DNA of 64,000 nucleotides from assembly GCF_000304315.1 (NCBI RefSeq), contig NC_018485.1:2140501-2204500 (forward strand). The letters run 5' to 3'. A program made the translations under genes and the position numbers. This document shows positions 1 to 64,000 of this stretch, one piece after another. This DNA comes from Methylocystis sp. SC2 (lineage in GTDB: Bacteria > Pseudomonadota > Alphaproteobacteria > Rhizobiales > Beijerinckiaceae). Below the pieces are notes generated by a model. The model made no database searches and had not been told where the DNA came from. It was given only the letters and a program-made list of their open reading frames with translations. Numbering within the stretch: the first letter of the stretch is position 1; every line of letters starts with the position of its first letter.

Positions 1-124
1 GCTCGCGCTCGGCGCCCAGGCCGGCGCAAAGCGCATCGGCGAGGTCGTGCGCGAAGGCGGCTTCTCCCATTTCCGCAAGGCGGCGGCGACGCCGTTCAAC
101 ATGATCCTGGAGGCGCGGCTCTAG
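1..124 (+). CDS. Class I SAM-dependent methyltransferase, C-terminal end only
   Basis: Only the last 40 codons are in the window, read in the frame starting at base 2 and ending at TAG 122-124. The residues include EVVREGGFSHFRKAAATPFN, followed by a short hydrophobic end. This resembles the C-terminal strand pair of Rossmann-fold methyltransferases that end in 'AxETPFNxxxEAR'. The assignment rests on that short tail, so the substrate cannot be inferred. The next gene is on the other strand, so this gene ends its transcription unit here. Confidence 0.5.
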   Translation, partial: LALGAQAGAKRIGEVVREGGFSHFRKAAATPFNMILEARL

Positions 125-183
125 CGCGACACTAAACGCCCTAGCGACGTCTAACGTACGCGCGGTCGTGTGCTGATCCGCCG

Positions 184-615
184 TTACGGCGCTGGCCGGT
201 TGACCGTGACGTCGCCGCCCGGCGGCGACTGATCGATGACCAGCAGTTTGACCGGAACGGCGCCGACCGTCGCGCCGAAATGCCAGCGGTCGACGCTCTC
301 AATGACGAATTCGCCAGCGCGATAGACGCGCGAGGAGGATTCGGCCTGCTGGACCATCAGTTCGCCTTCGAGGACATAGGCATAGCGCTGATACGGATGC
401 TTATGTTCCGGCAATCTGACGCCGGGCGCCAGAGTGTAAATCGACGCCACGACCTCCAAGGGCCCCTGCGGCAGCGTGATCGGCTGCCCCGTGGCGGTTT
501 TCGTCGCCCTGGCGATTTCGGTCACGATTTCGACAGGCGCAGGCTCCTTCGCGACGGCCACGCCGACCATATTGAAAGCGACGCTCAGGACCGCGACAAA
601 CCGAAGGCGAAACAT
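184..615 (-). CDS. Secreted cupin-domain protein
   Basis: A 143-residue protein. The chosen ATG at 615 is preceded by GGAGCAGCAG and gives a clean signal peptide (MFRLRFVAVLSVAF... ending near AVA-KE); upstream ATGs at 627 and 672 lack this arrangement. The mature part is a single beta-barrel cupin with the metal-type motif PEHKHPYQRYAYVLEGE and a second motif near RWHFGA. It probably acts in the periplasm. Ligand and reaction are unknown; small cupins of this type are often uncharacterised. It is followed on the same strand side by nothing in its operon, as the next gene downstream is convergent. Confidence 0.75.
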   Translation of the reverse strand: MFRLRFVAVLSVAFNMVGVAVAKEPAPVEIVTEIARATKTATGQPITLPQGPLEVVASIYTLAPGVRLPEHKHPYQRYAYVLEGELMVQQAESSSRVYRAGEFVIESVDRWHFGATVGAVPVKLLVIDQSPPGGDVTVNRPAP

Positions 616-684
616 CTGCTGCTCCATGCGCAATCTGATTCTTGCGTTCGCCATATAGAACCGTTTCCGCAAGCGCCGGTTCTT

Positions 685-1386
685 TTAAACCGCCATGCCG
701 AAAATTTTGCCGACGCCCGCCGTCAGCGCCAGCGCCAATGCGCCCCAGAAGGTCACGCGAACCGCGGCGCGCAGGACGCCGGCGCCGCCGGCCCTCGCGC
801 CGATCGCGCCAAGCAGCGCCAGGCACCCGAGAGAGGCGGCCGAGACAACGGGAATGAGCGCGTCGCGCGGCGCGATCCCGACGATGAGGAGCGGCAGCGC
901 GGCGCCAGCGGCAAAGGTTGCGGCCGACGTCAAGGCCGCCTGCACCGGCCGCGCGCGGGCGATGTCCGAGATGCCCAATTCGTCGCGCGCATGCGCGACC
1001 AGGGCGTCCTTCTCCATCAATTGCGAAGCGACCTGCCGCGCGAGGTCAAGGTCGACGCCGCGCTCGACGTAAATATGCGCCAGCTCCTCCCTTTCGAGTT
1101 CGATTTGCTCGCTCAATTCCTTGCGTTCGCGCGCGAGGTCGGCCTTTTCGGCATCGGATTGCGAGCTGACCGACACATATTCGCCCGCGGCCATCGACAT
1201 GGCGCCGGCCACTAAGCCCGCCGCGCCGGCGATCAGCACCTCGCTGCGCGTCGCGGCCGCGGCGGCGACGCCGACGATCAGGCTCGCCGTCGACACGACG
1301 CCGTCATTGGCGCCGAGCACCGCCGCCCGCAGCCAGCCGATGCGCTGAACGAGATGACTCTCCCGGTGCATGCGAAGTCGGCTCAT
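685..1386 (-). CDS. VIT1/CCC1-family Fe2+/Mn2+ transporter
   Basis: A 233-residue membrane protein of the VIT family, which moves ferrous iron or manganese across a membrane. The N-terminal block GWLRAAVLGANDGVVSTASL is the family signature. Two hydrophobic helices follow, including SMAAGEYVSVSSQSDAEKAD, then a charged cytoplasmic helical region (about residues 75-150, rich in Glu) that binds metal in the family, then three more hydrophobic segments. The ATG at 1386 has AAGGA seven bases upstream. It has its own short upstream region and no obvious operon partner, although the cupin gene follows it 69 bases downstream on the same strand. Confidence 0.9.
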   Translation of the reverse strand: MSRLRMHRESHLVQRIGWLRAAVLGANDGVVSTASLIVGVAAAAATRSEVLIAGAAGLVAGAMSMAAGEYVSVSSQSDAEKADLARERKELSEQIELEREELAHIYVERGVDLDLARQVASQLMEKDALVAHARDELGISDIARARPVQAALTSAATFAAGAALPLLIVGIAPRDALIPVVSAASLGCLALLGAIGARAGGAGVLRAAVRVTFWGALALALTAGVGKIFGMAV

Positions 1387-1525
1387 GACGGTCCTTCGTT
1401 AGCGTGCGCGCGAGCGCATGCGCTGTTCCCCGCGTCGGGTCGATCGCGAAATCAGGGGGCGCGCCAATCGAGGGCGCGTCGCGCCTGCAAAAAGGCCGGG
1501 GGCGCCTGCATCAGATCTCCGCGCG

Positions 1526-2650
1526 TCAAGGCGTCTCACCGAGGCGATCGCGGACCAGCTCGGCGAGAGCGAGCGAGGCCGTCAGTCCCGGGCTTTCGAT
1601 TCCGAACAGATTGACGAGGCCCTCGACGCCGTGTTGGCGCGGCCCGTCGACGCGAAAATCTGCGGCAGGTTTCCCCCGCCCCGAGATTTTTGGTCGAATG
1701 CCGGCGTAGCCGGGAAGCAGGACGCCGTCTAGAAGGGCGGGCCAGTAGCGACGAATTTCGTCATAGAAGGCCTCGGCGCGCCGCGCGTCCACGTTGTAAT
1801 CGACGTCATCGATCCATTCGATATCAGGGCCAAACCGCGCCTGTCCGGCGAGGTCGAGCGTAAGATGAACGCCGAGCGCGCCCTCCACGGGAACGGGATA
1901 GATGAGCCTGGAAAAGGGCGCACGCGCGGAGAGCGTGAAATAGCAACCGCGCGCGAGATAAAGTTGCGGCGTCATGGAGTCCGGAAATCCGTCGATGGCT
2001 CGGGAGAGCGTCGTCGCGCCGAGCCCGGCGGCGTTCACGAAAGCCCTCGTCTCAAGCGAGGAGACCTCGGCGCTGGCGCGGTCACGAATTTGGAGCGCAA
2101 TCCCGCTTTGCGTCACCGCGCCGCCCACGACTTTGGCGTTGAAGGCGAAGGTCGCGCCGAACTCTTCAGCGTCGCCCTGCAGCGCCAACATCAACCCATG
2201 ACTGTCGACAATGCCGGTCGACGGCGACAGGATCGCGCCGCAGCACGCAAGACTCGGTTCGAGCTTGCGCGCCTCCGCCGCTTCGAGGCGAATGAGGTCT
2301 CGAACGCCGCTCGCAAGCGCGTTCGAAGCGATCTGATCGAGTTTGCCCTGCTGATCGGGCTGCGTCGCCACGATCAGCTTTCCCAGTCGCCGGAATCCAA
2401 CGCGGCGATCGAGGCAATAGCGGTAGAGCAACTCGGCGCCTCGCCGACATAGTTGCGCCTTCAGACTGTCGGGCGGATAGTACAGACCGGCGTGAATGAC
2501 CTCGGAATTGCGCGAGCTGACGCCCGAACCAATCGTCGGAGCGCTTTCGACAACCAGAACCTTGTATCCCGTCTCGCCGAGCGCGCGGGCCACGGCGAGA
2601 CCGACGACGCCGGCGCCCGCGATGACAACGTCAAAATTCGCACCGCTCAT
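1526..2650 (-). CDS. FAD-dependent oxidoreductase, L-2-hydroxyglutarate oxidase/dehydrogenase-like
   Basis: A 374-residue DAO-fold flavoprotein. The N-terminus DVVIAGAGVVGLAVARAL is the dinucleotide-binding GxGxxG motif, followed by the E of the second strand in VVESAP. SSRNSEVIHAGLYYPP matches the substrate-side motif of L-2-hydroxyglutarate oxidases (LhgO/L2HGDH), which return L-2-hydroxyglutarate to 2-oxoglutarate. The C-terminus NLFGIESPGLTASLALAE is the final FAD contact. It is monocistronic as far as the window shows. Other 2-hydroxy acids or amines are possible substrates within the DAO superfamily, so the exact substrate is an inference. Confidence 0.8.
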   Translation of the reverse strand: MSGANFDVVIAGAGVVGLAVARALGETGYKVLVVESAPTIGSGVSSRNSEVIHAGLYYPPDSLKAQLCRRGAELLYRYCLDRRVGFRRLGKLIVATQPDQQGKLDQIASNALASGVRDLIRLEAAEARKLEPSLACCGAILSPSTGIVDSHGLMLALQGDAEEFGATFAFNAKVVGGAVTQSGIALQIRDRASAEVSSLETRAFVNAAGLGATTLSRAIDGFPDSMTPQLYLARGCYFTLSARAPFSRLIYPVPVEGALGVHLTLDLAGQARFGPDIEWIDDVDYNVDARRAEAFYDEIRRYWPALLDGVLLPGYAGIRPKISGRGKPAADFRVDGPRQHGVEGLVNLFGIESPGLTASLALAELVRDRLGETP

Positions 2651-2981
2651 CTTTGCTCGCCCGCCTCGCGTTCTTGTGCGCCCCGCGCGTCATTGGCTTT
2701 CGTCGTCCAGTCCGGCGCCCTCTGCCGACAGTCCGCCCATTTATAGGACGCATGTTGTATTTTCGGGGCGAAAGACGGATTAGCATTTCGGCGACGCCAA
2801 GTCGCCAATGACCTGATTACCCGCTCGACATAGGGCGTCGGCTTTCGCTGGTTTGCTCTTGCAGCAAGTGATTGCGCGGCTAAAATGAAGTTGAGACGCC
2901 ATCGATTCGACGCGTCGCCTGGATTGACTCTCACAGGGCGATATTCTAACCAGCTTTTGCTTATTAAACAGGAGCGCCGCC
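2651..2981. other. Intergenic region before the heptose-type sugar locus
   Basis: About 330 bases between divergent genes. I see no convincing gene. It must hold the promoters for the flavoprotein gene (minus) and for the long plus-strand sugar operon. A clear Shine-Dalgarno-like AGGAG lies at 2970-2974. The stretch is noticeably more AT-rich near 2940-2970 than the flanks. Confidence 0.6.
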
Positions 2982-3002
2982 CTGTCGCATGTCGTTAATT
3001 TC

Positions 3003-3566
3003 ATGGAGCAGGTGCGAGAAGTTGCAGGACTTCTTGACGCCGGCGTCGTCGAGCGGCTCGCTCACGAGTTGAGTCAATTGCGTGAGCGCGAGGGACGGCT
3101 CTTTTTATTGGGCGTCGGGGGCAGCGCGGGGAATTGCGGCCATGCGGCGAATGATTTTCGAAAATTGTGCGGGATCGAAACCTATGCGCCGACGGACAAT
3201 GTTTCGGAGCTGACGGCCCGGGCTAATGATGAGGGATGGGATACGATTTTCACCGGATGGCTTGAAGTCAGCCGGCTGTCCAGCGGCGACGCAATCCTTG
3301 TCTTTTCAGTGGGTGGCGGGAACGCGGCGCGCAATGTCAGCGTCAATCTTGTGAAGGCCATCGATCTTGCAAAGCAGCGTGGCGCCCGCGTTTTTGGGAT
3401 CGTGGGCCGCGCCGACGGCCACGCCAGCGCCCATGGCGACGTGGTGGTCGTGATTCCGCAGGTCGACGCCGGCCGCGTGACGCCGCTTTCCGAAGCATTT
3501 CAGGCCGTCGTCTGGCATTGCCTCGTGTCTCATCCGGCTCTTCAGTCGCGCGGGACGAAGTGGTAG
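3003..3566 (+). CDS. SIS-domain phosphosugar isomerase, GmhA-like (sedoheptulose 7-phosphate isomerase type)
   Basis: A 187-residue single SIS domain. LFLLGVGGSAGNCGHAANDF is the phosphosugar-binding loop typical of GmhA-like isomerases, and VGGGNAARNVSVNLVKAID carries the second SIS loop. The C-terminal VTPLSEAFQAVVWHCLVSHP matches the helix that closes the active site. The expected reaction is sedoheptulose 7-phosphate to D-glycero-D-manno-heptose 7-phosphate, and the next genes encode the following steps. Start is uncertain: ATG 3003 has no good ribosome site, whereas AGGAG at 2970 is seven bases from an in-frame CTG at 2982. This is the first gene of the operon. Confidence 0.8.
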   Translation: MEQVREVAGLLDAGVVERLAHELSQLREREGRLFLLGVGGSAGNCGHAANDFRKLCGIETYAPTDNVSELTARANDEGWDTIFTGWLEVSRLSSGDAILVFSVGGGNAARNVSVNLVKAIDLAKQRGARVFGIVGRADGHASAHGDVVVVIPQVDAGRVTPLSEAFQAVVWHCLVSHPALQSRGTKW

Positions 3567-3575
3567 GAGCCAAGG

Positions 3576-4115
3576 ATGCCGCGACGCGCCGTTTTTTTGG
3601 ATCGCGACGGCGTTCTCGTGGTGCCGCAGTTTCGCGAAGGCCGCAGTTTCGCTCCGACGACTCTCGAGCAATTCGCGATCTATCCGGACGCGCCGAGTTG
3701 CGTTGCAAGGTTGAAGGAAGCAGGCTTCTTCACCGTCATCGTTACAAACCAGCCGGATGTGGGGGCGGGCCGAATCGCGCGTGAGGTCGTCGACGAAATG
3801 AGCCTCCGACTTCGCCAGGCGATGCCTCTGGATGCGATAAAGATCTGCTGCCATACAAGCGCGTGCGCCTGCCGCAAGCCGCAGCCTGGAATGTTGTTGG
3901 AAGCTGCGCGCGAACTTACGCTCGATCTCAAGGAGAGCTTCATGGTAGGCGATCGAGCGAGCGACATAGAAGCCGGCGCTGCGGCTGGGTGCCGCACCGT
4001 GTTCATAGATCTTGGCTATACGGCGGAACGGCCCCCCGAACGTCCGGATCGAATCGTCGGCTCGTTCTGCGAGGCCGCCGACTGGATCCTATCATTGCCT
4101 CAAAGAGACAGCTGA
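3576..4115 (+). CDS. gmhB: D-glycero-D-manno-heptose 1,7-bisphosphate 7-phosphatase
   Basis: A 179-residue HAD-superfamily IIIA phosphatase. FLDRDGVL (residues 7-14) holds the nucleophile and general acid Asp pair, VTNQPDVGAG is motif II, and MVGDRASDIEAG is motif IV. The CCHTSACACRKPQPG stretch is the zinc-binding Cys/His loop of the GmhB/HisB-N group. It removes the 7-phosphate from heptose bisphosphate on the way to NDP-heptose. It begins nine bases after the GmhA-like gene and precedes the transaldolase-like gene, so co-transcription is very likely. Histidinol phosphatase activity is the main alternative and is less likely in this setting. Confidence 0.85.
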   Translation: MPRRAVFLDRDGVLVVPQFREGRSFAPTTLEQFAIYPDAPSCVARLKEAGFFTVIVTNQPDVGAGRIAREVVDEMSLRLRQAMPLDAIKICCHTSACACRKPQPGMLLEAARELTLDLKESFMVGDRASDIEAGAAAGCRTVFIDLGYTAERPPERPDRIVGSFCEAADWILSLPQRDS

Positions 4116-4124
4116 AAGTCGCTC

Positions 4125-4898
4125 ATGTCGAAAATTTTCATCAAGCTCTTTGCCGACGGCGCCGATCTTGGCGAAATGATCGCCATGTATCGCGATCCGA
4201 GGATCGTCGGCTTCACGACGAATCCGACGCTGATGCGCCAAGCCGGCGTGGCCGATTACGAAACATTCGCGCGCAAGGCGCTCGCGGCGATTCCGGATCG
4301 TCCCATCTCGTTCGAAGTGTTCGCCGACGACTTCTCCGACATGGCGCGCCAGGCGCGCGCCATCGCCGGTTGGGGCCCGAACGTCAATGTGAAGATTCCC
4401 GTCGTCAATACGAAAGGCGAGTTCACCGGCCCTGTTCTGAGCGCGCTTTCCAAGGAAGGCGTGACGCTCAACGTCACCGCGATCATGACCGTGGAGCAGG
4501 TTCGCGACGTCGCCGCGGCGCTCGCGCCCGAAACGCCGGCGATTATTTCGGTCTTTGCCGGGAGAATCGCCGACACCGGCGTCGATCCTGTTCCTCACAT
4601 GAAGGCCTGCCGCGCGGCGCTTGCGTCGCGCCCGCGCGCGGAGCTGCTCTGGGCCAGCCCGCGCGAATTGCTGAACGTTTTTCACGCGCAGGAGGCGGGC
4701 TGCCATATCATCACCGCCACGCCCGGCATTCTTTCCAAGCTAGAGTTGGTCGGAAAGGATCTCACGCAGTTTTCTCTCGAGACGGTGCAAATGTTCTATC
4801 GCGACGCGACGGCTTCGGGATTCGAAATCGACGTTGCGCAGCAAGAATCGGCCGCCGCGGTCGGCGGGGTAAGCGACATACGCGAGGATGTTCGATGA
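4125..4898 (+). CDS. Transaldolase / fructose-6-phosphate aldolase-like protein
   Basis: A 257-residue TIM-barrel aldolase. The N-terminal GFTTNPTLMRQAGV block and the central VNVKIPVV, with the Schiff-base Lys, match the TalC/FSA branch. LNVTAIMTVEQV and SVFAGRIADTGVDP are the other conserved barrel strands. In this operon it sits between heptose phosphatase and epimerase genes. An attractive but unproven role is supplying sedoheptulose 7-phosphate, or a related ketose, to the GmhA-like isomerase, together with the split transketolase encoded further along. It overlaps the next gene by four bases (ATGA), indicating translational coupling. Confidence 0.8.
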   Translation: MSKIFIKLFADGADLGEMIAMYRDPRIVGFTTNPTLMRQAGVADYETFARKALAAIPDRPISFEVFADDFSDMARQARAIAGWGPNVNVKIPVVNTKGEFTGPVLSALSKEGVTLNVTAIMTVEQVRDVAAALAPETPAIISVFAGRIADTGVDPVPHMKACRAALASRPRAELLWASPRELLNVFHAQEAGCHIITATPGILSKLELVGKDLTQFSLETVQMFYRDATASGFEIDVAQQESAAAVGGVSDIREDVR

Positions 4899-5908
4899 CG
4901 CGACTGTTCGAACGTGTTTTCATCACCGGCGGCGCCGGCTATTGCGGGAGCCGTCTCGTTCCACAGCTCCTTCGCTCCGGTTACAAGGTGACCGTGTATG
5001 ACGTCATGTATTTCGGTTGTGACTTCCTGCCGAAAGACGACCCAAACCTGACCGTGATTCAGGGCGACATACGCGACCAGGCGAAGCTCGCCGCCGCGGT
5101 CGCCGGCCACGACGCTTTCTTGAGCCTCGCCTGCATCTCCAATGACGCCAGCTTCGAACTCGATGAACGGCTCTCGACCTCGGTGAATTTGGAGGCCTTC
5201 GAGCCGATGGTGCTCACGGCCAAGAACGCGGGCGTCAAGCGCTTCATCTATGCGTCTTCATCGTCGGTTTATGGCGTTTCCGACCAGCCCGAGGTGACGG
5301 AAGACCATCCGCTCGTGCCCCTGACGCTTTACAACAAATACAAGGGCATGTGCGAGCCGCTGCTCAACAAACACATCGACGACGGTTTCACGGGCGTCAC
5401 CTTCCGTCCGGCGACCGTGTGCGGCTACGCGCCGCGCCAGCGATTGGATCTCTCCGTGAACATTCTCACCAATCACGCCGTGAACAAGAACAGGATCACG
5501 GTGTTCGGCGGCTCGCAATTGCGACCGAACCTGCATGTTCAGGACTATGTCGACGCGGTGGAGATGTTTCTCCAGGCGCCTGCGGAAAAGATTCAAGGCG
5601 AGATCTTCAACGTCGGATATCAAAATCTCTCTTTGATGCAAATCGCCGAACTGGTTCGCAAGGTCGTGCTCGAAGAATATCCCGAACGCGGCGATCTCGA
5701 AATCGTGACGACGCCGAGCGACGATCTGCGCTCATATCACATCAATTCAGGCAAGATCGCACGCGTGCTGGGCTTTCAGCCGCGGCGCACGATCGAGGAC
5801 GCGGTGCGCGAACTCTGCGTCGCCTTCCGAGAAAATCGCTTGCCGAACAGCTTCGACGACGACTCCTATTTCAACGTCAAGCGGCTGCAAAGATTGAAAG
5901 CAGCATGA
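4895..5908 (+). CDS. NAD-dependent epimerase/dehydratase (extended SDR)
   Basis: A 337-residue extended short-chain dehydrogenase. The nucleotide motif is FITGGAGYCGSRL (about residues 9-21). The Ser of the triad is in YASSSSVYG, and the catalytic Tyr/Lys are in LTLYNKYKGMCE, so it looks active. NVGYQNLSLMQIAEL is the sugar-side C-terminal region. It likely epimerises, dehydrates or reduces a nucleotide-activated sugar in the cytoplasm. The ATG at 4895 overlaps the preceding stop; the end overlaps the next start in the same way. Substrate is unknown. Confidence 0.85.
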   Translation: MTRLFERVFITGGAGYCGSRLVPQLLRSGYKVTVYDVMYFGCDFLPKDDPNLTVIQGDIRDQAKLAAAVAGHDAFLSLACISNDASFELDERLSTSVNLEAFEPMVLTAKNAGVKRFIYASSSSVYGVSDQPEVTEDHPLVPLTLYNKYKGMCEPLLNKHIDDGFTGVTFRPATVCGYAPRQRLDLSVNILTNHAVNKNRITVFGGSQLRPNLHVQDYVDAVEMFLQAPAEKIQGEIFNVGYQNLSLMQIAELVRKVVLEEYPERGDLEIVTTPSDDLRSYHINSGKIARVLGFQPRRTIEDAVRELCVAFRENRLPNSFDDDSYFNVKRLQRLKAA

Positions 5909-6915
5909 ACGGCAAACCTATTGCTGTGGTGACAGGCGGCGCGGGCTTCATCGGGAGCCATATGGTCGACCTGCTGCTGGATCGCGGATTTTGCGTTCGC
6001 GTGATCGACGACTTGTCGGGCGGGCGCGAGGCGAATCTTGCGCATCATGCGCAGAACTCGGACCTCGCCTGTCATTGGAAAGATATACGCACGCTGGCGC
6101 CGGGTGATCCGATCTTCTCGGACTGCCGCTATGTTTTCCATTTCGCAGGCATTGGCGACATCGTTCCGTCAATCGAACGCCCGATCGAATATATGGACAT
6201 CAATGTCCAGGGAACGGTCCGCGTGCTCGAATGCGCGCGCGCCGCAAAGGTGAAAAAATTCGTCTATGCGGCGTCTTCATCCTGCTATGGCCTCGCCGCG
6301 ACGCCGACCCGCGAGGATCACCCGATCGCGCCGCAATATCCTTACGCTCTCTCAAAATATCAGGGCGAGCAAGCGGTGTTTCACTGGGGAAACGTCTACC
6401 GGCTCCCCGTCAATTCGATCTGCATATTCAACGCGTACGGCCTGCGCGTGCGCACCACGGGCGCCTATGGCGCCGTCTTTGGCGTCTTCTTTCGCCAGAA
6501 ACTCGCCGGCAAGCCGTACACCGTGGTCGGCGACGGGTCGCAATCACGCGACTTCATTTACGCAACGGACGTCGCCGAAGCGTTTCTCGCCGCCGCCGAA
6601 ACGGATATCGTCGGCGAGCGCTTCAATGTCGGCGCCGGCGCTCCGAAATCAATCAATCAACTCGTGTCCCTGCTCGGCGGCGACGTGGTCTATGTGCCTA
6701 AGCGGCCCGGCGAGCCCGATTGCACCTGGGCGGACATCACGAAGATTTCTACGCTTCTCCATTGGCGGCCGAAAGTTCCGTTTGAAGAGGGAGCGCCGAG
6801 GATGATGCAGCAGATACATCTTTGGCAGGATGCTCCGCTTTGGGATCCCGAGTCGATCGCAAAGGCGACGAAGACGTGGTTCGAATTTCTTGGAGGCGAC
6901 GCGGCTCGGATATGA
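5905..6915 (+). CDS. NAD-dependent epimerase, UDP-glucose 4-epimerase-like (extended SDR)
   Basis: A 336-residue extended SDR. VVTGGAGFIGSHMVDLL is the classical cofactor loop, SSSCYG carries the Ser, and YPYALSKYQGE carries the catalytic Tyr and Lys. VVGDGSQSRDFIYATDVAEA and RFNVGAGAPKSINQL are typical of GalE/WbpP-like nucleotide-sugar epimerases and dehydratases. It is translationally coupled to the previous gene (ATGA overlap at 5905-5908). A gap of about 95 bases with no gene follows before the nucleotidyltransferase-kinase. The likely role is a ring-carbon epimerisation or dehydration on the NDP-heptose made by this operon, but the substrate is inferred from context. Confidence 0.85.
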   Translation: MNGKPIAVVTGGAGFIGSHMVDLLLDRGFCVRVIDDLSGGREANLAHHAQNSDLACHWKDIRTLAPGDPIFSDCRYVFHFAGIGDIVPSIERPIEYMDINVQGTVRVLECARAAKVKKFVYAASSSCYGLAATPTREDHPIAPQYPYALSKYQGEQAVFHWGNVYRLPVNSICIFNAYGLRVRTTGAYGAVFGVFFRQKLAGKPYTVVGDGSQSRDFIYATDVAEAFLAAAETDIVGERFNVGAGAPKSINQLVSLLGGDVVYVPKRPGEPDCTWADITKISTLLHWRPKVPFEEGAPRMMQQIHLWQDAPLWDPESIAKATKTWFEFLGGDAARI

Positions 6916-7010
6916 GTCGGCGCGCGGAGTCGTTTGCTACAGACTCGCGACGCGCAGGGACCCAACGAAGCCTTCACTCCAACCGATGACGCTTTCTCGC
7001 AGAGTTGCTC

Positions 7011-8564
7011 ATGCCCAACAGCTCACTCAATCAACTCTATGGCCGCAAAATCAAGACGCCGGAAGAGTTGCGCGCAATCCTCGGTCCTATGCCGCGCGAA
7101 AAGCGCGCAATAATGTGCCACGGCGTTTTCGATGTGGTTCATCCCGGCCACATTCGGCATCTCGCTTACGCCAAGGGCAAAGCCGATATTCTGATTACGA
7201 GCATAACAGCCGACGCGCACATCACGAAGGGGCTGCATCGGCCGCACGTGCCGCAGGACTTGCGAGCGCTCAATCTCGCCGCTCTCGAGATGGTCGACTA
7301 TGTGGTCGTGGACGTCAATGCGACGCCGCTCGCCAATCTGAAACTCATTCAGCCTGACCTCTTCGCAAAAGGCTACGAATACACAACGACCGGGATGCCT
7401 CCGAAGACCGCGGAGGAAGCGGAAGTCGTGCGCGCCTATGGCGGCGAGATCGTCTTCACGCCCGGCGACATCGTTTATTCCTCTTCGAAGCTCATTGAAC
7501 TCGAAGCTCCGAAGCTTCGCTTCGAAAAGCTCCAAATCATCATGGAGAGAAAAGGAATTTCCTTCGAAGACCTGCGCCGCGCGATTAACGCGCTTTCCGA
7601 CTATCGCGTTCATGTGGTCGGCGACACGATCGTCGACAGCTACACCAATTGCGTCATGATCGGAGGCCAGACCAAGACCCCGACCTTGTCCGTTCTGTTT
7701 GAGTCGAAAACGGACTATGCAGGAGGAGCGGCGATCGTCGCGAAGCACTGCCGCGCCGCCGGAGCGAATGTTTCTTTTTGCACCGTGCTGGGCGATGACG
7801 CCGACGCCGAATTCGTTCTGAACGACCTTCAGCAGGCCGGCGTCGCTGTCTCGGTCGTGACGGAACGCGGTCGTCCCACGGTGAACAAGAACGCAATCGT
7901 CGTCGGCGGCTATCGGCTTTTGAAAGTCGACACGCTCGACAACAACTCAATCACCGACGCCATGTGCGCCAAGATGACCGATACGGTGCGCAACAGCGGC
8001 GCCGATGCGGTGATCTATGCCGATTTCCGTCACGGTATCTTCAATCGCCGCACGATACCCAATTTCATCGAGGCGATTCCGGCGAATGCCTATCGCGTCG
8101 CCGACAGCCAGGTCGCGAGCCGCTGGGGAAACATCACTGAATTTCGCGGCTTCGATCTGATTACGCCGAATGAGCGCGAGGCGCGATTTGCGCTGGCCGA
8201 TCAGGACTCAGGCATTCGACCTCTGGCGTCCGCGATATTCGATGAGGCGCAATGTAAATTGCTGATCCTTAAGCTCGGGCAGCGCGGGGTGCTCGTCTGC
8301 CAAAGCGCAGATCACGAATCGCTGGATAGTTTTTTCGTGCTCGACAGCTTTGTCGAGACTCTCGTCGACCCCGTCGGCGCCGGCGATGCGCTCCTTGCAT
8401 ATTCGACGCTCGCCATGCTCGCCACGAAGGACCCGACGCAGGCGACCATCATCGGTCTGCTCGCGGCCGCTTGCGAATGCGAATGCGACGGCAATACGCC
8501 CATTGCGCCCAAGCAAATTTTAAAAAAGCTGGACGCGGTGGAAAAACAAACGAATTACGTGTAG
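7011..8564 (+). CDS. Bifunctional nucleotidyltransferase-PfkB kinase, HldE-like with reversed domain order
   Basis: A 517-residue fusion. Residues about 30-160 form a cytidylyltransferase-like domain with the HPGH motif (44-47) in CHGVFDVVHPGHIRHL. Residues about 190-510 form a PfkB/ribokinase domain with GGAAIVAKHC and the catalytic GAGD at 456-459. In HldE the kinase is N-terminal and the adenylyltransferase C-terminal, so this protein has them swapped. With the upstream GmhA- and GmhB-like genes it completes a path heptose 7-phosphate to heptose 1,7-bisphosphate to heptose 1-phosphate to NDP-heptose. ATG 7011 is preferred over an in-frame TTG at 7005. The nucleotide used (ATP, CTP or GTP) cannot be read from the sequence. 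Confidence 0.85.
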   Translation: MPNSSLNQLYGRKIKTPEELRAILGPMPREKRAIMCHGVFDVVHPGHIRHLAYAKGKADILITSITADAHITKGLHRPHVPQDLRALNLAALEMVDYVVVDVNATPLANLKLIQPDLFAKGYEYTTTGMPPKTAEEAEVVRAYGGEIVFTPGDIVYSSSKLIELEAPKLRFEKLQIIMERKGISFEDLRRAINALSDYRVHVVGDTIVDSYTNCVMIGGQTKTPTLSVLFESKTDYAGGAAIVAKHCRAAGANVSFCTVLGDDADAEFVLNDLQQAGVAVSVVTERGRPTVNKNAIVVGGYRLLKVDTLDNNSITDAMCAKMTDTVRNSGADAVIYADFRHGIFNRRTIPNFIEAIPANAYRVADSQVASRWGNITEFRGFDLITPNEREARFALADQDSGIRPLASAIFDEAQCKLLILKLGQRGVLVCQSADHESLDSFFVLDSFVETLVDPVGAGDALLAYSTLAMLATKDPTQATIIGLLAAACECECDGNTPIAPKQILKKLDAVEKQTNYV

Positions 8565-8568
8565 CGCC

Positions 8569-9519
8569 ATGAGAGTGATCGTTGTCGGCCTCGGGGTGCA
8601 GGGACATAAAAGGCGTGCGTTTGCCGGCGAAGACTTCGTCGCGACCGTCGACCCCTACAATGCCGCTGCGGACTATCGAGAAATAAAAGACATTCCGCTC
8701 GATAGCTTCGATGCGGCGCTGTGCTGCATCCCCGATGAGCCGAAATTCGAAATCCTCGAATACCTGCTGGCGAATGGAAAGCACGCGTTGGTCGAAAAGC
8801 CGCTATGGACGCGCACGGCCTCGGAAATTGACGAACTCGAGCGCCTCGCGCGCGCCGCGAACGTCGTTTGCTACACGGCTTACAATCATCGCTTCGAACC
8901 GCATTTCGTGCGCATGCGCGATCTCATTGCGTCGGGCGAACTGGGGCGCATCTATTCCTGTCGCATGTTCTACGGCAATGGAACGGCGCGCCTCGTGCGA
9001 AATTCGGAATGGCGCGATAGCGGGGCCGGCGTGCTTCCGGATCTTGGCTCGCACCTTCTGGACACATGCCGCTTCTGGTTCGGCGACATCGACGCGAGAT
9101 TCAAACTTGTCGCCGTCAACTGCTTTGAGAACAAGTCGCCCGATCACGTCATTATCGGCAATGAAGACGGCGCATGTCGCATCGAGCTCGAAATGACGCT
9201 GCTGTCTTGGCGCAATCACTTCGCTTGCGATATCTTTGCGGAAAACGGCAGCGCTCACATTGAATCGCTGTGCAAATGGGGTCCGTCAACTTTTACGATG
9301 CGACGGCGAATTCTTCCGTCGGGTCGCCCGCCGGAGCAGGCGGTCACGCTCGTGCAGGACGATCCGACTTGGAAGGTCGAATACGAGCATTTCAAGGGCA
9401 TGTGCCAATCTCGAGCACAGACCGACCTCTCAAACGACATATGGCTGCGAGACGTGTTGGCGCAACTCGAGGATGTGGTTCTCGAACAATTGCGGCGACG
9501 CCGCGGGCAAGACGCATGA
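8569..9519 (+). CDS. Gfo/Idh/MocA-family oxidoreductase
   Basis: A 316-residue NAD(P)-dependent sugar oxidoreductase. The N-terminal VIVVGLGVQGHKRRAF is the cofactor loop, HALVEKPLW contains the family EKP motif, and GVLPDLGSHLLDTCRFWFGD supplies the catalytic D-x3-H segment. Members oxidise or reduce hydroxyl/keto groups of sugars and their nucleotide derivatives. It starts four bases after the kinase fusion and overlaps the UGDH-like gene at its end. The likely task is redox modification of the heptose intermediate; this is from context only. Confidence 0.85.
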   Translation: MRVIVVGLGVQGHKRRAFAGEDFVATVDPYNAAADYREIKDIPLDSFDAALCCIPDEPKFEILEYLLANGKHALVEKPLWTRTASEIDELERLARAANVVCYTAYNHRFEPHFVRMRDLIASGELGRIYSCRMFYGNGTARLVRNSEWRDSGAGVLPDLGSHLLDTCRFWFGDIDARFKLVAVNCFENKSPDHVIIGNEDGACRIELEMTLLSWRNHFACDIFAENGSAHIESLCKWGPSTFTMRRRILPSGRPPEQAVTLVQDDPTWKVEYEHFKGMCQSRAQTDLSNDIWLRDVLAQLEDVVLEQLRRRRGQDA

Positions 9520-10832
9520 CTTCCGCAATCAAGCACGCTTCGGATATTGTCGTCGGCTTCGCCGGCATGACCCACCTCGGGATCGTCTCCGCGATCTCCG
9601 TCGCGGCGAAGGGTTTTAAGACGATCGGCTATGATTCCGATTCTCAACTTGTCGGGCGGCTTTCGGCGGGACAGCCGCCGATCGAGGAGCCGGATCTCGA
9701 TGATCTGCTGCGCGCCAATGGCGCTCGGCAAGCCTTCACCAATGATCTTTCGCGGCTCGCCGAATGCGACATCGTCTATATTTCATACGACGTGCCTACC
9801 GACGATAGGGGCCAAAGCGATCTTAGCCCGATCGTCGGCATTATCGAGGCGGTGGCGAAGGCGTTGCGCCCCGATGGGATTCTCGTCATTCTTTGTCAGG
9901 TGCCTCCGGGTTTTACGCGGGGCGTGCGCGCGGTTCCGCCGGAGCGGCTTTACTATCAGGTCGAAACGCTCGTGTTTGGCCGCGCCATGGCGCGCGCGCT
10001 GCAGCCGGAGCGAACGATTATCGGATGCGCGGATTCCGATGCGCCCCTGGAGCCGCGCTACAAGGCGTTGCTCAGTGCGTTCGGATGTCCGTTGATCCCG
10101 ATGAGTTACGAGAGCGCCGAACTCTGCAAGATCGCGATCAACTGCTGCCTGGTGTCGTCAATCAGCGTCGCCAACACGCTGGCGGAACTTTGTGAAAATA
10201 TAGGGGCCGAGTGGTCCGAGATCGTTCCCGCGTTGAAGCTCGACGCCCGCATCGGCCCAAGCGCCTATCTCTCGCCGGGATTGGGGATCGCAGGCGGCAA
10301 TCTCGAGCGCGACCTTGCGACGGTCATTGCTTTGTCCGAGCGTTTCGACACGGACGCGGGCGTCGTCCGCGCATGGATCGACAACAGCCGGCGGCGCCGC
10401 GATTGGGTGCGTGGCGCGATCACGACCGCTCTGCTTCGCGAAAAGCCCGAGGCGACGATCGCCGTTTGGGGCCTCGCCTACAAGGAGAACACGCATTCAA
10501 TCAAGAATTCGCCGTCCGTCGCGACGATCATGGGTCTGCCGGAAACGCGATTCGTCGCGCATGATCCTGTGGTGCAAGCCAGCGCAATTTCTCACGCGCG
10601 ACTGACGGGCGTCGACTCGCCGCTCGCGGCGCTCGAAGGCGCCGACGCCTTGATGATCTTGACGCCCTGGCCTGCTTATCGTCGAGTTGGCGTTGCGGAC
10701 ATATCTCGGACGATGCGGGGCCGCATCGTCATCGATCCCTATCGCCTGCTCGATCCACGCGCCGCCGCGGCGGCCGGCCTCGATTACTACACGCTCGGGT
10801 CTCGCCATAACCCAAGCGCGGGAACCCTCTAA
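9516..10832 (+). CDS. UDP-glucose/GDP-mannose dehydrogenase family protein lacking the catalytic Cys
   Basis: A 438-residue protein with the three-domain UGDH layout: N-terminal NAD domain (VVGFAGMTHLGIVSAISVA), central domain with ESAELCKIAINCCLVSSISVANTLAEL, and C-terminal domain with AVWGLAYKENTHSIKNSPS. In the family the catalytic site reads G-G-S-C-[FL]-x-K-D; here the aligned stretch is GLGIAGGNLERD, placing Asn262 where the Cys should be and Arg where the Lys should be. A normal two-step oxidation to a uronic acid through a thioester is therefore not expected. It may perform a single oxidation or another role. It is coupled to both neighbours by start/stop overlaps. Confidence 0.8.
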   Translation: MTSAIKHASDIVVGFAGMTHLGIVSAISVAAKGFKTIGYDSDSQLVGRLSAGQPPIEEPDLDDLLRANGARQAFTNDLSRLAECDIVYISYDVPTDDRGQSDLSPIVGIIEAVAKALRPDGILVILCQVPPGFTRGVRAVPPERLYYQVETLVFGRAMARALQPERTIIGCADSDAPLEPRYKALLSAFGCPLIPMSYESAELCKIAINCCLVSSISVANTLAELCENIGAEWSEIVPALKLDARIGPSAYLSPGLGIAGGNLERDLATVIALSERFDTDAGVVRAWIDNSRRRRDWVRGAITTALLREKPEATIAVWGLAYKENTHSIKNSPSVATIMGLPETRFVAHDPVVQASAISHARLTGVDSPLAALEGADALMILTPWPAYRRVGVADISRTMRGRIVIDPYRLLDPRAAAAAGLDYYTLGSRHNPSAGTL

Positions 10833-11713
10833 TGCTGCGCCATCTCGCTCCCGCGCCGATGGCTCCCGCTCGCATCGTTGTCATCGGCGGGAGTGGATTT
10901 GTCGGCGGCGCGCTCTGTCGCCGCATCGCCCGCGCGCAAATTCCCGTATTGGCGATCAACCGCCAGCAGATCGATCTTCTTGCCGACGACGCCGACAAGC
11001 AATTGCGCGCGATTTTGCAGCCCGGCGATGCGGTCGTGGCGGCCGCGGCGCGCGCGCCTTGCCGCTCTCTCGACATGCTTGTCGAGAATGTCAAAATGAC
11101 GCGCGCGATGGTCGCGGCGTTAAAGGATGCGGCGCCGTCGCATGTGATCAACATCAGCTCGGACGCCGTCTACGCCGACGAGCCGGTTCCGATTGACGAA
11201 GAGACGCCCACCGCGCCCGGAACGCTGCACGGCGTCATGCATCTTGCGCGGGAAATCGCATTTCGCTCGGATATCTCGGCGCCGTTGACGATCGTGCGTC
11301 CGACCCTTCTCTATGGTCTTGAGGATCCGCACAACGGTTATGGCCCCAATCGCTTTCGTCGCCTCGCGGCGGCCGGTGAGAATATCGCGGTTTTCGGCGC
11401 GGGCGAGGAGCGACGCGACCACGTTTGGATTGACGATCTCGCCGAGATCCTTTTCCGGATATTGACGCGGCGCTCGATCGGCGTGCTCAATGTAGCGACC
11501 GGCGACGTGCATTCGTTCCGCGCGCTGGCGGAAGCGGTGGCCGGCGCCGCGCGGCGTAAAGTAGCGGTCGAAGAGACGCCGCGCGTTGGACCTATGCCGC
11601 ATAACGGCTATCGTCCGTTCGACATCGCAGCGACGCGCGCCGCCTTCCCAGATTTCGCCTACGCGCCGGCCATAGAGACCGTCGCGAAACTACAATCATT
11701 CGCGGAGCGATAG
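10832..11713 (+). CDS. SDR-fold epimerase/reductase-like protein with altered active site
   Basis: A 293-residue extended-SDR fold. RIVVIGGSGFVGGALCRRIA is the cofactor loop and INISSDAVYADEP carries the usual Ser strand. The expected YxxxK dyad aligns with H133-G-V-M-H137, so both the catalytic Tyr and Lys appear to be His. It may be inactive, use another mechanism, or act as a partner of a neighbouring enzyme. RRDHVWIDDLAEILFRIL and LNVATGDVHSFRALAEAV are intact sugar-side segments. The ATG shares one base with the preceding TAA. The substrate is unknown. Confidence 0.75.
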   Translation: MLRHLAPAPMAPARIVVIGGSGFVGGALCRRIARAQIPVLAINRQQIDLLADDADKQLRAILQPGDAVVAAAARAPCRSLDMLVENVKMTRAMVAALKDAAPSHVINISSDAVYADEPVPIDEETPTAPGTLHGVMHLAREIAFRSDISAPLTIVRPTLLYGLEDPHNGYGPNRFRRLAAAGENIAVFGAGEERRDHVWIDDLAEILFRILTRRSIGVLNVATGDVHSFRALAEAVAGAARRKVAVEETPRVGPMPHNGYRPFDIAATRAAFPDFAYAPAIETVAKLQSFAER

Positions 11714-11714
11714 C

Positions 11715-12371
11715 ATGGCGGAAGTCGATCTGTTGCGCGCGCTGCCGAAATCCCGGCGCAACATCACGCAGCGAGGCGAAGCGAAGTCGCCCGAGATCAT
11801 TGCGCTTTCACGAGAATATGGGGAGCTCTATTTCGACGGGCCGCGAGAATTTGGCTATGGCGGCTATCGCTACGATGGGCGCTGGCGACCGGTCGCGCAA
11901 GATATCATCGCTCATTTCGGTCTCGCGGCGGGCGCGCGAATTCTCGATGTCGGATGCGCCAAGGGCTTTCTTGTCAAAGACTTGATGCTCGCGGAGCCGG
12001 GGCTGGAGGCCTTCGGTCTCGACATCTCGCGTTACGCCCTCATGCACTGCGAACCGGAGGTCGTGGGCCGTCTGCACCTCGGCTCCGCCGACGCGCTGCC
12101 CTTCCCCGACAAGAGCTTCGATTGCGTCGTGAGCATCAATACGATTCACAATTTCGACCGCGCCGGCGCATTGCGGGCCTTGCGTGAGATCGAGCGCGTG
12201 TCTCGCCAAAGCGCATTCGTCCAGGTCGATTCGTATCGTACGCCCGAACAAAAGAGTCTTTTCGAAAGTTGGGTGCTGACGGCGAAATTCCACGACTATC
12301 CGCAGGGCTGGATCGAAGTCTTTGCCGAAGCCGGCTATACGGGCGACTATTATTGGACGATCGTCGAGTGA
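11715..12371 (+). CDS. Class I SAM-dependent methyltransferase
   Basis: A 218-residue methyltransferase. Motif I is ILDVGCAKGFLVKDLM, motif II the acidic GLDISRYAL, and the post-I/IV region is ADALPFPDKSFDCVVSINTIHNF. The N-terminal FGYGGYRYDGRWRPVAQDI block is shared with small sugar-locus methyltransferases. It begins one base after the previous stop. It is likely to methylate a hydroxyl or carbon of the locus sugar in the cytoplasm; the acceptor is not deducible. It is one of three methyltransferases in the operon. Confidence 0.8.
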   Translation: MAEVDLLRALPKSRRNITQRGEAKSPEIIALSREYGELYFDGPREFGYGGYRYDGRWRPVAQDIIAHFGLAAGARILDVGCAKGFLVKDLMLAEPGLEAFGLDISRYALMHCEPEVVGRLHLGSADALPFPDKSFDCVVSINTIHNFDRAGALRALREIERVSRQSAFVQVDSYRTPEQKSLFESWVLTAKFHDYPQGWIEVFAEAGYTGDYYWTIVE

Positions 12372-12403
12372 CGTGACGCTCCTGAAGAAGCGAAGGCGAA
12401 CAC

Positions 12404-13399
12404 ATGTCGAATAAGACCTATGCAATCCTTGGCGGCGGAGGCAGCTTCGGCATTCACGCCGCATTCTGGCTGCTCGATCACGCTAACCCGCGAAAAGTGA
12501 TCGGCATTGGTCGCAATCCGCTGCGGGAGCGCGCGTTCTCGCTGGATATCGATCAGCGCGACGGTTACGAATATCATGCTCGTCACGTGACCTACGAGAT
12601 CGATCTGCTGCTCGAACTGCTCGATCGCGAAAAGCCGGAGATCATTGTCAATTTCGCAGCGCAGGGAGAGGGCGCCGTCTCCTGGAAACACTCCTGGCGT
12701 TTTTTTGAAACCAATTCGATGGCGCTCGCGCGCCTTTGCGAAGAACTGATGAAACGGGATTGGTTGGAGCGTTTCATTCAGATCGGGACGTCGGAAATGT
12801 ACGGGTCCGTCGATCGCCCCGTGACGGAGGACGAGCCGATCAAGCCGTCGAGTCCTTACGCCGCCTCCAAGGTCGCTTTCGACATGCATCTTCTGTCGAT
12901 AGCGCGATTCCTCAAGTTCCCGATGAATATTTTGCGGCCGTCGAACGCCTATTGCCCCGGGCAGCTTTTGCATCGCGTCGTGCCCAAGGCGATCGTCTCG
13001 GGCCTGCTTGGCGAGAAACTACCCTTGCATGGCGGCGGCAAGGCGGAAAAATCCTATATTCATGCGCGCGATCTCGGCCGGGCGATTCATCTCGTGGCGG
13101 AAGGCGCGCCGCTCGGCGCCGTCTATAACGTCGGTCCGAGCGAGCCAACGTCTATTCGGCGCGTCGTCGAGCTTTGCGCGGAGGCTGTCGGCGTTCCGTT
13201 CGAACAATTGTGCGAGGTCAGCGGCGATCGACTCGGGCAGGACTCTCGCTACTGGCTCGACTCATCAGCGATCAAGCGCGACGTGGGCTGGGAGCCCCGC
13301 ATTGACTGGGCGGAGGGCTTGTCCGAAATGGTCGACTGGGCGCGAGCGAATCTTCCCGCTTTGAAACGCGCGCCTCGCGATTACACGTTAAGGGCATGA
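12404..13399 (+). CDS. NAD-dependent epimerase/dehydratase, nucleotide-sugar 4,6-dehydratase-like
   Basis: A 331-residue extended SDR. The N-terminal loop is AILGGGGSFGIHAAFWLLD, a slightly unusual G-rich motif. The triad is complete: IQIGTSEMYGS gives the Thr/Ser and SSPYAASKVAFD gives Tyr and Lys. TSEMYG with a nearby acidic pair resembles GDP-mannose and dTDP-glucose 4,6-dehydratases, which generate 4-keto-6-deoxy sugars. LHGGGKAEKSYIHARDLGRAI and YNVGPSEPTSIRRVVEL are the sugar-binding regions. In this locus it could dehydrate an NDP-heptose to a 6-deoxy-4-keto form, which would feed the reductases encoded nearby. That role is inferred. Confidence 0.85.
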   Translation: MSNKTYAILGGGGSFGIHAAFWLLDHANPRKVIGIGRNPLRERAFSLDIDQRDGYEYHARHVTYEIDLLLELLDREKPEIIVNFAAQGEGAVSWKHSWRFFETNSMALARLCEELMKRDWLERFIQIGTSEMYGSVDRPVTEDEPIKPSSPYAASKVAFDMHLLSIARFLKFPMNILRPSNAYCPGQLLHRVVPKAIVSGLLGEKLPLHGGGKAEKSYIHARDLGRAIHLVAEGAPLGAVYNVGPSEPTSIRRVVELCAEAVGVPFEQLCEVSGDRLGQDSRYWLDSSAIKRDVGWEPRIDWAEGLSEMVDWARANLPALKRAPRDYTLRA

Positions 13400-13429
13400 T
13401 CGACCGCAACGAGTTGGGCGGAACGTGAA

Positions 13430-14296
13430 ATGACAAACGGACTCATGCTATGTCAGCGCGACGAGCGACGGCGCAACAGTTTCGACGCCACTGCGGCGAA
13501 GGAACGCTGCCGCCGCTATCGCCGGCGCATTCTGGAAATCTCGCGACAAGTTTCCGCGCTGCATGTGGCGCCGGCCTTTTCCTGCGTCGAGATCGTCGAC
13601 TTGCTGTATAATGGCGCGATGCGGCGGGACGCGAACGGTGCGTATTGCGACATCTTTCTGATGTCCAAGGGTCACGGCTGCATGATCCAATATGTCGTGC
13701 TCGAGGAGCAAGGCGTATTGTCGCGCGCGGACCTCGACGCCTATTGCAAGCCCGGCGGGCGGCTCGGCGCGCATCCCGATTACGGCACGCCGGGGATTGC
13801 GGCTTCGACCGGATCGTTGGGACATGGGTTGGGAATCGCGGTCGGACAGGCCTTCGCCGAAAAGCTGAAAGGGAGCGACGCGCGGGTCTATTGCGTCCTA
13901 TCGGATGGCGAATTTCAGGAGGGCTCGACCTGGGAGGCGATGATGGCCGCCGCAAATCTCGGTCTCTCCAATCTTGTCGCGCTGATGGACAACAATGATT
14001 TTTCCGGCCTCGAACGCATCAGCGAGGGTCACAAGGCCTTTTACCCCCTGCTCGACAAAGCCCGCGCTTTTGGATTTAGCGTGGCTGAAGTCGCTGGACA
14101 TGACAGCGCGGAGATTTTCGCGGCGCTCGACAACGACTGTTCGAATGACGCAACCCCTCGCCCGAGGTTGATCGTTTGTCGCACGACGAAGGGCAAGGGC
14201 GTTTCGTTCATGGAGAGCGTTCCGATCTGGCATTACCGCTCGCCCAATTCGGAGGAATATGCGCAGGCGTTGAACGAGATCGAGAACGCCCCATGA
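13430..14296 (+). CDS. Transketolase, N-terminal (TPP-binding) subunit
   Basis: A 288-residue protein covering the first transketolase domain. SKGHGCMIQYVVLEEQG and GSLGHGLGIAVGQAFAEK are substrate/TPP pocket segments; the TPP-Mg motif is CVLSDGEFQEGSTWEAMMAA followed by LMDNNDFSG. The full enzyme is split into two genes in this operon, the partner starting at 14293 with a four-base overlap. Together they could transfer two-carbon units between phosphoketoses and aldoses, making sedoheptulose 7-phosphate, or act on a ketosugar made by the locus as some sugar-operon transketolase pairs do. Confidence 0.88.
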   Translation: MTNGLMLCQRDERRRNSFDATAAKERCRRYRRRILEISRQVSALHVAPAFSCVEIVDLLYNGAMRRDANGAYCDIFLMSKGHGCMIQYVVLEEQGVLSRADLDAYCKPGGRLGAHPDYGTPGIAASTGSLGHGLGIAVGQAFAEKLKGSDARVYCVLSDGEFQEGSTWEAMMAAANLGLSNLVALMDNNDFSGLERISEGHKAFYPLLDKARAFGFSVAEVAGHDSAEIFAALDNDCSNDATPRPRLIVCRTTKGKGVSFMESVPIWHYRSPNSEEYAQALNEIENAP

Positions 14297-15213
14297 GGAA
14301 TAGATTTGCGGATACATTCTATGAATTGGGCAGGGAGGACGAGCGCCTGTGCCTTGTCGTAGCGGACATATCTCCTGCCGGCAGCATCGAGAAGTTTCGC
14401 ACGAAATTTCCGCAGCGCTTCGTGAATACCGGAGTCGCCGAGCAGATCATGATCGGCATGACCGCCGGAATGGCGCAGCGTGGTCTGCGGCCCTTCGCCT
14501 ACACGATTGCGACCTTCTCGCTCTACCGCCCGTTTGAAATGGTGCGAGACGATCTGTGCTACCAAAATCTATGCGTCACCGTGGTCGGCATCGGCGGCGG
14601 CCTCACCTATTCGACGCTCGGCGCGACGCATCACGCGCAAGAAGACGTAGCGATCGCCTGCGCGATTCCTAACCTCACAGTTATCGCGCCTTGCGACCCG
14701 GCGGAAACCGAAGCGGCGACGCGCTGGTGCGCCACGCAGGAGCATGGGCCGGTCTATCTGCGCCTCGGCAAGGCGGGAGAGCCGGACTTCACCAGCAACG
14801 CGCCGCAACCCTGGACCTTCGGCAAGCTGCGGCGAATTCGCCCGGGCGCGGACGTTTGCATTCTTACTTACGGTCCTATCATGAAACGCGCGTGGGCCGT
14901 GGCCGAGCGGCTCGAGGCGGCCGGCCGCAGCGTGGCGATCAATTCGGTTCACACATTGAAGCCGCTCGACGTCGGCGGAGTCGCCGACGTGCTGACGCAA
15001 TTTTCCTCTGTCGTCGTTATCGAGGAATGTGCGCCGACCGGCGGTCTCGCAATGCAAGTCAAAGCGCTCGCCTTCGATATCGGCGCACGAACAAGGCTCC
15101 TTTCATTCACGCTTAAGGATGAGTTCATTCACTGCTACGGAAGCCATGACGACATCCTCGACGCGCACGGTCTTTCGGTCGAGGATATGACGCGGCGAAT
15201 TCTCAGTGAGTGA
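14293..15213 (+). CDS. Transketolase, C-terminal (Pyr) subunit
   Basis: A 306-residue protein with the pyrimidine-binding and C-terminal domains. RFVNTGVAEQIMIGMTAGMA holds the conserved catalytic Glu that activates thiamine diphosphate, and IGGGLTYSTLGATHHAQEDVA is the second cofactor/substrate segment. ADVCILTYGPIMKRAWAVAE begins the C-terminal domain. The start codon overlaps the stop of the N-terminal subunit, so a 1:1 complex is expected. The split two-subunit form is common in archaea and in accessory sugar loci, whereas housekeeping transketolase is a single chain. Confidence 0.88.
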   Translation: MRNRFADTFYELGREDERLCLVVADISPAGSIEKFRTKFPQRFVNTGVAEQIMIGMTAGMAQRGLRPFAYTIATFSLYRPFEMVRDDLCYQNLCVTVVGIGGGLTYSTLGATHHAQEDVAIACAIPNLTVIAPCDPAETEAATRWCATQEHGPVYLRLGKAGEPDFTSNAPQPWTFGKLRRIRPGADVCILTYGPIMKRAWAVAERLEAAGRSVAINSVHTLKPLDVGGVADVLTQFSSVVVIEECAPTGGLAMQVKALAFDIGARTRLLSFTLKDEFIHCYGSHDDILDAHGLSVEDMTRRILSE

Positions 15214-15736
15214 CCGCGCCCCAGACTATTTCCTCAGCGAGGGACCGCTGACGCCGGGCGATGCGGCGGTCGCGCTGCTTGTCCTCGACGACGGTCGCTA
15301 TCTCATGCAGCTTAGGGATGAGAAGCCCGGCATTTTTTTTCCAGGCCATTGGGGCCTCTTCGGCGGCGGCGTCGAACCCGGCGAAGGGGCCGAGGCGGCG
15401 TTGCGGCGCGAACTGCGGGAAGAACTGGGATACGACGCCCAGACCATGGTCTGGTTTACGACGATGACGCTCGATTTCACCGCCTTAGGCGGCGGCCCTG
15501 TCGAGCGCCATTTCTACGAGACGCCGCTTGCGGCCGCACAGATGGAGAAGCTTATCCTCGGAGAGGGGCGCGCGATGCGCGCGTTCGAGGGCCCCGATCT
15601 GCTTGCGAGGGAACGCGTGACGCCATACGACGCATTTGCGCTCTGGATGCATCTGACGCGCGCGAGCCATGAGCGCGCGCGGCGCTCGGTGGAATTGAGT
15701 GGAGAAGCGCGGCGGCTCCAGGAATTTCCTCGATGA
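15206..15736 (+). CDS. Nudix hydrolase
   Basis: A 176-residue protein with a complete Nudix box: GGGVEPGEGAEAALRRELRE followed by ELGY, matching Gx5Ex7REUxEExGU. The start is GTG at 15206, inside the end of the transketolase gene; the end overlaps the methyltransferase start. Nudix enzymes cleave nucleoside diphosphates linked to another group. In a nucleotide-sugar operon it could hydrolyse an unwanted or damaged NDP-sugar, or transfer a mannosyl-type residue as GDP-mannose-linked Nudix proteins do. No specific substrate can be assigned. Confidence 0.85.
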   Translation: MSDRAPDYFLSEGPLTPGDAAVALLVLDDGRYLMQLRDEKPGIFFPGHWGLFGGGVEPGEGAEAALRRELREELGYDAQTMVWFTTMTLDFTALGGGPVERHFYETPLAAAQMEKLILGEGRAMRAFEGPDLLARERVTPYDAFALWMHLTRASHERARRSVELSGEARRLQEFPR

Positions 15737-16896
15737 CCCTAATGCTGTCGGCGGGCCATGCTTGTCAGGTTTGCGGATCGGAAAGATTGCGCGAACTCGT
15801 GTCCTTCCGCGAGTTGCCGCGTGTCACCTCTGACGCTCGACCGTGGCCAGCAGGCGGAAGGCTTGCGTGTTGTGAAGAGTGTGGCGCCGCTCAAAAAATC
15901 GTGGACGACGCCTGGCGCGCGGAGATCGCGCAGATCTACCGGAATTACGAATTATACCACCAGTCTCAGGGCGACGAGCAACCGATCTTTTCGGGTCAAT
16001 CGACCGGGCCGCAACCTCGCTCCGCCTTGATAATAGACTATCTCGATGGCGCGCTCACGCTTCATGAGGACGCGCGCGTCCTGGATTTCGGATGCGGAAC
16101 CGGCTCGGCGTTGAAGACCTTTTCAGGTCGCCATCCTCGCTGGCGCCTTTACGGCGCCGAAATCCGCGACGATGCGCGCGAGCGTCTTGCACAACTGCCG
16201 AATTTCGTCGAGCTCTATACCTGCGATCTTGACGCGATCGACGCGCGCTTCGACCTCGTCACCCTCATCCACTCGCTTGAGCATCTCATCTCGCCGGTCG
16301 ACACATTGATCGAGCTGCGGCGTCTCATCGGGGACGATGGGCGCGTCTTCGTGCAGGTTCCGGATTGCGCAATCACGCCATTCGATTTCGTTATCGTCGA
16401 TCATCTCACGCACTTCACTGTCGAGTCGCTCCGCCGCCTGGGCGAACGCGCTGGCTACGAGACTGTCGCAGCCCACGACGCCTTGCTCCCCAAGGAATTG
16501 AGCTGGATCGGTAAAGCCGTCGCATCCCGCGACGGACCCGCGGCGACGCCTCACAAGGGCATGGATGAAATCCGCGCTCAGGTCGACTGGCTGAACGCGC
16601 AAGTGCGCAACTCGCGAGAGCTCGCGCGTTCGAGCGCGAATTTCGGTATTTTTGGCACCTCCATCTCCGGAACGTGGCTCGCGGGCGCGGTCGGTGACGA
16701 GGTCGACTTTTTCGTGGACGAAGACCCTCAGCGCATCGGGCGAGAGCACATGGGCAGGCCCATCATCGCTCCTGCCAACGTCGCCGAGAATTCCGATGTC
16801 TTCGTTCCGCTGATTCCGAAGGTCGCCGCCGCAGTAAAATCCCGCTTGGCGAGACAGGGCGTGCGTTACCACGCTCCCGCGGACATCGTCAGATGA
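15733..16896 (+). CDS. Zinc-ribbon class I methyltransferase (sugar C-methyltransferase type)
   Basis: A 387-residue protein with the three-part layout of TylC3/NovU-like sugar methyltransferases: N-terminal zinc ribbon with CQVCGSERLRELV and CCEECGAAQ, central SAM domain with VLDFGCGTGSALKTFSG, and a C-terminal Rossmann-like domain (GIFGTSISGTWLAGAVGDEV then FVDEDPQRIGREHMG). Relatives methylate C3 or another carbon of 4-keto NDP-sugars. This fits a 4-keto intermediate from a dehydratase in the same operon. It overlaps the genes on both sides by four bases. Confidence 0.85.
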   Translation: MTLMLSAGHACQVCGSERLRELVSFRELPRVTSDARPWPAGGRLACCEECGAAQKIVDDAWRAEIAQIYRNYELYHQSQGDEQPIFSGQSTGPQPRSALIIDYLDGALTLHEDARVLDFGCGTGSALKTFSGRHPRWRLYGAEIRDDARERLAQLPNFVELYTCDLDAIDARFDLVTLIHSLEHLISPVDTLIELRRLIGDDGRVFVQVPDCAITPFDFVIVDHLTHFTVESLRRLGERAGYETVAAHDALLPKELSWIGKAVASRDGPAATPHKGMDEIRAQVDWLNAQVRNSRELARSSANFGIFGTSISGTWLAGAVGDEVDFFVDEDPQRIGREHMGRPIIAPANVAENSDVFVPLIPKVAAAVKSRLARQGVRYHAPADIVR

Positions 16897-17825
16897 GCGC
16901 CAATGCCAGCGCGCGATATTGCGTCATCGGAGGAAGCGGAGCTATTGGCTCCGCTTTGATGAAAAGCTTGAGCGCGCAACGAAAAGAAGCGATCGCGTCG
17001 ACCAGACGTCAGCCGGTCGATCGCCAAAACGAATTTTATCTCGACCTCGGCGCCGATCTGCCCGAGCTTTCATTCTCAGCGCGCGACGTCGTCATCCTTA
17101 CGGCGTCGATGACGCGACTGGCGGAGTGCCGATCGGAGCCGGAACGCGCTCGAAGAGTGAACGTCGACGCGCAGGTTCTTATTGCGGAGCAAGCGGTGAA
17201 GAAGGGCGCTTTCGTCGTTTTTCTTTCGACGAACCAAGTGTTCGACGGAACCAAGAGCGGCGTGGGTCCCGAGGAGCCGCGCTCGCCTCGATCCGTCTAC
17301 GGAAAGCTGAAGGCCGAGGCGGAATCGGCATTGTCGCGCTTGGGCGATTCTGTCGCGATCGTCCGCCTGAGCAAAGTCGTTGGTCCGCATCTCGATTTAT
17401 TCCAGCGATGGCGCCGCGAATTGTCGCGGGGCGAAACCATCGAGGCCTTCGACGATCTGCTTTTGGCGCCAATCGCGATGGCGAAGGTCGTGGCAGGGGT
17501 CGAGCTTATCGGTCTTAGGCGGCTGGGCGGCGTCTGGCATCTGGGCGGTTCCGACGAAATCAGCTATCTGCAAGCAGGACGCCACCTTGCTTGCCGTCTT
17601 GGCGCTGACGCGCGATTGGTCGTCTCGGTCAGCGCCGCGAAGGCGGGAATTCCTGTCGAGGAGCGGCCGCCGCGGGTCTCCATGGCGCCGGGTAACCTAG
17701 AAACCGCTATTGGCGTTCGAATCGGCGACGCCTTAGAGGAACTCGACATCGGGTTGGGGTTTGCCGATTGGACGCGAACCGATATTTGTTCTCGAAGCGG
17801 CGAGATTATCCCTCAAGCGATGTAG
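16893..17825 (+). CDS. RmlD-like NDP-4-keto-sugar reductase (SDR)
   Basis: A 310-residue protein of the dTDP-4-dehydrorhamnose-reductase type. CVIGGSGAIGSALMKSL is the cofactor loop, VVFLSTNQVFDGTKSG is the characteristic RmlD 'STDxVFDG'-like strand, and SVYGKLKAEAE gives the catalytic Tyr and Lys. Such enzymes reduce the 4-keto group left by a dehydratase. It is coupled to the upstream methyltransferase gene, so the order methylate then reduce is plausible. Four bases separate it from the next methyltransferase. Confidence 0.8.
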   Translation: MSANASARYCVIGGSGAIGSALMKSLSAQRKEAIASTRRQPVDRQNEFYLDLGADLPELSFSARDVVILTASMTRLAECRSEPERARRVNVDAQVLIAEQAVKKGAFVVFLSTNQVFDGTKSGVGPEEPRSPRSVYGKLKAEAESALSRLGDSVAIVRLSKVVGPHLDLFQRWRRELSRGETIEAFDDLLLAPIAMAKVVAGVELIGLRRLGGVWHLGGSDEISYLQAGRHLACRLGADARLVVSVSAAKAGIPVEERPPRVSMAPGNLETAIGVRIGDALEELDIGLGFADWTRTDICSRSGEIIPQAM

Positions 17826-17829
17826 AATC

Positions 17830-18525
17830 ATGACGGATCAGGTGGAGCGCGAAGGCGAAAAGCAATACGCGGAATTTGTCGCCGAGATTCGCAAGCACGG
17901 CCATCAGCGTATGGGTTTGATGACGAGCTGGGCCTATCTCGACGATCCCAAGCGCCTCGCTTTTATGATGGCGCGTTACAAATTCGTGGCGAAGATGCTC
18001 GAGGGAGCCGACCACGTTCTCGAGGTTGGCTGCGGCGACGGGTTTGGAACGAGGATCGTAGCTCAGGCGGTCAGGAAAGTGACGGCCGTTGATTTCGACC
18101 CGGAATTTATCGACGACGCTCGATCTGTCGCCGGCGATCGTTACCCCATTTCGTTTCACCGCCACGACATGGTTGCGGCCCCTTTTCCCGATCGTTTTTC
18201 GGGCGCCTATAGTCTCGATGTTCTCGAACATATCGATCGCGCCAACGAACACCGGTTTATTTCAAATATCGTAGCGTCACTGACGCAAGACGGAGTTTGC
18301 GTCATCGGCGCGCCATCGCTCGAATCGCAGGCCTATGCGTCGCGGATGTCTCGTTTGGGCCATGTGAACTGCAAGACCCAGGCCGAGCTGAAAGACACGA
18401 TGCTTCGCCACTTTCGAAACGTCTTCATGTTCGGCATGAACGACGAAGTTCTTCATACGGGTTACGCAAAGATGACGCATTACAACATCGCGTTATGCGC
18501 CGGGCCGGTCGCGGCGAATAGTTAG
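17830..18525 (+). CDS. Class I SAM-dependent methyltransferase
   Basis: A 231-residue methyltransferase. Motif I is VLEVGCGDGFGTRIVAQAV, motif II VDFDPEFIDDA, and the motif IV region is GAYSLDVLEHI. ATG 17830 is close to the previous stop and removes an implausible N-terminal extension read from the preceding gene. It is the last gene of the tightly packed part of the sugar operon. The likely product is an O- or C-methyl group on the locus sugar, but the acceptor is not determined by sequence. Confidence 0.82.
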   Translation: MTDQVEREGEKQYAEFVAEIRKHGHQRMGLMTSWAYLDDPKRLAFMMARYKFVAKMLEGADHVLEVGCGDGFGTRIVAQAVRKVTAVDFDPEFIDDARSVAGDRYPISFHRHDMVAAPFPDRFSGAYSLDVLEHIDRANEHRFISNIVASLTQDGVCVIGAPSLESQAYASRMSRLGHVNCKTQAELKDTMLRHFRNVFMFGMNDEVLHTGYAKMTHYNIALCAGPVAANS

Positions 18526-18634
18526 TGGACCGAGACGGATACGCCGGCTCGTCGCTCGCGCGATAGGGTCTTCTGGATTAATTGGAACGAACGCTATTAT
18601 TCGCTTGCAAACTTAAGGGACGGGATCAATTGGG

Positions 18635-19864
18635 ATGAATGGCGATCGAACAGGCCTCACCGAACAAAAGTTGGGGCGTCACGGTCTTTATTTTTATCCA
18701 ATTTATGCCCTTTTGGCGCGAATCCTCGGCCGCTTGGGGTATCGCTTTCTGCACACCCATATCTGGCTGATCGAAGATTTCGGCCAGCTCGCGATGGACC
18801 CGGACGTCTATTTAAAGCGGCAAATACTCTCGGGACGAAAGGTCAAACCAATCCTCCTGGTTGACGGTCGCACGCCCGCCAACGAGGCGCTTTTGGCGCA
18901 TTGGACGCGTTATATTCATGTCGTGCGCTCACGCGCGATGAATTCCCTGCTGCGGCCATTCTTGCAGTTTCCGGAGGTCGTCGACGTTATTCCGGCCTAT
19001 TCCATTGCGCGGGGGGGCGCGTCGCATAATCACGAAATTCAGCGCCTCTGGGGTGACCGGCCTCCGCTTTTGCAGCTTTCCGAAGCGGAAATCGCCAAGG
19101 GAGAGGAGCAGCTGCGGGCCTGGGGCATGCCGGAAGGGGCTTGGTTCGTATGCGTGCATTCGCGTGAAGGCGGCTTCAAGCCCGTCCACGACTGGGCGCA
19201 TAATTTTCGAAATTCACGGATCGACGGTTACCAAGAGGCCATGCGGGAAATCGTTGCTCGCGGCGGCTGGTGCATCAGGGTCGGCGACGCGACGATGGAG
19301 CCGCTGGCGCCGGCCCCAGGGATTGTGGATTATGCGCGGTCGCCTGCGAAAAGCGCTTGGATGGATGTTTTTCTCCTCGCGCGGTGTCGCTTTCTGCTCG
19401 GCAATACCTCTGGGGTTTTCATCATCTCCGGAATTTTTGGCAAGCGGTCGGCTCTCGCCAATATGGCGCCGATTGGCGCGGCCTATTCGCTTTTTCCGGG
19501 CGATATAACCATTCCCAAATTGCTTCAGGACGCGAGCGGACGCATTTTGTCTTTTGGCGAGGCGCTGGCGGACGCCTCGTCCGAATACCACCTTGCCACG
19601 CAGTTCGCCGAACGGGGCTTACGCCATATTGACAATACGCCGCAGGAAATCGGTGAACTTGTCCTGGAAATGATGGATCGGCTCGAAGGAACATTCGTCG
19701 AAGAGCCGGAAGACGCCGAATTGCAGGCGCGGTTCCGCGCCTTGATGCGGCCGGAGCATTATTCGTGGCATTCCGCAGGTCGAATCGGGGCCGCTTTCCT
19801 GCGTCGCCATCGCAATCTGCTCGACGCGCAGGCGCCCCTTGAGAAAGACGCCCATGGCGTCTAG
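18635..19864 (+). CDS. TIGR04372-type putative glycosyltransferase
   Basis: A 409-residue protein. It resembles the TIGR04372 group of putative glycosyltransferases: HSREGGFKPVHDWAHNFRN, the central 'IREIVARGGWCIRVGDATM'-like strand-turn, and FLLGNTSGVFIISGIFGK, which looks like a nucleotide-sugar pocket. An N-terminal hydrophobic stretch (YFYPIYALLARILGRLGY) may associate with the membrane. It lies 109 bases after the packed operon, so it may have its own promoter. It is the only glycosyltransferase candidate in the locus. Its TAG stop is provided by the dispersed repeat beginning at 19862. Confidence 0.75.
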   Translation: MNGDRTGLTEQKLGRHGLYFYPIYALLARILGRLGYRFLHTHIWLIEDFGQLAMDPDVYLKRQILSGRKVKPILLVDGRTPANEALLAHWTRYIHVVRSRAMNSLLRPFLQFPEVVDVIPAYSIARGGASHNHEIQRLWGDRPPLLQLSEAEIAKGEEQLRAWGMPEGAWFVCVHSREGGFKPVHDWAHNFRNSRIDGYQEAMREIVARGGWCIRVGDATMEPLAPAPGIVDYARSPAKSAWMDVFLLARCRFLLGNTSGVFIISGIFGKRSALANMAPIGAAYSLFPGDITIPKLLQDASGRILSFGEALADASSEYHLATQFAERGLRHIDNTPQEIGELVLEMMDRLEGTFVEEPEDAELQARFRALMRPEHYSWHSAGRIGAAFLRRHRNLLDAQAPLEKDAHGV

Positions 19865-19978
19865 AGCAGGCTCCGAAAAAAGTTGACAGACTTTTACGAG
19901 GAGAACCTGCTCCAACGGTTTGATTTTGAGCGATTCCTTATCGATCACATGATTCCATGTGTCGGGAAGCGCTCTAGG
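19862..19978 (+). repeat. Dispersed repeat, copy A (117 bp)
   Basis: Begins TAGAGCAGGCTCCGAAAAAA and ends GGAAGCGCTCTAGG. Two internal inverted pairs (GAGCAGG...CCTGCTC and GAGCGATTCC...GGAAGCGCTC) predict a two-hairpin RNA. It matches copy C (59443-59557) along its full length and copy B (36399-36461, reverse) at both ends. The first three bases are the stop codon of the upstream glycosyltransferase gene. Confidence 0.8.
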
Positions 19979-20185
19979 CCGTCGGGCTGCGCTCGGCCAG
20001 CGGCGGTTTCGATTGCAAACCTCAGCTCGGGCCGTTATCCGGACCGTGGCCGCCGCCGCCTTGTTTGACTTGCGCGCGCGCCCCCGCTACCAGACCGCGC
20101 GACGGCTTTAGCCAGAGTGGCGCGCGCGCAAGCGGCGCTCCGACACCGTCTCGCCAAAGGGTCAGAAGGACCAAGGGGTCGCGCG
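19979..20185. other. Intergenic region upstream of etfB
   Basis: About 200 bases between the dispersed repeat and etfB. It should contain the etfBA promoter. I see no gene or clear operator. The etfB start has AAGGA at 20166-20170, too far to be a perfect ribosome site, with GGGGTCGCGCG nearer the ATG. Confidence 0.5.
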
Positions 20186-20932
20186 ATGAAGATTCTCGTG
20201 CCCGTCAAACGGGTCGTCGATTACAACGTCAAGATCAGGGTGAAGGCGGACGGGTCCGGCGTCGATCTCGCCAATGTCAAAATGTCGATGAACCCCTTCG
20301 ATGAGATCGCCGTCGAAGAGGCGCTGCGGCTCAAGGAGGCCGGCAAGGCGACGGAAGTCATTGTGGTCACGATCGGCCCCGCCAAGGCGGACGAGACCTT
20401 GCGCACCGGCCTCGCCATGGGCGCCGACCGCGGCATTCTGGTCAAGACCGACGAGACGGTCGAGCCGCTCGCCGTCGCCAAGATTCTCGCCAGGATCGTC
20501 GCCGAGGAACAGCCGCAGCTCGTCATCATGGGCAAGCAGGCGATCGACGACGATTGCAATCAGACGGGCCAGATGCTCGCGGCGCTGCTCGGCTGGGGCC
20601 AGGGCGCCTTCGCCTCGAAAGTCGAGATGGCCGACGGTTCCGTCGACGTGACGCGCGAGATCGACGGCGGGCTGCAGACTGTCAGCCTGAAACTGCCGGC
20701 TGTCGTCACCACGGATTTGCGCCTCAATGAGCCGCGCTACGCCTCGCTGCCCAACATCATCAAGGCCAAGAAGAAAGAAGTCGCCGTGAAGGCGCCGGCC
20801 GATTACGGCGTCGACATTGCGCCGCGCCTCGAAGTCTTGAAGACCGCCGAGCCGGCGAAACGCAAGGCGGGCGTCAAGGTGGGCTCGGTCGTCGAACTCG
20901 TCGGCAAGCTCAAGGAAGCGGGAGTGCTTTAA
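20186..20932 (+). CDS. etfB: Electron transfer flavoprotein, beta subunit
   Basis: A 248-residue ETF small subunit. [20 protein letters not shown] is the typical N-terminus; [23 protein letters not shown] is the AMP-binding region; [20 protein letters not shown] is the recognition-loop region that contacts partner dehydrogenases. With EtfA it carries electrons from acyl-CoA and other flavin dehydrogenases to ETF:ubiquinone oxidoreductase. ATG 20186 gives the family-standard start. etfA follows after two bases. Confidence 0.97.
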
Positions 20933-20934
20933 AG

Positions 20935-21879
20935 ATGACGATTCTGCTTCTTGCCGAAACCGCCGGCGACGCGATCGCCCCGGCGACCGCCAAGGCGCTC
21001 ACCGCCGCCAAGGAGATCGGCGGCCCCATTCATGTCCTCATCGTCGGGCCTGGACTGAAAGGCGCGGCCGAGCAGGCGGCGAAGCTCGCCGGCGTCGAGA
21101 AGGTCCTCGTCGCCGAAGACGCCTCGCTCGATCATGTTCTGGCCGAGACGGTCGCCGCGCTCATCGTCTCGCTCGCCGGCGCGTATGACGTCATCATCGC
21201 GCCGTCGACCTCGGCGACGAAGAACGTGCTGCCGCGCGTCGCGGCGCTGCTCGACGTGATGCAGATCTCGGACATCATCAAGGTCGTATCGGCCGACACT
21301 TTCGAGCGGCCGATCTACGCCGGCAATGCGATCCAGACCGTGCGCGCGAAGGACGCAAAGAAAGTGATCACCGTGCGCACCACCGCCTTCGCGGCGGCCC
21401 CGGAAGGCGGCTCGGCGCCCATCGAGGCGATCGCGGCGCCCGCCGATCCCGGCGTTTCCGCCTTCAAGAGCGAAGAGCTGGCGAAGTCCGAGCGCCCCGA
21501 ACTCACCTCGGCGCGGATCATTCTCTCCGGCGGGCGCGCGCTCGGGTCGGCGGAGAATTTCCAGAAGGTGCTGGATCCGGTCGCGACGCGGCTGAACGCC
21601 GCGATCGGGGCGTCTCGCGCCGCGGTCGACGCCGGCTATGCGCCAAACGACCTGCAGGTCGGCCAGACCGGAAAGGCGGTGGCGCCGGATCTCTACATTG
21701 CCGCCGGGATTTCGGGAGCGATCCAGCATCTCGCCGGCATGAAGGATTCGAAGGTGATCGTGGCGATCAACAAGGACGAGGAGGCGCCGATTTTCCAGGT
21801 CGCCGACTATGGCCTCGTCGCCGACCTCTTCACGGCCCTGCCGGAGCTTGAGGCCGAGCTGGCGAAGATCGGCCGCTGA
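20935..21879 (+). CDS. etfA: Electron transfer flavoprotein, alpha subunit
   Basis: A 314-residue ETF large subunit. The C-terminal FAD domain is clear: [40 protein letters not shown], and [20 protein letters not shown] followed by [14 protein letters not shown]. It forms the FAD-binding heterodimer with EtfB encoded two bases upstream, in the cytoplasm. About 200 bases lie between it and the 3-hydroxyacyl-CoA dehydrogenase gene, which would use the same beta-oxidation or polyhydroxybutyrate pathway. Confidence 0.97.
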
Positions 21880-22082
21880 CCGAAAAAAAGCGGCCGTCGC
21901 TTCGGTCCCCATGGTCCGGCGCGGCGGCTTTGAACTTGGCGGAGCGTCGGCGCTCGGAGCTTCGCAGTTTCTTTTCTTTGTTTTCTTTGCGAAGGATCGC
22001 AAGTTATATTGCACTGCGGCACGCACTCTGCGCGGGCGCGCCGCTTGCTATCCGGCGCGAGCTTGGCTGACGGTGGTAAAAA

Positions 22083-22964
22083 ATGGGCTTCGAAATTCGC
22101 AAGATCGGCGTCATCGGCGCGGGCCAGATGGGGAAGGGGATCGCCCATGTCTGCGCGCTTGCCGGCTATGACGTCGCCCTGAACGACATTTCGCAGGAGC
22201 GTATCGACGCCGGCATCGCGGATGTCGCCGCGCAGATGCGCCGCGCCGTGGAGCGCGGCCAGATCGACGCCGCGGCGGTCGAACCGGCGCTGGAGCGCAT
22301 CTCCGGCGCGCCAACAATGGCGGACTTTGGCGACGCCGACATATTGATCGAGGCGGCGACCGAGGTCGAAGACGTCAAGCGGAAGATTCTGACCGAACTC
22401 GCGCAATTCGCAAAGCCCGGCGCGATCATCAGCTCCAACACCTCGTCGATTTCGATCACGCGCCTCGCCGCGGTCACCGGTCGGCCGGAGCGCTTCATCG
22501 GCATTCATTTCATGAATCCGGTGCCGCGCATGCAGCTTGTCGAACTCATTCGCGGCATCGCCACCGATGACGTCACTTTCGAGGAGACGAAGGCGTTTGT
22601 CGCCAAGCTCGGCAAGACGATCAGCGTTTCGGAGGATTTTCCCGCCTTCATCGTCAACCGCATTCTGCTGCCGATGATCAATGAGGCGATTTACACGCTC
22701 TACGAAGGCGTGGGCTCGGTCGACGCCATTGACACGGCGATGAAGCTCGGCGCCAACCATCCGATGGGTCCGCTGCAGCTCGCCGATTTCATCGGCCTCG
22801 ACACCTGCCTTTCGGTCATGCAGGTGCTGCATGAGGGCCTGGCGGATTCGAAATACCGCCCCTGCCCGCTGCTGGTGAAATATGTCGAAGCCGGCTGGCT
22901 CGGCAAAAAGACCCAGCGCGGCTTCTACGACTATCGCAGCGGCACGCCCGTTCCGACGCGCTAG
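22083..22964 (+). CDS. 3-hydroxybutyryl-CoA dehydrogenase
   Basis: A 293-residue 3-hydroxyacyl-CoA dehydrogenase of the short HBDH/PaaH type. IRKIGVIGAGQMGKGIAHVC is the NAD-binding loop; IGIHFMNPVPRMQLVELIRG holds the catalytic His; DFPAFIVNRILLPMINEAI and GANHPMGPLQLADFIGLDTC form the C-terminal domain. It interconverts acetoacetyl-CoA and 3-hydroxybutyryl-CoA using NAD(P). Its place next to etfBA suggests fatty-acid or butyrate-type metabolism. It is convergent with dps, with a 25-base gap. Confidence 0.93.
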   Translation: MGFEIRKIGVIGAGQMGKGIAHVCALAGYDVALNDISQERIDAGIADVAAQMRRAVERGQIDAAAVEPALERISGAPTMADFGDADILIEAATEVEDVKRKILTELAQFAKPGAIISSNTSSISITRLAAVTGRPERFIGIHFMNPVPRMQLVELIRGIATDDVTFEETKAFVAKLGKTISVSEDFPAFIVNRILLPMINEAIYTLYEGVGSVDAIDTAMKLGANHPMGPLQLADFIGLDTCLSVMQVLHEGLADSKYRPCPLLVKYVEAGWLGKKTQRGFYDYRSGTPVPTR

Positions 22965-22989
22965 CGTCTCGAGAGAGGCGCGTCCTCGC

Positions 22990-23532
22990 TCAGTGGCCGC
23001 CGGGGCCGGCGCCGCGCGCCGCCTCGAACAGGAACCAGGTTCGCTTCTCGGTCTCGTCGAGAAAAGTTTCGAGCAGGCTCGCCGTCGCGATGTCTTCATT
23101 GTCGTCGCACACCTTATGGGCGTTGCGCAGCGACTCGGCCATCCCCTTATTGTCGTCGAGCAATTCGCACAGCATGTCGTAAGGCGAAACGAATTCCTCG
23201 TCATTGTCCTTGATGCGGGACATTTGCGCCACCTGCCCGATCGAGCGCAGGGTCGGCTGGCCGAGCTTGCGCACGCGCTCGGCAAGCGGATCGACCGTGG
23301 CGTAGATCTGCGACGCCTGCTCATCCAGCAGCAAATGGTAGTCGCGGAAATGCGGGCCGCTCATGTGCCAATGGAAATTCTTCGTCTTGAGATAAAGCGC
23401 GAGGGCGTCGGCGACGAGTTTGTTGACCTCCGCGGCGACCCTCATCGTCGACTGTTTTTCAAGATCGGTCGGCGTATCCAGCGCCGAACGTTCGGTGTCG
23501 GGCTTCATCGGCGTCTTGGCTTTTTGCTGCAT
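22990..23532 (-). CDS. dps: Dps-family ferritin-like DNA protection protein
   Basis: A 180-residue ferritin-like four-helix protein. KNFHWHMSGPHFRDYHLLLD followed by EQ carries the inter-subunit ferroxidase His/Asp/Glu ligands that define Dps. Dps dodecamers oxidise and store iron and protect DNA from peroxide damage. The N-terminal 30 residues are Lys/Thr-rich and probably disordered, a common DNA-contact tail. The C-terminus ends in a Gly/Pro-rich tail. It lies between hbd and trmD, each in separate units; regulation is not visible. Confidence 0.92.
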   Translation of the reverse strand: MQQKAKTPMKPDTERSALDTPTDLEKQSTMRVAAEVNKLVADALALYLKTKNFHWHMSGPHFRDYHLLLDEQASQIYATVDPLAERVRKLGQPTLRSIGQVAQMSRIKDNDEEFVSPYDMLCELLDDNKGMAESLRNAHKVCDDNEDIATASLLETFLDETEKRTWFLFEAARGAGPGGH

Positions 23533-23643
23533 GAGCGGGCCTCCTTACGCGCCGGCTCCGGGCGGAAGCTCGGGGGAACTGTTCATTAGCTAGATCGCGC
23601 GCGCTGGCGGACCAGATGAAAAATCGGGCAGAGCGGAGAGATT

Positions 23644-24351
23644 TTAGCGGCGGCGGGAAGCGTCGCCTGTCCGGGGCGCCAAGAGGTCCGGGCGTCGGGC
23701 GCGGGTGAGCGCCAAGGCCTGGTCATGGCGCCATTTGGCGATTTTCGCATGATCGCCGGAGAGCAGCACGTCGGGGATGGCGCGTCCCTCGAAGTCGCGG
23801 GGCCGCGTGTAATGCGGATATTCGAGGAGGCCGGCCTCAAAACTTTCCTCGTCGCCTGAGGCTTCTTCGCCCATCACGCCGGGGATCAGCCGCACGCAGG
23901 CGTCGATCAGCGTCAGCGCCGCGATCTCGCCGCCCGACAGCACGAAGTCGCCGATCGACAGTTCTTCGAGCCCGCGCGCGTCGATAATGCGCTCGTCGAC
24001 GCCCTCGAACCGGGCGCAAAGAACGATCGCGCCGGGGCCTTGGGCGAGGTCGCGCGCGCGCGCCTGCGTCAGCGGGACGCCGCGCGGGCTCATCAGCAGG
24101 CGCGGGCGCCGATCGCCCTCGGGCGCGGCGGCGTCGATCGCCGCCGCCAGCACGTCGGCGCGCATCACCATGCCGGGGCCGCCGCCGGCGGGCGTGTCGT
24201 CGACGGCGCGATGACGGCCGAGCCCGTGCTCGCGAATCTGTTTCGTCTCCAGCGCCCAGACGCCGCGCGACAGCGCGTCGCCGGCGAGCGAAAGCCCCAA
24301 GGGACCTGGAAACATTTCAGGAAAGAGCGTCAGGACCGTCGCGCGGAACAT
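23644..24351 (-). CDS. trmD: tRNA (guanine-37-N1)-methyltransferase
   Basis: A 235-residue SPOUT methyltransferase. [19 protein letters not shown] is the family N-terminus; [24 protein letters not shown] and [20 protein letters not shown] form the trefoil knot that binds [23 protein letters not shown] is the conserved tRNA-side segment. It makes m1G37, which prevents frameshifting. It is normally co-transcribed with rimM; here a gene on the other strand lies between them, so trmD must use a promoter in 24352-24458 or be read through it. Confidence 0.97.
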
Positions 24352-24458
24352 GAAGCGGTTATGGCACGGCGTTCGCGGAGGCGAGAAGCAGTTTCGTTCT
24401 TGCTGAGATCAAGTCTCAACCATAGTGTCGCAGACATTGCGACGGCTTGGAGCTGATC

Positions 24459-25070
24459 ATGAAGTTCTTTCTTCGAATAGGCTTTCTATTATTGGCATTC
24501 GGCGGCTTCTTTGCAGCGCGCGCGACGCCGATTGACTCGCCGCCAACGCTCACGGTCGGGCAGATGCACGGCAGTTGTCAGAATACCTGTTGGGCCGTGC
24601 GCGAGGGCGCGAAGGGCTCCGAGTCGCTGCGCGATTCGCTGACTTTGACCTGCTTGAACGCGTGCTTCAAGTGCTTCCTGCAACTGCGAAGCTGCAGCCA
24701 ATCCAATGCGAACTCGGCGCCGTCGGAATGCGCCGCCGCCTTCCTTCAGTGTTACAAACAGAGCTTCGCCGAAAGACTCAAATCAAAACCGCTCGTGAGT
24801 TTCGACGGCGGCGACGGCCACAGCCGCGAAATGGCTGTGAAGATCGTGGGCGCGGCCAATTCCCTCGAAGGGGTTCCGGCGGAGGATTTCTGGATTCAAC
24901 TGAAGCATCCCGGCTGGCGAAAAAAGGAGCGGCGCTTCGTCAAAGAGGGCGGATTTTATGACGTCATCGTGTACGACACGCCGAACGGGCCGCAGACGGT
25001 GTGGTTCGACGTTAAGGACTTTTACGTAAAGAATGGCGAGGAGGACTTGCGCCTCTTGGCGCCTAAATAA
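24459..25070 (+). CDS. Secreted cysteine-rich protein of unknown function
   Basis: A 203-residue protein with a signal peptide (MKFFLRIGFLLLAFGGFFAA then RA). ATG 24459 follows GGAG by a normal spacing. The mature N-terminal half has eight Cys in the order C40-x3-C44, C65-x3-C69-x2-C72, C79, C91, C98, a twin CX3C-like helical pattern likely to form disulfides in the periplasm. The C-terminal half has no Cys and reads like a small beta domain (PNGPQTVWFDVKDFYV). It is inserted opposite to the direction of the rimM/trmD genes. I do not recognise the family. Confidence 0.7.
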   Translation: MKFFLRIGFLLLAFGGFFAARATPIDSPPTLTVGQMHGSCQNTCWAVREGAKGSESLRDSLTLTCLNACFKCFLQLRSCSQSNANSAPSECAAAFLQCYKQSFAERLKSKPLVSFDGGDGHSREMAVKIVGAANSLEGVPAEDFWIQLKHPGWRKKERRFVKEGGFYDVIVYDTPNGPQTVWFDVKDFYVKNGEEDLRLLAPK

Positions 25071-25092
25071 GCCGAGCAATGCGCCGCTGAGC

Positions 25093-25629
25093 CTAGCGTA
25101 GATCCGGCTGGGCCGTGACCTCCGCCGGCGGCGTGATCACCACGCGCCCTTGAGCGATGTCGACGACCGGAACGACGGCTCCGGTGAAGGGGTAGAGCAG
25201 CGTCTCGCCACTCTCCACCGGCGCGATTTCGAGAATGTCGCCCGCGCCGAAATTGCGCACCGCGACGATCGTTCCGATTTCGACGCCCGCCGCCGTTTCG
25301 GCGCGAAGGCCAATGAGATCGGCGATATAGAATTCGTCCTCTTGCGGCGCTGGGAGCTTGTCGCGCGCGACATAGAGTTCGACGCGGTTTAACGCCTCGG
25401 CGCCGGCCCGGTCGTTGACGCCCTCGACTTGCGCGACAAGCATGTCCTTGCCCTGCGGGCGCACGGCCCGCAACCTGAAATGGCGCGTCCCGCTTTTATC
25501 GGTGAGGCCGTCATAGGCGGCGATCGCCAAAGGATCGCCCGTGAAGCTCTGCAGCCTGATTTCGCCGCGCACGCCATGCGGCGCGCCGAAGCGGCCGAGA
25601 AGGACGAGACCTTTCGCAGGCCCTTTCAT
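25093..25629 (-). CDS. rimM: 16S rRNA processing / 30S maturation factor RimM
   Basis: A 178-residue protein with the two RimM domains. LVLLGRFGAPHGVRGEIRLQ is the N-terminal signature, and EDEFYIADLIGLRAETAAGV with IVAVRNFGAGDILEIAPV is the PRC-barrel domain. RimM helps assemble the 30S head through ribosomal protein S19. The ATG at 25629 has GAGGA at 25640-25636, and those bases belong to the end of a palindromic repeat. The next operon gene, trmD, is displaced by an opposite-strand gene. Confidence 0.96.
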   Translation of the reverse strand: MKGPAKGLVLLGRFGAPHGVRGEIRLQSFTGDPLAIAAYDGLTDKSGTRHFRLRAVRPQGKDMLVAQVEGVNDRAGAEALNRVELYVARDKLPAPQEDEFYIADLIGLRAETAAGVEIGTIVAVRNFGAGDILEIAPVESGETLLYPFTGAVVPVVDIAQGRVVITPPAEVTAQPDLR

Positions 25630-25636
25630 TCGATTT

Positions 25637-25810
25637 CCTCATCCTGAGGAGCGAGCGAAGCTCGCGTCTCGAAGGACGAGGAAATCGCCCCGCGCGCTGT
25701 CCGCCCTCGTGCTTCGAGACGCCGCCTTCGATCTCGGGCCTGCCCGAGATCGACATTAACATGCGCAAGTCGGGTAAACCCAACTTGCGGGCGGCTCCTC
25801 AGCATGAGGG
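25637..25810. repeat. Palindromic CCTCATCCTGAGGAG-type repeat between rpsP and rimM
   Basis: About 175 bases bounded by CCTCATCCTGAGGAG at the left and CTCCTCAGCATGAGGG at the right, an imperfect terminal inversion. Internal self-complementary blocks include CGAGCGAAGCTCG, GTCTCGAAGGACGAGG against CCTCGTGCTTCGAGAC, and GATCTCGGGCCTGCCCGAGATC. This is the general type of intergenic repeat common in Hyphomicrobiales. It separates rpsP from rimM and supplies the rimM ribosome site. Confidence 0.8.
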
Positions 25811-25875
25811 CGAATGAAACATCGCGCATGGCGCTGCGCCAACTCGCTCTCGAGGGCGAGGCAAGATGCGCCCCG

Positions 25876-26229
25876 CTACGCCGCCGGCGATTCCGCCGCG
25901 CCTGCGGCCGCCGCCGCGGCGCGCTCCTGCGCCTTCTTCTTGGGCTGCGCCTTCTGCGGATTGCTGCGCGCTTCGCGCTTCATCACGCCAAGACCATCGA
26001 GCAGTCGCGCGACGCGATCGGTCGGCTGCGCGCCTTTCTCCATCCAGGCTTTCGCCTTTTCCGTGTCGAGCACGAGGCGGTCGGCCGCGTCCTTTTCCTT
26101 CAAGGGATCGAAATAGCCGATCTTCTCGATGTAGCGGCCGTCGCGCGGCGAGCGCGAATCGGCGACGACGACGCGATAGAAGGGACGCTTCTTGGCGCCG
26201 CCGCGGGAGAGACGAATTTTGAGCGACAT
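25876..26229 (-). CDS. rpsP: 30S ribosomal protein S16
   Basis: A 117-residue S16. [20 protein letters not shown] and [20 protein letters not shown] are family signatures, and the C-terminus has an Ala/Lys-rich extension typical of alphaproteobacteria. ATG 26229 follows AGGAAAGAACAC; a longer reading upstream is unlikely. It lies between ffh and rimM in the classical ribosome-maturation block. A stem-loop (26271-26314) occupies the space between ffh and this gene and could reduce or tune read-through. Confidence 0.97.
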
Positions 26230-26270
26230 GTGTTCTTTCCTGTTTCGTTGCTTATTCAAGGCGATCGGTC

Positions 26271-26314
26271 TTCGGCAGTGGGCAGTCGGATGAGTCCTCC
26301 TGCCGATTGCCGAA
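26271..26314. repeat. Stem-loop between ffh and rpsP
   Basis: TTCGGCAGTGGGCAG (26271-26285) pairs with CTGCCGATTGCCGAA (26300-26314), 15-base arms with two mismatches and a 14-base loop. No T tract follows on either strand, so it is not a standard terminator. It may be a small dispersed palindrome or an mRNA-stabilising hairpin. Confidence 0.55.
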
Positions 26315-26326
26315 ATCCGACCGCCG

Positions 26327-27862
26327 TCACTTCTTCTTTCCGAAGGGGTTCAATCCGCTGAGCAGGCCGCCGCCGAGGCCGGGCAGGCTCGGCTTGGCGA
26401 GAAGATCGGGCGGCGGCGCCGCCGGAATGCCGCCGGGCGCGCCTTTCGGCGGCTGCACGCCAAGCTTCGCCTGCAGCTTTTGCAGCTCTTCCTGTGACGG
26501 CATCTGCATGCCGGGGCCAAGCCCCATCATTTGCGCCGCCTTGCCCATCATCCCGCCGCGTTTTCCCGCGCCGAAGGATTTCATCAGATCGGCCATCTGC
26601 CGATGCTGCTTGAGGAGCTTGTTCACCTCCTCGACCTTGACGCCCGAACCCGCGGCGATGCGCTTCTTGCGCGAGGCTTTCATCAGATCGGGATTGCGCC
26701 GTTCCTTGGGCGTCATCGAGAGAATGATCGCGCGCTGGCGCCTGACCATCTTGTCGTCGAAGCCGGATGCGGCGATCTGGTCCTTCATCTTGGCGACGCC
26801 GGGCAGGAGGCCCATGATGCCGCCCAATCCGCCGATCTTTTCGACCTGGGCGAGCTGATCGCAAAGGTCCTGCAGATCGAACTTGCCCTTGGCCATGCGC
26901 TCGGCGGCCTTGCGGGCCTGTTCGGCGTCGATCGCCTGGGCGGCCTTTTCGACCAGCGCGACGATGTCGCCCATGCCGAGAATGCGGTTGGCGATGCGCG
27001 TCGGCGAGAATTCGTCGAGCGCGTCCATCTTTTCGCCGACGCCGATGAGCTTGATCGGCTTGCCGGTGACATAGCGCATGGAGAGCGCCGCGCCGCCACG
27101 GCCGTCGCCGTCCATACGCGTCAATACAATGCCGGTGAGCCCGACCCGTTCATCGAAATTCTGGGCGAGATTGACGGCGTCCTGGCCGGTGAGGGCGTCG
27201 GCGACGAGCAGGATTTCATGCGGCTTGGAGGAGGTCTTGATCTCCGCCATCTCGGCCATCAGCGGCTCGTCGATATGCGTGCGGCCGGCGGTGTCGAGCA
27301 GCACCACGTCATAGCCCTGCAGCCGCGCCGCCTCCATCGCGCGCTTGGCGATCTGGACCGGCGTCTGGCCGGCGACGATCGGCAGCGTGTCGACCTCGAC
27401 CTGACGGCCGAGCACGGCGAGCTGCTCCTGGGCCGCCGGGCGCTTGACGTCCAGCGAGGCCATGAGCGTGCGCTTGCCGTGGCGCTCCTTGAGGCGCTTG
27501 GCGATCTTGGCGGTGGTCGTCGTCTTGCCGGCGCCTTGCAAACCAACCATCATGATGGCGAGCGGCGGCGCGGCGACAAGGTCGATCGGCTCCGCGTCCT
27601 GGCCGAGCGTCTCGATCAGCACGTCATTGACGATCTTGACGACCATCTGGCCGGGCGTCACCGATTTGATGACGCCGGCGCCGACCGCGCGGTCGCGGAC
27701 CTTGTCGGTGAAGGAGCGCACGACGTCGAGCGCGACGTCGGCCTCGAGCAGCGCGCGGCGGATTTCGCGCAGCGCCTCATTGACGTCGGCTTCGGAGAGC
27801 GCGCCGCGCCGCGTGAGCTTGTCGAAAATGCCGGAGAGCTTGTCGGAAAGGCTCTCGAACAT
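26327..27862 (-). CDS. ffh: Signal recognition particle protein Ffh
   Basis: A 511-residue SRP GTPase. The N-domain starts [20 protein letters not shown]; the G-domain has [18 protein letters not shown] (about residue 107), [18 protein letters not shown] and [16 protein letters not shown]. The Met-rich M-domain follows, then a Gly/Pro-rich tail. It binds SRP RNA and signal sequences of nascent membrane proteins and docks with FtsY. It heads the ffh-rpsP-rimM-trmD block. I looked for the 4.5S RNA consensus nearby and did not find it. Confidence 0.98.
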
Positions 27863-27884
27863 GGCGTTCTCCTGGGGGGAGGAG

Positions 27885-27944
27885 CGGTGAGGTCGTGAGT
27901 AGTGAGCGGGCGCGGGCCCTACTTACTATTCACGATCTCACCAC
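27885..27944. repeat. Inverted repeat in the ffh leader
   Basis: CGGTGAGGTCGTGAGTAGTG plus AG (27885-27906) is complementary, with a few mismatches, to CTTACTATTCACGATCTCAC plus CAC (27921-27943). The arms are about 22 bases with a GC-rich loop. It lies 23 bases upstream of the ffh start, in the expected 5' leader. Confidence 0.6.
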
Positions 27945-28152
27945 TCACCTTCACAAAGCATATCGCGCCCGGGGGCGCATCGCGCTGCCGGGCGTTGGCC
28001 TGCCGCCTCTCGGGCGGCTGGGCGGGTTAGGGTTCTCTTGCGAGATATGCGCCGTTGTTTAGGCGCGGCGAGCGCGGGAGTCAACGTCGGGCGGCCATGT
28101 TGACGGCTTCGTCGCCGCGTCGCCAATGGGCCGTCGGTTTGGACCGCGCCGA

Positions 28153-28452
28153 CTATTTCCTTTCGGCCTGCTTCAGTCGAAACGCCGCGCATTCCCGAAC
28201 GTCCTTCGAAAATTCATCCGGGAATTTCAATACGGCGCTCTCGATGGTCCATTCCTTCAGCCCAAGCTGGCAGAGCCGATTGAATCCACTCTGAATATCG
28301 CCGCTCACGACAAGGCGCGAGATTGCGGCGAGCGTGCCATGCCTTTCACGCATGCCGACAAAGGTCGTCGGATAATATTTGTGCTCGGCGGCGCGTCGAA
28401 TAGTCTCGCCGATGAACGCCTCCAAACCGGGGCTGGCTTGTCGCGGCGACAT
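28153..28452 (-). CDS. Conserved hypothetical protein, 99 aa
   Basis: A 99-residue cytoplasmic protein. Segments EHKYYPTTFVGMRERHGTLA, SGDIQSGFNRLCQLGLKEWT and ESAVLKFPDEFSKDV resemble a small helical domain found in many bacterial proteins, sometimes attached to restriction-type or unknown proteins ('YYPTxF..M....G....A..L'). The function is unknown. It is divergent from the small gene at 28567 and stands alone upstream of the ffh leader. Confidence 0.65.
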   Translation of the reverse strand: MSPRQASPGLEAFIGETIRRAAEHKYYPTTFVGMRERHGTLAAISRLVVSGDIQSGFNRLCQLGLKEWTIESAVLKFPDEFSKDVRECAAFRLKQAERK

Positions 28453-28566
28453 TGATTTCCCCCGCTTTGCGCCAAGGATAATGCTGAGGTGCGCGAGCGC
28501 GCATCAAGACCTCGAAATGCAAAGTGAGATTTTACCCCGTTTGCCGCTGAGATGGCGCTCTTTTGA

Positions 28567-28878
28567 ATGTTGAGCGAAGGCATGACCCTCGACGCTTTTC
28601 TCGAATCGCTGTCCGCATCAGAGCCGCCGGCGCTCCCGCCGCCGCTGCGGGCGCTGTGGTTCGACGCCAAGGGCGACTGGAACGCGGCGCATAAATGCGT
28701 CGACGACAAAGCCGACCCCGAGAGCATGTGGGTCCACGCCTACCTCCATCGCAGGGAAGGCGATCTCTCAAACGCCGCTTACTGGTATCGGCGCGCGCAG
28801 CGGGAGCCGTATAAAGGCGCGCTCGAAGACGAGTGGCGCGAGATCGCCGGGGCGCTGCTGTCGCAAGCGGCGCCATGA
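28567..28878 (+). CDS. Conserved hypothetical protein upstream of recQ
   Basis: A 103-residue protein. RALWFDAKGDWNAAHKCVDD and WVHAYLHRREGDLSNAAYWY then RRAQR give a tetratricopeptide-like helical pair that I have seen as a widespread uncharacterised family. An internal ATG at 28582, giving MTLDAFLESL, could be the real start because GAAGG lies just upstream. It overlaps the recQ start by four bases, so the two are co-translated. No catalytic motif is evident. Confidence 0.7.
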   Translation: MLSEGMTLDAFLESLSASEPPALPPPLRALWFDAKGDWNAAHKCVDDKADPESMWVHAYLHRREGDLSNAAYWYRRAQREPYKGALEDEWREIAGALLSQAAP

Positions 28879-30449
28879 CGGGGCTGTCCGCGCAAGAATT
28901 GCTGCGCAGCAAATTCGGTTTTGCGGACTTCCTGCCGGGTCAGGCGGAGATCGTCGAGGCCGTGCTCACTGGGCGCGACGTCATCGCCATCATGCCGACG
29001 GGCTCCGGCAAATCGCTCCTCTATCAGCTGCCGGCCGCCGCCCCCGGGCGCGGACTCGTTCTCGTCTGTTCGCCGCTCATCGCGCTGATGCGCGACCAAC
29101 TGCGAACGCTCGCCGGTTCGGGGGTCGGGGCCGTCGCGCTCCATTCCATGCAGGAGGACGATGAGGCGGCGGCCGCGATCGACGCCGTCGCGTCGGGCCG
29201 GGCGAAGCTGCTTTACGCCGCCCCCGAGCGTCTCGCCCAGGACGGAATGCAGAATTTATTGCGCAGCATGCGCATAAAACTCTTTGCGGTCGATGAGGCG
29301 CATTGCGTCTCGCATTGGGGCCATGAGTTTCGCCCCGACTATCGCGCGCTCGGCGACATTGCGCGAAAGCTCGGCGCGCCGCCGATGCTCGCCGTCACCG
29401 CGACGGCCGGTCCGCGCACCCGCGACGACATCGCCCGCACCCTGTTTTCACGGCCGCCGCAGATCTTCCAGCGCTCCTTCGCGCGGCCCAATCTTGCGCT
29501 CGATTTTACGCAGAAGCGCGCCGGCCTGCGGCAGATCGTCGATTTCGCGCGCAAAGGCCGCGGCGCCAAGGAAAGTGGCATTATTTATTGCAATTCGCGC
29601 AACAAGACCGATGCGCTGGCGCGCGAACTCTCGCGGCTGGGGTTCGATGCGCCGCCCTATCACGCGGGGCTCGACGCCCACACGCGCTCGGTGAGCCAGG
29701 ACGCCTTCTTTACCCGCAAGGGCGCGGTGATGGTGGCGACCATCGCCTTCGGCATGGGCGTCGACAAGCCTGACGTGCGCTTCATCATTCACGCCGATCT
29801 GCCGACGTCGGTCGAGGGCTATTATCAGGAGATCGGCCGGGCCGGACGCGACGGCGCCCCGGCCCGGGCGCTGACGCTGTTCTCGCCGGCGGAGCTGGCG
29901 CTGCGCTGGCGCATTCCGGAAGCGGCGCAAGACACTGACGCGGCCGCCGGCGATTACGCCAGGCGCCAGGCGATGGCGCGGCTGGCGGCGGCGCCGGGCT
30001 GCCGATTCCAGCGCCTCCTCGCCGAATTTGGCGAAGCGAGCGGCCCCTGCGGCAGATGCGATCATTGCCGCGGCGGGCCGCTGGCGTGGCCCCGCCGCCT
30101 CTCATCCTTCGCGCTCGGCTGGCGCGCGGCGCTTGCCAGCGGCTTCGCCGCGCCCGCCGATCTGTCAGAAAGCGAGGCCGATCTGCCTGAACTCGCGCCT
30201 GCGCCGATCGACGCGCCGAGGCGGCAGGAGGAGCCGTCGCTGACGGTGGCCGAGGCGCGGCTGCTGCGCGCGCTCGAGGCCGAGCGGTTCGCCATCGCCA
30301 AACGGCGCCGCTTGCCGCCGCGCATCGTGGCGTCCGAACAGGCGCTGCGCGCCCTCGCCCGCGAAAGGCCGCAAAGCGCCGACGATCCGCTGCTGCGCGG
30401 TCTCGAAGACCCGGCGGCGCTGCTGCGGGTGATCCGCGAAGCCCTTTAA
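28875..30449 (+). CDS. recQ: ATP-dependent DNA helicase RecQ
   Basis: A 524-residue superfamily 2 helicase. Motif I is MPTGSGKSLLYQLPAA, motif II VDEAHCVSHWGHEFRPDY with the RecQ aromatic-rich loop, motif V ATIAFGMGVDKPDVRFIIH and motif VI YYQEIGRAGRDGAPA. A zinc-binding cluster follows (C...CGRCDHC, near residue 385-395). The C-terminal 80 residues resemble an HRDC domain. It unwinds 3'-5' at forks and recombination intermediates. ATG 28875 overlaps the previous stop. It is shorter than E. coli RecQ (about 610 residues); the winged-helix part is reduced. Confidence 0.93.
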   Translation: MTGLSAQELLRSKFGFADFLPGQAEIVEAVLTGRDVIAIMPTGSGKSLLYQLPAAAPGRGLVLVCSPLIALMRDQLRTLAGSGVGAVALHSMQEDDEAAAAIDAVASGRAKLLYAAPERLAQDGMQNLLRSMRIKLFAVDEAHCVSHWGHEFRPDYRALGDIARKLGAPPMLAVTATAGPRTRDDIARTLFSRPPQIFQRSFARPNLALDFTQKRAGLRQIVDFARKGRGAKESGIIYCNSRNKTDALARELSRLGFDAPPYHAGLDAHTRSVSQDAFFTRKGAVMVATIAFGMGVDKPDVRFIIHADLPTSVEGYYQEIGRAGRDGAPARALTLFSPAELALRWRIPEAAQDTDAAAGDYARRQAMARLAAAPGCRFQRLLAEFGEASGPCGRCDHCRGGPLAWPRRLSSFALGWRAALASGFAAPADLSESEADLPELAPAPIDAPRRQEEPSLTVAEARLLRALEAERFAIAKRRRLPPRIVASEQALRALARERPQSADDPLLRGLEDPAALLRVIREAL

Positions 30450-30520
30450 AGCCGGGGTGAGGGTTTCGTTCGGCGCCGCAACACTATAGTTAGGGCTCCC
30501 CGTGCTGCTCCCCCGAGGCC

Positions 30521-31957
30521 ATGTCCGCTCACCCGCCGCCAAATCCCGCCGAACTGCCACAGGTCATGTTCGGGCTCGGCCTCGCCATGCTGCTCTCGGC
30601 CCTCGATCAGACGATCGTGGTCACGGCCATGCCGACCATCGCGGCGGACCTCGGGGATCCCCAGGATCTGCCCTGGATCGTGACCGCCTATCTCATCGCG
30701 GCGACGGTGGTGACGCCGCTCTACGGCAAATTCGCCGACGTCTACGGACGCCGGCGCGTGATTCTCATCGGTGTGACCACTTTCGTGATCGGATCGGTCG
30801 CCTGCGCCTTGGCGCCCAGCATGGCGACGCTCGCCGGGGCCAGGGTGATACAGGGACTGGGCGGGGGCGGCCTGATTTCACTCGGCCAGACCATCGTCGC
30901 CGATCTCGTCTCTCCGCGCGAGCGCGGCCGATACCAGTCCTATTTCGCCGTGGTGTTCATCACCTCCAGCATCGCCGGTCCGGCGCTCGGAGGGGTTTTT
31001 GCGCAATATTGGCATTGGTCGCTAATCTTCTGGATCAACCTGCCGCTGGGTCTCGCGGCCCTCTTCATCGTCAATGCGCGCTTGAAGCGTTTGCCCGAGC
31101 GCAGTCACCCGCACCGCGTCGATTATCTCGGCGCGCTCTTCCTGATCGCCGGCTCCGGCCTTCTCGTGCTGGCGCTCGGCTGGGGCGGCGTGCGCTACCC
31201 GTGGCGATCCGCCCCGATCCTCGGGCTCATCGCGGCTTCGGCGCTCGCCTGGGCGCTTTTCGCCTGGCGCACGGCGCGCGCCGAGGAGCCGCTCATTCCG
31301 CTGCGCATTCTCCGACTACGGATCGTGCGCGACGCCATCTTGTCGAGCTCTTTCGGGCTCGGCGGATTCGTCGGACTTTCGGTCGTGATGCCCATTTATT
31401 ACGAAATCTGCGGCGGGATGAATGCGAGCGAATCGGGGCTGACGCTCATCCCCCTGATGGTCGGCACCGTCGCCGGCGCCACAGTGTCGGGACGATTGAT
31501 GGGGCATTTGACGCATTATAAGACGGCTCCGCTCCTCGGGCTCGGCGCCGGCGCTCTCGCCGCGCTGGGCGCCGCTGCGATGATGGGATCGGGCCGCTCG
31601 CTGCTTTTGCTCAACGCCCTGCTCACCGTCACGACCTTCGGGATCGGCGCGATGCTGCCTGTCGCCACCGTTTCGGTGCAGAACGCGGTCGATTCGCGCG
31701 ATCTGGGGACGGCGACGGCCTCGATGCAATTTTTTCGGCAGCTCGCGGCCGGGGCGGTGGTCGCGCTTTTCGCCGCCTTGGCGATTGGCGGCGGCCGCGC
31801 GCAATTGCTTGAGGAGATGAAGACGGACGTCGACGGCGCCGCTTTGTTTTCCAGCTTTCGTCTGGTTTTTCTGGCGCTTGCCGGTTGCGTGGGCCTGTCC
31901 CTGCTTTTCCTCGCGCGCATGGAGGAGCGGCCGCTGCGCGGCGAGCGACGCAGCTGA
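30521..31957 (+). CDS. DHA2-family (EmrB/QacA-type) MFS drug transporter
   Basis: A 478-residue proton-coupled exporter with about 14 hydrophobic segments. LGLAMLLSALDQTIVVTAMP is the DHA motif D1 region, YGKFADVYGRRRVILIG is MFS motif A, and VFITSSIAGPALGGVFAQYW is the antiporter motif C. Such proteins extrude drugs or lipophilic compounds across the inner membrane; no EmrA-type partner is adjacent. The gene starts 70 bases after recQ and could have its own promoter. Confidence 0.92.
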   Translation: MSAHPPPNPAELPQVMFGLGLAMLLSALDQTIVVTAMPTIAADLGDPQDLPWIVTAYLIAATVVTPLYGKFADVYGRRRVILIGVTTFVIGSVACALAPSMATLAGARVIQGLGGGGLISLGQTIVADLVSPRERGRYQSYFAVVFITSSIAGPALGGVFAQYWHWSLIFWINLPLGLAALFIVNARLKRLPERSHPHRVDYLGALFLIAGSGLLVLALGWGGVRYPWRSAPILGLIAASALAWALFAWRTARAEEPLIPLRILRLRIVRDAILSSSFGLGGFVGLSVVMPIYYEICGGMNASESGLTLIPLMVGTVAGATVSGRLMGHLTHYKTAPLLGLGAGALAALGAAAMMGSGRSLLLLNALLTVTTFGIGAMLPVATVSVQNAVDSRDLGTATASMQFFRQLAAGAVVALFAALAIGGGRAQLLEEMKTDVDGAALFSSFRLVFLALAGCVGLSLLFLARMEERPLRGERRS

Positions 31958-32000
31958 CGGTCGATTTTGCGCGCGTCTTTTCTATTTGCCCCCATGGCAT

Positions 32001-32021
32001 GGAATTTTCTAGAAAGATTCC
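32001..32021. promoter_or_regulatory. Palindromic operator candidate upstream of acnA (Irr-like)
   Basis: GGAATTTTCTAGAAAGATTC followed by C is an imperfect palindrome 28 bases before the acnA start. It contains TAGAA-N3-TTC, half matching the rhizobial Irr box (TTTAGAA-N3-TTCTAA). Iron control of aconitase by Irr is known in Bradyrhizobium. The match is partial, so this is a candidate only. Confidence 0.35.
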
Positions 32022-32048
32022 GCCTTCCAGCGCCGCAAGGACCCTTCC

Positions 32049-34760
32049 ATGGCTTCGCTCAATAGTTTCAACGCCTGCCAGACGCTCGTCGTCGGGAATC
32101 GGTCCTATCAATATTTCTCCTTGAGGGCGGCTGAGCGAAACGGGCTTCGAGACGTCTCTCGCCTGCCCTATTCGCTCAAGGTCGTCCTGGAAAATTTGCT
32201 GCGCAACGAGGACGGCCGTTCGGTCGCCAGGGAGTCGATCGAAACCTTCGCGAAATGGCTCGAGGAAAAAGGCAAGACGGAGCGCGAAATCGCCTTCCGG
32301 CCGGCGCGCGTGCTGATGCAGGATTTTACCGGCGTGCCGGCGGTCGTCGATCTTGCGGCGATGCGTGACGCCGTCGTCGCGCTCGGCGGGACCGCGCAGA
32401 AGATCAACCCGCTGGTTCCCGTCGATCTTGTCATCGACCATTCGGTGATCGTCGACAGTTTCGGCACGCCGCAGGCCTTCGCCCGCAACGTCGAATGCGA
32501 ATATGAGCGCAATGGCGAGCGCTACCGGTTTTTGAAATGGGGACAGTCGGCGTTCGACAATTTCCGCGTCGTGCCGCCCGGCACCGGCATCTGCCACCAG
32601 GTCAATCTCGAATATCTCGGGCAGACCGTCTGGACGCGCACCGAGCGCATCGACGGCGAGACGGTCGAACTCGCCTATCCCGACACGCTGGTCGGCACCG
32701 ATTCGCATACGACGATGATCAACGGCCTCGCCGTGCTCGGCTGGGGGGTCGGCGGCATTGAGGCCGAGGCCGCGATGCTCGGCCAACCTTTGTCGATGCT
32801 CGCCCCGGAAGTGATCGGCTTCAAGCTCACCGGCGCGCCGAAGGAAGGCGTGACGGCGACGGACGTCGTCCTGACCGTCACGCAGATGCTGCGCAAAAAA
32901 GGCGTGGTCGGAAAGTTCGTGGAGTTCTTTGGCGAAGGGCTCGATCATCTCAGCCTCGCCGATCGCGCGACCATCGCCAATATGGCGCCCGAATATGGCG
33001 CGACCTGCGGCTTCTTCCCCATCGATCAGGAGACGCTCGCATATCTACGCATGTCCGGGCGCGCCGACGACCGCCTCGCGCTGATCGAAGCCTATGCCCG
33101 CGCGCAGGGAATGCTGCGCGAATCCGGCGCGCCCGATCCCGAATTCACCGACACGCTGGGCCTCGATCTTTCGGAGGTGACGCCGTCGCTCGCCGGCCCA
33201 AAGCGTCCCGAGAGCCGGGCCGCGCTTTCCGACGTCGGCTCGGCGTTTCTCGGCGCGCTGGCGAGCGAGTATAAGAAGGAAGACGGGCTCGCGCAGCGCT
33301 ATGGCGTCGAAGGCGAAAGCTTCGATCTCGGCCATGGCGACGTCGTCATCGCCGCCATCACCTCCTGCACCAACACGTCCAACCCCAGCGTGCTCATCGG
33401 CGCGGGATTGCTGGCGCGCAACGCCGCCGCGCGCGGACTGAAGGCGAAACCTTGGGTGAAAACCTCGCTCGCCCCGGGCAGTCAGGTCGTCGCGCAATAT
33501 CTCGCGAAGTCCGGATTGCAGAAATACCTCGACGATCTCGGCTTCAACCTTGTCGGATTCGGCTGCACGACCTGCATCGGCAACTCCGGCCCGCTGCCGC
33601 CGGCGATCTCCAAGACCATCAACGAGCATGACCTCGTCGCGGCCTCGGTGCTGTCGGGAAATCGCAATTTCGAAGGCCGGGTCAATCCCGACGTCCAGGC
33701 GAATTACCTCGCCTCGCCGCCGCTCGTCGTCGCCTATGCGCTCGCGGGCACGATGGCGATCGATCTGACGAAAGAGCCTCTCGGACACGACAGCGCCGGG
33801 GCGCCGGTCTATCTGCGCGACATCTGGCCGTCGAACGCGGAAATCGCGACCTTCGTCCGCGATCAGGTGACGCGCAATCTGTTTCGCGAGACCTACGCCA
33901 ACGTCTTTTCGGGCGACGCGCATTGGCGCGCGGTCGAAGCGCCGAGCAGCGAGACATACGCGTGGGACGGCCAGTCCACCTATGTGCGCAACCCGCCCTA
34001 CTTCGTCGGCCTGCAGCGCGAACCCAAGCCTGTGGAAGATATCGTCGGCGCGCGCATCCTCGCGCTCTTTGGCGACAAGATCACCACCGATCACATCTCG
34101 CCCGCCGGCTCGATCAAGGCGGCGTCGCCCGCCGGCAAATGGCTGATGGAGCATGGCGTCGCGCCGGCCGATTTCAATCAATACGGCACGCGTCGCGGCA
34201 ACCATGAAGTGATGATGCGCGGCACTTTCGCCAATATCCGCATCAAGAATCACATCATGCGGGATGCGAAAGGCCTCACGCCGGAAGGCGGATTGACCAG
34301 GCATTATCCCGGCGGCGAGATCATGCCGATCTATGACGCCGCCATGCGCTACCGAGACGAGGGCGCGCCGCTGGTCGTCATGGCCGGCGCCGAATATGGC
34401 AACGGCTCGTCACGCGACTGGGCGGCGAAGGGCGCCATGCTGCTTGGGGTTCGCGCGGTGATCGCCAAGAGTTTCGAGCGCATCCACCGTTCCAATCTCG
34501 TCGGCATGGGCGTCGTGCCGCTCACCTTTGAAGAAGGGACAGGTTGGGACACGCTCGGACTCAAGGGCGATGAGACCGTAACCATCCATGGCTTGCGCGA
34601 GGGACTTGCGCCGCGCAAAACTCTGGTCGCTTCGATCTCGTTCTCGGATGGGTCCACCAAGACTGTGCCGTTGCTTGCGCGCATCGATACGCTCGACGAG
34701 TTAGAATACTTCAAGAATGGCGGCATCCTTCCTTACGTGTTGCGACAACTCGTCCCTTAG
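32049..34760 (+). CDS. acnA: Aconitate hydratase A
   Basis: A 903-residue aconitase of the AcnA/IRP type. The [4Fe-4S] ligands are Cys440 in ITSCTNTSNPSV and Cys506/Cys509 in FGCTTCIGNSGPL. GTDSHTTMINGLAVLGWGVG and the C-terminal swivel EYGNGSSRDWAAKGAMLLGV are also conserved. It isomerises citrate to isocitrate in the TCA cycle. AAGGA lies upstream of the ATG, and a palindrome that may be an iron-responsive operator sits at 32001-32021. It is monocistronic. Confidence 0.97.
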   Translation: MASLNSFNACQTLVVGNRSYQYFSLRAAERNGLRDVSRLPYSLKVVLENLLRNEDGRSVARESIETFAKWLEEKGKTEREIAFRPARVLMQDFTGVPAVVDLAAMRDAVVALGGTAQKINPLVPVDLVIDHSVIVDSFGTPQAFARNVECEYERNGERYRFLKWGQSAFDNFRVVPPGTGICHQVNLEYLGQTVWTRTERIDGETVELAYPDTLVGTDSHTTMINGLAVLGWGVGGIEAEAAMLGQPLSMLAPEVIGFKLTGAPKEGVTATDVVLTVTQMLRKKGVVGKFVEFFGEGLDHLSLADRATIANMAPEYGATCGFFPIDQETLAYLRMSGRADDRLALIEAYARAQGMLRESGAPDPEFTDTLGLDLSEVTPSLAGPKRPESRAALSDVGSAFLGALASEYKKEDGLAQRYGVEGESFDLGHGDVVIAAITSCTNTSNPSVLIGAGLLARNAAARGLKAKPWVKTSLAPGSQVVAQYLAKSGLQKYLDDLGFNLVGFGCTTCIGNSGPLPPAISKTINEHDLVAASVLSGNRNFEGRVNPDVQANYLASPPLVVAYALAGTMAIDLTKEPLGHDSAGAPVYLRDIWPSNAEIATFVRDQVTRNLFRETYANVFSGDAHWRAVEAPSSETYAWDGQSTYVRNPPYFVGLQREPKPVEDIVGARILALFGDKITTDHISPAGSIKAASPAGKWLMEHGVAPADFNQYGTRRGNHEVMMRGTFANIRIKNHIMRDAKGLTPEGGLTRHYPGGEIMPIYDAAMRYRDEGAPLVVMAGAEYGNGSSRDWAAKGAMLLGVRAVIAKSFERIHRSNLVGMGVVPLTFEEGTGWDTLGLKGDETVTIHGLREGLAPRKTLVASISFSDGSTKTVPLLARIDTLDELEYFKNGGILPYVLRQLVP

Positions 34761-34914
34761 ATCTCGTCAAAAAAACCATTGACTCAAAGAGAGTCCTCCG
34801 ACAGCGTTGCCGGCGCTTTGCGTTGAATTCGAGCCGTTGCGGATCTCAATGTCTTCAACGCAGCGCTCTAAAAAAAACAAAAAACTCACGACGCGAAGAA
34901 GAGGAAATCAACAT

Positions 34915-35196
34915 ATGCATAAATACGCCCTTACGGCCGTCGCCGCCCTGTTTCTGGCGACGACCGCGCCGTCGTTCGCCTTCGACGCCGGCGTTGGTCT
35001 GCGCGCGCCGAACCAGGCGACGCGCATCAGCTGCGACACGCATGCCGAGGACGATCAGGCCGTTTGCGCCAGCAAGTGCGAGGACGCCTATCTCAAGGAC
35101 CAGCAGGGCTGGACGGCGGACATGAGCAAGATCAAGTCCGCCAAGAAAGCGTGCGACGACAAATGCGGTTGCCCGGAGAACTCGAAGGGCCTTTAA
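34915..35196 (+). CDS. Small secreted twin-CX3C protein, paralogue 1
   Basis: A 93-residue precursor with a signal peptide (MHKYALTAVAALFLATTAPS then FA). ATG 34915 has GAGG ten bases upstream. The mature part of about 70 residues has six Cys at 40, 51, 55, 80, 84, 86: C-x10-C-x3-C-x24-C-x3-C-x-C. Two CX3C pairs separated by 24 residues suggest a disulfide-locked helical hairpin in the periplasm. It is a tandem paralogue of the gene at 35527 (same spacing between the pairs and same ending, KKACD..CGCP.N.K). A strong terminator follows. Function unknown. Confidence 0.8.
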   Translation: MHKYALTAVAALFLATTAPSFAFDAGVGLRAPNQATRISCDTHAEDDQAVCASKCEDAYLKDQQGWTADMSKIKSAKKACDDKCGCPENSKGL

Positions 35197-35224
35197 GGCT
35201 CTCATCAGTCTGAGCCCGACACGT

Positions 35225-35253
35225 AAGGGCGCGCGTGATCGCGCGCCCTTTTC
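35225..35253 (+). terminator. Rho-independent terminator after twin-CX3C gene 1
   Basis: AAGGGCGCGCG / CGCGCGCCCTT with a TGAT loop forms a perfect 11-bp hairpin, followed by TTTC. It ends transcription of the gene 34915-35196. Confidence 0.85.
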
Positions 35254-35526
35254 GCATTGCGCCGATCATACGAAAGTCAGGCGTCGCGCCCGCGTCCTCG
35301 TGTTCGTCAAGAGCGTGGAAACAATAAGCTTTTCGGGAACCGCGCCGTCCGACGACGAAGCGGCTCAAGACGTCGCGCCCGTGACGCGCAATTGACATGG
35401 GCGGCCACATACGACATCGTCCGGCCGCTTATTGCGTGATGTGACGCCGTTGCTGTTCCATGGCGGGAGGGGTCGAGCGCAAGCGCAGTTTAGATGCCCA
35501 ACGGGCTAGTTAAGGAAGCGACCAAA
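35254..35526. other. Spacer between the two twin-CX3C genes
   Basis: About 270 bases after the terminator, with no recognisable gene. It must contain the promoter of the second paralogue, since the first is closed by a strong terminator. GGAAG lies upstream of the ATG at 35527. Confidence 0.5.
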
Positions 35527-35760
35527 ATGAGAAAATACGCCATTGTAACGGCGGCGGCTCTTGTCGTCGGGATGATCAGCCCGGCGTTCGCGGATTGCGA
35601 CGTACGCAAGGCCGACGAAGACAAGCAGGCCAAATGCGCGGAAAAGTGCGACGACGAATTCATCTCGCGCAAGATGAATTACGGCGCCAACCAGAGTGAA
35701 GTCCTCGCCAATAAGAAGGCCTGTGACGCCGCCTGCGGCTGTCCGCAGAACACCAAGTAA
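35527..35760 (+). CDS. Small secreted twin-CX3C protein, paralogue 2
   Basis: A 77-residue precursor; signal peptide MRKYAIVTAAALVVGMISPA then FA-D. ATG 35527 is preferred over an upstream in-frame start because it begins the signal peptide and has GGAAG before it. Six Cys at 24, 37, 41, 66, 70, 72 give C-x12-C-x3-C-x24-C-x3-C-x-C, the same core spacing as paralogue 1. KKACDAACGCPQNTK closes the protein. Likely a periplasmic disulfide-rich or metal-binding mini-protein; no known family was recognised. It has its own terminator. Confidence 0.8.
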   Translation: MRKYAIVTAAALVVGMISPAFADCDVRKADEDKQAKCAEKCDDEFISRKMNYGANQSEVLANKKACDAACGCPQNTK

Positions 35761-35790
35761 ACCGAGCCTCGCGAGCGAGGTCGGTTGAGA

Positions 35791-35823
35791 CGGGGCGCGC
35801 ATTCAATGCGCGCCCGTTTTTTT
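35791..35823 (+). terminator. Rho-independent terminator after twin-CX3C gene 2
   Basis: GGGCGCGCATT / AATGCGCGCCC hairpin followed by GTTTTTTT. It is also read as the 3' end of the convergent gene at 35826-36302, so it may serve both. A second small inverted repeat (ACCGAGCCTCGC / GCGAGGTCGGT) precedes it at 35761-35785. Confidence 0.9.
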
Positions 35824-35825
35824 GG

Positions 35826-36302
35826 TCAGTCCGCCGTATAGACGTTGCCGTCCGGGCCTTTCCAGCCGCTGCCCGCTTCATAAAAGCGATATTCCTCGTC
35901 GAACAGAACCGTCGACCCAGGCGCGATATATTGCTTGCCCGGCGGATCGGAACTGCGCGGCGCAGTCACATAATGACTGCTCGGCGAACAGCCGTCGGGA
36001 ATTTTTCCAGCCTCGGGCTTGCATTCGAGATTGCCGCCTTCCGGGAACTCGACCCGCGCATTGAAGAAGATCTCGTAGCCCTTTTCTCCGGTAGCGTGCA
36101 TCTCGAGACGCTCGGCCATCGTCTGTTTGAATTCGACGATCTTGAACGGCTTGTCGACGCGCTGCTTCAGCAAATTCTCAAAAATCTGCCGCGCATGCGC
36201 TTCGGTCGGATAGCAGCCGAACATGCAAAAAGCATTTGCCGGGATCGCCGAAAGCAACGCCAGCAGCATCGCAGCGGCGAATGTGGTGAAAGCGCCTCGC
36301 AT
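35826..36302 (-). CDS. Secreted protein of unknown function with N-terminal CX3C
   Basis: A 158-residue precursor. ATG 36302 follows GGGAGAGGACATC and begins a signal peptide (MRGAFTTFAAAMLLALLSAI then PANA). The mature protein opens with FCMFGCYPTEAHARQIFENL, a CX3C pair, then a mixed alpha/beta region with one further Cys pair (LECKP and DGCSP). It is convergent with the twin-CX3C gene 2 and downstream of the RND efflux genes, but a 156-base gap with a repeat separates it from them. I do not recognise the family. Confidence 0.65.
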   Translation of the reverse strand: MRGAFTTFAAAMLLALLSAIPANAFCMFGCYPTEAHARQIFENLLKQRVDKPFKIVEFKQTMAERLEMHATGEKGYEIFFNARVEFPEGGNLECKPEAGKIPDGCSPSSHYVTAPRSSDPPGKQYIAPGSTVLFDEEYRFYEAGSGWKGPDGNVYTAD

Positions 36303-36398
36303 GATGTCCTCTCCCTCGCCCTTTATGATTTCGCGCCCCGGCGGCGCGTCTTTCTTAAACGATAGCATGTTATCGCAGCATCGCTGCGCGTCCCAAAT

Positions 36399-36461
36399 CT
36401 TAGAGCGCTTCCGATCGCATGGAATCATGTGATCGATGCGACTTTTTTGGAATTTGCTCTA
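36399..36461 (-). repeat. Dispersed repeat, copy B (63 bp, internal deletion)
   Basis: On the minus strand it begins TAGAGCAAATTCC and continues with ATCGATCACATGATTCCATG, ending GGAAGCGCTCTAAG. It matches the two ends of copy A but lacks the central 50 bases or so. Its first three bases are the stop codon of the TolC-like gene. Confidence 0.75.
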
Positions 36462-37865
36462 GCGGTCTGGCGTGGTCGGGTCGCCCCAGAGATCCTTCAC
36501 CTGCTCGAAATGGATCGCCGGATCATAGCCGCCGGGCGTAAGACCGAGCCAGTCCGAAGACAGCCGCCCGAGCGAAGAGAGCACGGCATAGGAGGCGACG
36601 ACGCGGTCGCGCTGCGCGATGAGGAGCGCGATGCGCGCGTAAAGCAGCTCTTGCTGCGCGATAAGAATTTCAAGCGTCGTGCGCTGACCGGCCTTGGCTT
36701 CTTCTCGCACCCCGTAAAGCGCGCGCTCGGCTGCGGCGATTTGCGTTTGCGCGGCTGAAATCTGAGTTTTCGCCGCCTGCAGCGCGCCCCAATAGGCGCG
36801 CACCAGCGAGAGAACTTCGGCGCGCGCGACGTCGGCGTCGAACCGTCGCTGCCCGGCGGTTTCCTTCGCCTGCCGCACCCGGGAGGACGTCAGGCCGCCC
36901 TCATAAATCGGCACGTTGAGGTGTCCGAGGACTTTCGCGCCGACATTGCGGTTGCCGACGCCGGAAATATCGGTCTGCGTAAAAACATCGCCGACGATCG
37001 ACAGTTTGGGCATGAAGTCGGCTTCGAGCGCCTTGATGTCGAGATCGGCGACGTCGGCCTCGTGAAGGGCCGCGAGGATGAACGGATGTTCGTGTTGCGC
37101 GATGCGTTCCGCCTCTTCGCGCGACTTCGGCAGCAATCGGTCGATCGGCGCGCCCGGCGCGAGCCTCGTCGGCTCGACGCCGACCGTCTTGCGATAGACG
37201 CCGATGCTGGCGTCGAGCGTGGCGCGCGCGGCGCCGGCGAGAGACGCGCCGCCGGCGAGCCGCGCCTCGACCTGCGCGACATCCGTCAAGGTGATCTGTC
37301 CGTACTGATAGCGCTCCCGCGTTTGGCGCAATTGCTCCTTCAGGACCGCGACGTTGCTTTCCTGAAGTTTGAGCGCCGCCGTGTCGCGCAGGACGTTCAT
37401 ATAGGCGGTGACGGCGTCGAACAATATGCGCTGTTCGGTCAGGCGCAGCCGCTCGCGTCCGGCGAAGACGCCCGACTCCGCCGCGCGCGTTTGGTTTTGT
37501 GTCTTGAACCCGTCGAATATCGGTTGCTCGAACGTCAGGTGGGCGGAGCGCGGAATGCTGCCGCCGTTCTGAATGTTCTTCGTGACGGAGGTATCCGTCG
37601 GATCGTTGATGTTGACGTCGCGCTGCTTGGTGACAAGCCGATTTTGCTGGACGCCGAGGTAGGCGTCGCCGGAAACGCGCGGCCGCATGCCGGCCTCCGC
37701 CTGCGGCACTCTTTCGTCGATGGCGCGCAGTTCGGCTCTGCCGGCGTTAAGCTGCGGATTGGCGTTATAGGCGCGACGCATCGCGCCCATCAAGGTTTCC
37801 GCATGCGTCGCGCCGCCGCTCAGAAAGAAGCAGATCAGGACCGAGGCGACGCCGCGCATGCTCAC
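36459..37865 (-). CDS. TolC-family outer membrane channel of an RND efflux system
   Basis: A 468-residue TolC-like protein with a signal peptide (MSMRGVASVLICFFLSGGAT then HA-ET). SAHLTFEQPIFDGFKTQNQT and GHLNVPIYEGGLTSSRVRQA are the repeated coiled/beta segments of TolC homologues, and the C-terminus is LGRLSSDWLGLTPGGYDP. It forms the trimeric channel for the pump encoded three bases upstream. The order adaptor, pump, channel differs from czcCBA, where the channel gene comes first. The TAG stop coincides with the start of a dispersed repeat. Confidence 0.9.
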   Translation of the reverse strand: MSMRGVASVLICFFLSGGATHAETLMGAMRRAYNANPQLNAGRAELRAIDERVPQAEAGMRPRVSGDAYLGVQQNRLVTKQRDVNINDPTDTSVTKNIQNGGSIPRSAHLTFEQPIFDGFKTQNQTRAAESGVFAGRERLRLTEQRILFDAVTAYMNVLRDTAALKLQESNVAVLKEQLRQTRERYQYGQITLTDVAQVEARLAGGASLAGAARATLDASIGVYRKTVGVEPTRLAPGAPIDRLLPKSREEAERIAQHEHPFILAALHEADVADLDIKALEADFMPKLSIVGDVFTQTDISGVGNRNVGAKVLGHLNVPIYEGGLTSSRVRQAKETAGQRRFDADVARAEVLSLVRAYWGALQAAKTQISAAQTQIAAAERALYGVREEAKAGQRTTLEILIAQQELLYARIALLIAQRDRVVASYAVLSSLGRLSSDWLGLTPGGYDPAIHFEQVKDLWGDPTTPDR

Positions 37866-37868
37866 CGG

Positions 37869-40800
37869 TCAGCCTCCGCTTTGCTGCGCGGTCGTTGACT
37901 CTGGCGAACGACAGAAAAACGCGTAAAGCGCAGGCAGGACCACAAGAGTCAGCGCCGTGGCGCTGATCAGGCCGCCGATGACGACCGTCGCGATCGGCTT
38001 TTGCACTTCGGCGCCGGTGCCCGTCGCGAGCGCCATCGGCAGAAAGCCGAGCGACGCGACGAGGGCCGTCATGATGACCGGCCGCAACCGCGTCATCGCG
38101 CCTTTGAAGATCGCCTGGCGTTCGGGCATGCCGCCTGCGATCAGTTGCGAAATATAAGTGCGCATGACGAGGCCGTTGAGCACAGCGACGCCCGAAAGCG
38201 CGATGAAGCCGACCGCCGCCGAGACGGACATGGGCATGCCGCGCAGCCACAGCGCGGCGACGCCGCCGGAAAGCGCCAGCGGCACCGCGGTGAACACCAG
38301 CAGCGCGTCGCGCGTCGCGCCGAGCGCCGAATAGAGCAGCAGAAAGATCAAGAAGAAGCAGGCCGGCACGACGATCATCAACCGCGCCCGGGCCGCCGCG
38401 AGGTTTTCGAATTGCCCGCCCCAGGCGATCCAGTAGCCGGGCGGCAGCGTCACCTTCGAGGCGATTTTCGCGCGCGCCTCTTCGACCACCGACGCGATGT
38501 CGCGCCCGCGCACATTGGCGCTGACCACGACGCGGCGATGGCCGTTTTCCCGCGAAATCTGGTTCTGGCCGTCCTGGATGGAGAATTTCGCCACCTGCTT
38601 CAGCAGCACGACGGGCGTGGCGCCCGCCGCCGAGGGAAGCGCGACCGGAATCGACTCCAAAGCCTGCGCGTCCTCGCGCAGATTGTCCTGCAGACGAACG
38701 ACGATGGGGAAGCGACGGTCGCCCTCGAACACCACGCCAGCCCTTTGCCCGCCGATCGCCGCGCCGATCACGTCCTGCACCGCGGCGACGCTGAGGCCCA
38801 GGCGCGCAATCGCGCCCTTATCGACGGCGATGTCGAGAATCGGGAGGCCAACCACCTGTTCGACCTTTACATCGCTCGCGCCTTTGACCGTATTGAGAAC
38901 GCCGGCGATCTGATTGGCCGCCTTCAACAGAACGTCGAAATTTTCGCCGAACACCTTGACCGCGATGTCGCCGCGCACGCCGGCGAGCAGTTCATTGAAG
39001 CGCAGTTGAATGGGCTGCGAGAACTCGTAGGCGTTGCCCGGCAGTTGCGCGAGCCGTTCCTCCATTTTTTCGATCAGCGCCGCCTTGTCGAGGCCCGCGT
39101 CGGGCCATTTGTCGCGCGGCTTCAGCATTATGAAAGTATCGGTCAGATTCGGCGGCATCGGATCGGTTGCGATCTCGGCCGTGCCGGTTTTGGAGAAGAC
39201 GTAGTCGACCTCCGGGAAACCGCGCAGCGCGCGTTCGATCTCGAATTGCATCGCCTGCGCCTGCGTCAGCGACGCGCTCGGGATGCGGTTCGCCTGCATG
39301 GCGAGGTTTTTTTCGTCGAGCGTCGGAACGAATTCTTCGCCCAGCGTCAGATAGAGACCCGCGGCGAGAACGAAGGCGCCGGCGCCGAGCGCGATCGGCT
39401 TCAAAGGCGCGGCCATCGCCCATTTCAACATCGGCTCATAAGCGCGCTTGAGCCCTTCGACGACGACATTTTCGGATTCGCGCACGCGGCCGGAAAGCGC
39501 GATGGCGATCATTGCCGGGAAGAATGTCAGCGACAGAACGAATTCCGACGCGAGCGCCATGATGACGGTCATCGCCATCGGATGGAACATTTTCCCTTCG
39601 ACTCCGGAAAAGGTCAGAATCGGCACATAGACGAGAATGATGATCGCCTGGCCGTAGACCGTCGGCCGCCGCATCTCGACCGCCGAGTCGATGACGGTCG
39701 TCAGCCGTTCCTCCAGCGTGAGCGTGCGGCCGAGGGCGTTCTGACGCTGCGTCAGGCGACGCAAGCAGTTCTCGGTGACGATGATCGCGCCGTCGGCGAT
39801 CAATCCGAAATCGAGCGCGCCGAGACTCATCAGATTGGCGCTGATCTTTCCAACATGCATGCCGACGCCAAGCAGCAGCATCGTCAGCGGTATGACCATC
39901 GCCGTCACGAGCGCCGCGCGGAAATTGCCGAGCATGACGAAGAGCACGAGGATGACGAGCGCCGCGCCCTCGACGAGATTCGTGGCGACGGTCTTAATCG
40001 TGGCGTTGACGAGCACGGTGCGGTTCAAGATCGTGCGCACTTCAACGCCGGCCGGCAGCAGCCGGCGGATCTCGTCCATCTTCGCATTGACGGCGCTCGA
40101 CACTTCGCGACTGTTGGCGCCGATCAGCATCAGCGCGGTGCCGATCACCACCTCTTCGCCATTCATGCTGGCGCTGCCCATGCGCAGCTCGCGTCCGACG
40201 CCCACCTCCGCGATGTCTTCGAGTCGCACCGGGGTGCCGCCGCGCGTCGAGACGACGACCTTGGCGATGTCATCGATCGACTCGAGCCGTCCCGCGCTGC
40301 GCACGACGAGACCCTCGCCGTTGCGTTCGACATAGCCCGCGCCCCGGCTGATATTGTTGCGTTCGATAATGCCGGCGAGATCGGCGAAAGACAGTCCGAG
40401 CGCGTAGATCTTCGCTGGGTCCGGCTGGACGTGATATTCCTTGACGTAGCCGCCAAGCGAGTCGACGCCGGCGACTCCCGGCACGGTGCGCAACTGCGGC
40501 TTGATGATCCAATCCTGCACGGTGCGCAGATAGGCGGTCCGTTCGAGCGAATTGCGCAGCCTCTGCCCTTCCGGCGTGAGATAATCGCCGTTGCGCTGCC
40601 AGCCGGGCTTCCCGTCCGGCGCCGGTTTCTCGCGAATTCGCGGCGCGTAGTCGACCGACCACATGTAGATTTCGGAAAGGCCCGTGGCGACCGGGCCCAT
40701 ATGCGATTCGACGCCAGGCGGAAAAATCTCCTTGGCGAGCGTCAGGCGTTCGCCGACCTGCTGGCGCGCGAAATAAATGTCGACGCCGTCGGCGAAGACG

Positions 40801-41084
40801 GCGGTGACCTGCGCGAAGCCGTTGCGCGAAAGCGAGCGGGTATATTCGAGGCCCGGAATTCCCGCGATGGCGTTCTCGATCGGATAGGTGACCTGTTTCT
40901 CGATCTCGAAGGCCGAAAGCGCCGGCGCGAATGCGTTGATCTGCACCTGATTGTTCGTGATGTCCGGCACCGCGTCGATCGGCAATCGCATCAGCGACCA
41001 GACGCCGAGCGGAACGACGAGCGCCGTCAACAACACGACGAGCCAACGGCTTCGGACCGAGAAGGCGATGAGATTCTTGATCAT
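37869..41084 (-). CDS. CzcA-type heavy-metal RND efflux pump
   Basis: A 1071-residue inner-membrane RND protein. The N-terminal helix is followed by a large periplasmic domain, then a helix bundle, repeated once. DFGLIADGAIIVTEN (about residues 425-439) is the HME-family signature in helix 4, carrying the Asp and Glu that conduct protons and metal. This motif favours the divalent-metal (Co/Zn/Cd/Ni) branch over the Cu/Ag CusA branch. The C-terminus reads VLPALYAFFCRS. It lies between its adaptor and channel genes. The metal itself is not certain. Confidence 0.92.
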   Translation of the reverse strand: MIKNLIAFSVRSRWLVVLLTALVVPLGVWSLMRLPIDAVPDITNNQVQINAFAPALSAFEIEKQVTYPIENAIAGIPGLEYTRSLSRNGFAQVTAVFADGVDIYFARQQVGERLTLAKEIFPPGVESHMGPVATGLSEIYMWSVDYAPRIREKPAPDGKPGWQRNGDYLTPEGQRLRNSLERTAYLRTVQDWIIKPQLRTVPGVAGVDSLGGYVKEYHVQPDPAKIYALGLSFADLAGIIERNNISRGAGYVERNGEGLVVRSAGRLESIDDIAKVVVSTRGGTPVRLEDIAEVGVGRELRMGSASMNGEEVVIGTALMLIGANSREVSSAVNAKMDEIRRLLPAGVEVRTILNRTVLVNATIKTVATNLVEGAALVILVLFVMLGNFRAALVTAMVIPLTMLLLGVGMHVGKISANLMSLGALDFGLIADGAIIVTENCLRRLTQRQNALGRTLTLEERLTTVIDSAVEMRRPTVYGQAIIILVYVPILTFSGVEGKMFHPMAMTVIMALASEFVLSLTFFPAMIAIALSGRVRESENVVVEGLKRAYEPMLKWAMAAPLKPIALGAGAFVLAAGLYLTLGEEFVPTLDEKNLAMQANRIPSASLTQAQAMQFEIERALRGFPEVDYVFSKTGTAEIATDPMPPNLTDTFIMLKPRDKWPDAGLDKAALIEKMEERLAQLPGNAYEFSQPIQLRFNELLAGVRGDIAVKVFGENFDVLLKAANQIAGVLNTVKGASDVKVEQVVGLPILDIAVDKGAIARLGLSVAAVQDVIGAAIGGQRAGVVFEGDRRFPIVVRLQDNLREDAQALESIPVALPSAAGATPVVLLKQVAKFSIQDGQNQISRENGHRRVVVSANVRGRDIASVVEEARAKIASKVTLPPGYWIAWGGQFENLAAARARLMIVVPACFFLIFLLLYSALGATRDALLVFTAVPLALSGGVAALWLRGMPMSVSAAVGFIALSGVAVLNGLVMRTYISQLIAGGMPERQAIFKGAMTRLRPVIMTALVASLGFLPMALATGTGAEVQKPIATVVIGGLISATALTLVVLPALYAFFCRSPESTTAQQSGG

Positions 41085-41172
41085 CGGCGGCCGCTAGCGC
41101 TCAGGGCGACAGTTCGGGGGCGGAGTCGAAGCGTCGTCGATGGCGTCGAGGAAGGAAAGCCGCCGACTCGCA

Positions 41173-42372
41173 TCATTCCTCCGGAATGTTCTGCTTGCCG
41201 AGCTCCGCCTTCAGCAGAAAGACATTGGAGACGGCGATCTGCTCTCCCTGCTGCACTCCGGAGACGACTTCAACCGAACCATCGTCTCCCCGTCCCAGTT
41301 CGACGTCGCGCCTGGCAAAGCCCTCTGGCGTGCGAACGAAGACATTGGGCTTGCCGTCGATGATCATCACCGCCGAGCGGGGGATTTTGAGTTTCACCCG
41401 CGCCTCTTTGAGGGAAATTTCCGCCTCCACGAGGCTGCCCGGACGCAGCGAGAAATCCGGGTTGGGGAAGCGCGCAAGAATCTGACCCGACCGCGTCTCC
41501 CGGGTGATCATCGCATTGACATAGGTGATCTTGCCTTCGAAGGCGCGTCCTTCGGCGTTTTGAATCCGAACCTCCTGCCCCTCGCGCAACAGGGCGAGAT
41601 CGGCGGCGGGCACGGCGAGTTCAGCCTCGACGACGGAGAGATCGGAGATGACGTAGAGCTCCTTGGCCTGACCCTCGCCGCCGACCGGCTGGCCGACGCT
41701 CACCAGACGCTCGATGACGCGCCCGGAGATCGGCGCGCGGATCTCCTTGCGGCGAAGATCGGCGATCGGCTGAGACGGCAGTGCGGCGATCTCCTGCTCG
41801 CTCATGTCCAGCGCGGCGAGTTTCTGGCGCGCAAGATCGAGCTTCACTTTGGCTTCCATGAAGACCGTTTTGGCCTTCAGAAACAGCTGCTCTGCGGTGA
41901 TCTTCTTCTCGAACAGTCCTTTTTCGCGTTGAAAAAGCACATTCTGCAGATCGAAATTCGCCGATGCGGCGAGATACTCGCTCTTCGCTTCGGCCACTTC
42001 ACGGGAGTCGATAATCGCGATGGTTTCGCCGCGCGCGGCCTGGTCTCCAAGGCGCTTGCGCATCTCTTCGACCACGCCTACGACCTTGGCGGCGACGCGC
42101 GCGATTTTGTCCGGATCGGGTTTGATCGCGGCAGGCGCCGTAATCCGGCGCGTAACGACGCCAGGGCCGACCATCGCCGTCGCGATCTTGGAGGCTTCGA
42201 TCTGAGCGGCGGAAAGCCGGACTTCGCCGTCGGCGGGCTCGGGCCGGATCGCCTCGCCTTGGCGGTCGGGCGCGACGCGGCTGCGCATGGCGCCGAAGAG
42301 CGACGGCAGCGCGGCGCCAATCGCCAGGCTCGCGAGAACGGCTATAACCAGAACGGACCTATAACGGGTCAT
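41173..42372 (-). CDS. RND efflux periplasmic adaptor (CzcB-like)
   Basis: A 399-residue membrane-fusion protein. ATG 42372 begins a short N-terminal hydrophobic anchor (MTRYRSVLVIAVLASLAIGA). Lipoyl half-motifs VAAKVVGVVEEMRKRLGDQA and KEIRAPISGRVIERLVSVGQ flank a helical hairpin of about 90 residues; the beta-barrel and membrane-proximal domains follow. It bridges pump and channel across the periplasm. It is the first gene of the three-gene efflux operon; the pump gene follows after 88 bases. No metal-sensing regulator is adjacent. Confidence 0.9.
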   Translation of the reverse strand: MTRYRSVLVIAVLASLAIGAALPSLFGAMRSRVAPDRQGEAIRPEPADGEVRLSAAQIEASKIATAMVGPGVVTRRITAPAAIKPDPDKIARVAAKVVGVVEEMRKRLGDQAARGETIAIIDSREVAEAKSEYLAASANFDLQNVLFQREKGLFEKKITAEQLFLKAKTVFMEAKVKLDLARQKLAALDMSEQEIAALPSQPIADLRRKEIRAPISGRVIERLVSVGQPVGGEGQAKELYVISDLSVVEAELAVPAADLALLREGQEVRIQNAEGRAFEGKITYVNAMITRETRSGQILARFPNPDFSLRPGSLVEAEISLKEARVKLKIPRSAVMIIDGKPNVFVRTPEGFARRDVELGRGDDGSVEVVSGVQQGEQIAVSNVFLLKAELGKQNIPEE

Positions 42373-42588
42373 GATCGCGAAGTCAGCTCCGTCACGAGCG
42401 GTCTGAAGGGCGTAGCATTGGCGCGCCGCTCGCGCCATTGACCGCCGCGGCGCAAGTGGGGGATATCGCGCGTCCGGCGTTGATTCATCTCTCTTTAAAG
42501 GAGTTGGCCGACCCGGTCCATGCGGCGGTTCGCGGCTCTTTCGCGCATGCCGCAGTTCTTAAAAAGAAAAGCCCGGACGCCGCCCCAT

Positions 42589-43899
42589 TTATGAATCGCC
42601 GCGCTCTTTGCGCAGCCGCTCCCAATAGTCGAGGCGTTTGGCGATCTCGCGCTCAAATCCGCGCTCGACCGGTCTGTAGAACTTCTGCCGCGAGAGCGAA
42701 TCAGGCCAGTAGTTCTGGCCCGAGAAGGCCTCCGGCGAATCATGATCATATTCGTAGTTCGCGCCATAGCCTTCTTCGCGCATCAACTTCGTCGGCGCGT
42801 TGAGGATGATTTTCGGCGGCGTCAGCGAGCCCTTCTCCTCCGCGACGCGCTGCGCGCGCTTGAAGGCGACATAGGCGGCGTTGGATTTGGGCGCGGTCGC
42901 CACATAGATCACCGCCTGCGCCAGCGCGAGTTCGCCCTCGGGGCTGCCGAGAAAATCATAGGCGTCCTTGGCGGCGTTGGCGACGACGAGCGCTTGCGGA
43001 TCGGCCAGGCCGATGTCTTCGACCGCCATGCGCACGATGCGGCGTGCGAGAAACAGCGGATCTTCTCCGGCGGCGAGCATGCGCGCGAGATAGTAGAGCG
43101 CGGCGTCCGGGTCCGAACCGCGGACGCATTTGTGCAATGCGCTGATGAGATTGTAGTGGCCTTCCTGCGCCTTGTCGTAGATCGGCGCGCGGCGCTGCAC
43201 GAGGTCGACGAGCCCCGTCCGATCGAAGATTTCGCCGGGCTTGGCGGCGCGCCAGATTTCCTCGGCGAGCGTCAACGCCGCGCGGCCATCGCCGTCGGCC
43301 ATGCCGACAAGCGCGGCGCGCGCGTCGGATTCGAGCGGCAGCGGCTTGCCTTCGACGTTTTCGGCGCGCTTGAGCAGCTGTTCGATCGCCGCTTCGTCGA
43401 GCGCCTTGAAGGTCATCACGCGCGCGCGCGAGAGCAGCGCGGCGTTGAGTTCAAAGGATGGGTTTTCGGTCGTTGCGCCGATGAGCGCGATCGTGCCGTC
43501 CTCCATCACCGGCAGGAAGGAATCCTGCTGGGCGCGATTGAAGCGGTGAATCTCGTCGACGAAGAGCAACGTTCCCTGGCCGGCGGCGCGTCTGGCGCGC
43601 GCCGCCTCGAAGGTCTTCTTCAAATCGGCGACGCCGGAGAAGATCGCCGATATCTGCACGAAGGCGAGCTTGGTTTCATGCGCGAGAAGCCGCGCGACCG
43701 TGGTCTTGCCGGTGCCGGGCGGACCCCAGAAGATGAGCGAGCCGAGCGCGCCGGCGCGGATGAGGCGCGTCAGCGCGCCCTCGGGTCCAAGCAGATGATC
43801 CTGTCCGGCCACCTCATCGAGACGCGTCGGCCGCAGCCGGTCGGCGAGCGGACGCGGCGCGTCGTTTTCGAGCTTCGCGGCTTGGAACAGATCGGACAT
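42589..43899 (-). CDS. rarA: Replication-associated recombination protein A (MgsA/RarA)
   Basis: A 436-residue clamp-loader-like AAA+ ATPase. Walker A is FWGPPGTGKTTVARLLAHET, Walker B FVDEIHRFNRAQQDSFLPVM, sensor 1 GATTENPSFELNAALLSRA. The C-terminal segments NLISALHKCVRGSDPDAALY and PKIILNAPTKLMREEGYGAN are specific to RarA. It acts at stalled replication forks. ATG 43899 is used; a GTG two codons upstream is an alternative start. It is divergent from the ParA-like gene. Confidence 0.96.
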   Translation of the reverse strand: MSDLFQAAKLENDAPRPLADRLRPTRLDEVAGQDHLLGPEGALTRLIRAGALGSLIFWGPPGTGKTTVARLLAHETKLAFVQISAIFSGVADLKKTFEAARARRAAGQGTLLFVDEIHRFNRAQQDSFLPVMEDGTIALIGATTENPSFELNAALLSRARVMTFKALDEAAIEQLLKRAENVEGKPLPLESDARAALVGMADGDGRAALTLAEEIWRAAKPGEIFDRTGLVDLVQRRAPIYDKAQEGHYNLISALHKCVRGSDPDAALYYLARMLAAGEDPLFLARRIVRMAVEDIGLADPQALVVANAAKDAYDFLGSPEGELALAQAVIYVATAPKSNAAYVAFKRAQRVAEEKGSLTPPKIILNAPTKLMREEGYGANYEYDHDSPEAFSGQNYWPDSLSRQKFYRPVERGFEREIAKRLDYWERLRKERGDS

Positions 43900-44206
43900 C
43901 GTCACTGATTAACATAGCGAAGCGGCTCGCTTGCGAGAATCTCTGGAGCCGAAGAAAAGGGGAGCGCGCCGCAAACGGGGCGGAACGTGCGCTGCGGACG
44001 GCCCGGACGCTCCCGGTCCCCGCGCTTGACGATCAGCCATCGCAGCGTCGACTGTCATCGGATTCTCGTCGACTGAAGCGGAGCCGTTAACCGCCGGTTA
44101 ACCTTGCCGCAAGTATTACGATTCCGTGAATGAATTCGGGCTGGGATCTCATTCGTTAAGCTTCGCGTGCAGAGCGTCGATATCAACCAAAACCGGACCG
44201 TCGCAC
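43900..44206. other. Intergenic region between rarA and the ParA-like gene
   Basis: About 300 bases with no gene. It should carry divergent promoters. The main feature is the CtrA-type palindrome at 44086-44102; between rarA and this site I see nothing further. Confidence 0.5.
44086..44102. promoter_or_regulatory. CtrA-type box upstream of the ParA-like gene
   Basis: GTTAACCGCCGGTTAAC is a perfect 8+1+8 inverted repeat and contains TTAA-N7-TTAAC, the consensus of the alphaproteobacterial cell-cycle regulator CtrA. It lies 104 bases before the ParA-like start. A TTAACC run continues to 44104. Confidence 0.6.
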
Positions 44207-44890
44207 ATGCGCACCATCGCTTTCGTCACCCAGAAAGGCGGCGCCGGCAAGAGCACGCTCGCCAGCAGCGTCGCCGTCGCCGCGCGCCAGGCTGGGGAAC
44301 GCGTGTTCATCATCGATCTCGACCCGCTGCAAACCCTCGTCCGTTGGTCGCGCGCGCGCGGCGCCGCCGACATCGCGGTCGAACACGTGCCGCCGGCGAA
44401 GCTGAGCAAGGCGCTCGCCGCGCTCGCCGCAAAGGGCGTGACGCTCGCCATTATCGATGCGCCGGGCCAGGAGGGCGACTATTTTTCGGCGGCCGTGCGC
44501 GCCGCCGATCTTTGCGTCATTCCGGCGCGTCCCAACGCCTTCGATCTCTGGGCGTCGGACGTCACCCGCATGCGCGTGAAGGAGAAAGGCAAGGATTACG
44601 CCTTTCTGCTCAACCAATGTCCGCCCGCCCAACAGAGCGCGCGCGTCGAACTCGGGGCCAAGGCGCTGCAGGCGATGGGCGGTCTTCTCGCGCCGCTCGT
44701 GTCGTCGCGCGTCGATTACCAGGAAGCGGCGCGGCTCGGGCGCGGGGTCGGCGAATACAACCCCGACGGCGTCGCGGCGGAGGAGATGCGGGAGCTTTGG
44801 GCCTCGATCAAGCGCAGATTGAAAAAACCGGTCGGCGCGGCCAAGACGGCGCCCGCGAAGCCGACGAAGGCGGTCAGGAACGCCGCCTGA
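44207..44890 (+). CDS. ParA/MinD-family ATPase
   Basis: A 227-residue P-loop ATPase. MRTIAFVTQKGGAGKSTLAS contains the deviant Walker A KGGxGKST with the signature Lys, VFIIDLDPLQTLVRW is the A' Asp strand, and LAIIDAPGQEGDYF is Walker B-like. DLCVIPARPNAFDLWA is the switch region. ATG 44207 gives the family start; upstream codons do not. No ParB gene is adjacent, so it is an orphan ParA, perhaps for positioning of a protein cluster or chromosome region. Control by CtrA is suggested by the upstream box. The last 25 residues are Ala/Lys-rich. Confidence 0.88.
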   Translation: MRTIAFVTQKGGAGKSTLASSVAVAARQAGERVFIIDLDPLQTLVRWSRARGAADIAVEHVPPAKLSKALAALAAKGVTLAIIDAPGQEGDYFSAAVRAADLCVIPARPNAFDLWASDVTRMRVKEKGKDYAFLLNQCPPAQQSARVELGAKALQAMGGLLAPLVSSRVDYQEAARLGRGVGEYNPDGVAAEEMRELWASIKRRLKKPVGAAKTAPAKPTKAVRNAA

Positions 44891-44931
44891 TCGTCAACGA
44901 AGAGACCCCCGCCGCGCGCAACGGCAGCGCG

Positions 44932-45399
44932 CTAATTGATCTCCACGATCCGCGCGCTGTGGTGGATGACCTCCGCCTTGTCGCCGACGGACTTGCCCAT
45001 CAGCGCCTTGGCGAGCGGCGCGACATAGGGAATGAGTCCCTTGGTCGGATCGGCCTCGTCTTCGCCGACGAGCCGGAAACTGCGGCGTTCGCCGTCCTCG
45101 AGCTCGACGATGACGCGGTGGCCGAACCGCACATGCGAATGATCGGGGATCGCCCGGATGACTTCGGCGCTGGCGCGACGCGCCGACCAATAGCGCAGAT
45201 CGCGTTGCGCCAGGGCGAGCGCGTGATTGTCTTCGCTCGCCGTCGCGCGTTCGATCTCCTTCTGCAGGCGCGCAAGCTCGGCTTCAATCTGTTCGAGGCC
45301 CTCGGGCGTAACCAGATTGCGATGCGGACTGACCGGCCGGTCCGGCAGATCCTCGCGCGGATTGTCGTCGTCCTGTTCTTTCGTAAAAGCCGAACTCAT
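44932..45399 (-). CDS. GreA/GreB-family transcription elongation factor
   Basis: A 155-residue Gre-like factor. The N-terminal coiled coil (about residues 30-85, LVTPEGLEQIEAELARLQKE) and the C-terminal FKBP-like domain (VRFGHRVIVELEDGERRSFR, then SPLAKALMGKSVGD-type turn) are clear. It should bind the RNA polymerase secondary channel and rescue backtracked complexes. The N-terminal 25 residues are an acidic/Pro-rich extension. It is convergent with the ParA-like gene, 41 bases apart, and does not look like the housekeeping GreA, which is usually next to carB. Confidence 0.85.
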   Translation of the reverse strand: MSSAFTKEQDDDNPREDLPDRPVSPHRNLVTPEGLEQIEAELARLQKEIERATASEDNHALALAQRDLRYWSARRASAEVIRAIPDHSHVRFGHRVIVELEDGERRSFRLVGEDEADPTKGLIPYVAPLAKALMGKSVGDKAEVIHHSARIVEIN

Positions 45400-45565
45400 G
45401 CTTTTGACCTTTGGTTCGCCGCGCCGATGCGGCGAGCGTCTTCAACAAAAATAATCGGCCCAAGCGGGCCGTCGTGGCATTAGAGCCGAGACGGGCGCGC
45501 TTGTCGAGAAATTGACGCTGAAATGCGACGATTCGCGCGCGCTTACCAAGGCTTAGCTTGGCTGC

Positions 45566-46030
45566 TCAAAGACCGAGGTCGGAAAGGCCGGGATGATCCG
45601 CGGGACGCGGGCCCGCCGGCCAGCGATACTTCCGCTCGCTCTCGCTGATCGGCAGGTCGTTGATGCTGGCGAGTCTGAGCCGCATCAGGCCGTCCTCGTC
45701 GAACTCCCAATTCTCATTGCCGTAAGCGCGGCGCCAATTGCCCGAGTCGTCATGGCATTCATAGGCGAAACGCACCGCGATCCGATTGTCGCGAAACGCC
45801 CAGATCTCCTTGATCAATCGATAGTCCAATTCGCTGCGCCATTTGCGGGTGAGAAAGGCGACGATCTCGTCGCGGCCGACGAGAAATTCCGCGCGATTGC
45901 GCCAGCGGCTGTCGACCGTGTAGGCAAGCGACACGCGCTCGGGATCGCGCGTGTTCCAGGCGTCCTCAGCCATGCGCACTTTCTGCGTGGCGGTTTCGAG
46001 CGTGAAGGGCGGCAGGGGCGGTCGCGACAC
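45566..46030 (-). CDS. NTF2-like protein, DUF1348 family
   Basis: A 154-residue protein of the DUF1348/NTF2-like fold. The conserved blocks are [60 protein letters not shown] and [20 protein letters not shown]. The strongly conserved acidic and Trp residues line a pocket, but no reaction is established for the family. It lies 43 bases before the AcuI-type reductase stop, on the same strand, so it may follow it in one transcript. Confidence 0.85.
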
Positions 46031-46073
46031 GGGCGGTCCTCATCATTTGAACGACGATCTTACCACCTGCATC

Positions 46074-47075
46074 TTAGAGCGGAAGATGCAGGCCCATATC
46101 GATGACGACGCGTCCGCGAATCTTTCCTCCGACGATCGAGCGGGCGCGATCCAGCGCCGCATCGAAGGAGATGATTTCGCTCATGGCGTCGAGCGCGCAA
46201 GAATCGAGGTCCCGCGCAATTCGAGCCCATGCCGTACGCCGCAGCCCGATGCGCGGGCGCACGCTTTCGACGCCGAGCAGCGAGACGCCGCGCAGAATGA
46301 AAGGCGCGACAGTCGCCGGAAGCGCCATGCCGGCGACATTGCCGCAGGCGGCGACGGCGCCGTCGAAACGCGTCTGCGCAAGAAGATTGGCGAGCGTGAC
46401 GCCGCCGACAGTGTCGACGCCGACGGCGAAGCGCTGCTGCTGCAGCGGCTTTCCTGGAGCGGACAATTCGTCGCGGCCGATGACTTCGGACGCGCCGAGG
46501 CCTTTGAGATAGGCGTCTTCGCGCGCATGTCCGGTGACGGCGGCGACGCGCCAGCCAGCCTTGGCGAGCAATGCGACGGCGAAAGAGCCGACTCCCCCCG
46601 TCGCGCCCGTCACCACCGCGAGCCCGTCCTCGGGCCGGGCGCCATGGCGCTCCAGCGCAAGCACGCAGAACATGGCGGTCAGCCCCGCGGTGCCAACCGC
46701 CATGGCGCGCGCCGGCGTCAGCGGCGGCGGCAGTTTCGCGAGCCAGTCGCCCGGCAGCCGCGCCTTTTCCGCAAAGCCTCCATAATGCGCTTCGCCCAGG
46801 CCGCAGGCCGTCGCAACCACAATGTCGCCGGGCGCAAAGTCGGGATGCGCCGAGCGCGTCACGCGGCCGGCGAGGTCGACGCCCGGGATCATCGGGAAGC
46901 GACGCACGACCGGTCCCTTGCCGGTGACGGCGAGACCGTCCTTGTAGTTGATCGCCGAGAAGGCGACGTCGACGTCGACATCGCCCTGCATCAGATCTTG
47001 CTCGCACATGATGACGTAATCGGCGTGTTGGCCGTCGCGGTCGTTGTCGATGCGAATGGCTCTGAAGTCAGTCAT
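46074..47075 (-). CDS. AcuI/YhdH-type medium-chain quinone-like oxidoreductase (acryloyl-CoA reductase)
   Basis: A 333-residue zinc-free MDR protein. INYKDGLAVTGKGPVVRRFP and MIPGVDLAGRV are the substrate-side signature, and VTGATGGVGSFAVALLAKAG is the NADPH-binding loop. LGVESVRPRIGLRRTAWARI is specific to the YhdH/AcuI group, which reduces acryloyl-CoA. ATG 47075 gives the family start; the longer reading runs into an AT-rich leader. It is divergent from mucR. Confidence 0.87.
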   Translation of the reverse strand: MTDFRAIRIDNDRDGQHADYVIMCEQDLMQGDVDVDVAFSAINYKDGLAVTGKGPVVRRFPMIPGVDLAGRVTRSAHPDFAPGDIVVATACGLGEAHYGGFAEKARLPGDWLAKLPPPLTPARAMAVGTAGLTAMFCVLALERHGARPEDGLAVVTGATGGVGSFAVALLAKAGWRVAAVTGHAREDAYLKGLGASEVIGRDELSAPGKPLQQQRFAVGVDTVGGVTLANLLAQTRFDGAVAACGNVAGMALPATVAPFILRGVSLLGVESVRPRIGLRRTAWARIARDLDSCALDAMSEIISFDAALDRARSIVGGKIRGRVVIDMGLHLPL

Positions 47076-47362
47076 ATGGCCGCGCCTCCGCCGTTGGCTG
47101 CGCCAAACCAGCGCTTTTTCGCGGAAAAAAGAAGACAAAAAAAGGAAAACATAAGGCCGCCACGGCCGTAAAGCGCGAAATTCTGATTTATCAACTATGC
47201 AGAATTGGGCGGCGCCAATAGTGCATAATATTTCTTGATGCAGTCGCACTATTCTGTTACGCAGTCAACAAGTAACGGCAGGGCGACGATTCTATGCATC
47301 AAAGCATTGAACAAGGGCGGCGGGGGCGGCGTCCGTCTCAACAGGAAGTGGTGAGCAATCCG

Positions 47363-47770
47363 ATGAATCAAGCCAACAACATTGAACTCGCGGCTGACAT
47401 CGTCTCCGCCTATGTGAGCAACAACTCCGTTCCCGCCGGAGAGTTGCCTGGGCTTATCAGCGAAGTCTACAGCGCCCTGTTGCGGGTTGGCGCGGGCTCC
47501 GCGGCGACGCCCGCCGAGCCGCCGAAACCGGCGATTCCGGTCAAGCGTTCGGTGACCAATGATTACATCATCTGCCTTGAGGACGGGAAGAAGTTCAAGT
47601 CGTTGAAGCGCCATCTGCGCACGCAATATGGTCTTTCGCCTGAAGACTATCGTGATAAGTGGGGCCTTCCGGCCGACTATCCGATGGTTGCGCCCAACTA
47701 CGCCAAGGCGCGGTCTAACCTCGCCAAGCAGATGGGACTCGGCCAGCAGCGCCGGCGTCGCGGCAAATAA
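47363..47770 (+). CDS. mucR: Ros/MucR-family transcriptional regulator
   Basis: A 135-residue regulator. The N-terminal oligomerisation region (about residues 1-40, [20 protein letters not shown]) precedes the DNA-binding module [20 protein letters not shown] then [20 protein letters not shown]. The first ligand pair is Cys/Asp, and the usual second His is Tyr (HLRTQY), as in MucR homologues that fold without zinc. These proteins bind AT-rich promoters and control exopolysaccharide, motility and cell-cycle genes. ATG 47363 is likely; starts at 47294 or a GTG at 47351 are possible. A hairpin terminator follows. Confidence 0.9.
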
Positions 47771-47792
47771 AAGGCGGCCAAACGGCCGCCTT
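47771..47792 (+). terminator. Hairpin terminator after mucR
   Basis: AAGGCGGCC / GGCCGCCTT with an AAAC loop directly after the mucR stop. The T tract is poor (TTCTCC), so it may act as a weak or bidirectional terminator for mucR and the convergent TIGR02300 gene. Confidence 0.7.
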
Positions 47793-47854
47793 CTCCACTT
47801 GACCTGAAAGCCGCGGCGCGCGCTGTCGCGCCAGGTCAGCGACGCCTCGACGAT

Positions 47855-48220
47855 TCAGGTCTCTTCGTCAGTTTCAATGTCGCCGTCGATCAATCCGGAA
47901 ACATCGTCGTCGGCCTCTTCCTCCTCGAGGAAGGTGTCGTCTTCGGCGTCGTCTCCCTCGATCTCCACATCATCTTCGACATCGATCGATTCCGCCACGG
48001 CCTCCGTCTCCTCGACTTCTTCGAGCGACACCGTTTCGGGGTTCTCCTTTTCGAGTTCGCTCTCTTCTTCTTGTTGCGCGCGCGCCGCCGCGCGCGTCAG
48101 CGCCACAATCTGATAAACCGCGCCGCATTTCGGACAGGTGATCGGGTCCTTGTTGAAGTCATAAAACTTCGTCCCGCAGGACTGACATTGGCGTTTGGCG
48201 CCGAGTTCGGGTTTTGCCAC
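47855..48220 (-). CDS. TIGR02300-family protein (FYDLN acid domain)
   Basis: A 121-residue acidic protein. The start is GTG 48220, with GAGGA about ten bases upstream; the product then begins with the family-typical AKPELGAKRQCQSCGTKFYD. CQSCG and CPKCG form a zinc ribbon around FYDFNKDPITCPKCG. The C-terminal half is almost entirely Glu/Asp, as in the FYDLN-acid family found in alphaproteobacteria. Its biochemical role is unknown; charge suggests nucleic-acid-like mimicry or protein binding. Confidence 0.93.
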   Translation of the reverse strand: MAKPELGAKRQCQSCGTKFYDFNKDPITCPKCGAVYQIVALTRAAARAQQEEESELEKENPETVSLEEVEETEAVAESIDVEDDVEIEGDDAEDDTFLEEEEADDDVSGLIDGDIETDEET

Positions 48221-48383
48221 GGTCGATTGGTCCTCGAGAAGCAGCGTGGGCACGCCCCGCCTGTATTGAGAGACTATGTGGGCGCTCCGGTTAGTGGCGT
48301 CCCGCCTCGCTGTCAAATGGGAAATGCATTGTCTGCGCGCCCATTGCCAAGCGCCGCGCAGATTGGCATAGAATCACCCTCAC

Positions 48384-48457
48384 GCGGGTGTAGCTCAATG
48401 GTAGAGCAGCAGCCTTCCAAGCTGAATACGAGGGTTCGATTCCCTTCACCCGCTCCA
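48384..48457 (+). tRNA. tRNA-Gly (anticodon TCC)
   Basis: Starts GCGGGTGTAGCTCAATGGTA and ends CACCCGCTCCA with encoded CCA. The acceptor stem is a full 7 bp, the D stem GCTC/GAGC, the anticodon loop CTTCCAA gives TCC, and the T arm is GAGGG-TTCGATT-CCCTT. One mismatch closes the anticodon stem. Confidence 0.97.
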
Positions 48458-49109
48458 GCCCTTCCGGTGAGCTTTCCTCCGCGCGAACGATTGCGGCCCG
48501 CCGGTTCGCTCCGCTCTAAGAGTCGCGCCAAACACGCGAATCGACCTCGGCGTTTACCATTGCGCATAGAGGCGCGCCGCGCAAAGCCGCCGCGACGTCG
48601 AGAAGCCGCGCATGCGAACGTCGCGCCGCCTCGTCCAGGCGTCCCAGAGAAGGACGCGGCGTTAAGCGTTCGCGTTCGTTTTCTCCTGGCTCCTCGTAGC
48701 GACGCGGCGGCTGACGCGCTCGAGGGTCGCGCAAATCCGCCGGAACGCAACGCCAACCGCGATCGAACGCTGATTCGTGCCTGCTGCGTTCCCGATTGAT
48801 CCCAAAGCTTAACCGCAAGCCGCCAAACCGGCTAATCTTGGTCGTTGACAGCAGCGACGAAAGGAGTCCGCCTGCGGCTCTTTCGCGAAGACCAGACGCG
48901 ACGCCATCGACGAGCCGTTCTCGCAACTTCTGGCGTTTCGATTTGGCTGCGCGTCCATATATTGTTGGAACAGAGCGTGACTCGGCGAGAGTCAGCGATT
49001 CGGGCGCGATTCGTTCCCAGGCTGTTCAGAAGGTAAAGTCGCGCCCTGCTCGAAGTTTCGATATGAAACGAAGGCGCGCCGCGGCGCGCGTCAGGCAGCA
49101 AAGAAGAAC
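48458..49109. other. 652-base region without a recognisable gene
   Basis: Lies between tRNA-Gly and the helicase gene. Open frames exist on both strands, but none has a recognisable family or a good ribosome site. A conspicuously AT-rich patch occurs near 48955-48985. It could hide a degenerate gene or a small RNA; I see no evidence for either. Confidence 0.5.
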
Positions 49110-52100
49110 ATGACAGTCGCGCCGTCTTATCCGGCGAGCCGCGCCGCCCCCCGCGCAAGACCGTTCGACAGGGGCGTGGCGGCGGTGCTCGGCCCCACCA
49201 ACACCGGCAAGACGCATCACGCCATCGAGCGTATGTTGTCCTTTCCCTCCGGCGTCATTGGGCTGCCGCTGCGCCTGCTCGCCCGTGAGGTCTATAATCG
49301 CGTCGCCGCGCGCGTCGGCGCGGACAATGTCGCGCTCATCACCGGCGAGGAAAAGATCAAGCCCCGGGCGCCGGCCTATTGGGTCGCGACCGTGGAAGCC
49401 ATGCCGCGCGACGTTCAGGCGGATTTCGTCGCGATCGATGAAATCCAGCTCGCCGCCGATCTCGACCGCGGCCACATTTTCACCGACCGTCTCCTCCACT
49501 GGCGCGGACGCCAGGAGACTCTCCTGATCGGCGCCGCGACGATGGCGCCGCTCGTCACAGAACTCTTTCCCGGCGCGCCGATCTTTACGCGCCCGAGGCT
49601 TTCAAAACTTTCCTTCGCCGGCGACAAGAAGATCTCGAGGCTGCCGCCGCGCAGCGCCATCGTCGCCTTTTCCGCCGAAGAGGTTTACGCGATCGCGGAA
49701 CTGATCAAGCGCCAGCGCGGCGGGGCGGCCGTCGTGCTCGGCGTGCTGTCGCCCCGCACGCGCAACGCGCAGATCGAGCTCTATCAGGGCGGCGACGTCG
49801 ACTACATTGTCGCGACCGACGCCATCGGCATGGGGCTCAATCTCGACGTCGATCATGTCGCCTTCGCCTCCGATCGCAAATTCGACGGATTGCGTCATCG
49901 CAGGCTGACGCCGGCGGAATTTGGACAGATCGCCGGCAGAGCGGGTCGCCATATGAGCGACGGCTTTTTCGGCGCGACCGGCCGCTGTCCGCCCTTCGAC
50001 GAGGAATTGATCGAGGCTTTAGAGGACCACCGCTTCGATCCGGTGAAGACTCTGCAATGGCGCAGCAGCGTCCTCGATTTTTCTTCGATCGACGCGCTGA
50101 TGCATTCTCTCGACCAGGTCCCGGCGCATCCCGATCTGGTGCGCGCGCGGGTCGCAGACGATCAACGGGCGCTCGAAGCCGCGAGCCGTGACGACGTCGC
50201 GCGCCGCAACGCCAAGACGACGGCCGATGTCGCGCGGCTGTGGGAAGCCTGCCAGATCCCAGATTACCGCAAGACGTCGCCTGCCGCGCACGCCGAGCTC
50301 GCGCTGGCGATATTCGCATTCATCGCCCGGCGCGGCAAGATCCCCGAGGATTGGATGGCGCGGCAGATCGAAGCGGTCGATCGCATCGACGGCGACATCG
50401 CCACGCTGTCGAACCGCCTCGCGCAAGTGCGTACCGCAAGTTTTATCGCCAATCGTTCCGGCTGGCTCGACGACTCTCAGCATTGGCAGAGCGTCGCGCG
50501 TCGGGTAGAGGACAGCATATCCGACGCGTTGCACGACAGACTGACGCAGCGTTTCGTCGACCGCCGCACCAGCGTGCTGGCGCGCCGCTTAAGAGAGAAT
50601 GCAATGCTTGAAGCCGAAATCAACGCCGCCGGCGACGTTCTGGTCGAAGGCCAGCACGTCGGAAGCCTTCAGGGATTTCGCTTCACGCCGGATCCCGGCG
50701 CGGCGGGCGAAGCGGCCAAGACGTTGAACGCGGCGGCGCAGAAGGCGCTTGCAGGAGAATTCGAGGCGCGGGCGACCCGCGTCTTCGACGCCGTCGACGA
50801 CGCCTTCGCGCTCGGCAATGACGGGCTGATTCGCTGGCTGGGCGAGCCTGTGGGGAAAATCGCCTCCGGCGCCGGCGTGCTGGCGCCGACGACGCGCGTG
50901 CTCGCCGACGAGCAGCTGACAGGACCGGCGCTGGAGAAGGTCAAGCAACGCCTCGACCTCTGGCTCGCGCAACACGTCAAGAAGCTGCTCGGGCCGCTCG
51001 AGCAGCTGGAGAAGGGCGAAGGTTTGGAAGGGGTGACGCGCGGCGTCGCCTTCCAGCTCGCCGAAGAATTGGGCGTGCTCGACCGCGCGCGCGTCGCCAA
51101 GGACGTGAAGGCGTTTTCCCAGGAGGATCGCGCCGCGCTGCGCAAGCTCGGCGTGCGGTTCGGGGCCTATCACATCTATGCGCCCGCGCTGCTCAAGCCA
51201 GCGCCGCGCGCGCTTTCCGCCTTGCTTTGGGCGCTGCATCACGGCGGTCTCGAGAACGTGAAGGGGCTTGAGGAAGTGCCGCATCTGGCAGCCTCCGGAC
51301 GCACCTCCTTCGCCGCCGACGCGTCGATCCCGAAAGGCTTTTATCGCGCCGCCGGTTTTCGAGTCTGCGGCGAGCGCGTCGTACGCGTCGATATTCTCGA
51401 ACGTCTCGCCGATCTCATTCGGCCGGCGATCGCCTATCGTCCGGGGCTCAGCGCGGGCGAGCCGCCGCCCGGCGCGGCCGACGCCGACGGCTTCGTCGTC
51501 ACCGTCGCGATGACCTCGCTCACCGGCTGCTCCGGCGAGGCTTTTTCTTCGATCCTGAAATCGCTCGGCTATGCTTCGACGCAGCGTCCAGGACCGGCCA
51601 TCACTGTACCGATCGTGCCGGCGGCTCCGATGGCGCCTGTGACGCCGAAGACCTCGGCCAAGCCGGCTGAAGCCCCGAGCGAAGACGTTCCGGCCGAAAG
51701 CGCCGCCGCCGAGGCGCCTGCCGCCGCCGAAGCGGAGGCGCCTGTCGCGCAGGAACCGGCCGACGCGCAGGAAGCGCCGGCCGAGGAACGCGCCGCCGCA
51801 GCGCCGACGATCGAGACGCCGGCGTCCGCCGCCGCGCAAGAGGGCGCGGAGGCGAGCGAAAAAGAGGCGACCGCGGCCCAAGCGCAGGAAGAGCCAGCCG
51901 CGGAGACTGCGCCGGCCAAAGCCGCGCCGACCGAGCTGGAAACGATCGAAATCTGGCGTCCGCAGCGCCACGTGCATTCCGCGCCGCGCCGCGAGGCCGG
52001 CGCGCATCGGCAGGCCCCCGGTCAGGGCGCCGAGGACAACAAGCAGCAGCGGCCGCCGCGCCGCGACCACCAGCGGCCCGGCAACGCGCCGGGCAAGGAG

Positions 52101-52280
52101 GGGCGTCCCGCCGGAAAGCCGCGCGTCGAGGGCCGTCCGCCGCGCGACGACGCCCGCTCCCGTCGCCCGGGAGGATTCGCCGCGCCGGAACGGCGCGAGC
52201 GCGAGCGTCAGCCCGATCCGGATTCGCCTTTCGCCAAGCTTGCGGCGCTGAAGGCCGAGCTTGAGAAGAAGGGGAAATAG
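49110..52280 (+). CDS. SUV3-type DEAD/DEAH-box RNA helicase with long Ala/Glu-rich tail
   Basis: A 1056-residue protein. The N-terminal helicase core resembles mitochondrial SUV3: Walker A VLGPTNTGKTHHAIERML, motif II AIDEIQLAADLDRGHIFTD, motif V IVATDAIGMGLNLDVDHV and motif VI FGQIAGRAGRH. A helical middle and a C-terminal RNA-binding-type region follow. Residues about 830-1020 are low-complexity Ala/Glu/Pro, then a Arg/Pro-rich stretch (PPRRDHQRPGNAPGKEGRPA), probably disordered and RNA-binding. It probably helps RNA turnover or ribosome-associated remodelling. SUV3-like helicases are widespread in alphaproteobacteria. Confidence 0.88.
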   Translation: MTVAPSYPASRAAPRARPFDRGVAAVLGPTNTGKTHHAIERMLSFPSGVIGLPLRLLAREVYNRVAARVGADNVALITGEEKIKPRAPAYWVATVEAMPRDVQADFVAIDEIQLAADLDRGHIFTDRLLHWRGRQETLLIGAATMAPLVTELFPGAPIFTRPRLSKLSFAGDKKISRLPPRSAIVAFSAEEVYAIAELIKRQRGGAAVVLGVLSPRTRNAQIELYQGGDVDYIVATDAIGMGLNLDVDHVAFASDRKFDGLRHRRLTPAEFGQIAGRAGRHMSDGFFGATGRCPPFDEELIEALEDHRFDPVKTLQWRSSVLDFSSIDALMHSLDQVPAHPDLVRARVADDQRALEAASRDDVARRNAKTTADVARLWEACQIPDYRKTSPAAHAELALAIFAFIARRGKIPEDWMARQIEAVDRIDGDIATLSNRLAQVRTASFIANRSGWLDDSQHWQSVARRVEDSISDALHDRLTQRFVDRRTSVLARRLRENAMLEAEINAAGDVLVEGQHVGSLQGFRFTPDPGAAGEAAKTLNAAAQKALAGEFEARATRVFDAVDDAFALGNDGLIRWLGEPVGKIASGAGVLAPTTRVLADEQLTGPALEKVKQRLDLWLAQHVKKLLGPLEQLEKGEGLEGVTRGVAFQLAEELGVLDRARVAKDVKAFSQEDRAALRKLGVRFGAYHIYAPALLKPAPRALSALLWALHHGGLENVKGLEEVPHLAASGRTSFAADASIPKGFYRAAGFRVCGERVVRVDILERLADLIRPAIAYRPGLSAGEPPPGAADADGFVVTVAMTSLTGCSGEAFSSILKSLGYASTQRPGPAITVPIVPAAPMAPVTPKTSAKPAEAPSEDVPAESAAAEAPAAAEAEAPVAQEPADAQEAPAEERAAAAPTIETPASAAAQEGAEASEKEATAAQAQEEPAAETAPAKAAPTELETIEIWRPQRHVHSAPRREAGAHRQAPGQGAEDNKQQRPPRRDHQRPGNAPGKEGRPAGKPRVEGRPPRDDARSRRPGGFAAPERRERERQPDPDSPFAKLAALKAELEKKGK

Positions 52281-52385
52281 CAGCGCTTGCGCTTCTGCCC
52301 ATAGCTTCGCCATCGTATTGCCAATAGTCAGGCTGACAACTATTGCTGCCCCGGGGGCGGGCGCGGCCGAGTGCGAGAGGGGCTT

Positions 52386-53798
52386 ATGAAGAAGATATTG
52401 CCCGTTATTATGTGCGGCGGATCGGGGACGCGGGTGTGGCCCGAGTCGCGCGAGACGCTTCCCAAGCAGTTCATTCCGCTCATTGGCGAGCGCTCCACCT
52501 TCCAGACGACGATGGCGATGCTGGCCGACCCGGCGTTCGAACGGCCGATCGTCGTCTCTAATTTCGACTACCGCTTCCTCATCGCCGACCAGCTGCGCGA
52601 GATCGGCGCGCAAGCCGACGTCGTGCTGGAGCCTTCGCGCCGCGATTCGGGTCCGGCGGTGGCCGTCGCGGCGGGCCTCGCCGCGCGCCGCGCGCCCGAC
52701 ACAGTCGTCGTCGTGCTCGCCGCCGACCATGTCGTTCGCGACACGGCGGGCCTCGTCGATCTGTGCAAGCGGGCGAGCGCCGCGGCGGCCCAAGGCTATA
52801 TCGTCACGCTCGGCGTCAAGCCCGACGGCCCCGCGACGGGCTATGGCTATCTGCGCCCCGGCGCGCCGCTCGAGTCCTGTTGCGAGGTCTACAAGCTCGA
52901 CGCCTTCGTCGAAAAGCCGGACCGCGCGACGGCGCAGGACTATGTCGACGCCGGCTATTTCTGGAACAGCGGCAACTTCATCTTTCGCGCCGACGTCATG
53001 CAGTCGGAGATCGCACAGTTCGAGCCGGGCATTTTCGCCGCCGCCGAAGCGGCGATCGAAGCGGCCCGCCAGGACCTCGGCTTCATGATTTTGAACGCCG
53101 AGGCCTTCGCGCATGCGCCGAAGAAATCGATCGACTACGCGGTGATGGAAAAGACCGAAAAGGCGGCGCTGATTCCGGCCGACATCGGCTGGTCCGACGT
53201 CGGCACCTGGCGCGCCGTGTGGGAATTGTCGGAGCGCGACAAAAACGGCAATTCGGTGCGCGGCCATGGCGTCGTCATGAACGCCCGCAACGTCCATGTG
53301 CGCTCCGAGGACACGCTGACCACCGTCGTCGGCGTCGACGACATCATCGTCGTGACGACCCAGGACGCCGTGCTGGTGCTGAGCCATGAGCATGGCGATC
53401 AGGTCAAACAGCTCGTCGAGAAGCTGCGCAGCGAAAACCGGCGCGAGGCCGGCGAACATAAGCGCATCTTCCGGCCCTGGGGGTACTACCAGGGGATCGA
53501 CGAAGGCCAGCGCTATCAGGTGAAGCGCATCGTGGTGAAGCCGGGCCAACGCCTGTCGCTGCAGAAGCATTTCCACCGCGCCGAACATTGGATCGTCGTG
53601 CGCGGCACGGCGGAGGTTGGGCGCGACGAGGAAATCCATCTCGTCCACGAAAACGAATCGATTTACCTGCCGATCGGCAGCAAGCACCGCCTGACCAATC
53701 CCGGCAAGATCGATCTGGAGCTGATCGAAGTGCAGACCGGCTCCTATCTTGGCGAAGACGACATCGTCCGCTTCGAGGACGCGTATAATCGGGGGTGA
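52386..53798 (+). CDS. manC: Mannose-1-phosphate guanylyltransferase / mannose-6-phosphate isomerase
   Basis: A 470-residue bifunctional enzyme. VIMCGGSGTRVWPESRETLP then KQF is the nucleotidyltransferase signature (residues 7-29), VEKPDRATAQDYVDAGYFWN holds the second catalytic region, and the C-terminal cupin RIVVKPGQRLSLQKHFHRAE gives the isomerase metal site. It makes GDP-mannose from mannose 6-phosphate for surface glycans. GAGGGG precedes ATG 52386. It is far from the heptose locus but could supply mannose or a related precursor to the same surface polymer. Confidence 0.95.
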   Translation: MKKILPVIMCGGSGTRVWPESRETLPKQFIPLIGERSTFQTTMAMLADPAFERPIVVSNFDYRFLIADQLREIGAQADVVLEPSRRDSGPAVAVAAGLAARRAPDTVVVVLAADHVVRDTAGLVDLCKRASAAAAQGYIVTLGVKPDGPATGYGYLRPGAPLESCCEVYKLDAFVEKPDRATAQDYVDAGYFWNSGNFIFRADVMQSEIAQFEPGIFAAAEAAIEAARQDLGFMILNAEAFAHAPKKSIDYAVMEKTEKAALIPADIGWSDVGTWRAVWELSERDKNGNSVRGHGVVMNARNVHVRSEDTLTTVVGVDDIIVVTTQDAVLVLSHEHGDQVKQLVEKLRSENRREAGEHKRIFRPWGYYQGIDEGQRYQVKRIVVKPGQRLSLQKHFHRAEHWIVVRGTAEVGRDEEIHLVHENESIYLPIGSKHRLTNPGKIDLELIEVQTGSYLGEDDIVRFEDAYNRG

Positions 53799-53824
53799 CG
53801 CTGCGACGCTTTTGAGAGAGCGGT

Positions 53825-54151
53825 ATGACTGGTTTCGCGAAGACGCCATGCCCGCCCTACTACGCTGTGATTTTTACGTCGCAGCTGCACGAGACTGACG
53901 CCGCCTATGATAAAATGGCGGCTGCTCTGGCGCAGAAGGTGCGCGCGCGCCAAGGGTGCTTAGGCGTGGAAAGCGTGCGCGGCGCCAACGGCTATGGGAT
54001 TACGGTCGCGTATTTTTCGGATCATTCCGCGATCGCGAGTTGGAAAGCCAACGCCGAACACCAGGAAGCCCAGCGACTCGGCAAGGAGCGCTGGTATGAA
54101 AAATACCAGGTGCGCTTTGCGCGGGTTGAGCGCGACTATGAAGGGCCGTGA
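53825..54151 (+). CDS. Antibiotic-biosynthesis-monooxygenase (ABM) domain protein
   Basis: A 108-residue ferredoxin-like ABM-type protein. YYAVIFTSQLHETDAAYDKM and GCLGVESVRGANGYGITVAY are the two repeat strands; the C-terminal YEKYQVRFARVERDY closes the sheet. Members include small heme-degrading or quinone-oxidising enzymes, and many have no known activity. Its end overlaps the trpF GTG start by four bases, so it is co-translated with trpF, an unusual pairing. Confidence 0.8.
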   Translation: MTGFAKTPCPPYYAVIFTSQLHETDAAYDKMAAALAQKVRARQGCLGVESVRGANGYGITVAYFSDHSAIASWKANAEHQEAQRLGKERWYEKYQVRFARVERDYEGP

Positions 54152-54825
54152 CGGAAAAATCCCACGTGATCGTCAAAATCTGCGGCCTGTCCTCGCCCGA
54201 GACGCTGCTTGCGGCGATCGAGGCCGGCGCCGATATGGCGGGCTTCGTCTTCTTCGAGAAGAGCCCGCGCCATATCGATCTTGAAACCGCGCGCACGCTC
54301 GGCCTTCTCGCGCAGGAGCGCATCGCCAAGGTCGCGCTCGCCGTCGACGCCGACGACGCCGCCCTCCAAGACATTATCGACGCGCTCGCGCCAGACTATC
54401 TGCAGCTGCATGGCAAGGAAACGCCGGCGCGGGTCGCCGAGGTGAAGGCGCGTTTCGGCCTGCCGGTGATCAAGGCGGCGGGGGTCGCGACGCCCGACGA
54501 TGTCGAGGCGGCGCGCGCCTATGAAGACATCGCCGACGTCATTTTGTTTGACGCCAAGCCTGCGCCGAACGCCGCGATTCCCGGCGGCGGCGGCGTGGCC
54601 TTCGACTGGAATCTGCTGTGCGGCGTGACGGCGAAAAACTGGATGCTTTCAGGCGGACTCGATCCCGGGAACGTCGCGGCAGCGATGCGCCTGACCGGCG
54701 CCCGTGCGGTGGACGTCTCTTCCGGCGTCGAGCGCGAACGCGGCGTCAAGGACGCGGCGAAGATTGCAGCCTTCCTGGCCGCCGCTCGGCCTTCTTCGGG
54801 TGGCATAATGGGGGTAATAGCCTGA
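54148..54825 (+). CDS. trpF: Phosphoribosylanthranilate isomerase
   Basis: A 225-residue TIM barrel. VIVKICGLSSPETLLAAIEA is the family start with the catalytic Cys, LQLHGKETPARVAEV the second strand with conserved Leu-His-Gly, and LSGGLDPGNVAAAMRLTGAR the phosphate-binding end with ARAVDVSSGVER. It converts PRA to CdRP in tryptophan synthesis. The start is GTG, within the stop of the ABM gene. trpB, the usual next gene, follows only after a 1.1-kb insertion on the opposite strand. Confidence 0.95.
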   Translation: MTEKSHVIVKICGLSSPETLLAAIEAGADMAGFVFFEKSPRHIDLETARTLGLLAQERIAKVALAVDADDAALQDIIDALAPDYLQLHGKETPARVAEVKARFGLPVIKAAGVATPDDVEAARAYEDIADVILFDAKPAPNAAIPGGGGVAFDWNLLCGVTAKNWMLSGGLDPGNVAAAMRLTGARAVDVSSGVERERGVKDAAKIAAFLAAARPSSGGIMGVIA

Positions 54826-54831
54826 TTCTCA

Positions 54832-55911
54832 TTACCCTGTTTTTTGATTTGCTACCTCATTAATAATTTTGCGCCACCTTGCGCCGCGCCCTTTGCCGAT
54901 GGATTGAAGGCGCCCAGAATCGCGCTCATTGCGCAGAACATGTCGAACCATGTCCCAGCCGACGCTCGGGCAACGCTCGTGTAGTTCGGAAATCGAGAAA
55001 TCTCCGACCATCTGAGCAATCGCTTGCAGCACGAGCTGAGTCTTGACCCCTCTGCCGTCCTTCAGATCGCCGACATTGCGGGCGAACTCTTCGTATGCAG
55101 CGCGAATGACACTCAAAAAATAGGCGACCCAGGGACTCGGATCATGTCGACTTTCGTGCCAGCCCTGCGACGCTGAGTACAGCGTTTCATAGTAGCTTGC
55201 TTTTGTCCGTTCTATTAGGCGTTCGAGGGAAACGTAGCGAGCAACCTCATAGTCTTCGCGATACAGCAGCAAAACCGTAAGCAACCGCACCATACGCCCG
55301 TTTCCGTCAGAAAAAGGGTGTATGCAAAGAAAATCAAGGATGTATAGCGCAATCAGAATTAGGGGGTCGACATTTGTGTCCGCAGCCGATGCAAAATCCC
55401 GATGAAGCCCCGCCATCGCTTCAGGCGTCTTCCAAGCCGGCGTAGGCGTAAATCTCAAAAAAGTCGCGCCATCTGGTCGCCGCTCACTAATGACATTGTC
55501 CGTCTTTTTCCAATCGCCAGTATTGCCGCCGCCTGTGAACTTAAATAAATCGCGGTGAAGTTGAAGGACAAGGCTCGTCGTAAAATCCATGAAGCCGTGC
55601 CGCTCATGGATCAGGCCTAGAACATAGCGGTACCCCGCCACCTCGCCCTCCGACCTATTCGTCGGTTGCGGTTCGCCGTCGCATCGCACCAGTCGTTCGA
55701 GGACAGTGCGTGGCAGAGTAATACCTTCCAACCGATTCGACGATTCTGTGCTTTCAATAATTGCGATCTGCCTGAGATTTTCGAGAACTTCCGGCGCTCG
55801 CTCTTTGAATAGATCTTGCTTGCCCTTTCCTTCGCCAATCTCACGGACGGCGCTCACGACTTCGTGCGGCAGCGAAAGTGAATCGAGGACTTCTGGCTTG
55901 AAACTCGTCAT
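54832..55911 (-). CDS. Fic-family protein (predicted AMP-transferase)
   Basis: A 359-residue protein with the Fic motif HPFSDGNGRMVR (residues 198-209), including the catalytic His and the phosphate-binding GNGR. The inhibitory (S/T)xxxE(G/N) motif is present at residues 58-63 (S-N-R-L-E-G), preceding the Fic core, so this is a class II, self-inhibited Fic. A C-terminal winged-helix-like region (ISELHERCPSVGWDMVRHVL) follows. Base composition is plainly lower in GC than the neighbours, and it lies between trpF and trpB on the opposite strand, which indicates recent acquisition. Targets are unknown. Confidence 0.9.
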   Translation of the reverse strand: MTSFKPEVLDSLSLPHEVVSAVREIGEGKGKQDLFKERAPEVLENLRQIAIIESTESSNRLEGITLPRTVLERLVRCDGEPQPTNRSEGEVAGYRYVLGLIHERHGFMDFTTSLVLQLHRDLFKFTGGGNTGDWKKTDNVISERRPDGATFLRFTPTPAWKTPEAMAGLHRDFASAADTNVDPLILIALYILDFLCIHPFSDGNGRMVRLLTVLLLYREDYEVARYVSLERLIERTKASYYETLYSASQGWHESRHDPSPWVAYFLSVIRAAYEEFARNVGDLKDGRGVKTQLVLQAIAQMVGDFSISELHERCPSVGWDMVRHVLRNERDSGRLQSIGKGRGARWRKIINEVANQKTG

Positions 55912-56075
55912 CAGGCGCGTCTTTCGCAGAATGCCGGCAATTTCGATCGACCTAATGTAAGTTGATAAGGTTGAGGCGCAAGGAAGAGACGGGGCGGCCC
56001 GACATTTTTACAGTTGGCTTCCGTCCCCCAGACAAAACGTCTATTTAAAAGAAAAAGAGGCCAAGGGATGGTTCC

Positions 56076-57314
56076 GTGAACAAGCCGCTACCCAATTCCT
56101 TCCGCGCCGGCCCGGATGAAAACGGCCGCTTCGGCATTTTCGGCGGGCGTTTCGTCGCCGAAACGCTGATGCCGCTCGTGCTCGATCTCGAAGCGGCCTA
56201 TGAGAACGCCAAGAACGACCCGGCTTTTCACGAAGAGCTCGCCGGGCTTCACAAATATTACGTCGGGCGTCCGTCGCCGCTCTATTTCGCCGAGCGCATC
56301 ACCGACTATGTGCGTGAGCGCGCCGGCGAAGGCAAAGGCGCCAAGGTCTATTTCAAGCGCGACGAGCTCAACCACACCGGCGCGCATAAGATCAACAATG
56401 TGCTCGGGCAGATTCTGCTCGCGCGGCGCATGGGCAAGAAGCGCATCATCGCCGAGACAGGCGCCGGCCAGCATGGCGTCGCCACCGCCACCGCCTGCGC
56501 GCGCTTCGGATTGGATTGCGTCGTCTATATGGGCGCGGTCGACGTCGAGCGGCAGAAGCCCAACGTCTTCCGCATGAAGATGCTCGGCGCCGAGGTCATT
56601 CCCGTGCAGTCGGGCGCGCGCACGCTGAAAGACGCCATGAACGAAGCGCTGCGCGACTGGGTGACCAATGTCGCCGACACTTTCTATTGCATCGGCACGG
56701 CGGCGGGGCCGCATCCCTATCCGGCGATGGTGCGCGACTTCCAGTCGATCATCGGTAATGAGACGCGCGTGCAGATGCAGGAGATGGAGGGGCGCCTCCC
56801 CGATTCGCTCGTCGCCTGCATCGGCGGCGGCTCCAACGCCATCGGCCTGTTTCATCCGTTTCTCGACGACGCCAGCGTCGAGATCTACGGCGTCGAAGCT
56901 GCGGGCCATGGCGTCGACGTGCCGAACGGCCATGCGGCCTCGCTCATCGGCGGGCGCCCGGGCGTGCTGCACGGCAACCGCACCTATCTGTTGATGGATG
57001 ACGATGGCCAGATTCTCGAAGGCCATTCGATTTCGGCGGGCCTCGATTATCCCGGCATCGGTCCCGAACATTCATGGCTGCATGAGATCGGCCGCGTGAA
57101 ATATCTGAACGCCACCGACAAGGAGGCGCTGAACGCTTTTCAGCTCTGTTCGAAGCTCGAGGGGATCATCCCGGCGCTTGAACCTTCTCACGCGCTGGCG
57201 AAAGTGTTCGAACTCGCGGCGCAAAAGCCGCGCGATCATCTGATGGTGATGAATATGTGCGGCCGCGGCGACAAGGATATTTTCACGGTCGCCGAGCATC
57301 TCGGCGGGATGTGA
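56076..57314 (+). CDS. trpB: Tryptophan synthase, beta subunit
   Basis: A 412-residue PLP enzyme. [20 protein letters not shown] carries the Schiff-base Lys, [20 protein letters not shown] and [15 protein letters not shown] are the substrate and phosphate loops, and the C-terminus has [20 protein letters not shown]. It joins serine and indole to tryptophan. The start is GTG at 56076. The partner trpA is not found downstream: the next gene is unrelated and on the other strand. AAGGG lies upstream. Confidence 0.97.
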
Positions 57315-57336
57315 AAGGGGGCGTGACGGATGAGGA

Positions 57337-57358
57337 CCCTCATCCGACAGCATGAGGG
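57337..57358. terminator. Small hairpin between trpB and the convergent DUF1624 gene
   Basis: CCCTCAT / ATGAGGG arms of 7 bp with an 8-base loop. It resembles a shortened end of the CCTCATCCTGAGGAG repeat type and lies where two convergent transcripts would meet. No T tract is present, so terminator activity is uncertain. Confidence 0.45.
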
Positions 57359-57369
57359 CAATGCAAGGC

Positions 57370-58314
57370 TCATCTGTCCTGCGCCACACACTTTTGCGCG
57401 ATCTCATTGAGCCTTCGCCCGCGCTCGATCTCATCGGTTACGCCGGCGAGCGCCCTGCTGCGGATCGTCTCCCGCGCCGTGCACTGGCAGGCGTCGTGGC
57501 AAGCCTTTCCTTCTCCGCCGTCCTCCAAGCAGCGCGCTTCGCATGAGGCGATGAATTCCGTCGCGTCGACCGCGGGCGGTACGAGATAGGCGATGCCCAT
57601 AAGGAACGCGAAGAGCGCCGGCTGGTGCGCGAGATAGATGAGCAGGCTGTGCCGGCCGAGGAAGGGAAGCCATTCCCTCTTAGCAGGTGTGGGGAGAGGG
57701 TTAGCGCCCTCGCCGCTCGCACTCGCCCTTACCCCGTAAATGGGGAGAGACAGCTTTCCCGCCGCGACGCCGAGCAGCAGCGCGCCGGCCCAGGGAAACA
57801 GCGGGCGCCAGTCCTGGGTCATCGGCTCGCTGGTCGACAGCCCGAGCCATTGCAGCGAATCGGCGTTGAAGGCGGACGAGGTGAAGAACGCCCCGCCGAC
57901 AAGGAAGAAAGCGCCGGCGGCGAGCGCGACGGGCCAGGGCGCGAGCAGAAAGGGAACCGCGATCAGGCTTGCGACCGCGATGCAATGCAGAATGCCGAAG
58001 AACACAAAAGCGTTGGGAAAAAGCGCATAGGTGCCCGCGCTCACCAGCGCCGCCGCCGCGCCGATGAGCGCCAAGCGGCGCCAGAAGGCCGACCAGCGGA
58101 TATGAGCGCGATTCGCCAGGACCAGCGCAACGCCGGCGATGAAGAGAAAGGCGAAGGCGATCGAATGGCCGAAGATCCTGACCGGAGCCGTCCAAGGAAG
58201 ATTGGCCGGCGCATAGCCGAAATGCGCGAGATCCCAGATGACGTGAAAAACCACCATCGCCAGGACGGCGATCCCGCGCGCCGCGTCGAGCGCCCGCCAG
58301 CGGCCCTGACTCAT
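57370..58314 (-). CDS. DUF1624 membrane protein (heparan-alpha-glucosaminide N-acetyltransferase-like) with in-frame repeat insert
   Basis: A 314-residue multipass membrane protein. RWRALDAARGIAVLAMVVFH is the DUF1624 signature; several hydrophobic helices follow. Residues 190-215 (PIYGVRASASGEGANPLPTP then AKREW) are encoded by a short palindromic repeat and break the usual join between GKL and LGRHSLLIYLAHQP. The C-terminal tail has C258-x3-C262-x9-C272-x3-C276-x-C278, a twin CX3C pattern. ATG 58314 overlaps the stop of the Tat-protein gene upstream in the transcript. An acyl-transfer role on cell-surface sugar is suggested by homology, not shown. Confidence 0.82.
   Translation of the reverse strand: MSQGRWRALDAARGIAVLAMVVFHVIWDLAHFGYAPANLPWTAPVRIFGHSIAFAFLFIAGVALVLANRAHIRWSAFWRRLALIGAAAALVSAGTYALFPNAFVFFGILHCIAVASLIAVPFLLAPWPVALAAGAFFLVGGAFFTSSAFNADSLQWLGLSTSEPMTQDWRPLFPWAGALLLGVAAGKLSLPIYGVRASASGEGANPLPTPAKREWLPFLGRHSLLIYLAHQPALFAFLMGIAYLVPPAVDATEFIASCEARCLEDGGEGKACHDACQCTARETIRSRALAGVTDEIERGRRLNEIAQKCVAQDR
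57671..57752. repeat. Palindromic repeat inside the DUF1624 coding sequence
   Basis: Reading the minus strand from 57752, CTCTCCCCATTTACGGGGTA starts the element, and GCTAACCCTCTCCCCACACC lies near its other end. It is of the 'CCCTCTCCCC...GGGGAGAGGG' intergenic type common in Hyphomicrobiales. Its length is compatible with the reading frame, so it adds about 26 residues instead of stopping the gene. Confidence 0.65.
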
Positions 58315-59309
58315 CGCCGCGCGGCCGCCGGCGGCGCGCCCTGGAACTTGCTGAACACCATGTCGGGCGCGGAAAGATTGTGGCGCGAAGGCAGATGGCG
58401 GCCGACCCACGCTTCCGTCGCGCTGGCGCCGGGGAAGCGAATGACGGGCGCCTCCTCCCAACTCTTGCCGCGCTTGCTGCGCCAGGCGACGATCGCGGCG
58501 TCGCTCATCGTCTCCATGGCGTACATCGACCGCAGCGCCGCGAAGGGCAATCCGTTCGGCATCGCCTGGCTGAAGGAGACATCGAGCGTTATCCGGTCCT
58601 GATCGACGCTCTTGATCGAGAGGCGGCCTTCGCCGCCGCGCCTAAATTTGAGGATCAGGCTGCGCGATTCAGGCTCGAAGACGATTTCCTCGATATCGAC
58701 GATCGGCCGCTCCTGCGTCTCGACCGGCCCGACGAGAAAGGACGAGCCGTAAGCCGTCCAGCGCATGTCTTCGAAGGGCAGCGGCCGCGCCCGCCAATAG
58801 CCGTCGGGCGGGTAGAGCACCATGATCTCTTCGGCGCGCTCGCGATACCACATCCAGAATTGGATGAGATGGAATCCCCGCTCCACCCGATCGCCGACGC
58901 GGATCGGCACGTCGTTCGGCCGCCAGAACGAGGGAAAGGTGTAGCCCGTCAGCCAGAATTCCGGCGTCTCCCAGAAGGTCTTGCGGCGCGCCTGTGAAAA
59001 CGCCTTGGGGTCGACGGTGAAATCGCAGCTCGACCAGTCGGGCGCCCAGCGATCCGAGGCGATCGTGTTGATGTAGGAGGGGTGCACCGCCTGGATTTGC
59101 AGACTGCGCACGCGCGGCGAGATGAAGTCGAGCTCGACATTGTCCTTCTCGGCGCAGAGCTCCGGCGCCGAATTATTCTCGACGCGAACCTGCAACTCTT
59201 CGGCCGCGTCCGGAGCCTGCGCCGCGGCTGAGCCGGCGAAGGCCAAGCCGCCAGCCCCCAAGCCGCCGGCTCCCAAAAGAAAGCGGCGGCGATCGAATGT
59301 CGTCGTCAA
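58311..59309 (-). CDS. Tat-exported protein of unknown function
   Basis: A 332-residue protein with a twin-arginine signal (FDRRRFLLGAGGLGAGGLAF then a hydrophobic stretch and AQA), so it is folded before export. The mature part is rich in aromatic residues and beta-type stretches (SFWRPNDVPIRVGDRVERGF, FHLIQFWMWYRERAEEIMVL). It is coupled to the DUF1624 gene by a four-base overlap, which suggests a shared task at the envelope. I considered a short OpgG-like protein, but length and motifs do not support it. No known family is recognised. Confidence 0.7.
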   Translation of the reverse strand: MTTTFDRRRFLLGAGGLGAGGLAFAGSAAAQAPDAAEELQVRVENNSAPELCAEKDNVELDFISPRVRSLQIQAVHPSYINTIASDRWAPDWSSCDFTVDPKAFSQARRKTFWETPEFWLTGYTFPSFWRPNDVPIRVGDRVERGFHLIQFWMWYRERAEEIMVLYPPDGYWRARPLPFEDMRWTAYGSSFLVGPVETQERPIVDIEEIVFEPESRSLILKFRRGGEGRLSIKSVDQDRITLDVSFSQAMPNGLPFAALRSMYAMETMSDAAIVAWRSKRGKSWEEAPVIRFPGASATEAWVGRHLPSRHNLSAPDMVFSKFQGAPPAAARR

Positions 59310-59442
59310 GCGGAAGATTCCCTGTTGCTTTTGAGGTCCTTATCGCGCGCAAAGGAAGCGCGCGGCAAGCGTCCGATGCATTAACGGACCGCAAAAGGCG
59401 AAAACAAGGAGTGGGCCCGCCCAGCGAGGACAGGCCCTTGCA

Positions 59443-59557
59443 TAGAGCAGGCTCCGAAAAAATTGGCGAAGGTTTTCGATGAGAACCCGCTCCACCATTG
59501 CGAGCTTGAGCGAGTCCTATCGATCACGTGATTCCCTGCGACCGGGAGGCGCTCAGG
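59443..59557. repeat. Dispersed repeat, copy C (115 bp)
   Basis: Begins TAGAGCAGGCTCCGAAAAAA, as in copy A, and continues through ATCGATCACGTGATTCC to GGAGGCGCTCAGG. It aligns with copy A along its full length with roughly three-quarters identity by eye. Its right end stops 3 bases before the stop codon of the L,D-transpeptidase gene (59561-59563, minus strand). Confidence 0.75.
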
Positions 59558-59560
59558 CGT

Positions 59561-60112
59561 TCAGAACGGGCCGCCGCCAAAGAGGGCGGCGAAAGGATCG
59601 GCGACGGCGTATCCATCGCCATAGGAATGACGTCCCCGCGATCCCGCATAGGCGACGCCGCTCGCCCGCCGCGCGCTGGCGTAGTATTGGCCATGCGGCG
59701 GCGCGCCGGTGATCGAAATGCGGCCGCCTTCATTCTGCACCATCTGATACAGCATCGCCGCGTGGCCGGGCGAGAGGCGCACGCAGCCGTGCGAGGCCGG
59801 TCGGCCGAGCATCCCGGTCTCATAAGAGCCGTGAATCGCGTAGCCGCCGCGGAAAAAGATCGAGTGGGGCATGGGCGACATGTGATACTTTCGCGAATAA
59901 TGCATGGGCTGCATGCCGGTGGGCGCAAACGAGCCGCGCGGCGTAGAATAGCCGGCGCGGGCGGTCGACACCGGCCACGAATAGCTGCCCGACGAAGACT
60001 GCACATGCATGGTCTGCGTCGAAAGATTGATGTGGATGTGGGCGGCGGCGTTCGCCGCGCTCGCCCACGCAACCGGACAAAGGATGAAAGGAAGGATGAC
60101 GCGAATACGCAT
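59561..60112 (-). CDS. L,D-transpeptidase (YkuD domain)
   Basis: A 183-residue secreted enzyme; signal peptide MRIRVILPFILCPVAWASAA then NA. The catalytic segment FFRGGYAIHGSYETGMLGRP then ASHGCVRLSP matches HX14-17[ST]HGC with the nucleophile Cys. It should cross-link peptidoglycan with 3-3 bonds or attach a protein to it. The C-terminal tail is Gly/Tyr-rich. The next gene encodes another peptidoglycan enzyme, MepA, in divergent orientation. The dispersed repeat copy C directly follows its stop. Confidence 0.93.
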   Translation of the reverse strand: MRIRVILPFILCPVAWASAANAAAHIHINLSTQTMHVQSSSGSYSWPVSTARAGYSTPRGSFAPTGMQPMHYSRKYHMSPMPHSIFFRGGYAIHGSYETGMLGRPASHGCVRLSPGHAAMLYQMVQNEGGRISITGAPPHGQYYASARRASGVAYAGSRGRHSYGDGYAVADPFAALFGGGPF

Positions 60113-60269
60113 GATGGACTCCTAACCCAACGCGCGGGCGCCTCGCCGGGCATTTTGCTGTGGCTTGGCGCTCCATAAAGCTAAATGAAGCGGTAAGCTT
60201 TCCCGGCAAGGATGAATCGCAAACCTTTGCGCCGGCGACGCGCGCTTCGCGACTGGGGGCGAAACGCCC

Positions 60270-61208
60270 ATGACGACAGATTCGATATTGCGCGCGCTCC
60301 GCGCGGCGCTGTTCGCCTTACCGTCCTTGACGACGCTGACGCCGATGGACGGCGCTCTGGCGCAGGATAAGGGCGCGATCGACCCGAAGCCGCTGCCGCC
60401 GCTCGCCAATCCGTCCAGTCCGGTGACGCCGGCGCGAGAGCTGTTCGGCCGCGCGCAGGCGGCGGCGCCGCTTCATCCCGATCCGATCGGCTTCTATTCG
60501 CGCGGCTGTCTCGCGGGCGGCGAGCCGCTGCCGATCAACGGCCCCCACTGGCAGGTCATGCGCCTGTCGCGCAACCGCAATTGGGGACATCCCAATCTCA
60601 TCGCCTTTCTTAAAAACTATTCGTCGAAAGCGGCGAGGGAGTCGGGCTGGCCGGGCCTGCTCATCGGCGATCTGTCGCAACCGCGCGGCGGGCCGATGCT
60701 CTCCGGCCACGCGTCGCATCAGATCGGGCTCGACGCCGATATCTGGCTTGCGCCGATGCCCGACCGCGAACTCACCCGCGAAGAGCGCGAAGAGCTGATG
60801 TCGACCGACGTCGTGCGCGACGACGGGCTCGACGTCCGCCCCGAGGTCTGGAGCGCCGGCCACATCGCCGTGATCCGGGCGGCGGCGATGGAGCCGGCCG
60901 TGCAGCGCATCTTCGTCAACGCCGCGATCAAACGCGCGCTCTGCCGCTCGGCGCAGGGCCAGAACTGGATGCACAAGGTCCGGCCGATGTGGGGGCACAA
61001 CTACCACTTCCACATCCGGCTTCACTGCCCGAACGGCTCCAACTGCCGCGATCAGGACCCCACGCCCGCCGGCGACGGCTGCGACGCCTCGCTCGCCTGG
61101 TGGTTCCAGGACGGGGTGCTGCACGCGAAGAAATCAGGAAAAAGCTGGCCGCCGATGACCATGGCGGGCCTGCCCGCCGCCTGCCGCGAGGTGCTGCGCG
61201 CGCAGTAG
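60270..61208 (+). CDS. mepA: Penicillin-insensitive murein endopeptidase MepA
   Basis: A 312-residue periplasmic zinc metallopeptidase (LAS/M74 type). The signal peptide is followed by the zinc motif GHASHQIGLDADIWLAPMPD (H-x6-D) and MWGHNYHFHIRLHCPNGSNC with the terminal HxH. It cuts the D-Ala-mDAP cross-bridge. The gene is divergent from the L,D-transpeptidase gene across a 157-base intergenic region, suggesting coordinated cell-wall remodelling. It is convergent with msrA. Confidence 0.94.
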   Translation: MTTDSILRALRAALFALPSLTTLTPMDGALAQDKGAIDPKPLPPLANPSSPVTPARELFGRAQAAAPLHPDPIGFYSRGCLAGGEPLPINGPHWQVMRLSRNRNWGHPNLIAFLKNYSSKAARESGWPGLLIGDLSQPRGGPMLSGHASHQIGLDADIWLAPMPDRELTREEREELMSTDVVRDDGLDVRPEVWSAGHIAVIRAAAMEPAVQRIFVNAAIKRALCRSAQGQNWMHKVRPMWGHNYHFHIRLHCPNGSNCRDQDPTPAGDGCDASLAWWFQDGVLHAKKSGKSWPPMTMAGLPAACREVLRAQ

Positions 61209-61210
61209 CC

Positions 61211-61861
61211 TCAGCCGGAGCAGTCGCCGAGCGGGCAGGCGACGCCGGTGCCGCCCAGTCCGCAGTAGCCGCCAGGATTTTTGGCGAGATACTGCTGGTG
61301 ATACGCCTCGGCGTAATAAAACGGCGGGTTTTCGAGGATTTCCGTCGTGATCGCGCCGAGGCCCGCCTGCGTCAATACGCGTTGATACATGGCGAGCGAC
61401 TCCTTCGCGGCGGCGAGCTGTTCCGGCGTCGAGACGTAGATCGCCGAGCGATATTGCGTGCCGGAATCATTGCCCTGGCGCATGCCCTGCGTCGGGTCAT
61501 GGCCCTCCCAGAAGATGCGCAGCAGCTGGTCGAAGGTCATCATCGGCGGCTGGTAGACGACGCGCACCACCTCCGCATGGCCGGTGCGGCCGCTGCAGAC
61601 GTCCTCATAGGTGGGATTTTTCGTCGTTCCGCCGGCGTAGCCGACCGCCGTCACAAAGACGCCGTCGCCCGCCTGCCAGAACTTGCGCTCCGCGCCCCAA
61701 AAGCAGCCCATGCCGAAGAGGACCTGTTCGGACCCGAGCGGAAACGGCGGGTCGAGCGGCCGCCCGCTGACGAAATGAAGCGCCCCATGCGCCACGGGCG
61801 TTTCGCGGTCGGGAATGGGCCCGAGCAGTTTGGAAAGACCGAGTTCGTCGAAGATCGTCAT
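61211..61861 (-). CDS. msrA: Peptide methionine (S)-S-oxide reductase MsrA
   Basis: A 216-residue reductase. [16 protein letters not shown] holds the catalytic Cys, [20 protein letters not shown] and [20 protein letters not shown] are the substrate-binding strands, and the C-terminal [20 protein letters not shown] provides recycling Cys. The start is ATG 61861; the longer frame upstream runs through the tRNA-Ser region and is not a real N-terminus. It repairs oxidised Met in proteins. It is convergent with mepA with a two-base gap. Confidence 0.95.
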
Positions 61862-61893
61862 GACGCCGATATAGTGTGGCGGCTCGCGGGAGA

Positions 61894-62211
61894 CTAGCGG
61901 CGGGCGTAGTAGAGCGGCGCCGACCGCCGATGGCTGAGCAGGATCAGCAGGGCCCCGACGCCGCCGAAGGCGACGCTGACCGGCGCCAGCATCAGCGTGG
62001 TCAGAACCGGATCCCACAGAAAGGCCGAGACGCTCTCGACGCTCGACTGCAGCGACTGATAGAGGCCGGGAAACACCGTGGACGCGCCCCTGTTGATGCT
62101 CGTCACCATGACGCGGCCGGCGGCGATCGAGCGCGTGCCGTCGACGATGAGGGCGATGAAGCCGCCGGCGAGCAAGAGAAGGCCGATCAGTCGGATGAGG
62201 AGTCGCAGCAT
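61894..62211 (-). CDS. Small integral membrane protein, two-helix
   Basis: A 105-residue protein. ATG 62211 follows GAAGAG and begins [20 protein letters not shown] then [13 protein letters not shown], a first transmembrane helix. A second helix ([20 protein letters not shown] then ILL) precedes a short basic tail. This length and the '[12 protein letters not shown]' block are shared by a conserved family in Hyphomicrobiales. Function is unknown. It lies 32 bases upstream of msrA on the same strand, so co-transcription is likely. Confidence 0.75.
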
Positions 62212-62339
62212 GGTCTCTTCGTGCGAACGTAGATGTTGCGATGGGTTCGAAAAAGCGTGGGGAGAATAGGCGCCGCGGGCGCGTCTGTCCATGCTTGGCG
62301 TTGCGTTCCGGTCGCGCGTGAATATAGTGCGCGCTTCGC

Positions 62340-62429
62340 GGAGGGGTGGCCGAGTGGTTGAAGGCGCACGCCTGGAAAGTGTGTATGCGGGAAACCGTAT
62401 CGCGGGTTCGAATCCCGCCCCCTCCGCCA
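62340..62429 (+). tRNA. tRNA-Ser (anticodon GGA)
   Basis: A 90-nt type II tRNA with a variable arm. It starts GGAGGGGTGGCCGAGTGGTT and ends CCCCCTCCGCCA with encoded CCA. The anticodon loop CTGGAAA gives GGA, and the long variable stem is TGCGGG/CCGTATC-type pairing before the T arm. Confidence 0.95.
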
Positions 62430-62438
62430 CGTCGGAAC

Positions 62439-62605
62439 TGTCCGGACCGAGGACATAGGCGACAGTCCGTTCCTAAGACATGGGTGACAACCTCGGGCCG
62501 AACGGGTTGTCCGCATCGCAAGAAGCGTCTCGCCAACGCCGCCGATGAAGGCGAGATCCGATTGGCGAAGTGACGCGTCGCGCGCATCGACATTTGTCCC
62601 GGACA
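62439..62605. mobile_element. Possible small mobile-element remnant after tRNA-Ser
   Basis: Bounded by TGTCCGGAC (62439-62447) and TGTCCCGGACA (62595-62605), an approximate terminal inversion. Inside, GACATAGGCGACA and GACATGGGTGACA form a near-repeat of the kind seen at the ends of some IS481-like elements. No transposase frame remains. Its right end abuts the stop codon of the DUF2063 gene. This is a weak call. Confidence 0.35.
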
Positions 62606-63361
62606 TCAGTTCAGCTCCATTTTCTCGAAATAATGGATCGCGCCGCTGTCGAGCAGGCGCTTGAATGGCGCGCCGACATTCTCTTCAGGATGAGCTTTCG
62701 CGGCGCGAAGGGCGGCGTCGGCGACGCTTCGACCTTGCGCCAATCCGTGCAGCAAGAGGAATTCGACGCGATCAATCACCATCGCCTCGACGGCGCCAAA
62801 CGGCCGCGTCAGCAAGATTCCGCTGGCGCCGCGCGGCGGCGAAGCGACGTCTTCGATCGCGTTTTGCCGGAGCGCCAACCAGGCGATTGGCGCGGGCGTC
62901 GCGAACCAGCGAAAGCGCGTCGCGGAATGCAGAACCGCCTTCGCCTGAGCCCATTCGACGTCGGCGATCTGAGAGACCGTTAGTCCCGCCGCGTCGGGCG
63001 GATCATGCGCCAGATGCGATTCGATTTGCATCCGGTCGATGCGGGCGATGTCCGTTAGACACGGAAAACGAGCGGAGCGCGTCCGCAAATCGCCATGCGC
63101 CGCAAATCTGTCGTCATAGGAAGCCAGCACCGGATTTGTCGGCGGATTCGAGCGGAAGAAGTCCAGCGCCAGCATGCGAAAGCCGAACTCTCCGAGAATC
63201 TTGCGCACGGTGGGATAGGCGCCGGCAAGCGCCTCGATCGCCGCCATCGCCGAATTGTTGCGGTAGACGGCGAATCCGGGCCAGCGATCGAATTCACTTT
63301 CTCCACCGGACAGGATCGCGGCGGCGAAATCGCGCTGGAACGTTGCAAGATCAGCATGCAT
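62606..63361 (-). CDS. DUF2063 family protein (HvfC/BufC-like)
   Basis: A 251-residue protein. ATG 63361 gives MHADLATFQRDFAAAILSGG, and YRNNSAMAAIEALAGAYPTV then RKILGE is the conserved N-terminal helix pair of DUF2063. It overlaps the end of the DUF692 gene by 11 bases, the pairing seen in metal-responsive RiPP (bufferin) operons, where the DUF2063 protein partners the MNIO enzyme in recognising a precursor peptide. The precursor gene, normally upstream of the MNIO gene, would be outside this window. Confidence 0.87.
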   Translation of the reverse strand: MHADLATFQRDFAAAILSGGESEFDRWPGFAVYRNNSAMAAIEALAGAYPTVRKILGEFGFRMLALDFFRSNPPTNPVLASYDDRFAAHGDLRTRSARFPCLTDIARIDRMQIESHLAHDPPDAAGLTVSQIADVEWAQAKAVLHSATRFRWFATPAPIAWLALRQNAIEDVASPPRGASGILLTRPFGAVEAMVIDRVEFLLLHGLAQGRSVADAALRAAKAHPEENVGAPFKRLLDSGAIHYFEKMELN

Positions 63362-64000
63362 GGGCGAACTCCCCGCGATCGGCGAGATAAGCCGCGGCGC
63401 GATCGCGCTCCGCGAGCAGGTTGGAAAACGGCGGAACGTCGCCGTCGCGTTCGAGTAGAACGGGAACTTCGCCGACCCGGGAAAGCAGCGCGCCGAGAAG
63501 GCGCCAGACGGGTTCCGCGACAGGCGCGTCATGGCTATCGATCAGCAGGGCGCCGCCGTGGACGGCGTCGGGGCGATGGCCGGCGATATGGATTTCTTCG
63601 ATATCGCGCGCCGGCAGCGCGTCGATATAGCGCCGCGGCGAGTAGCCGAGATTGTTGGCGCTCACCCAGACATTATTCACATCGACAAGCAGTCCGCAGC
63701 CGGTTCGACGAACCAGTTCACGAAGAAACGCCGGTTCATCCCAGTCGTGATCCGGGAGCGGCATATAGTGGGAGGGGTTCTCGATCAGAATCCGTCGCCG
63801 CAGCGCCTCCTGCGTCTGATCGATATTGCGGGCGAGGCATTGAAGCGCCTCATTGCTCCGCGGGGCCGGCAGCAGATCGGGCAGACAGGTTTCGCCGACG
63901 CGCGACCATGCGAGATGCTCGGATACGAGAAGCGGTTCGACCCGTTCGACGAGATCGCGCAAGCGCGCCAGATGTTCCGGATTGATCTTCTCCGCCCCCG
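63351..64000 (-). CDS. DUF692 / MNIO-family iron oxygenase, 5' part cut by window edge
   Basis: At least 216 residues are visible; the frame runs off the right end, so the N-terminus is missing. EHLARLRDLVERV leads into SEHLAWSRVGE, and ENPSHYMPLP, LLVDVNNVWVSANNLGY, EEIHIAGH, LIDSHDAPVAEPVWRLL and LLERDGDVPPF carry the metal-binding residues of the MNIO (MbnB/BufB) TIM barrel. These diiron/triiron enzymes modify Cys or Asp in ribosomal peptides. It overlaps the DUF2063 gene. A type-1 bufferin-like system is likely but needs the precursor gene to confirm. Confidence 0.92.
   Translation of the reverse strand, partial: GAEKINPEHLARLRDLVERVEPLLVSEHLAWSRVGETCLPDLLPAPRSNEALQCLARNIDQTQEALRRRILIENPSHYMPLPDHDWDEPAFLRELVRRTGCGLLVDVNNVWVSANNLGYSPRRYIDALPARDIEEIHIAGHRPDAVHGGALLIDSHDAPVAEPVWRLLGALLSRVGEVPVLLERDGDVPPFSNLLAERDRAAAYLADRGEFAHAC

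Follow-up and report, generated by a model that had tools for sequence, protein, structure and literature searches.

Most of the known aldoses longer than heptoses come from a small number of antibiotics and O-antigens. In the lincomycin pathway, LmbN is SIS-like, LmbL is UDP-glucose-dehydrogenase-like and LmbZ is Gfo/Idh-like. The enzyme kinds encoded by genes N, K, R, L, M, Z, P and O of the lincomycin octose pathway are tabulated in excerpts of two papers (PMC4351081; PMC12945683), and LmbR is described, in the excerpt of a third, as forming an octulose from fructose 6-phosphate or sedoheptulose 7-phosphate plus ribose 5-phosphate (PMC5854111). Two-carbon branching has also been described: according to an excerpt of PMC4753412, a sugar C2 branch is set by the ThDP enzyme YerE, and a two-gene pair is proposed in antibiotic clusters (AviB1/B2, Pau11/12). 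Here we describe a conserved gene set, probably for a sugar of this higher-carbon type, that occurs in surface-glycan clusters across many groups of bacteria; where the related genes carried names, these were piecemeal ones such as ‘heptose’ or ‘transaldolase’. The open-access literature yielded no account of the set, most subscription papers lying outside the scope of the search. The reading that we favour, with a probability of roughly one half, is that the operon makes a modified NDP-octose for a surface glycan by way of an octulose 8-phosphate formed by its dedicated transaldolase, and that in about half of such operons the sugar is extended or branched by two carbons.

The operon was found in the methane-eating bacterium Methylocystis sp. 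SC2, in a stretch of 64,000 nt that was analysed whole (the window). Between positions 3003 and 19864 there are 18 closely packed ORFs, all present and all on the plus strand, with intergenic gaps of −8 to +32 bp except for 95 bp between SDR5 and the fusion gene and 109 bp ahead of the last gene. Thirteen of these form a core: SIS, HAD, transaldolase, two SDRs, a nucleotidyltransferase-kinase fusion, Gfo/Idh, NDP-sugar dehydrogenase, SDR, methyltransferase, SDR and the two halves of a split transketolase. Methylocystis silviterrae has all 18 genes in the same order (the first part in locus L049, the rest in L190), the 13 core genes are under purifying selection (dN/dS 0.05–0.24), and a large part of the core order is found again in other families of the class and, going by record labels, across several phyla; most of these loci come from metagenome bins, for which the assigned organism may be incorrect. 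Taken together, the order in M. silviterrae, the dN/dS values and the recurrence of the core order elsewhere argue that the operon is not a chance grouping. The initial annotation had described it from the DNA alone as an operon for a modified, activated heptose, with a GmhA-like isomerase, GmhB, a kinase/nucleotidyltransferase fusion, a transaldolase-like enzyme and a split transketolase; in the wider sense of an operon devoted to an activated sugar of higher carbon number and equipped with such enzymes this is supported, and its gene names agree with the domains found in profile searches of the 18 proteins. The gene set, its conservation and the residue changes described below are observed.

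Part of the locus sample consists of the best 80 of 583 confirmed matches, and the residue census counts hits above identity thresholds that we set. One locus without transketolase (L087/L150) was counted twice in this census, making the counts one too high for the transaldolase, SIS, HAD, SDR4, SDR5, fusion, dehydrogenase and SDR9; a recount drops L087 and includes L190, which holds the rest of the M. silviterrae operon. Two other duplicate pairs (L028/L111 and L029/L055) were each counted twice in the census of architectures, while the residue census, the dehydrogenase Cys check and the transaldolase tree omitted L111 and L055.

The operon begins with a GmhA-like SIS aldose-ketose isomerase of 187 aa (3003..3566; PF13580, 28.9 bits), a GmhB-like HAD-IIIA phosphatase of 179 aa (3576..4115; TIGR01656 above cut-off, PRK08942 102 of 178 bits) and a dedicated TAL_FSA transaldolase of 257 aa (4125..4898; TIGR02134, 338.7 bits against a curated cut-off of 281.95). 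The adjacency of these three genes is conserved across loci, and four of the 120 listed homologues are HAD-transaldolase fusions (P0084, P0086, P0097 and P0117, by precomputed Pfam domains). In the isomerase, active-site residues H47, D51, E164 and H172 are present in 90/90 relatives read (one pair counted twice), and D51 aligns with a Glu in GmhA structures. In the transaldolase, which was aligned to solved transaldolases, D11, E64, K90, T118 and R147 are present in 130/130 relatives (one pair counted twice), or 129 for the Lys and Glu once the duplicate is removed; we take the Lys to be the Schiff base and the Arg the phosphate ligand, with the Asp and Glu also belonging to the site of this fold. 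Transaldolase genes without any core partner nearby (L031, L036, L041, L043, L044, L115 and L118) indicate that the enzyme can serve other routes, which counts against the octose reading.

Two architectures were distinguished among 107 loci. In type A (57/107; 55/105 without the two duplicates) the trio accompanies an HldE-like fusion, and in type B (16/107) it accompanies a GHMP kinase and a separate nucleotidyltransferase. As to a single origin of the two types, on a tree of 92 transaldolases the A/B label changes six times, against 22.9 when shuffled, with well-supported branches forcing only one change. The type B locus of Lawsonia encodes SIS (55% identical to the operon SIS), HAD, transaldolase, NDP-sugar dehydrogenase, SDR, Gfo/Idh, GHMP kinase and nucleotidyltransferase, which, compared by enzyme kind with the excerpts of PMC4351081 and PMC12945683, comes close to the complement of enzymes in the lincomycin octose pathway. 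By enzyme kind and not by sequence, the Methylocystis operon likewise shares with what those excerpts give of the lincomycin/celesticetin pathway (LmbR, N, P, K, O, M, L and Z) a transaldolase, isomerase, kinase, phosphatase, nucleotidyltransferase, epimerase/SDR, dehydrogenase and oxidoreductase. Unlike the lincosamide pathway, it has an HldE-like fusion in place of a separate GHMP kinase and guanylyltransferase (separate in type B), lacks an aminotransferase (LmbS), and has, in addition, a split transketolase and further SDRs and methyltransferases; a profile search of the 18 operon proteins returned no aminotransferase family. Several observations count against the octose parallel: the Lawsonia SDR is FabG-like and not an extended epimerase, the Lawsonia-type Gfo/Idh and dehydrogenase occur in 10/16 and 6/16 type B loci, respectively, at thresholds that we set, and type A and type B proteins share only 29% identity (dehydrogenases) and 25% (Gfo/Idh). 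The kinase and nucleotidyltransferase of the Lawsonia locus are HddA-like and MurU/HddC-like, recalling the GDP-D-glycero-D-manno-heptose route (HddA/HddC), but they score far under the HddA and HddC cut-offs (178 of 600 and 88.8 of 300 bits), and the window has no such genes.

The sixth gene encodes the fusion (7011..8564; PF01467 at residues 36–145, PF00294 at 201–499), with HxGH in 67/67 and the kinase Asp in 63/63 relatives (one pair counted twice). Translation could alternatively begin at an in-frame TTG at 7005. The initial annotation was right that a kinase/nucleotidyltransferase fusion is present, but the nucleotidyltransferase comes first and the PfkB kinase second, the reverse of HldE; similarly, genes 1 and 2 are like GmhA and GmhB, as it had named them, and gene 6 is like HldE, yet their NCBIfam scores fall far below the cut-offs (46 vs 209, 102 vs 178 and 144 vs 521 bits, respectively). 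The operon thus resembles the ADP-L-glycero-D-manno-heptose pathway (GmhA, HldE, GmhB, HldD) in the logic of its isomerase, C1 kinase/nucleotidyltransferase and HAD phosphatase, and differs from it in these scores, in the fusion order, in having its own transaldolase and in the changed SIS active-site residue. The best HldD score (TIGR02197) among the operon proteins, that of SDR5, is 96.1 bits, below the cut-off of 274.6. A further difference is that the operon coexists with a canonical HldE, above cut-off, in 15/17 related type A genomes, so that the fusion is not a replacement for canonical HldE; in the window genome, however, a search for canonical HldE found none, and the operon could therefore be the sole ADP-heptose-like route there.

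The remaining core genes would modify the activated sugar. Two extended, epimerase/reductase-like SDRs (both PF01370) precede the fusion: SDR4 (4895..5908), with the catalytic S in 65/65 readable relatives and Y/K in 66/66, and SDR5 (5905..6915), with S/Y/K in 65/65 (one pair counted twice in each). The fusion is followed by a Gfo/Idh/MocA oxidoreductase (8569..9519; PF22725, PF01408) and by gene 8, an NDP-sugar dehydrogenase of the UDPG_MGDP_dh type (9516..10832; TIGR03026, 208.6 bits, cut-off 189.8) in which the catalytic Cys is replaced by Asn262. Asn occupies this position in 58/58 type A relatives read (one pair counted twice) and Thr in 16/16 type B enzymes, whereas other NDP-sugar dehydrogenases of the same loci keep the Cys (8/8). 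Loss of this residue led us to reject an acid-forming role for gene 8, whether as a UDP-sugar 6-dehydrogenase or in UDP-uronic acid synthesis. Next come an RmlD-like SDR (SDR9, 10832..11713) in which, by profile search and residue census, the catalytic Tyr/Lys are replaced and an HGxMH motif is found, a class I methyltransferase that recurs in the core (MT10, 11715..12371; PF08241) and a 4,6-dehydratase-like SDR (SDR11, 12404..13399; TIGR01181, 166.9 bits, below cut-off) with a T-S-E motif in 20/20 relatives.

The core ends with the transketolase, encoded as an N-terminal half (13430..14296; Transketolase_N, PF00456; nearest solved chain 6yak, a split transketolase) and a C-terminal half with an altered phosphate/acceptor pocket (14293..15213; PF02779 and PF02780; nearest solved chain 6yaj). 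The ThDP site, catalytic Glu and donor histidines are kept (27–29 sequences read per position), but S385A, H461G and R520K are found in 27/27 sequences and D469L in 26/26 readable ones, at positions (E. coli numbering, mapped by alignment) that we take to form this pocket. The Arg358-equivalent is kept in 25/25, so some phosphate binding may remain. Because the pocket residues are replaced, we prefer to see the enzyme as a two-carbon transferase that would act on the sugar; and because the gene is, in addition, absent from about half of related operons (present in 22/42 type A loci with at least 9 kb downstream, 20/40 without duplicates, and in 0/16 type B loci), we place it outside the core route. 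Since the sugar-donor histidines are kept, a ketol C2 unit is to be expected, unlike for AviB1/B2, said in the excerpt of PMC4753412 to use pyruvate and an acetyl unit.

Our proposal for the pathway, of which we infer the substrates, chain length and order of steps, is as follows. The transaldolase would move a dihydroxyacetone unit from fructose 6-phosphate or sedoheptulose 7-phosphate to a pentose phosphate, giving octulose 8-phosphate, which the SIS isomerase would convert to octose 8-phosphate; the kinase half of the fusion would then phosphorylate C1, the HAD enzyme would remove the terminal phosphate and the nucleotidyltransferase half would make the NDP-octose. The Cys-less dehydrogenase could oxidize one hydroxyl to a carbonyl (two electrons, no acid), with further reworking by the Gfo/Idh enzyme, SDRs and methyltransferase, and the split transketolase, where present, may transfer a two-carbon unit from a ketose to the sugar carbonyl as an extension or branch. 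Finally, the products of local genes would methylate and reduce the sugar, and the TIGR04372 enzyme would transfer it. The product would be an NDP-activated sugar with more than six carbons, most likely an octose, which is favoured over a heptose by analogy with the lincomycin octose pathway.

A self-contained NDP-heptose pathway, as the initial annotation proposed, would have the transketolase and transaldolase supply sedoheptulose 7-phosphate and the SIS, fusion and HAD enzymes convert it to an ADP- or CDP-heptose, which is then modified. Genes 1, 2 and 6 have GmhA, GmhB and HldE among their closest named relatives, the type B kinase resembles HddA and its nucleotidyltransferase, less closely, HddC of GDP-heptose synthesis, and the window genome is without canonical HldE; when homologous operons were checked for loss of the ‘heptose’ genes, the SIS, HAD and fusion were mostly kept, leaving a heptose-like route unrefuted. 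Sedoheptulose 7-phosphate, however, is a housekeeping metabolite, and it needs no dedicated genes because elsewhere in the genome there are another TAL_FSA gene (80 bits) and a 696-aa frame that bears transketolase motifs. These other copies, the changed pocket and the absence of the transketolase from about half of type A operons speak against a supply independent of housekeeping enzymes, and the canonical HldE of 15/17 type A genomes against the pathway as a whole, which we consider a credible but unlikely alternative. We judge it improbable that the transaldolase instead makes a sugar that differs in length or stereochemistry (for instance a heptulose or octulose built on a non-standard acceptor such as arabinose 5-phosphate or an L-sugar phosphate) for an ordinary modified-heptose O-antigen, with the transketolase run in reverse to shorten a ketose: the Asp in place of GmhA's Glu in every SIS pocket read would fit an altered substrate, and the transaldolase keeps its catalytic residues, but such acceptors are purely hypothetical and we know of no pathway that uses one. 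That the transketolase and transaldolase are merely spare pentose-phosphate enzymes carried in a polysaccharide cluster is very improbable, and we reject it, since, although these pocket residues are retained in a known split transketolase (6yaj/6yak), here gene order is conserved across groups, HAD-transaldolase fusions occur and the pocket is changed in every copy read.

If the octose reading is correct, a TIGR02134 transaldolase with SIS and HAD genes beside a Cys-less NDP-sugar dehydrogenase would be a signature predicting octose or decose glycans, transketolases would act on nucleotide sugars, and these loci would be candidates for orphan C8–C10 sugars. A more speculative extension, which we think rather unlikely, is that the operon is a chain builder, in which a pentose phosphate plus C3 gives a C8 sugar that is activated, oxidized by the Cys-less dehydrogenase and then given C2 by the split transketolase on the NDP-sugar, yielding a linear, branched or cyclized ten-carbon monosaccharide, with SDR9 (HGxMH for YxxxK) perhaps taking part in a carbon-skeleton step. 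This would amount to a widespread, unrecognized class of decose pathway and a possible source of C10 surface sugars like bradyrhizose, whose ten carbons match C8 + C2. In the excerpt of PMC4743980, the bradyrhizose genes are called unknown and the bradyrhizose O-antigen cluster of Bradyrhizobium ORS285 is placed at some 44 kb from rfaL. Large Rhodopseudomonas-family genomes, probably Bradyrhizobium, carry a type A cluster of roughly eleven genes (L138–L141). In four type A genomes (G495, G668, G650 and G487), the cluster and a Wzy_C gene beside canonical HldE, which we took to be rfaL, are on different contigs; within about 60 kb either side of this Wzy_C gene, G495 and G668 gave no transaldolase or transketolase match at E 1e-5, their weak fusion matches there being canonical HldE, and in G764 and G697 a search with (partial) rfaL proteins found nothing up to about 80 kb from the type A cluster. 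With rfaL not nearby in these genomes, which may not include the published strains, identification of the type A cluster as the bradyrhizose cluster is not supported.

The final five genes look like local additions. They encode a NUDIX hydrolase (15206..15736; PF00293; 94% identical in M. silviterrae), a methyltransferase (15733..16896; PF13489; 97%), an RmlD-like reductase with YGKLK intact (16893..17825; PF04321; 92%), a second methyltransferase (17830..18525; PF13649; 96%) and a TIGR04372 family glycosyltransferase (18635..19864; 228.9 bits, cut-off 45; 93%), and the flanking genes include glycosyltransferases and Wzm/Wzt-like exporters. Reaction-centre genes were present in two of six genomes searched (four type A, two type B), both of them type A.

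The operon at 3003-19864 of the window, which spans positions 2140501-2204500 of a 3.77 Mb genome on one contig, is best read as encoding a pathway to an NDP-sugar of the octose type, in which a two-carbon step is optional. Its 18 ORFs lie on one strand, most of them overlapping or no more than 32 bp apart, with exceptions of 95 bp and 109 bp, and the order of all 18 is preserved in Methylocystis silviterrae, the nearest named relative (transaldolase identity 94%), so that the operon noticed in the initial annotation is confirmed. Between these two genomes the 13 core genes have dN/dS values of 0.05-0.24, the value for the last core gene being taken over 199 of 306 codons. Protein domains were assigned with Pfam and NCBIfam. 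A search with the transaldolase model gave no TIGR02134-type match in three genomes from other genera of the same family, and the operon is therefore patchy in its distribution. A published description of this gene set was not found in the open literature.

The distribution of the core genes was examined across 289 genomes sampled evenly from the class, to which the TIGR02134 transaldolase cut-off was applied. Twenty-six genomes exceeded it, two more scored 259-266 bits and the next scored 112, a drop which shows that the family is well separated within the class. When 27 stretches fetched around these transaldolases were searched with all 18 operon proteins, a recurring order was found: SIS (the GmhA-like isomerase), HAD (the GmhB-like phosphatase), TAL (the transaldolase), SDR4, SDR5, NTK (the nucleotidyltransferase-kinase fusion), Gfo/Idh, dehydrogenase, SDR9, MT10, SDR11 and the two transketolase halves, TKN and TKC. 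The gene-order comparison suggested at the outset thus yields a core running from SIS to TKC, with losses and some inversions (e.g. loci L020, L022, L035 and L042). Seventeen of the 27 stretches were of the core-operon kind; sixteen of them include the fusion, which for the remaining one (L033) lies on a different contig. The same order was seen again in a second set from named records, mostly metagenome bins, comprising the best 80 of 583 confirmed matches. The last five genes of the window operon, of which the final one encodes a TIGR04372 glycosyltransferase, are seldom present in other loci and are treated here as local tailoring genes. A second transaldolase group from the Rhodopseudomonas family (L154-L157) scored about 258-276 bits against TIGR02134; core partners were not recognizable near these genes.

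Two architectures were distinguished among 107 loci (two pairs duplicated), 80 of which are the best 80 of the 583 confirmed matches. Type A, with the fusion, accounted for 57 loci, and type B, with a GHMP kinase and a separate nucleotidyltransferase instead, for 16; the remaining 34 were of neither type, many lying on short contigs and some having the transaldolase alone. Type A records are labelled Pseudomonadota, Acidobacteriota, Nitrospirota, Myxococcota, Planctomycetota, Actinomycetota, Thermodesulfobacteriota and Bipolaricaulota. Type B clusters also occur in bins labelled Methanoregula and Methanoperedens (L108 and L123), reflecting either archaeal occurrence or mislabelled contigs. The type B cluster on a Lawsonia intracellularis plasmid (L046:10706-19057) reads SIS-HAD-transaldolase-(membrane protein)-NDP-sugar dehydrogenase-SDR-Gfo/Idh-GHMP kinase-nucleotidyltransferase; identity to the window proteins is 55% for SIS and 59% for TAL, but only 29% for the dehydrogenase and 25% for Gfo/Idh. 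Among the 16 type B loci, the thresholds that we set recognized the Lawsonia-type Gfo/Idh in 10 and the Lawsonia-type dehydrogenase in 6. The Lawsonia kinase is closest to HddA and the nucleotidyltransferase to MurU, with HddC lower. The two types parallel the two known routes of heptose activation, by a bifunctional HldE-like enzyme or by a GHMP kinase plus nucleotidyltransferase.

That the fusion is simply a spare HldE is argued against by the canonical HldE nucleotidyltransferase domain, which was over cut-off in 15 of 17 type A genomes beside an operon fusion scoring 82-102 bits. The two exceptions were G118, with a canonical-type match of 179.4 against a cut-off of 181.5, and the fragmented genome G099, with a partial match of 76 bits. 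Counting on the other side is the window genome itself, in which the operon fusion (93 bits) is the only HldE-type match.

The proposal that the operon makes an NDP-heptose without housekeeping enzymes is only partly supported, since a dedicated supply of sedoheptulose 7-phosphate is not required: the window genome has a second TAL_FSA gene and a separate transketolase outside the operon. Of the 26 class genomes that passed the cut-off, 15 also matched the transaldolase model a second time, more weakly. Since sedoheptulose 7-phosphate is a common metabolite, a heptose route does not require a dedicated transaldolase. In the lincomycin route, according to passages in PMC5854111, LmbR joins fructose 6-phosphate or sedoheptulose 7-phosphate with ribose 5-phosphate to give an octulose. 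The gene kinds for that octose, as far as the relevant parts of PMC4351081 and PMC12945683 enumerate them, are a transaldolase, isomerase, kinase, phosphatase, guanylyltransferase, epimerase, dehydrogenase and oxidoreductase, a list that the Lawsonia cluster nearly matches, although its SDR, unlike the lincomycin set, is FabG-like; no aminotransferase adjoins the Lawsonia cluster. This near-match in enzyme kinds to the lincomycin octose pathway is found in an intracellular gut bacterium. In four of 120 listed homologues (P0084, P0086, P0097 and P0117, by precomputed Pfam domains), HAD and TAL make up a single protein of 322-433 aa, indicating that phosphatase and transaldolase belong to one route. 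We therefore favour an octose over a heptose as the chain length by analogy with lincomycin, and the octose-forming step itself is one that we infer.

Where UDP-sugar dehydrogenases have their catalytic Cys, 58/58 type A proteins (one pair counted twice) have Asn and 16/16 type B proteins have Thr; the Cys is present in 8/8 other NDP-sugar dehydrogenases from the same loci, a count that leaves out three low-identity matches with Asn or Thr and the operon-type motif (L107, L149 and L150). The simplest reading is that the Cys-less enzyme would perform a single two-electron oxidation. SDR11 has a T-S-E motif, as 4,6-dehydratases do, in 20/20 copies, and SDR4 and SDR5 retain Ser-Tyr-Lys. SDR9 (10832-11713) has an SDR fold, with Lys replaced by His in 45/45 copies and Tyr by His in 36, nine having Tyr (one pair counted twice); most copies carry a conserved HGxMH-type motif where the catalytic Tyr-x-x-x-Lys would stand, and its role is possibly non-redox.

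The operon transketolase pair, which is closest to the split transketolase of Carboxydothermus, was aligned to the 696-aa frame of the genome's own transketolase and to 6yaj. The ThDP site and donor histidines are retained. Four residues, numbered and assigned roles as in E. coli transketolase, are replaced: S385 by Ala (27/27), H461 by Gly (27/27), D469 by Leu (26/26 readable) and R520 by Lys (27/27); the equivalent of Arg358 is retained in 25/25, which cautions against assuming a full loss of phosphate contacts. Of 42 type A loci that extend 9 kb or more downstream, 22 have the pair (20/40 without duplicates). None of the 16 type B loci has it, and L033 is the only locus of neither type that does. 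Because the phosphate contacts at the replaced residues are lost and the gene is optional, a transketolase acting late on the sugar appears, judging from these residues, to be the better explanation. According to the sections of PMC4753412 concerned, a two-gene system is the proposed source of the C2 branch of avilamycin and of that of paulomycin, YerE adds the branch of yersiniose, and AviB1/B2 reportedly use pyruvate; in contrast, the histidines retained in the operon transketolase would suggest that a ketose is the donor.

Around type A clusters at 19 chosen loci, 88 flanking ORFs were listed and 85 scanned; among these are genes for glycosyltransferases, sugar-nucleotide enzymes and Wzm/Wzt-like exporters. 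In one genus, probably Bradyrhizobium, the transaldolase was over cut-off in 13 of 265 genomes; eight of these were read, six being type A (L138-L141, L177/L178 and L185/L186) and two type B (L142 and L144). In the six large type A genomes the cluster lies away from rfaL, and comparison of locations did not match these clusters to the published bradyrhizose cluster. Two of four type A genomes tested from this probable Bradyrhizobium group have reaction-centre genes. The idea of a C10 sugar is retained only as the boldest reading. Elsewhere in the window, ten sampled genes were mostly housekeeping or export genes. A mannose-1-phosphate guanylyltransferase/mannose-6-phosphate isomerase-type protein is encoded at 52371-53798 (+), about 32 kb from the operon, and an Rfam ffh sRNA match at 27958-28009 (-) adjoins the SRP54 gene.
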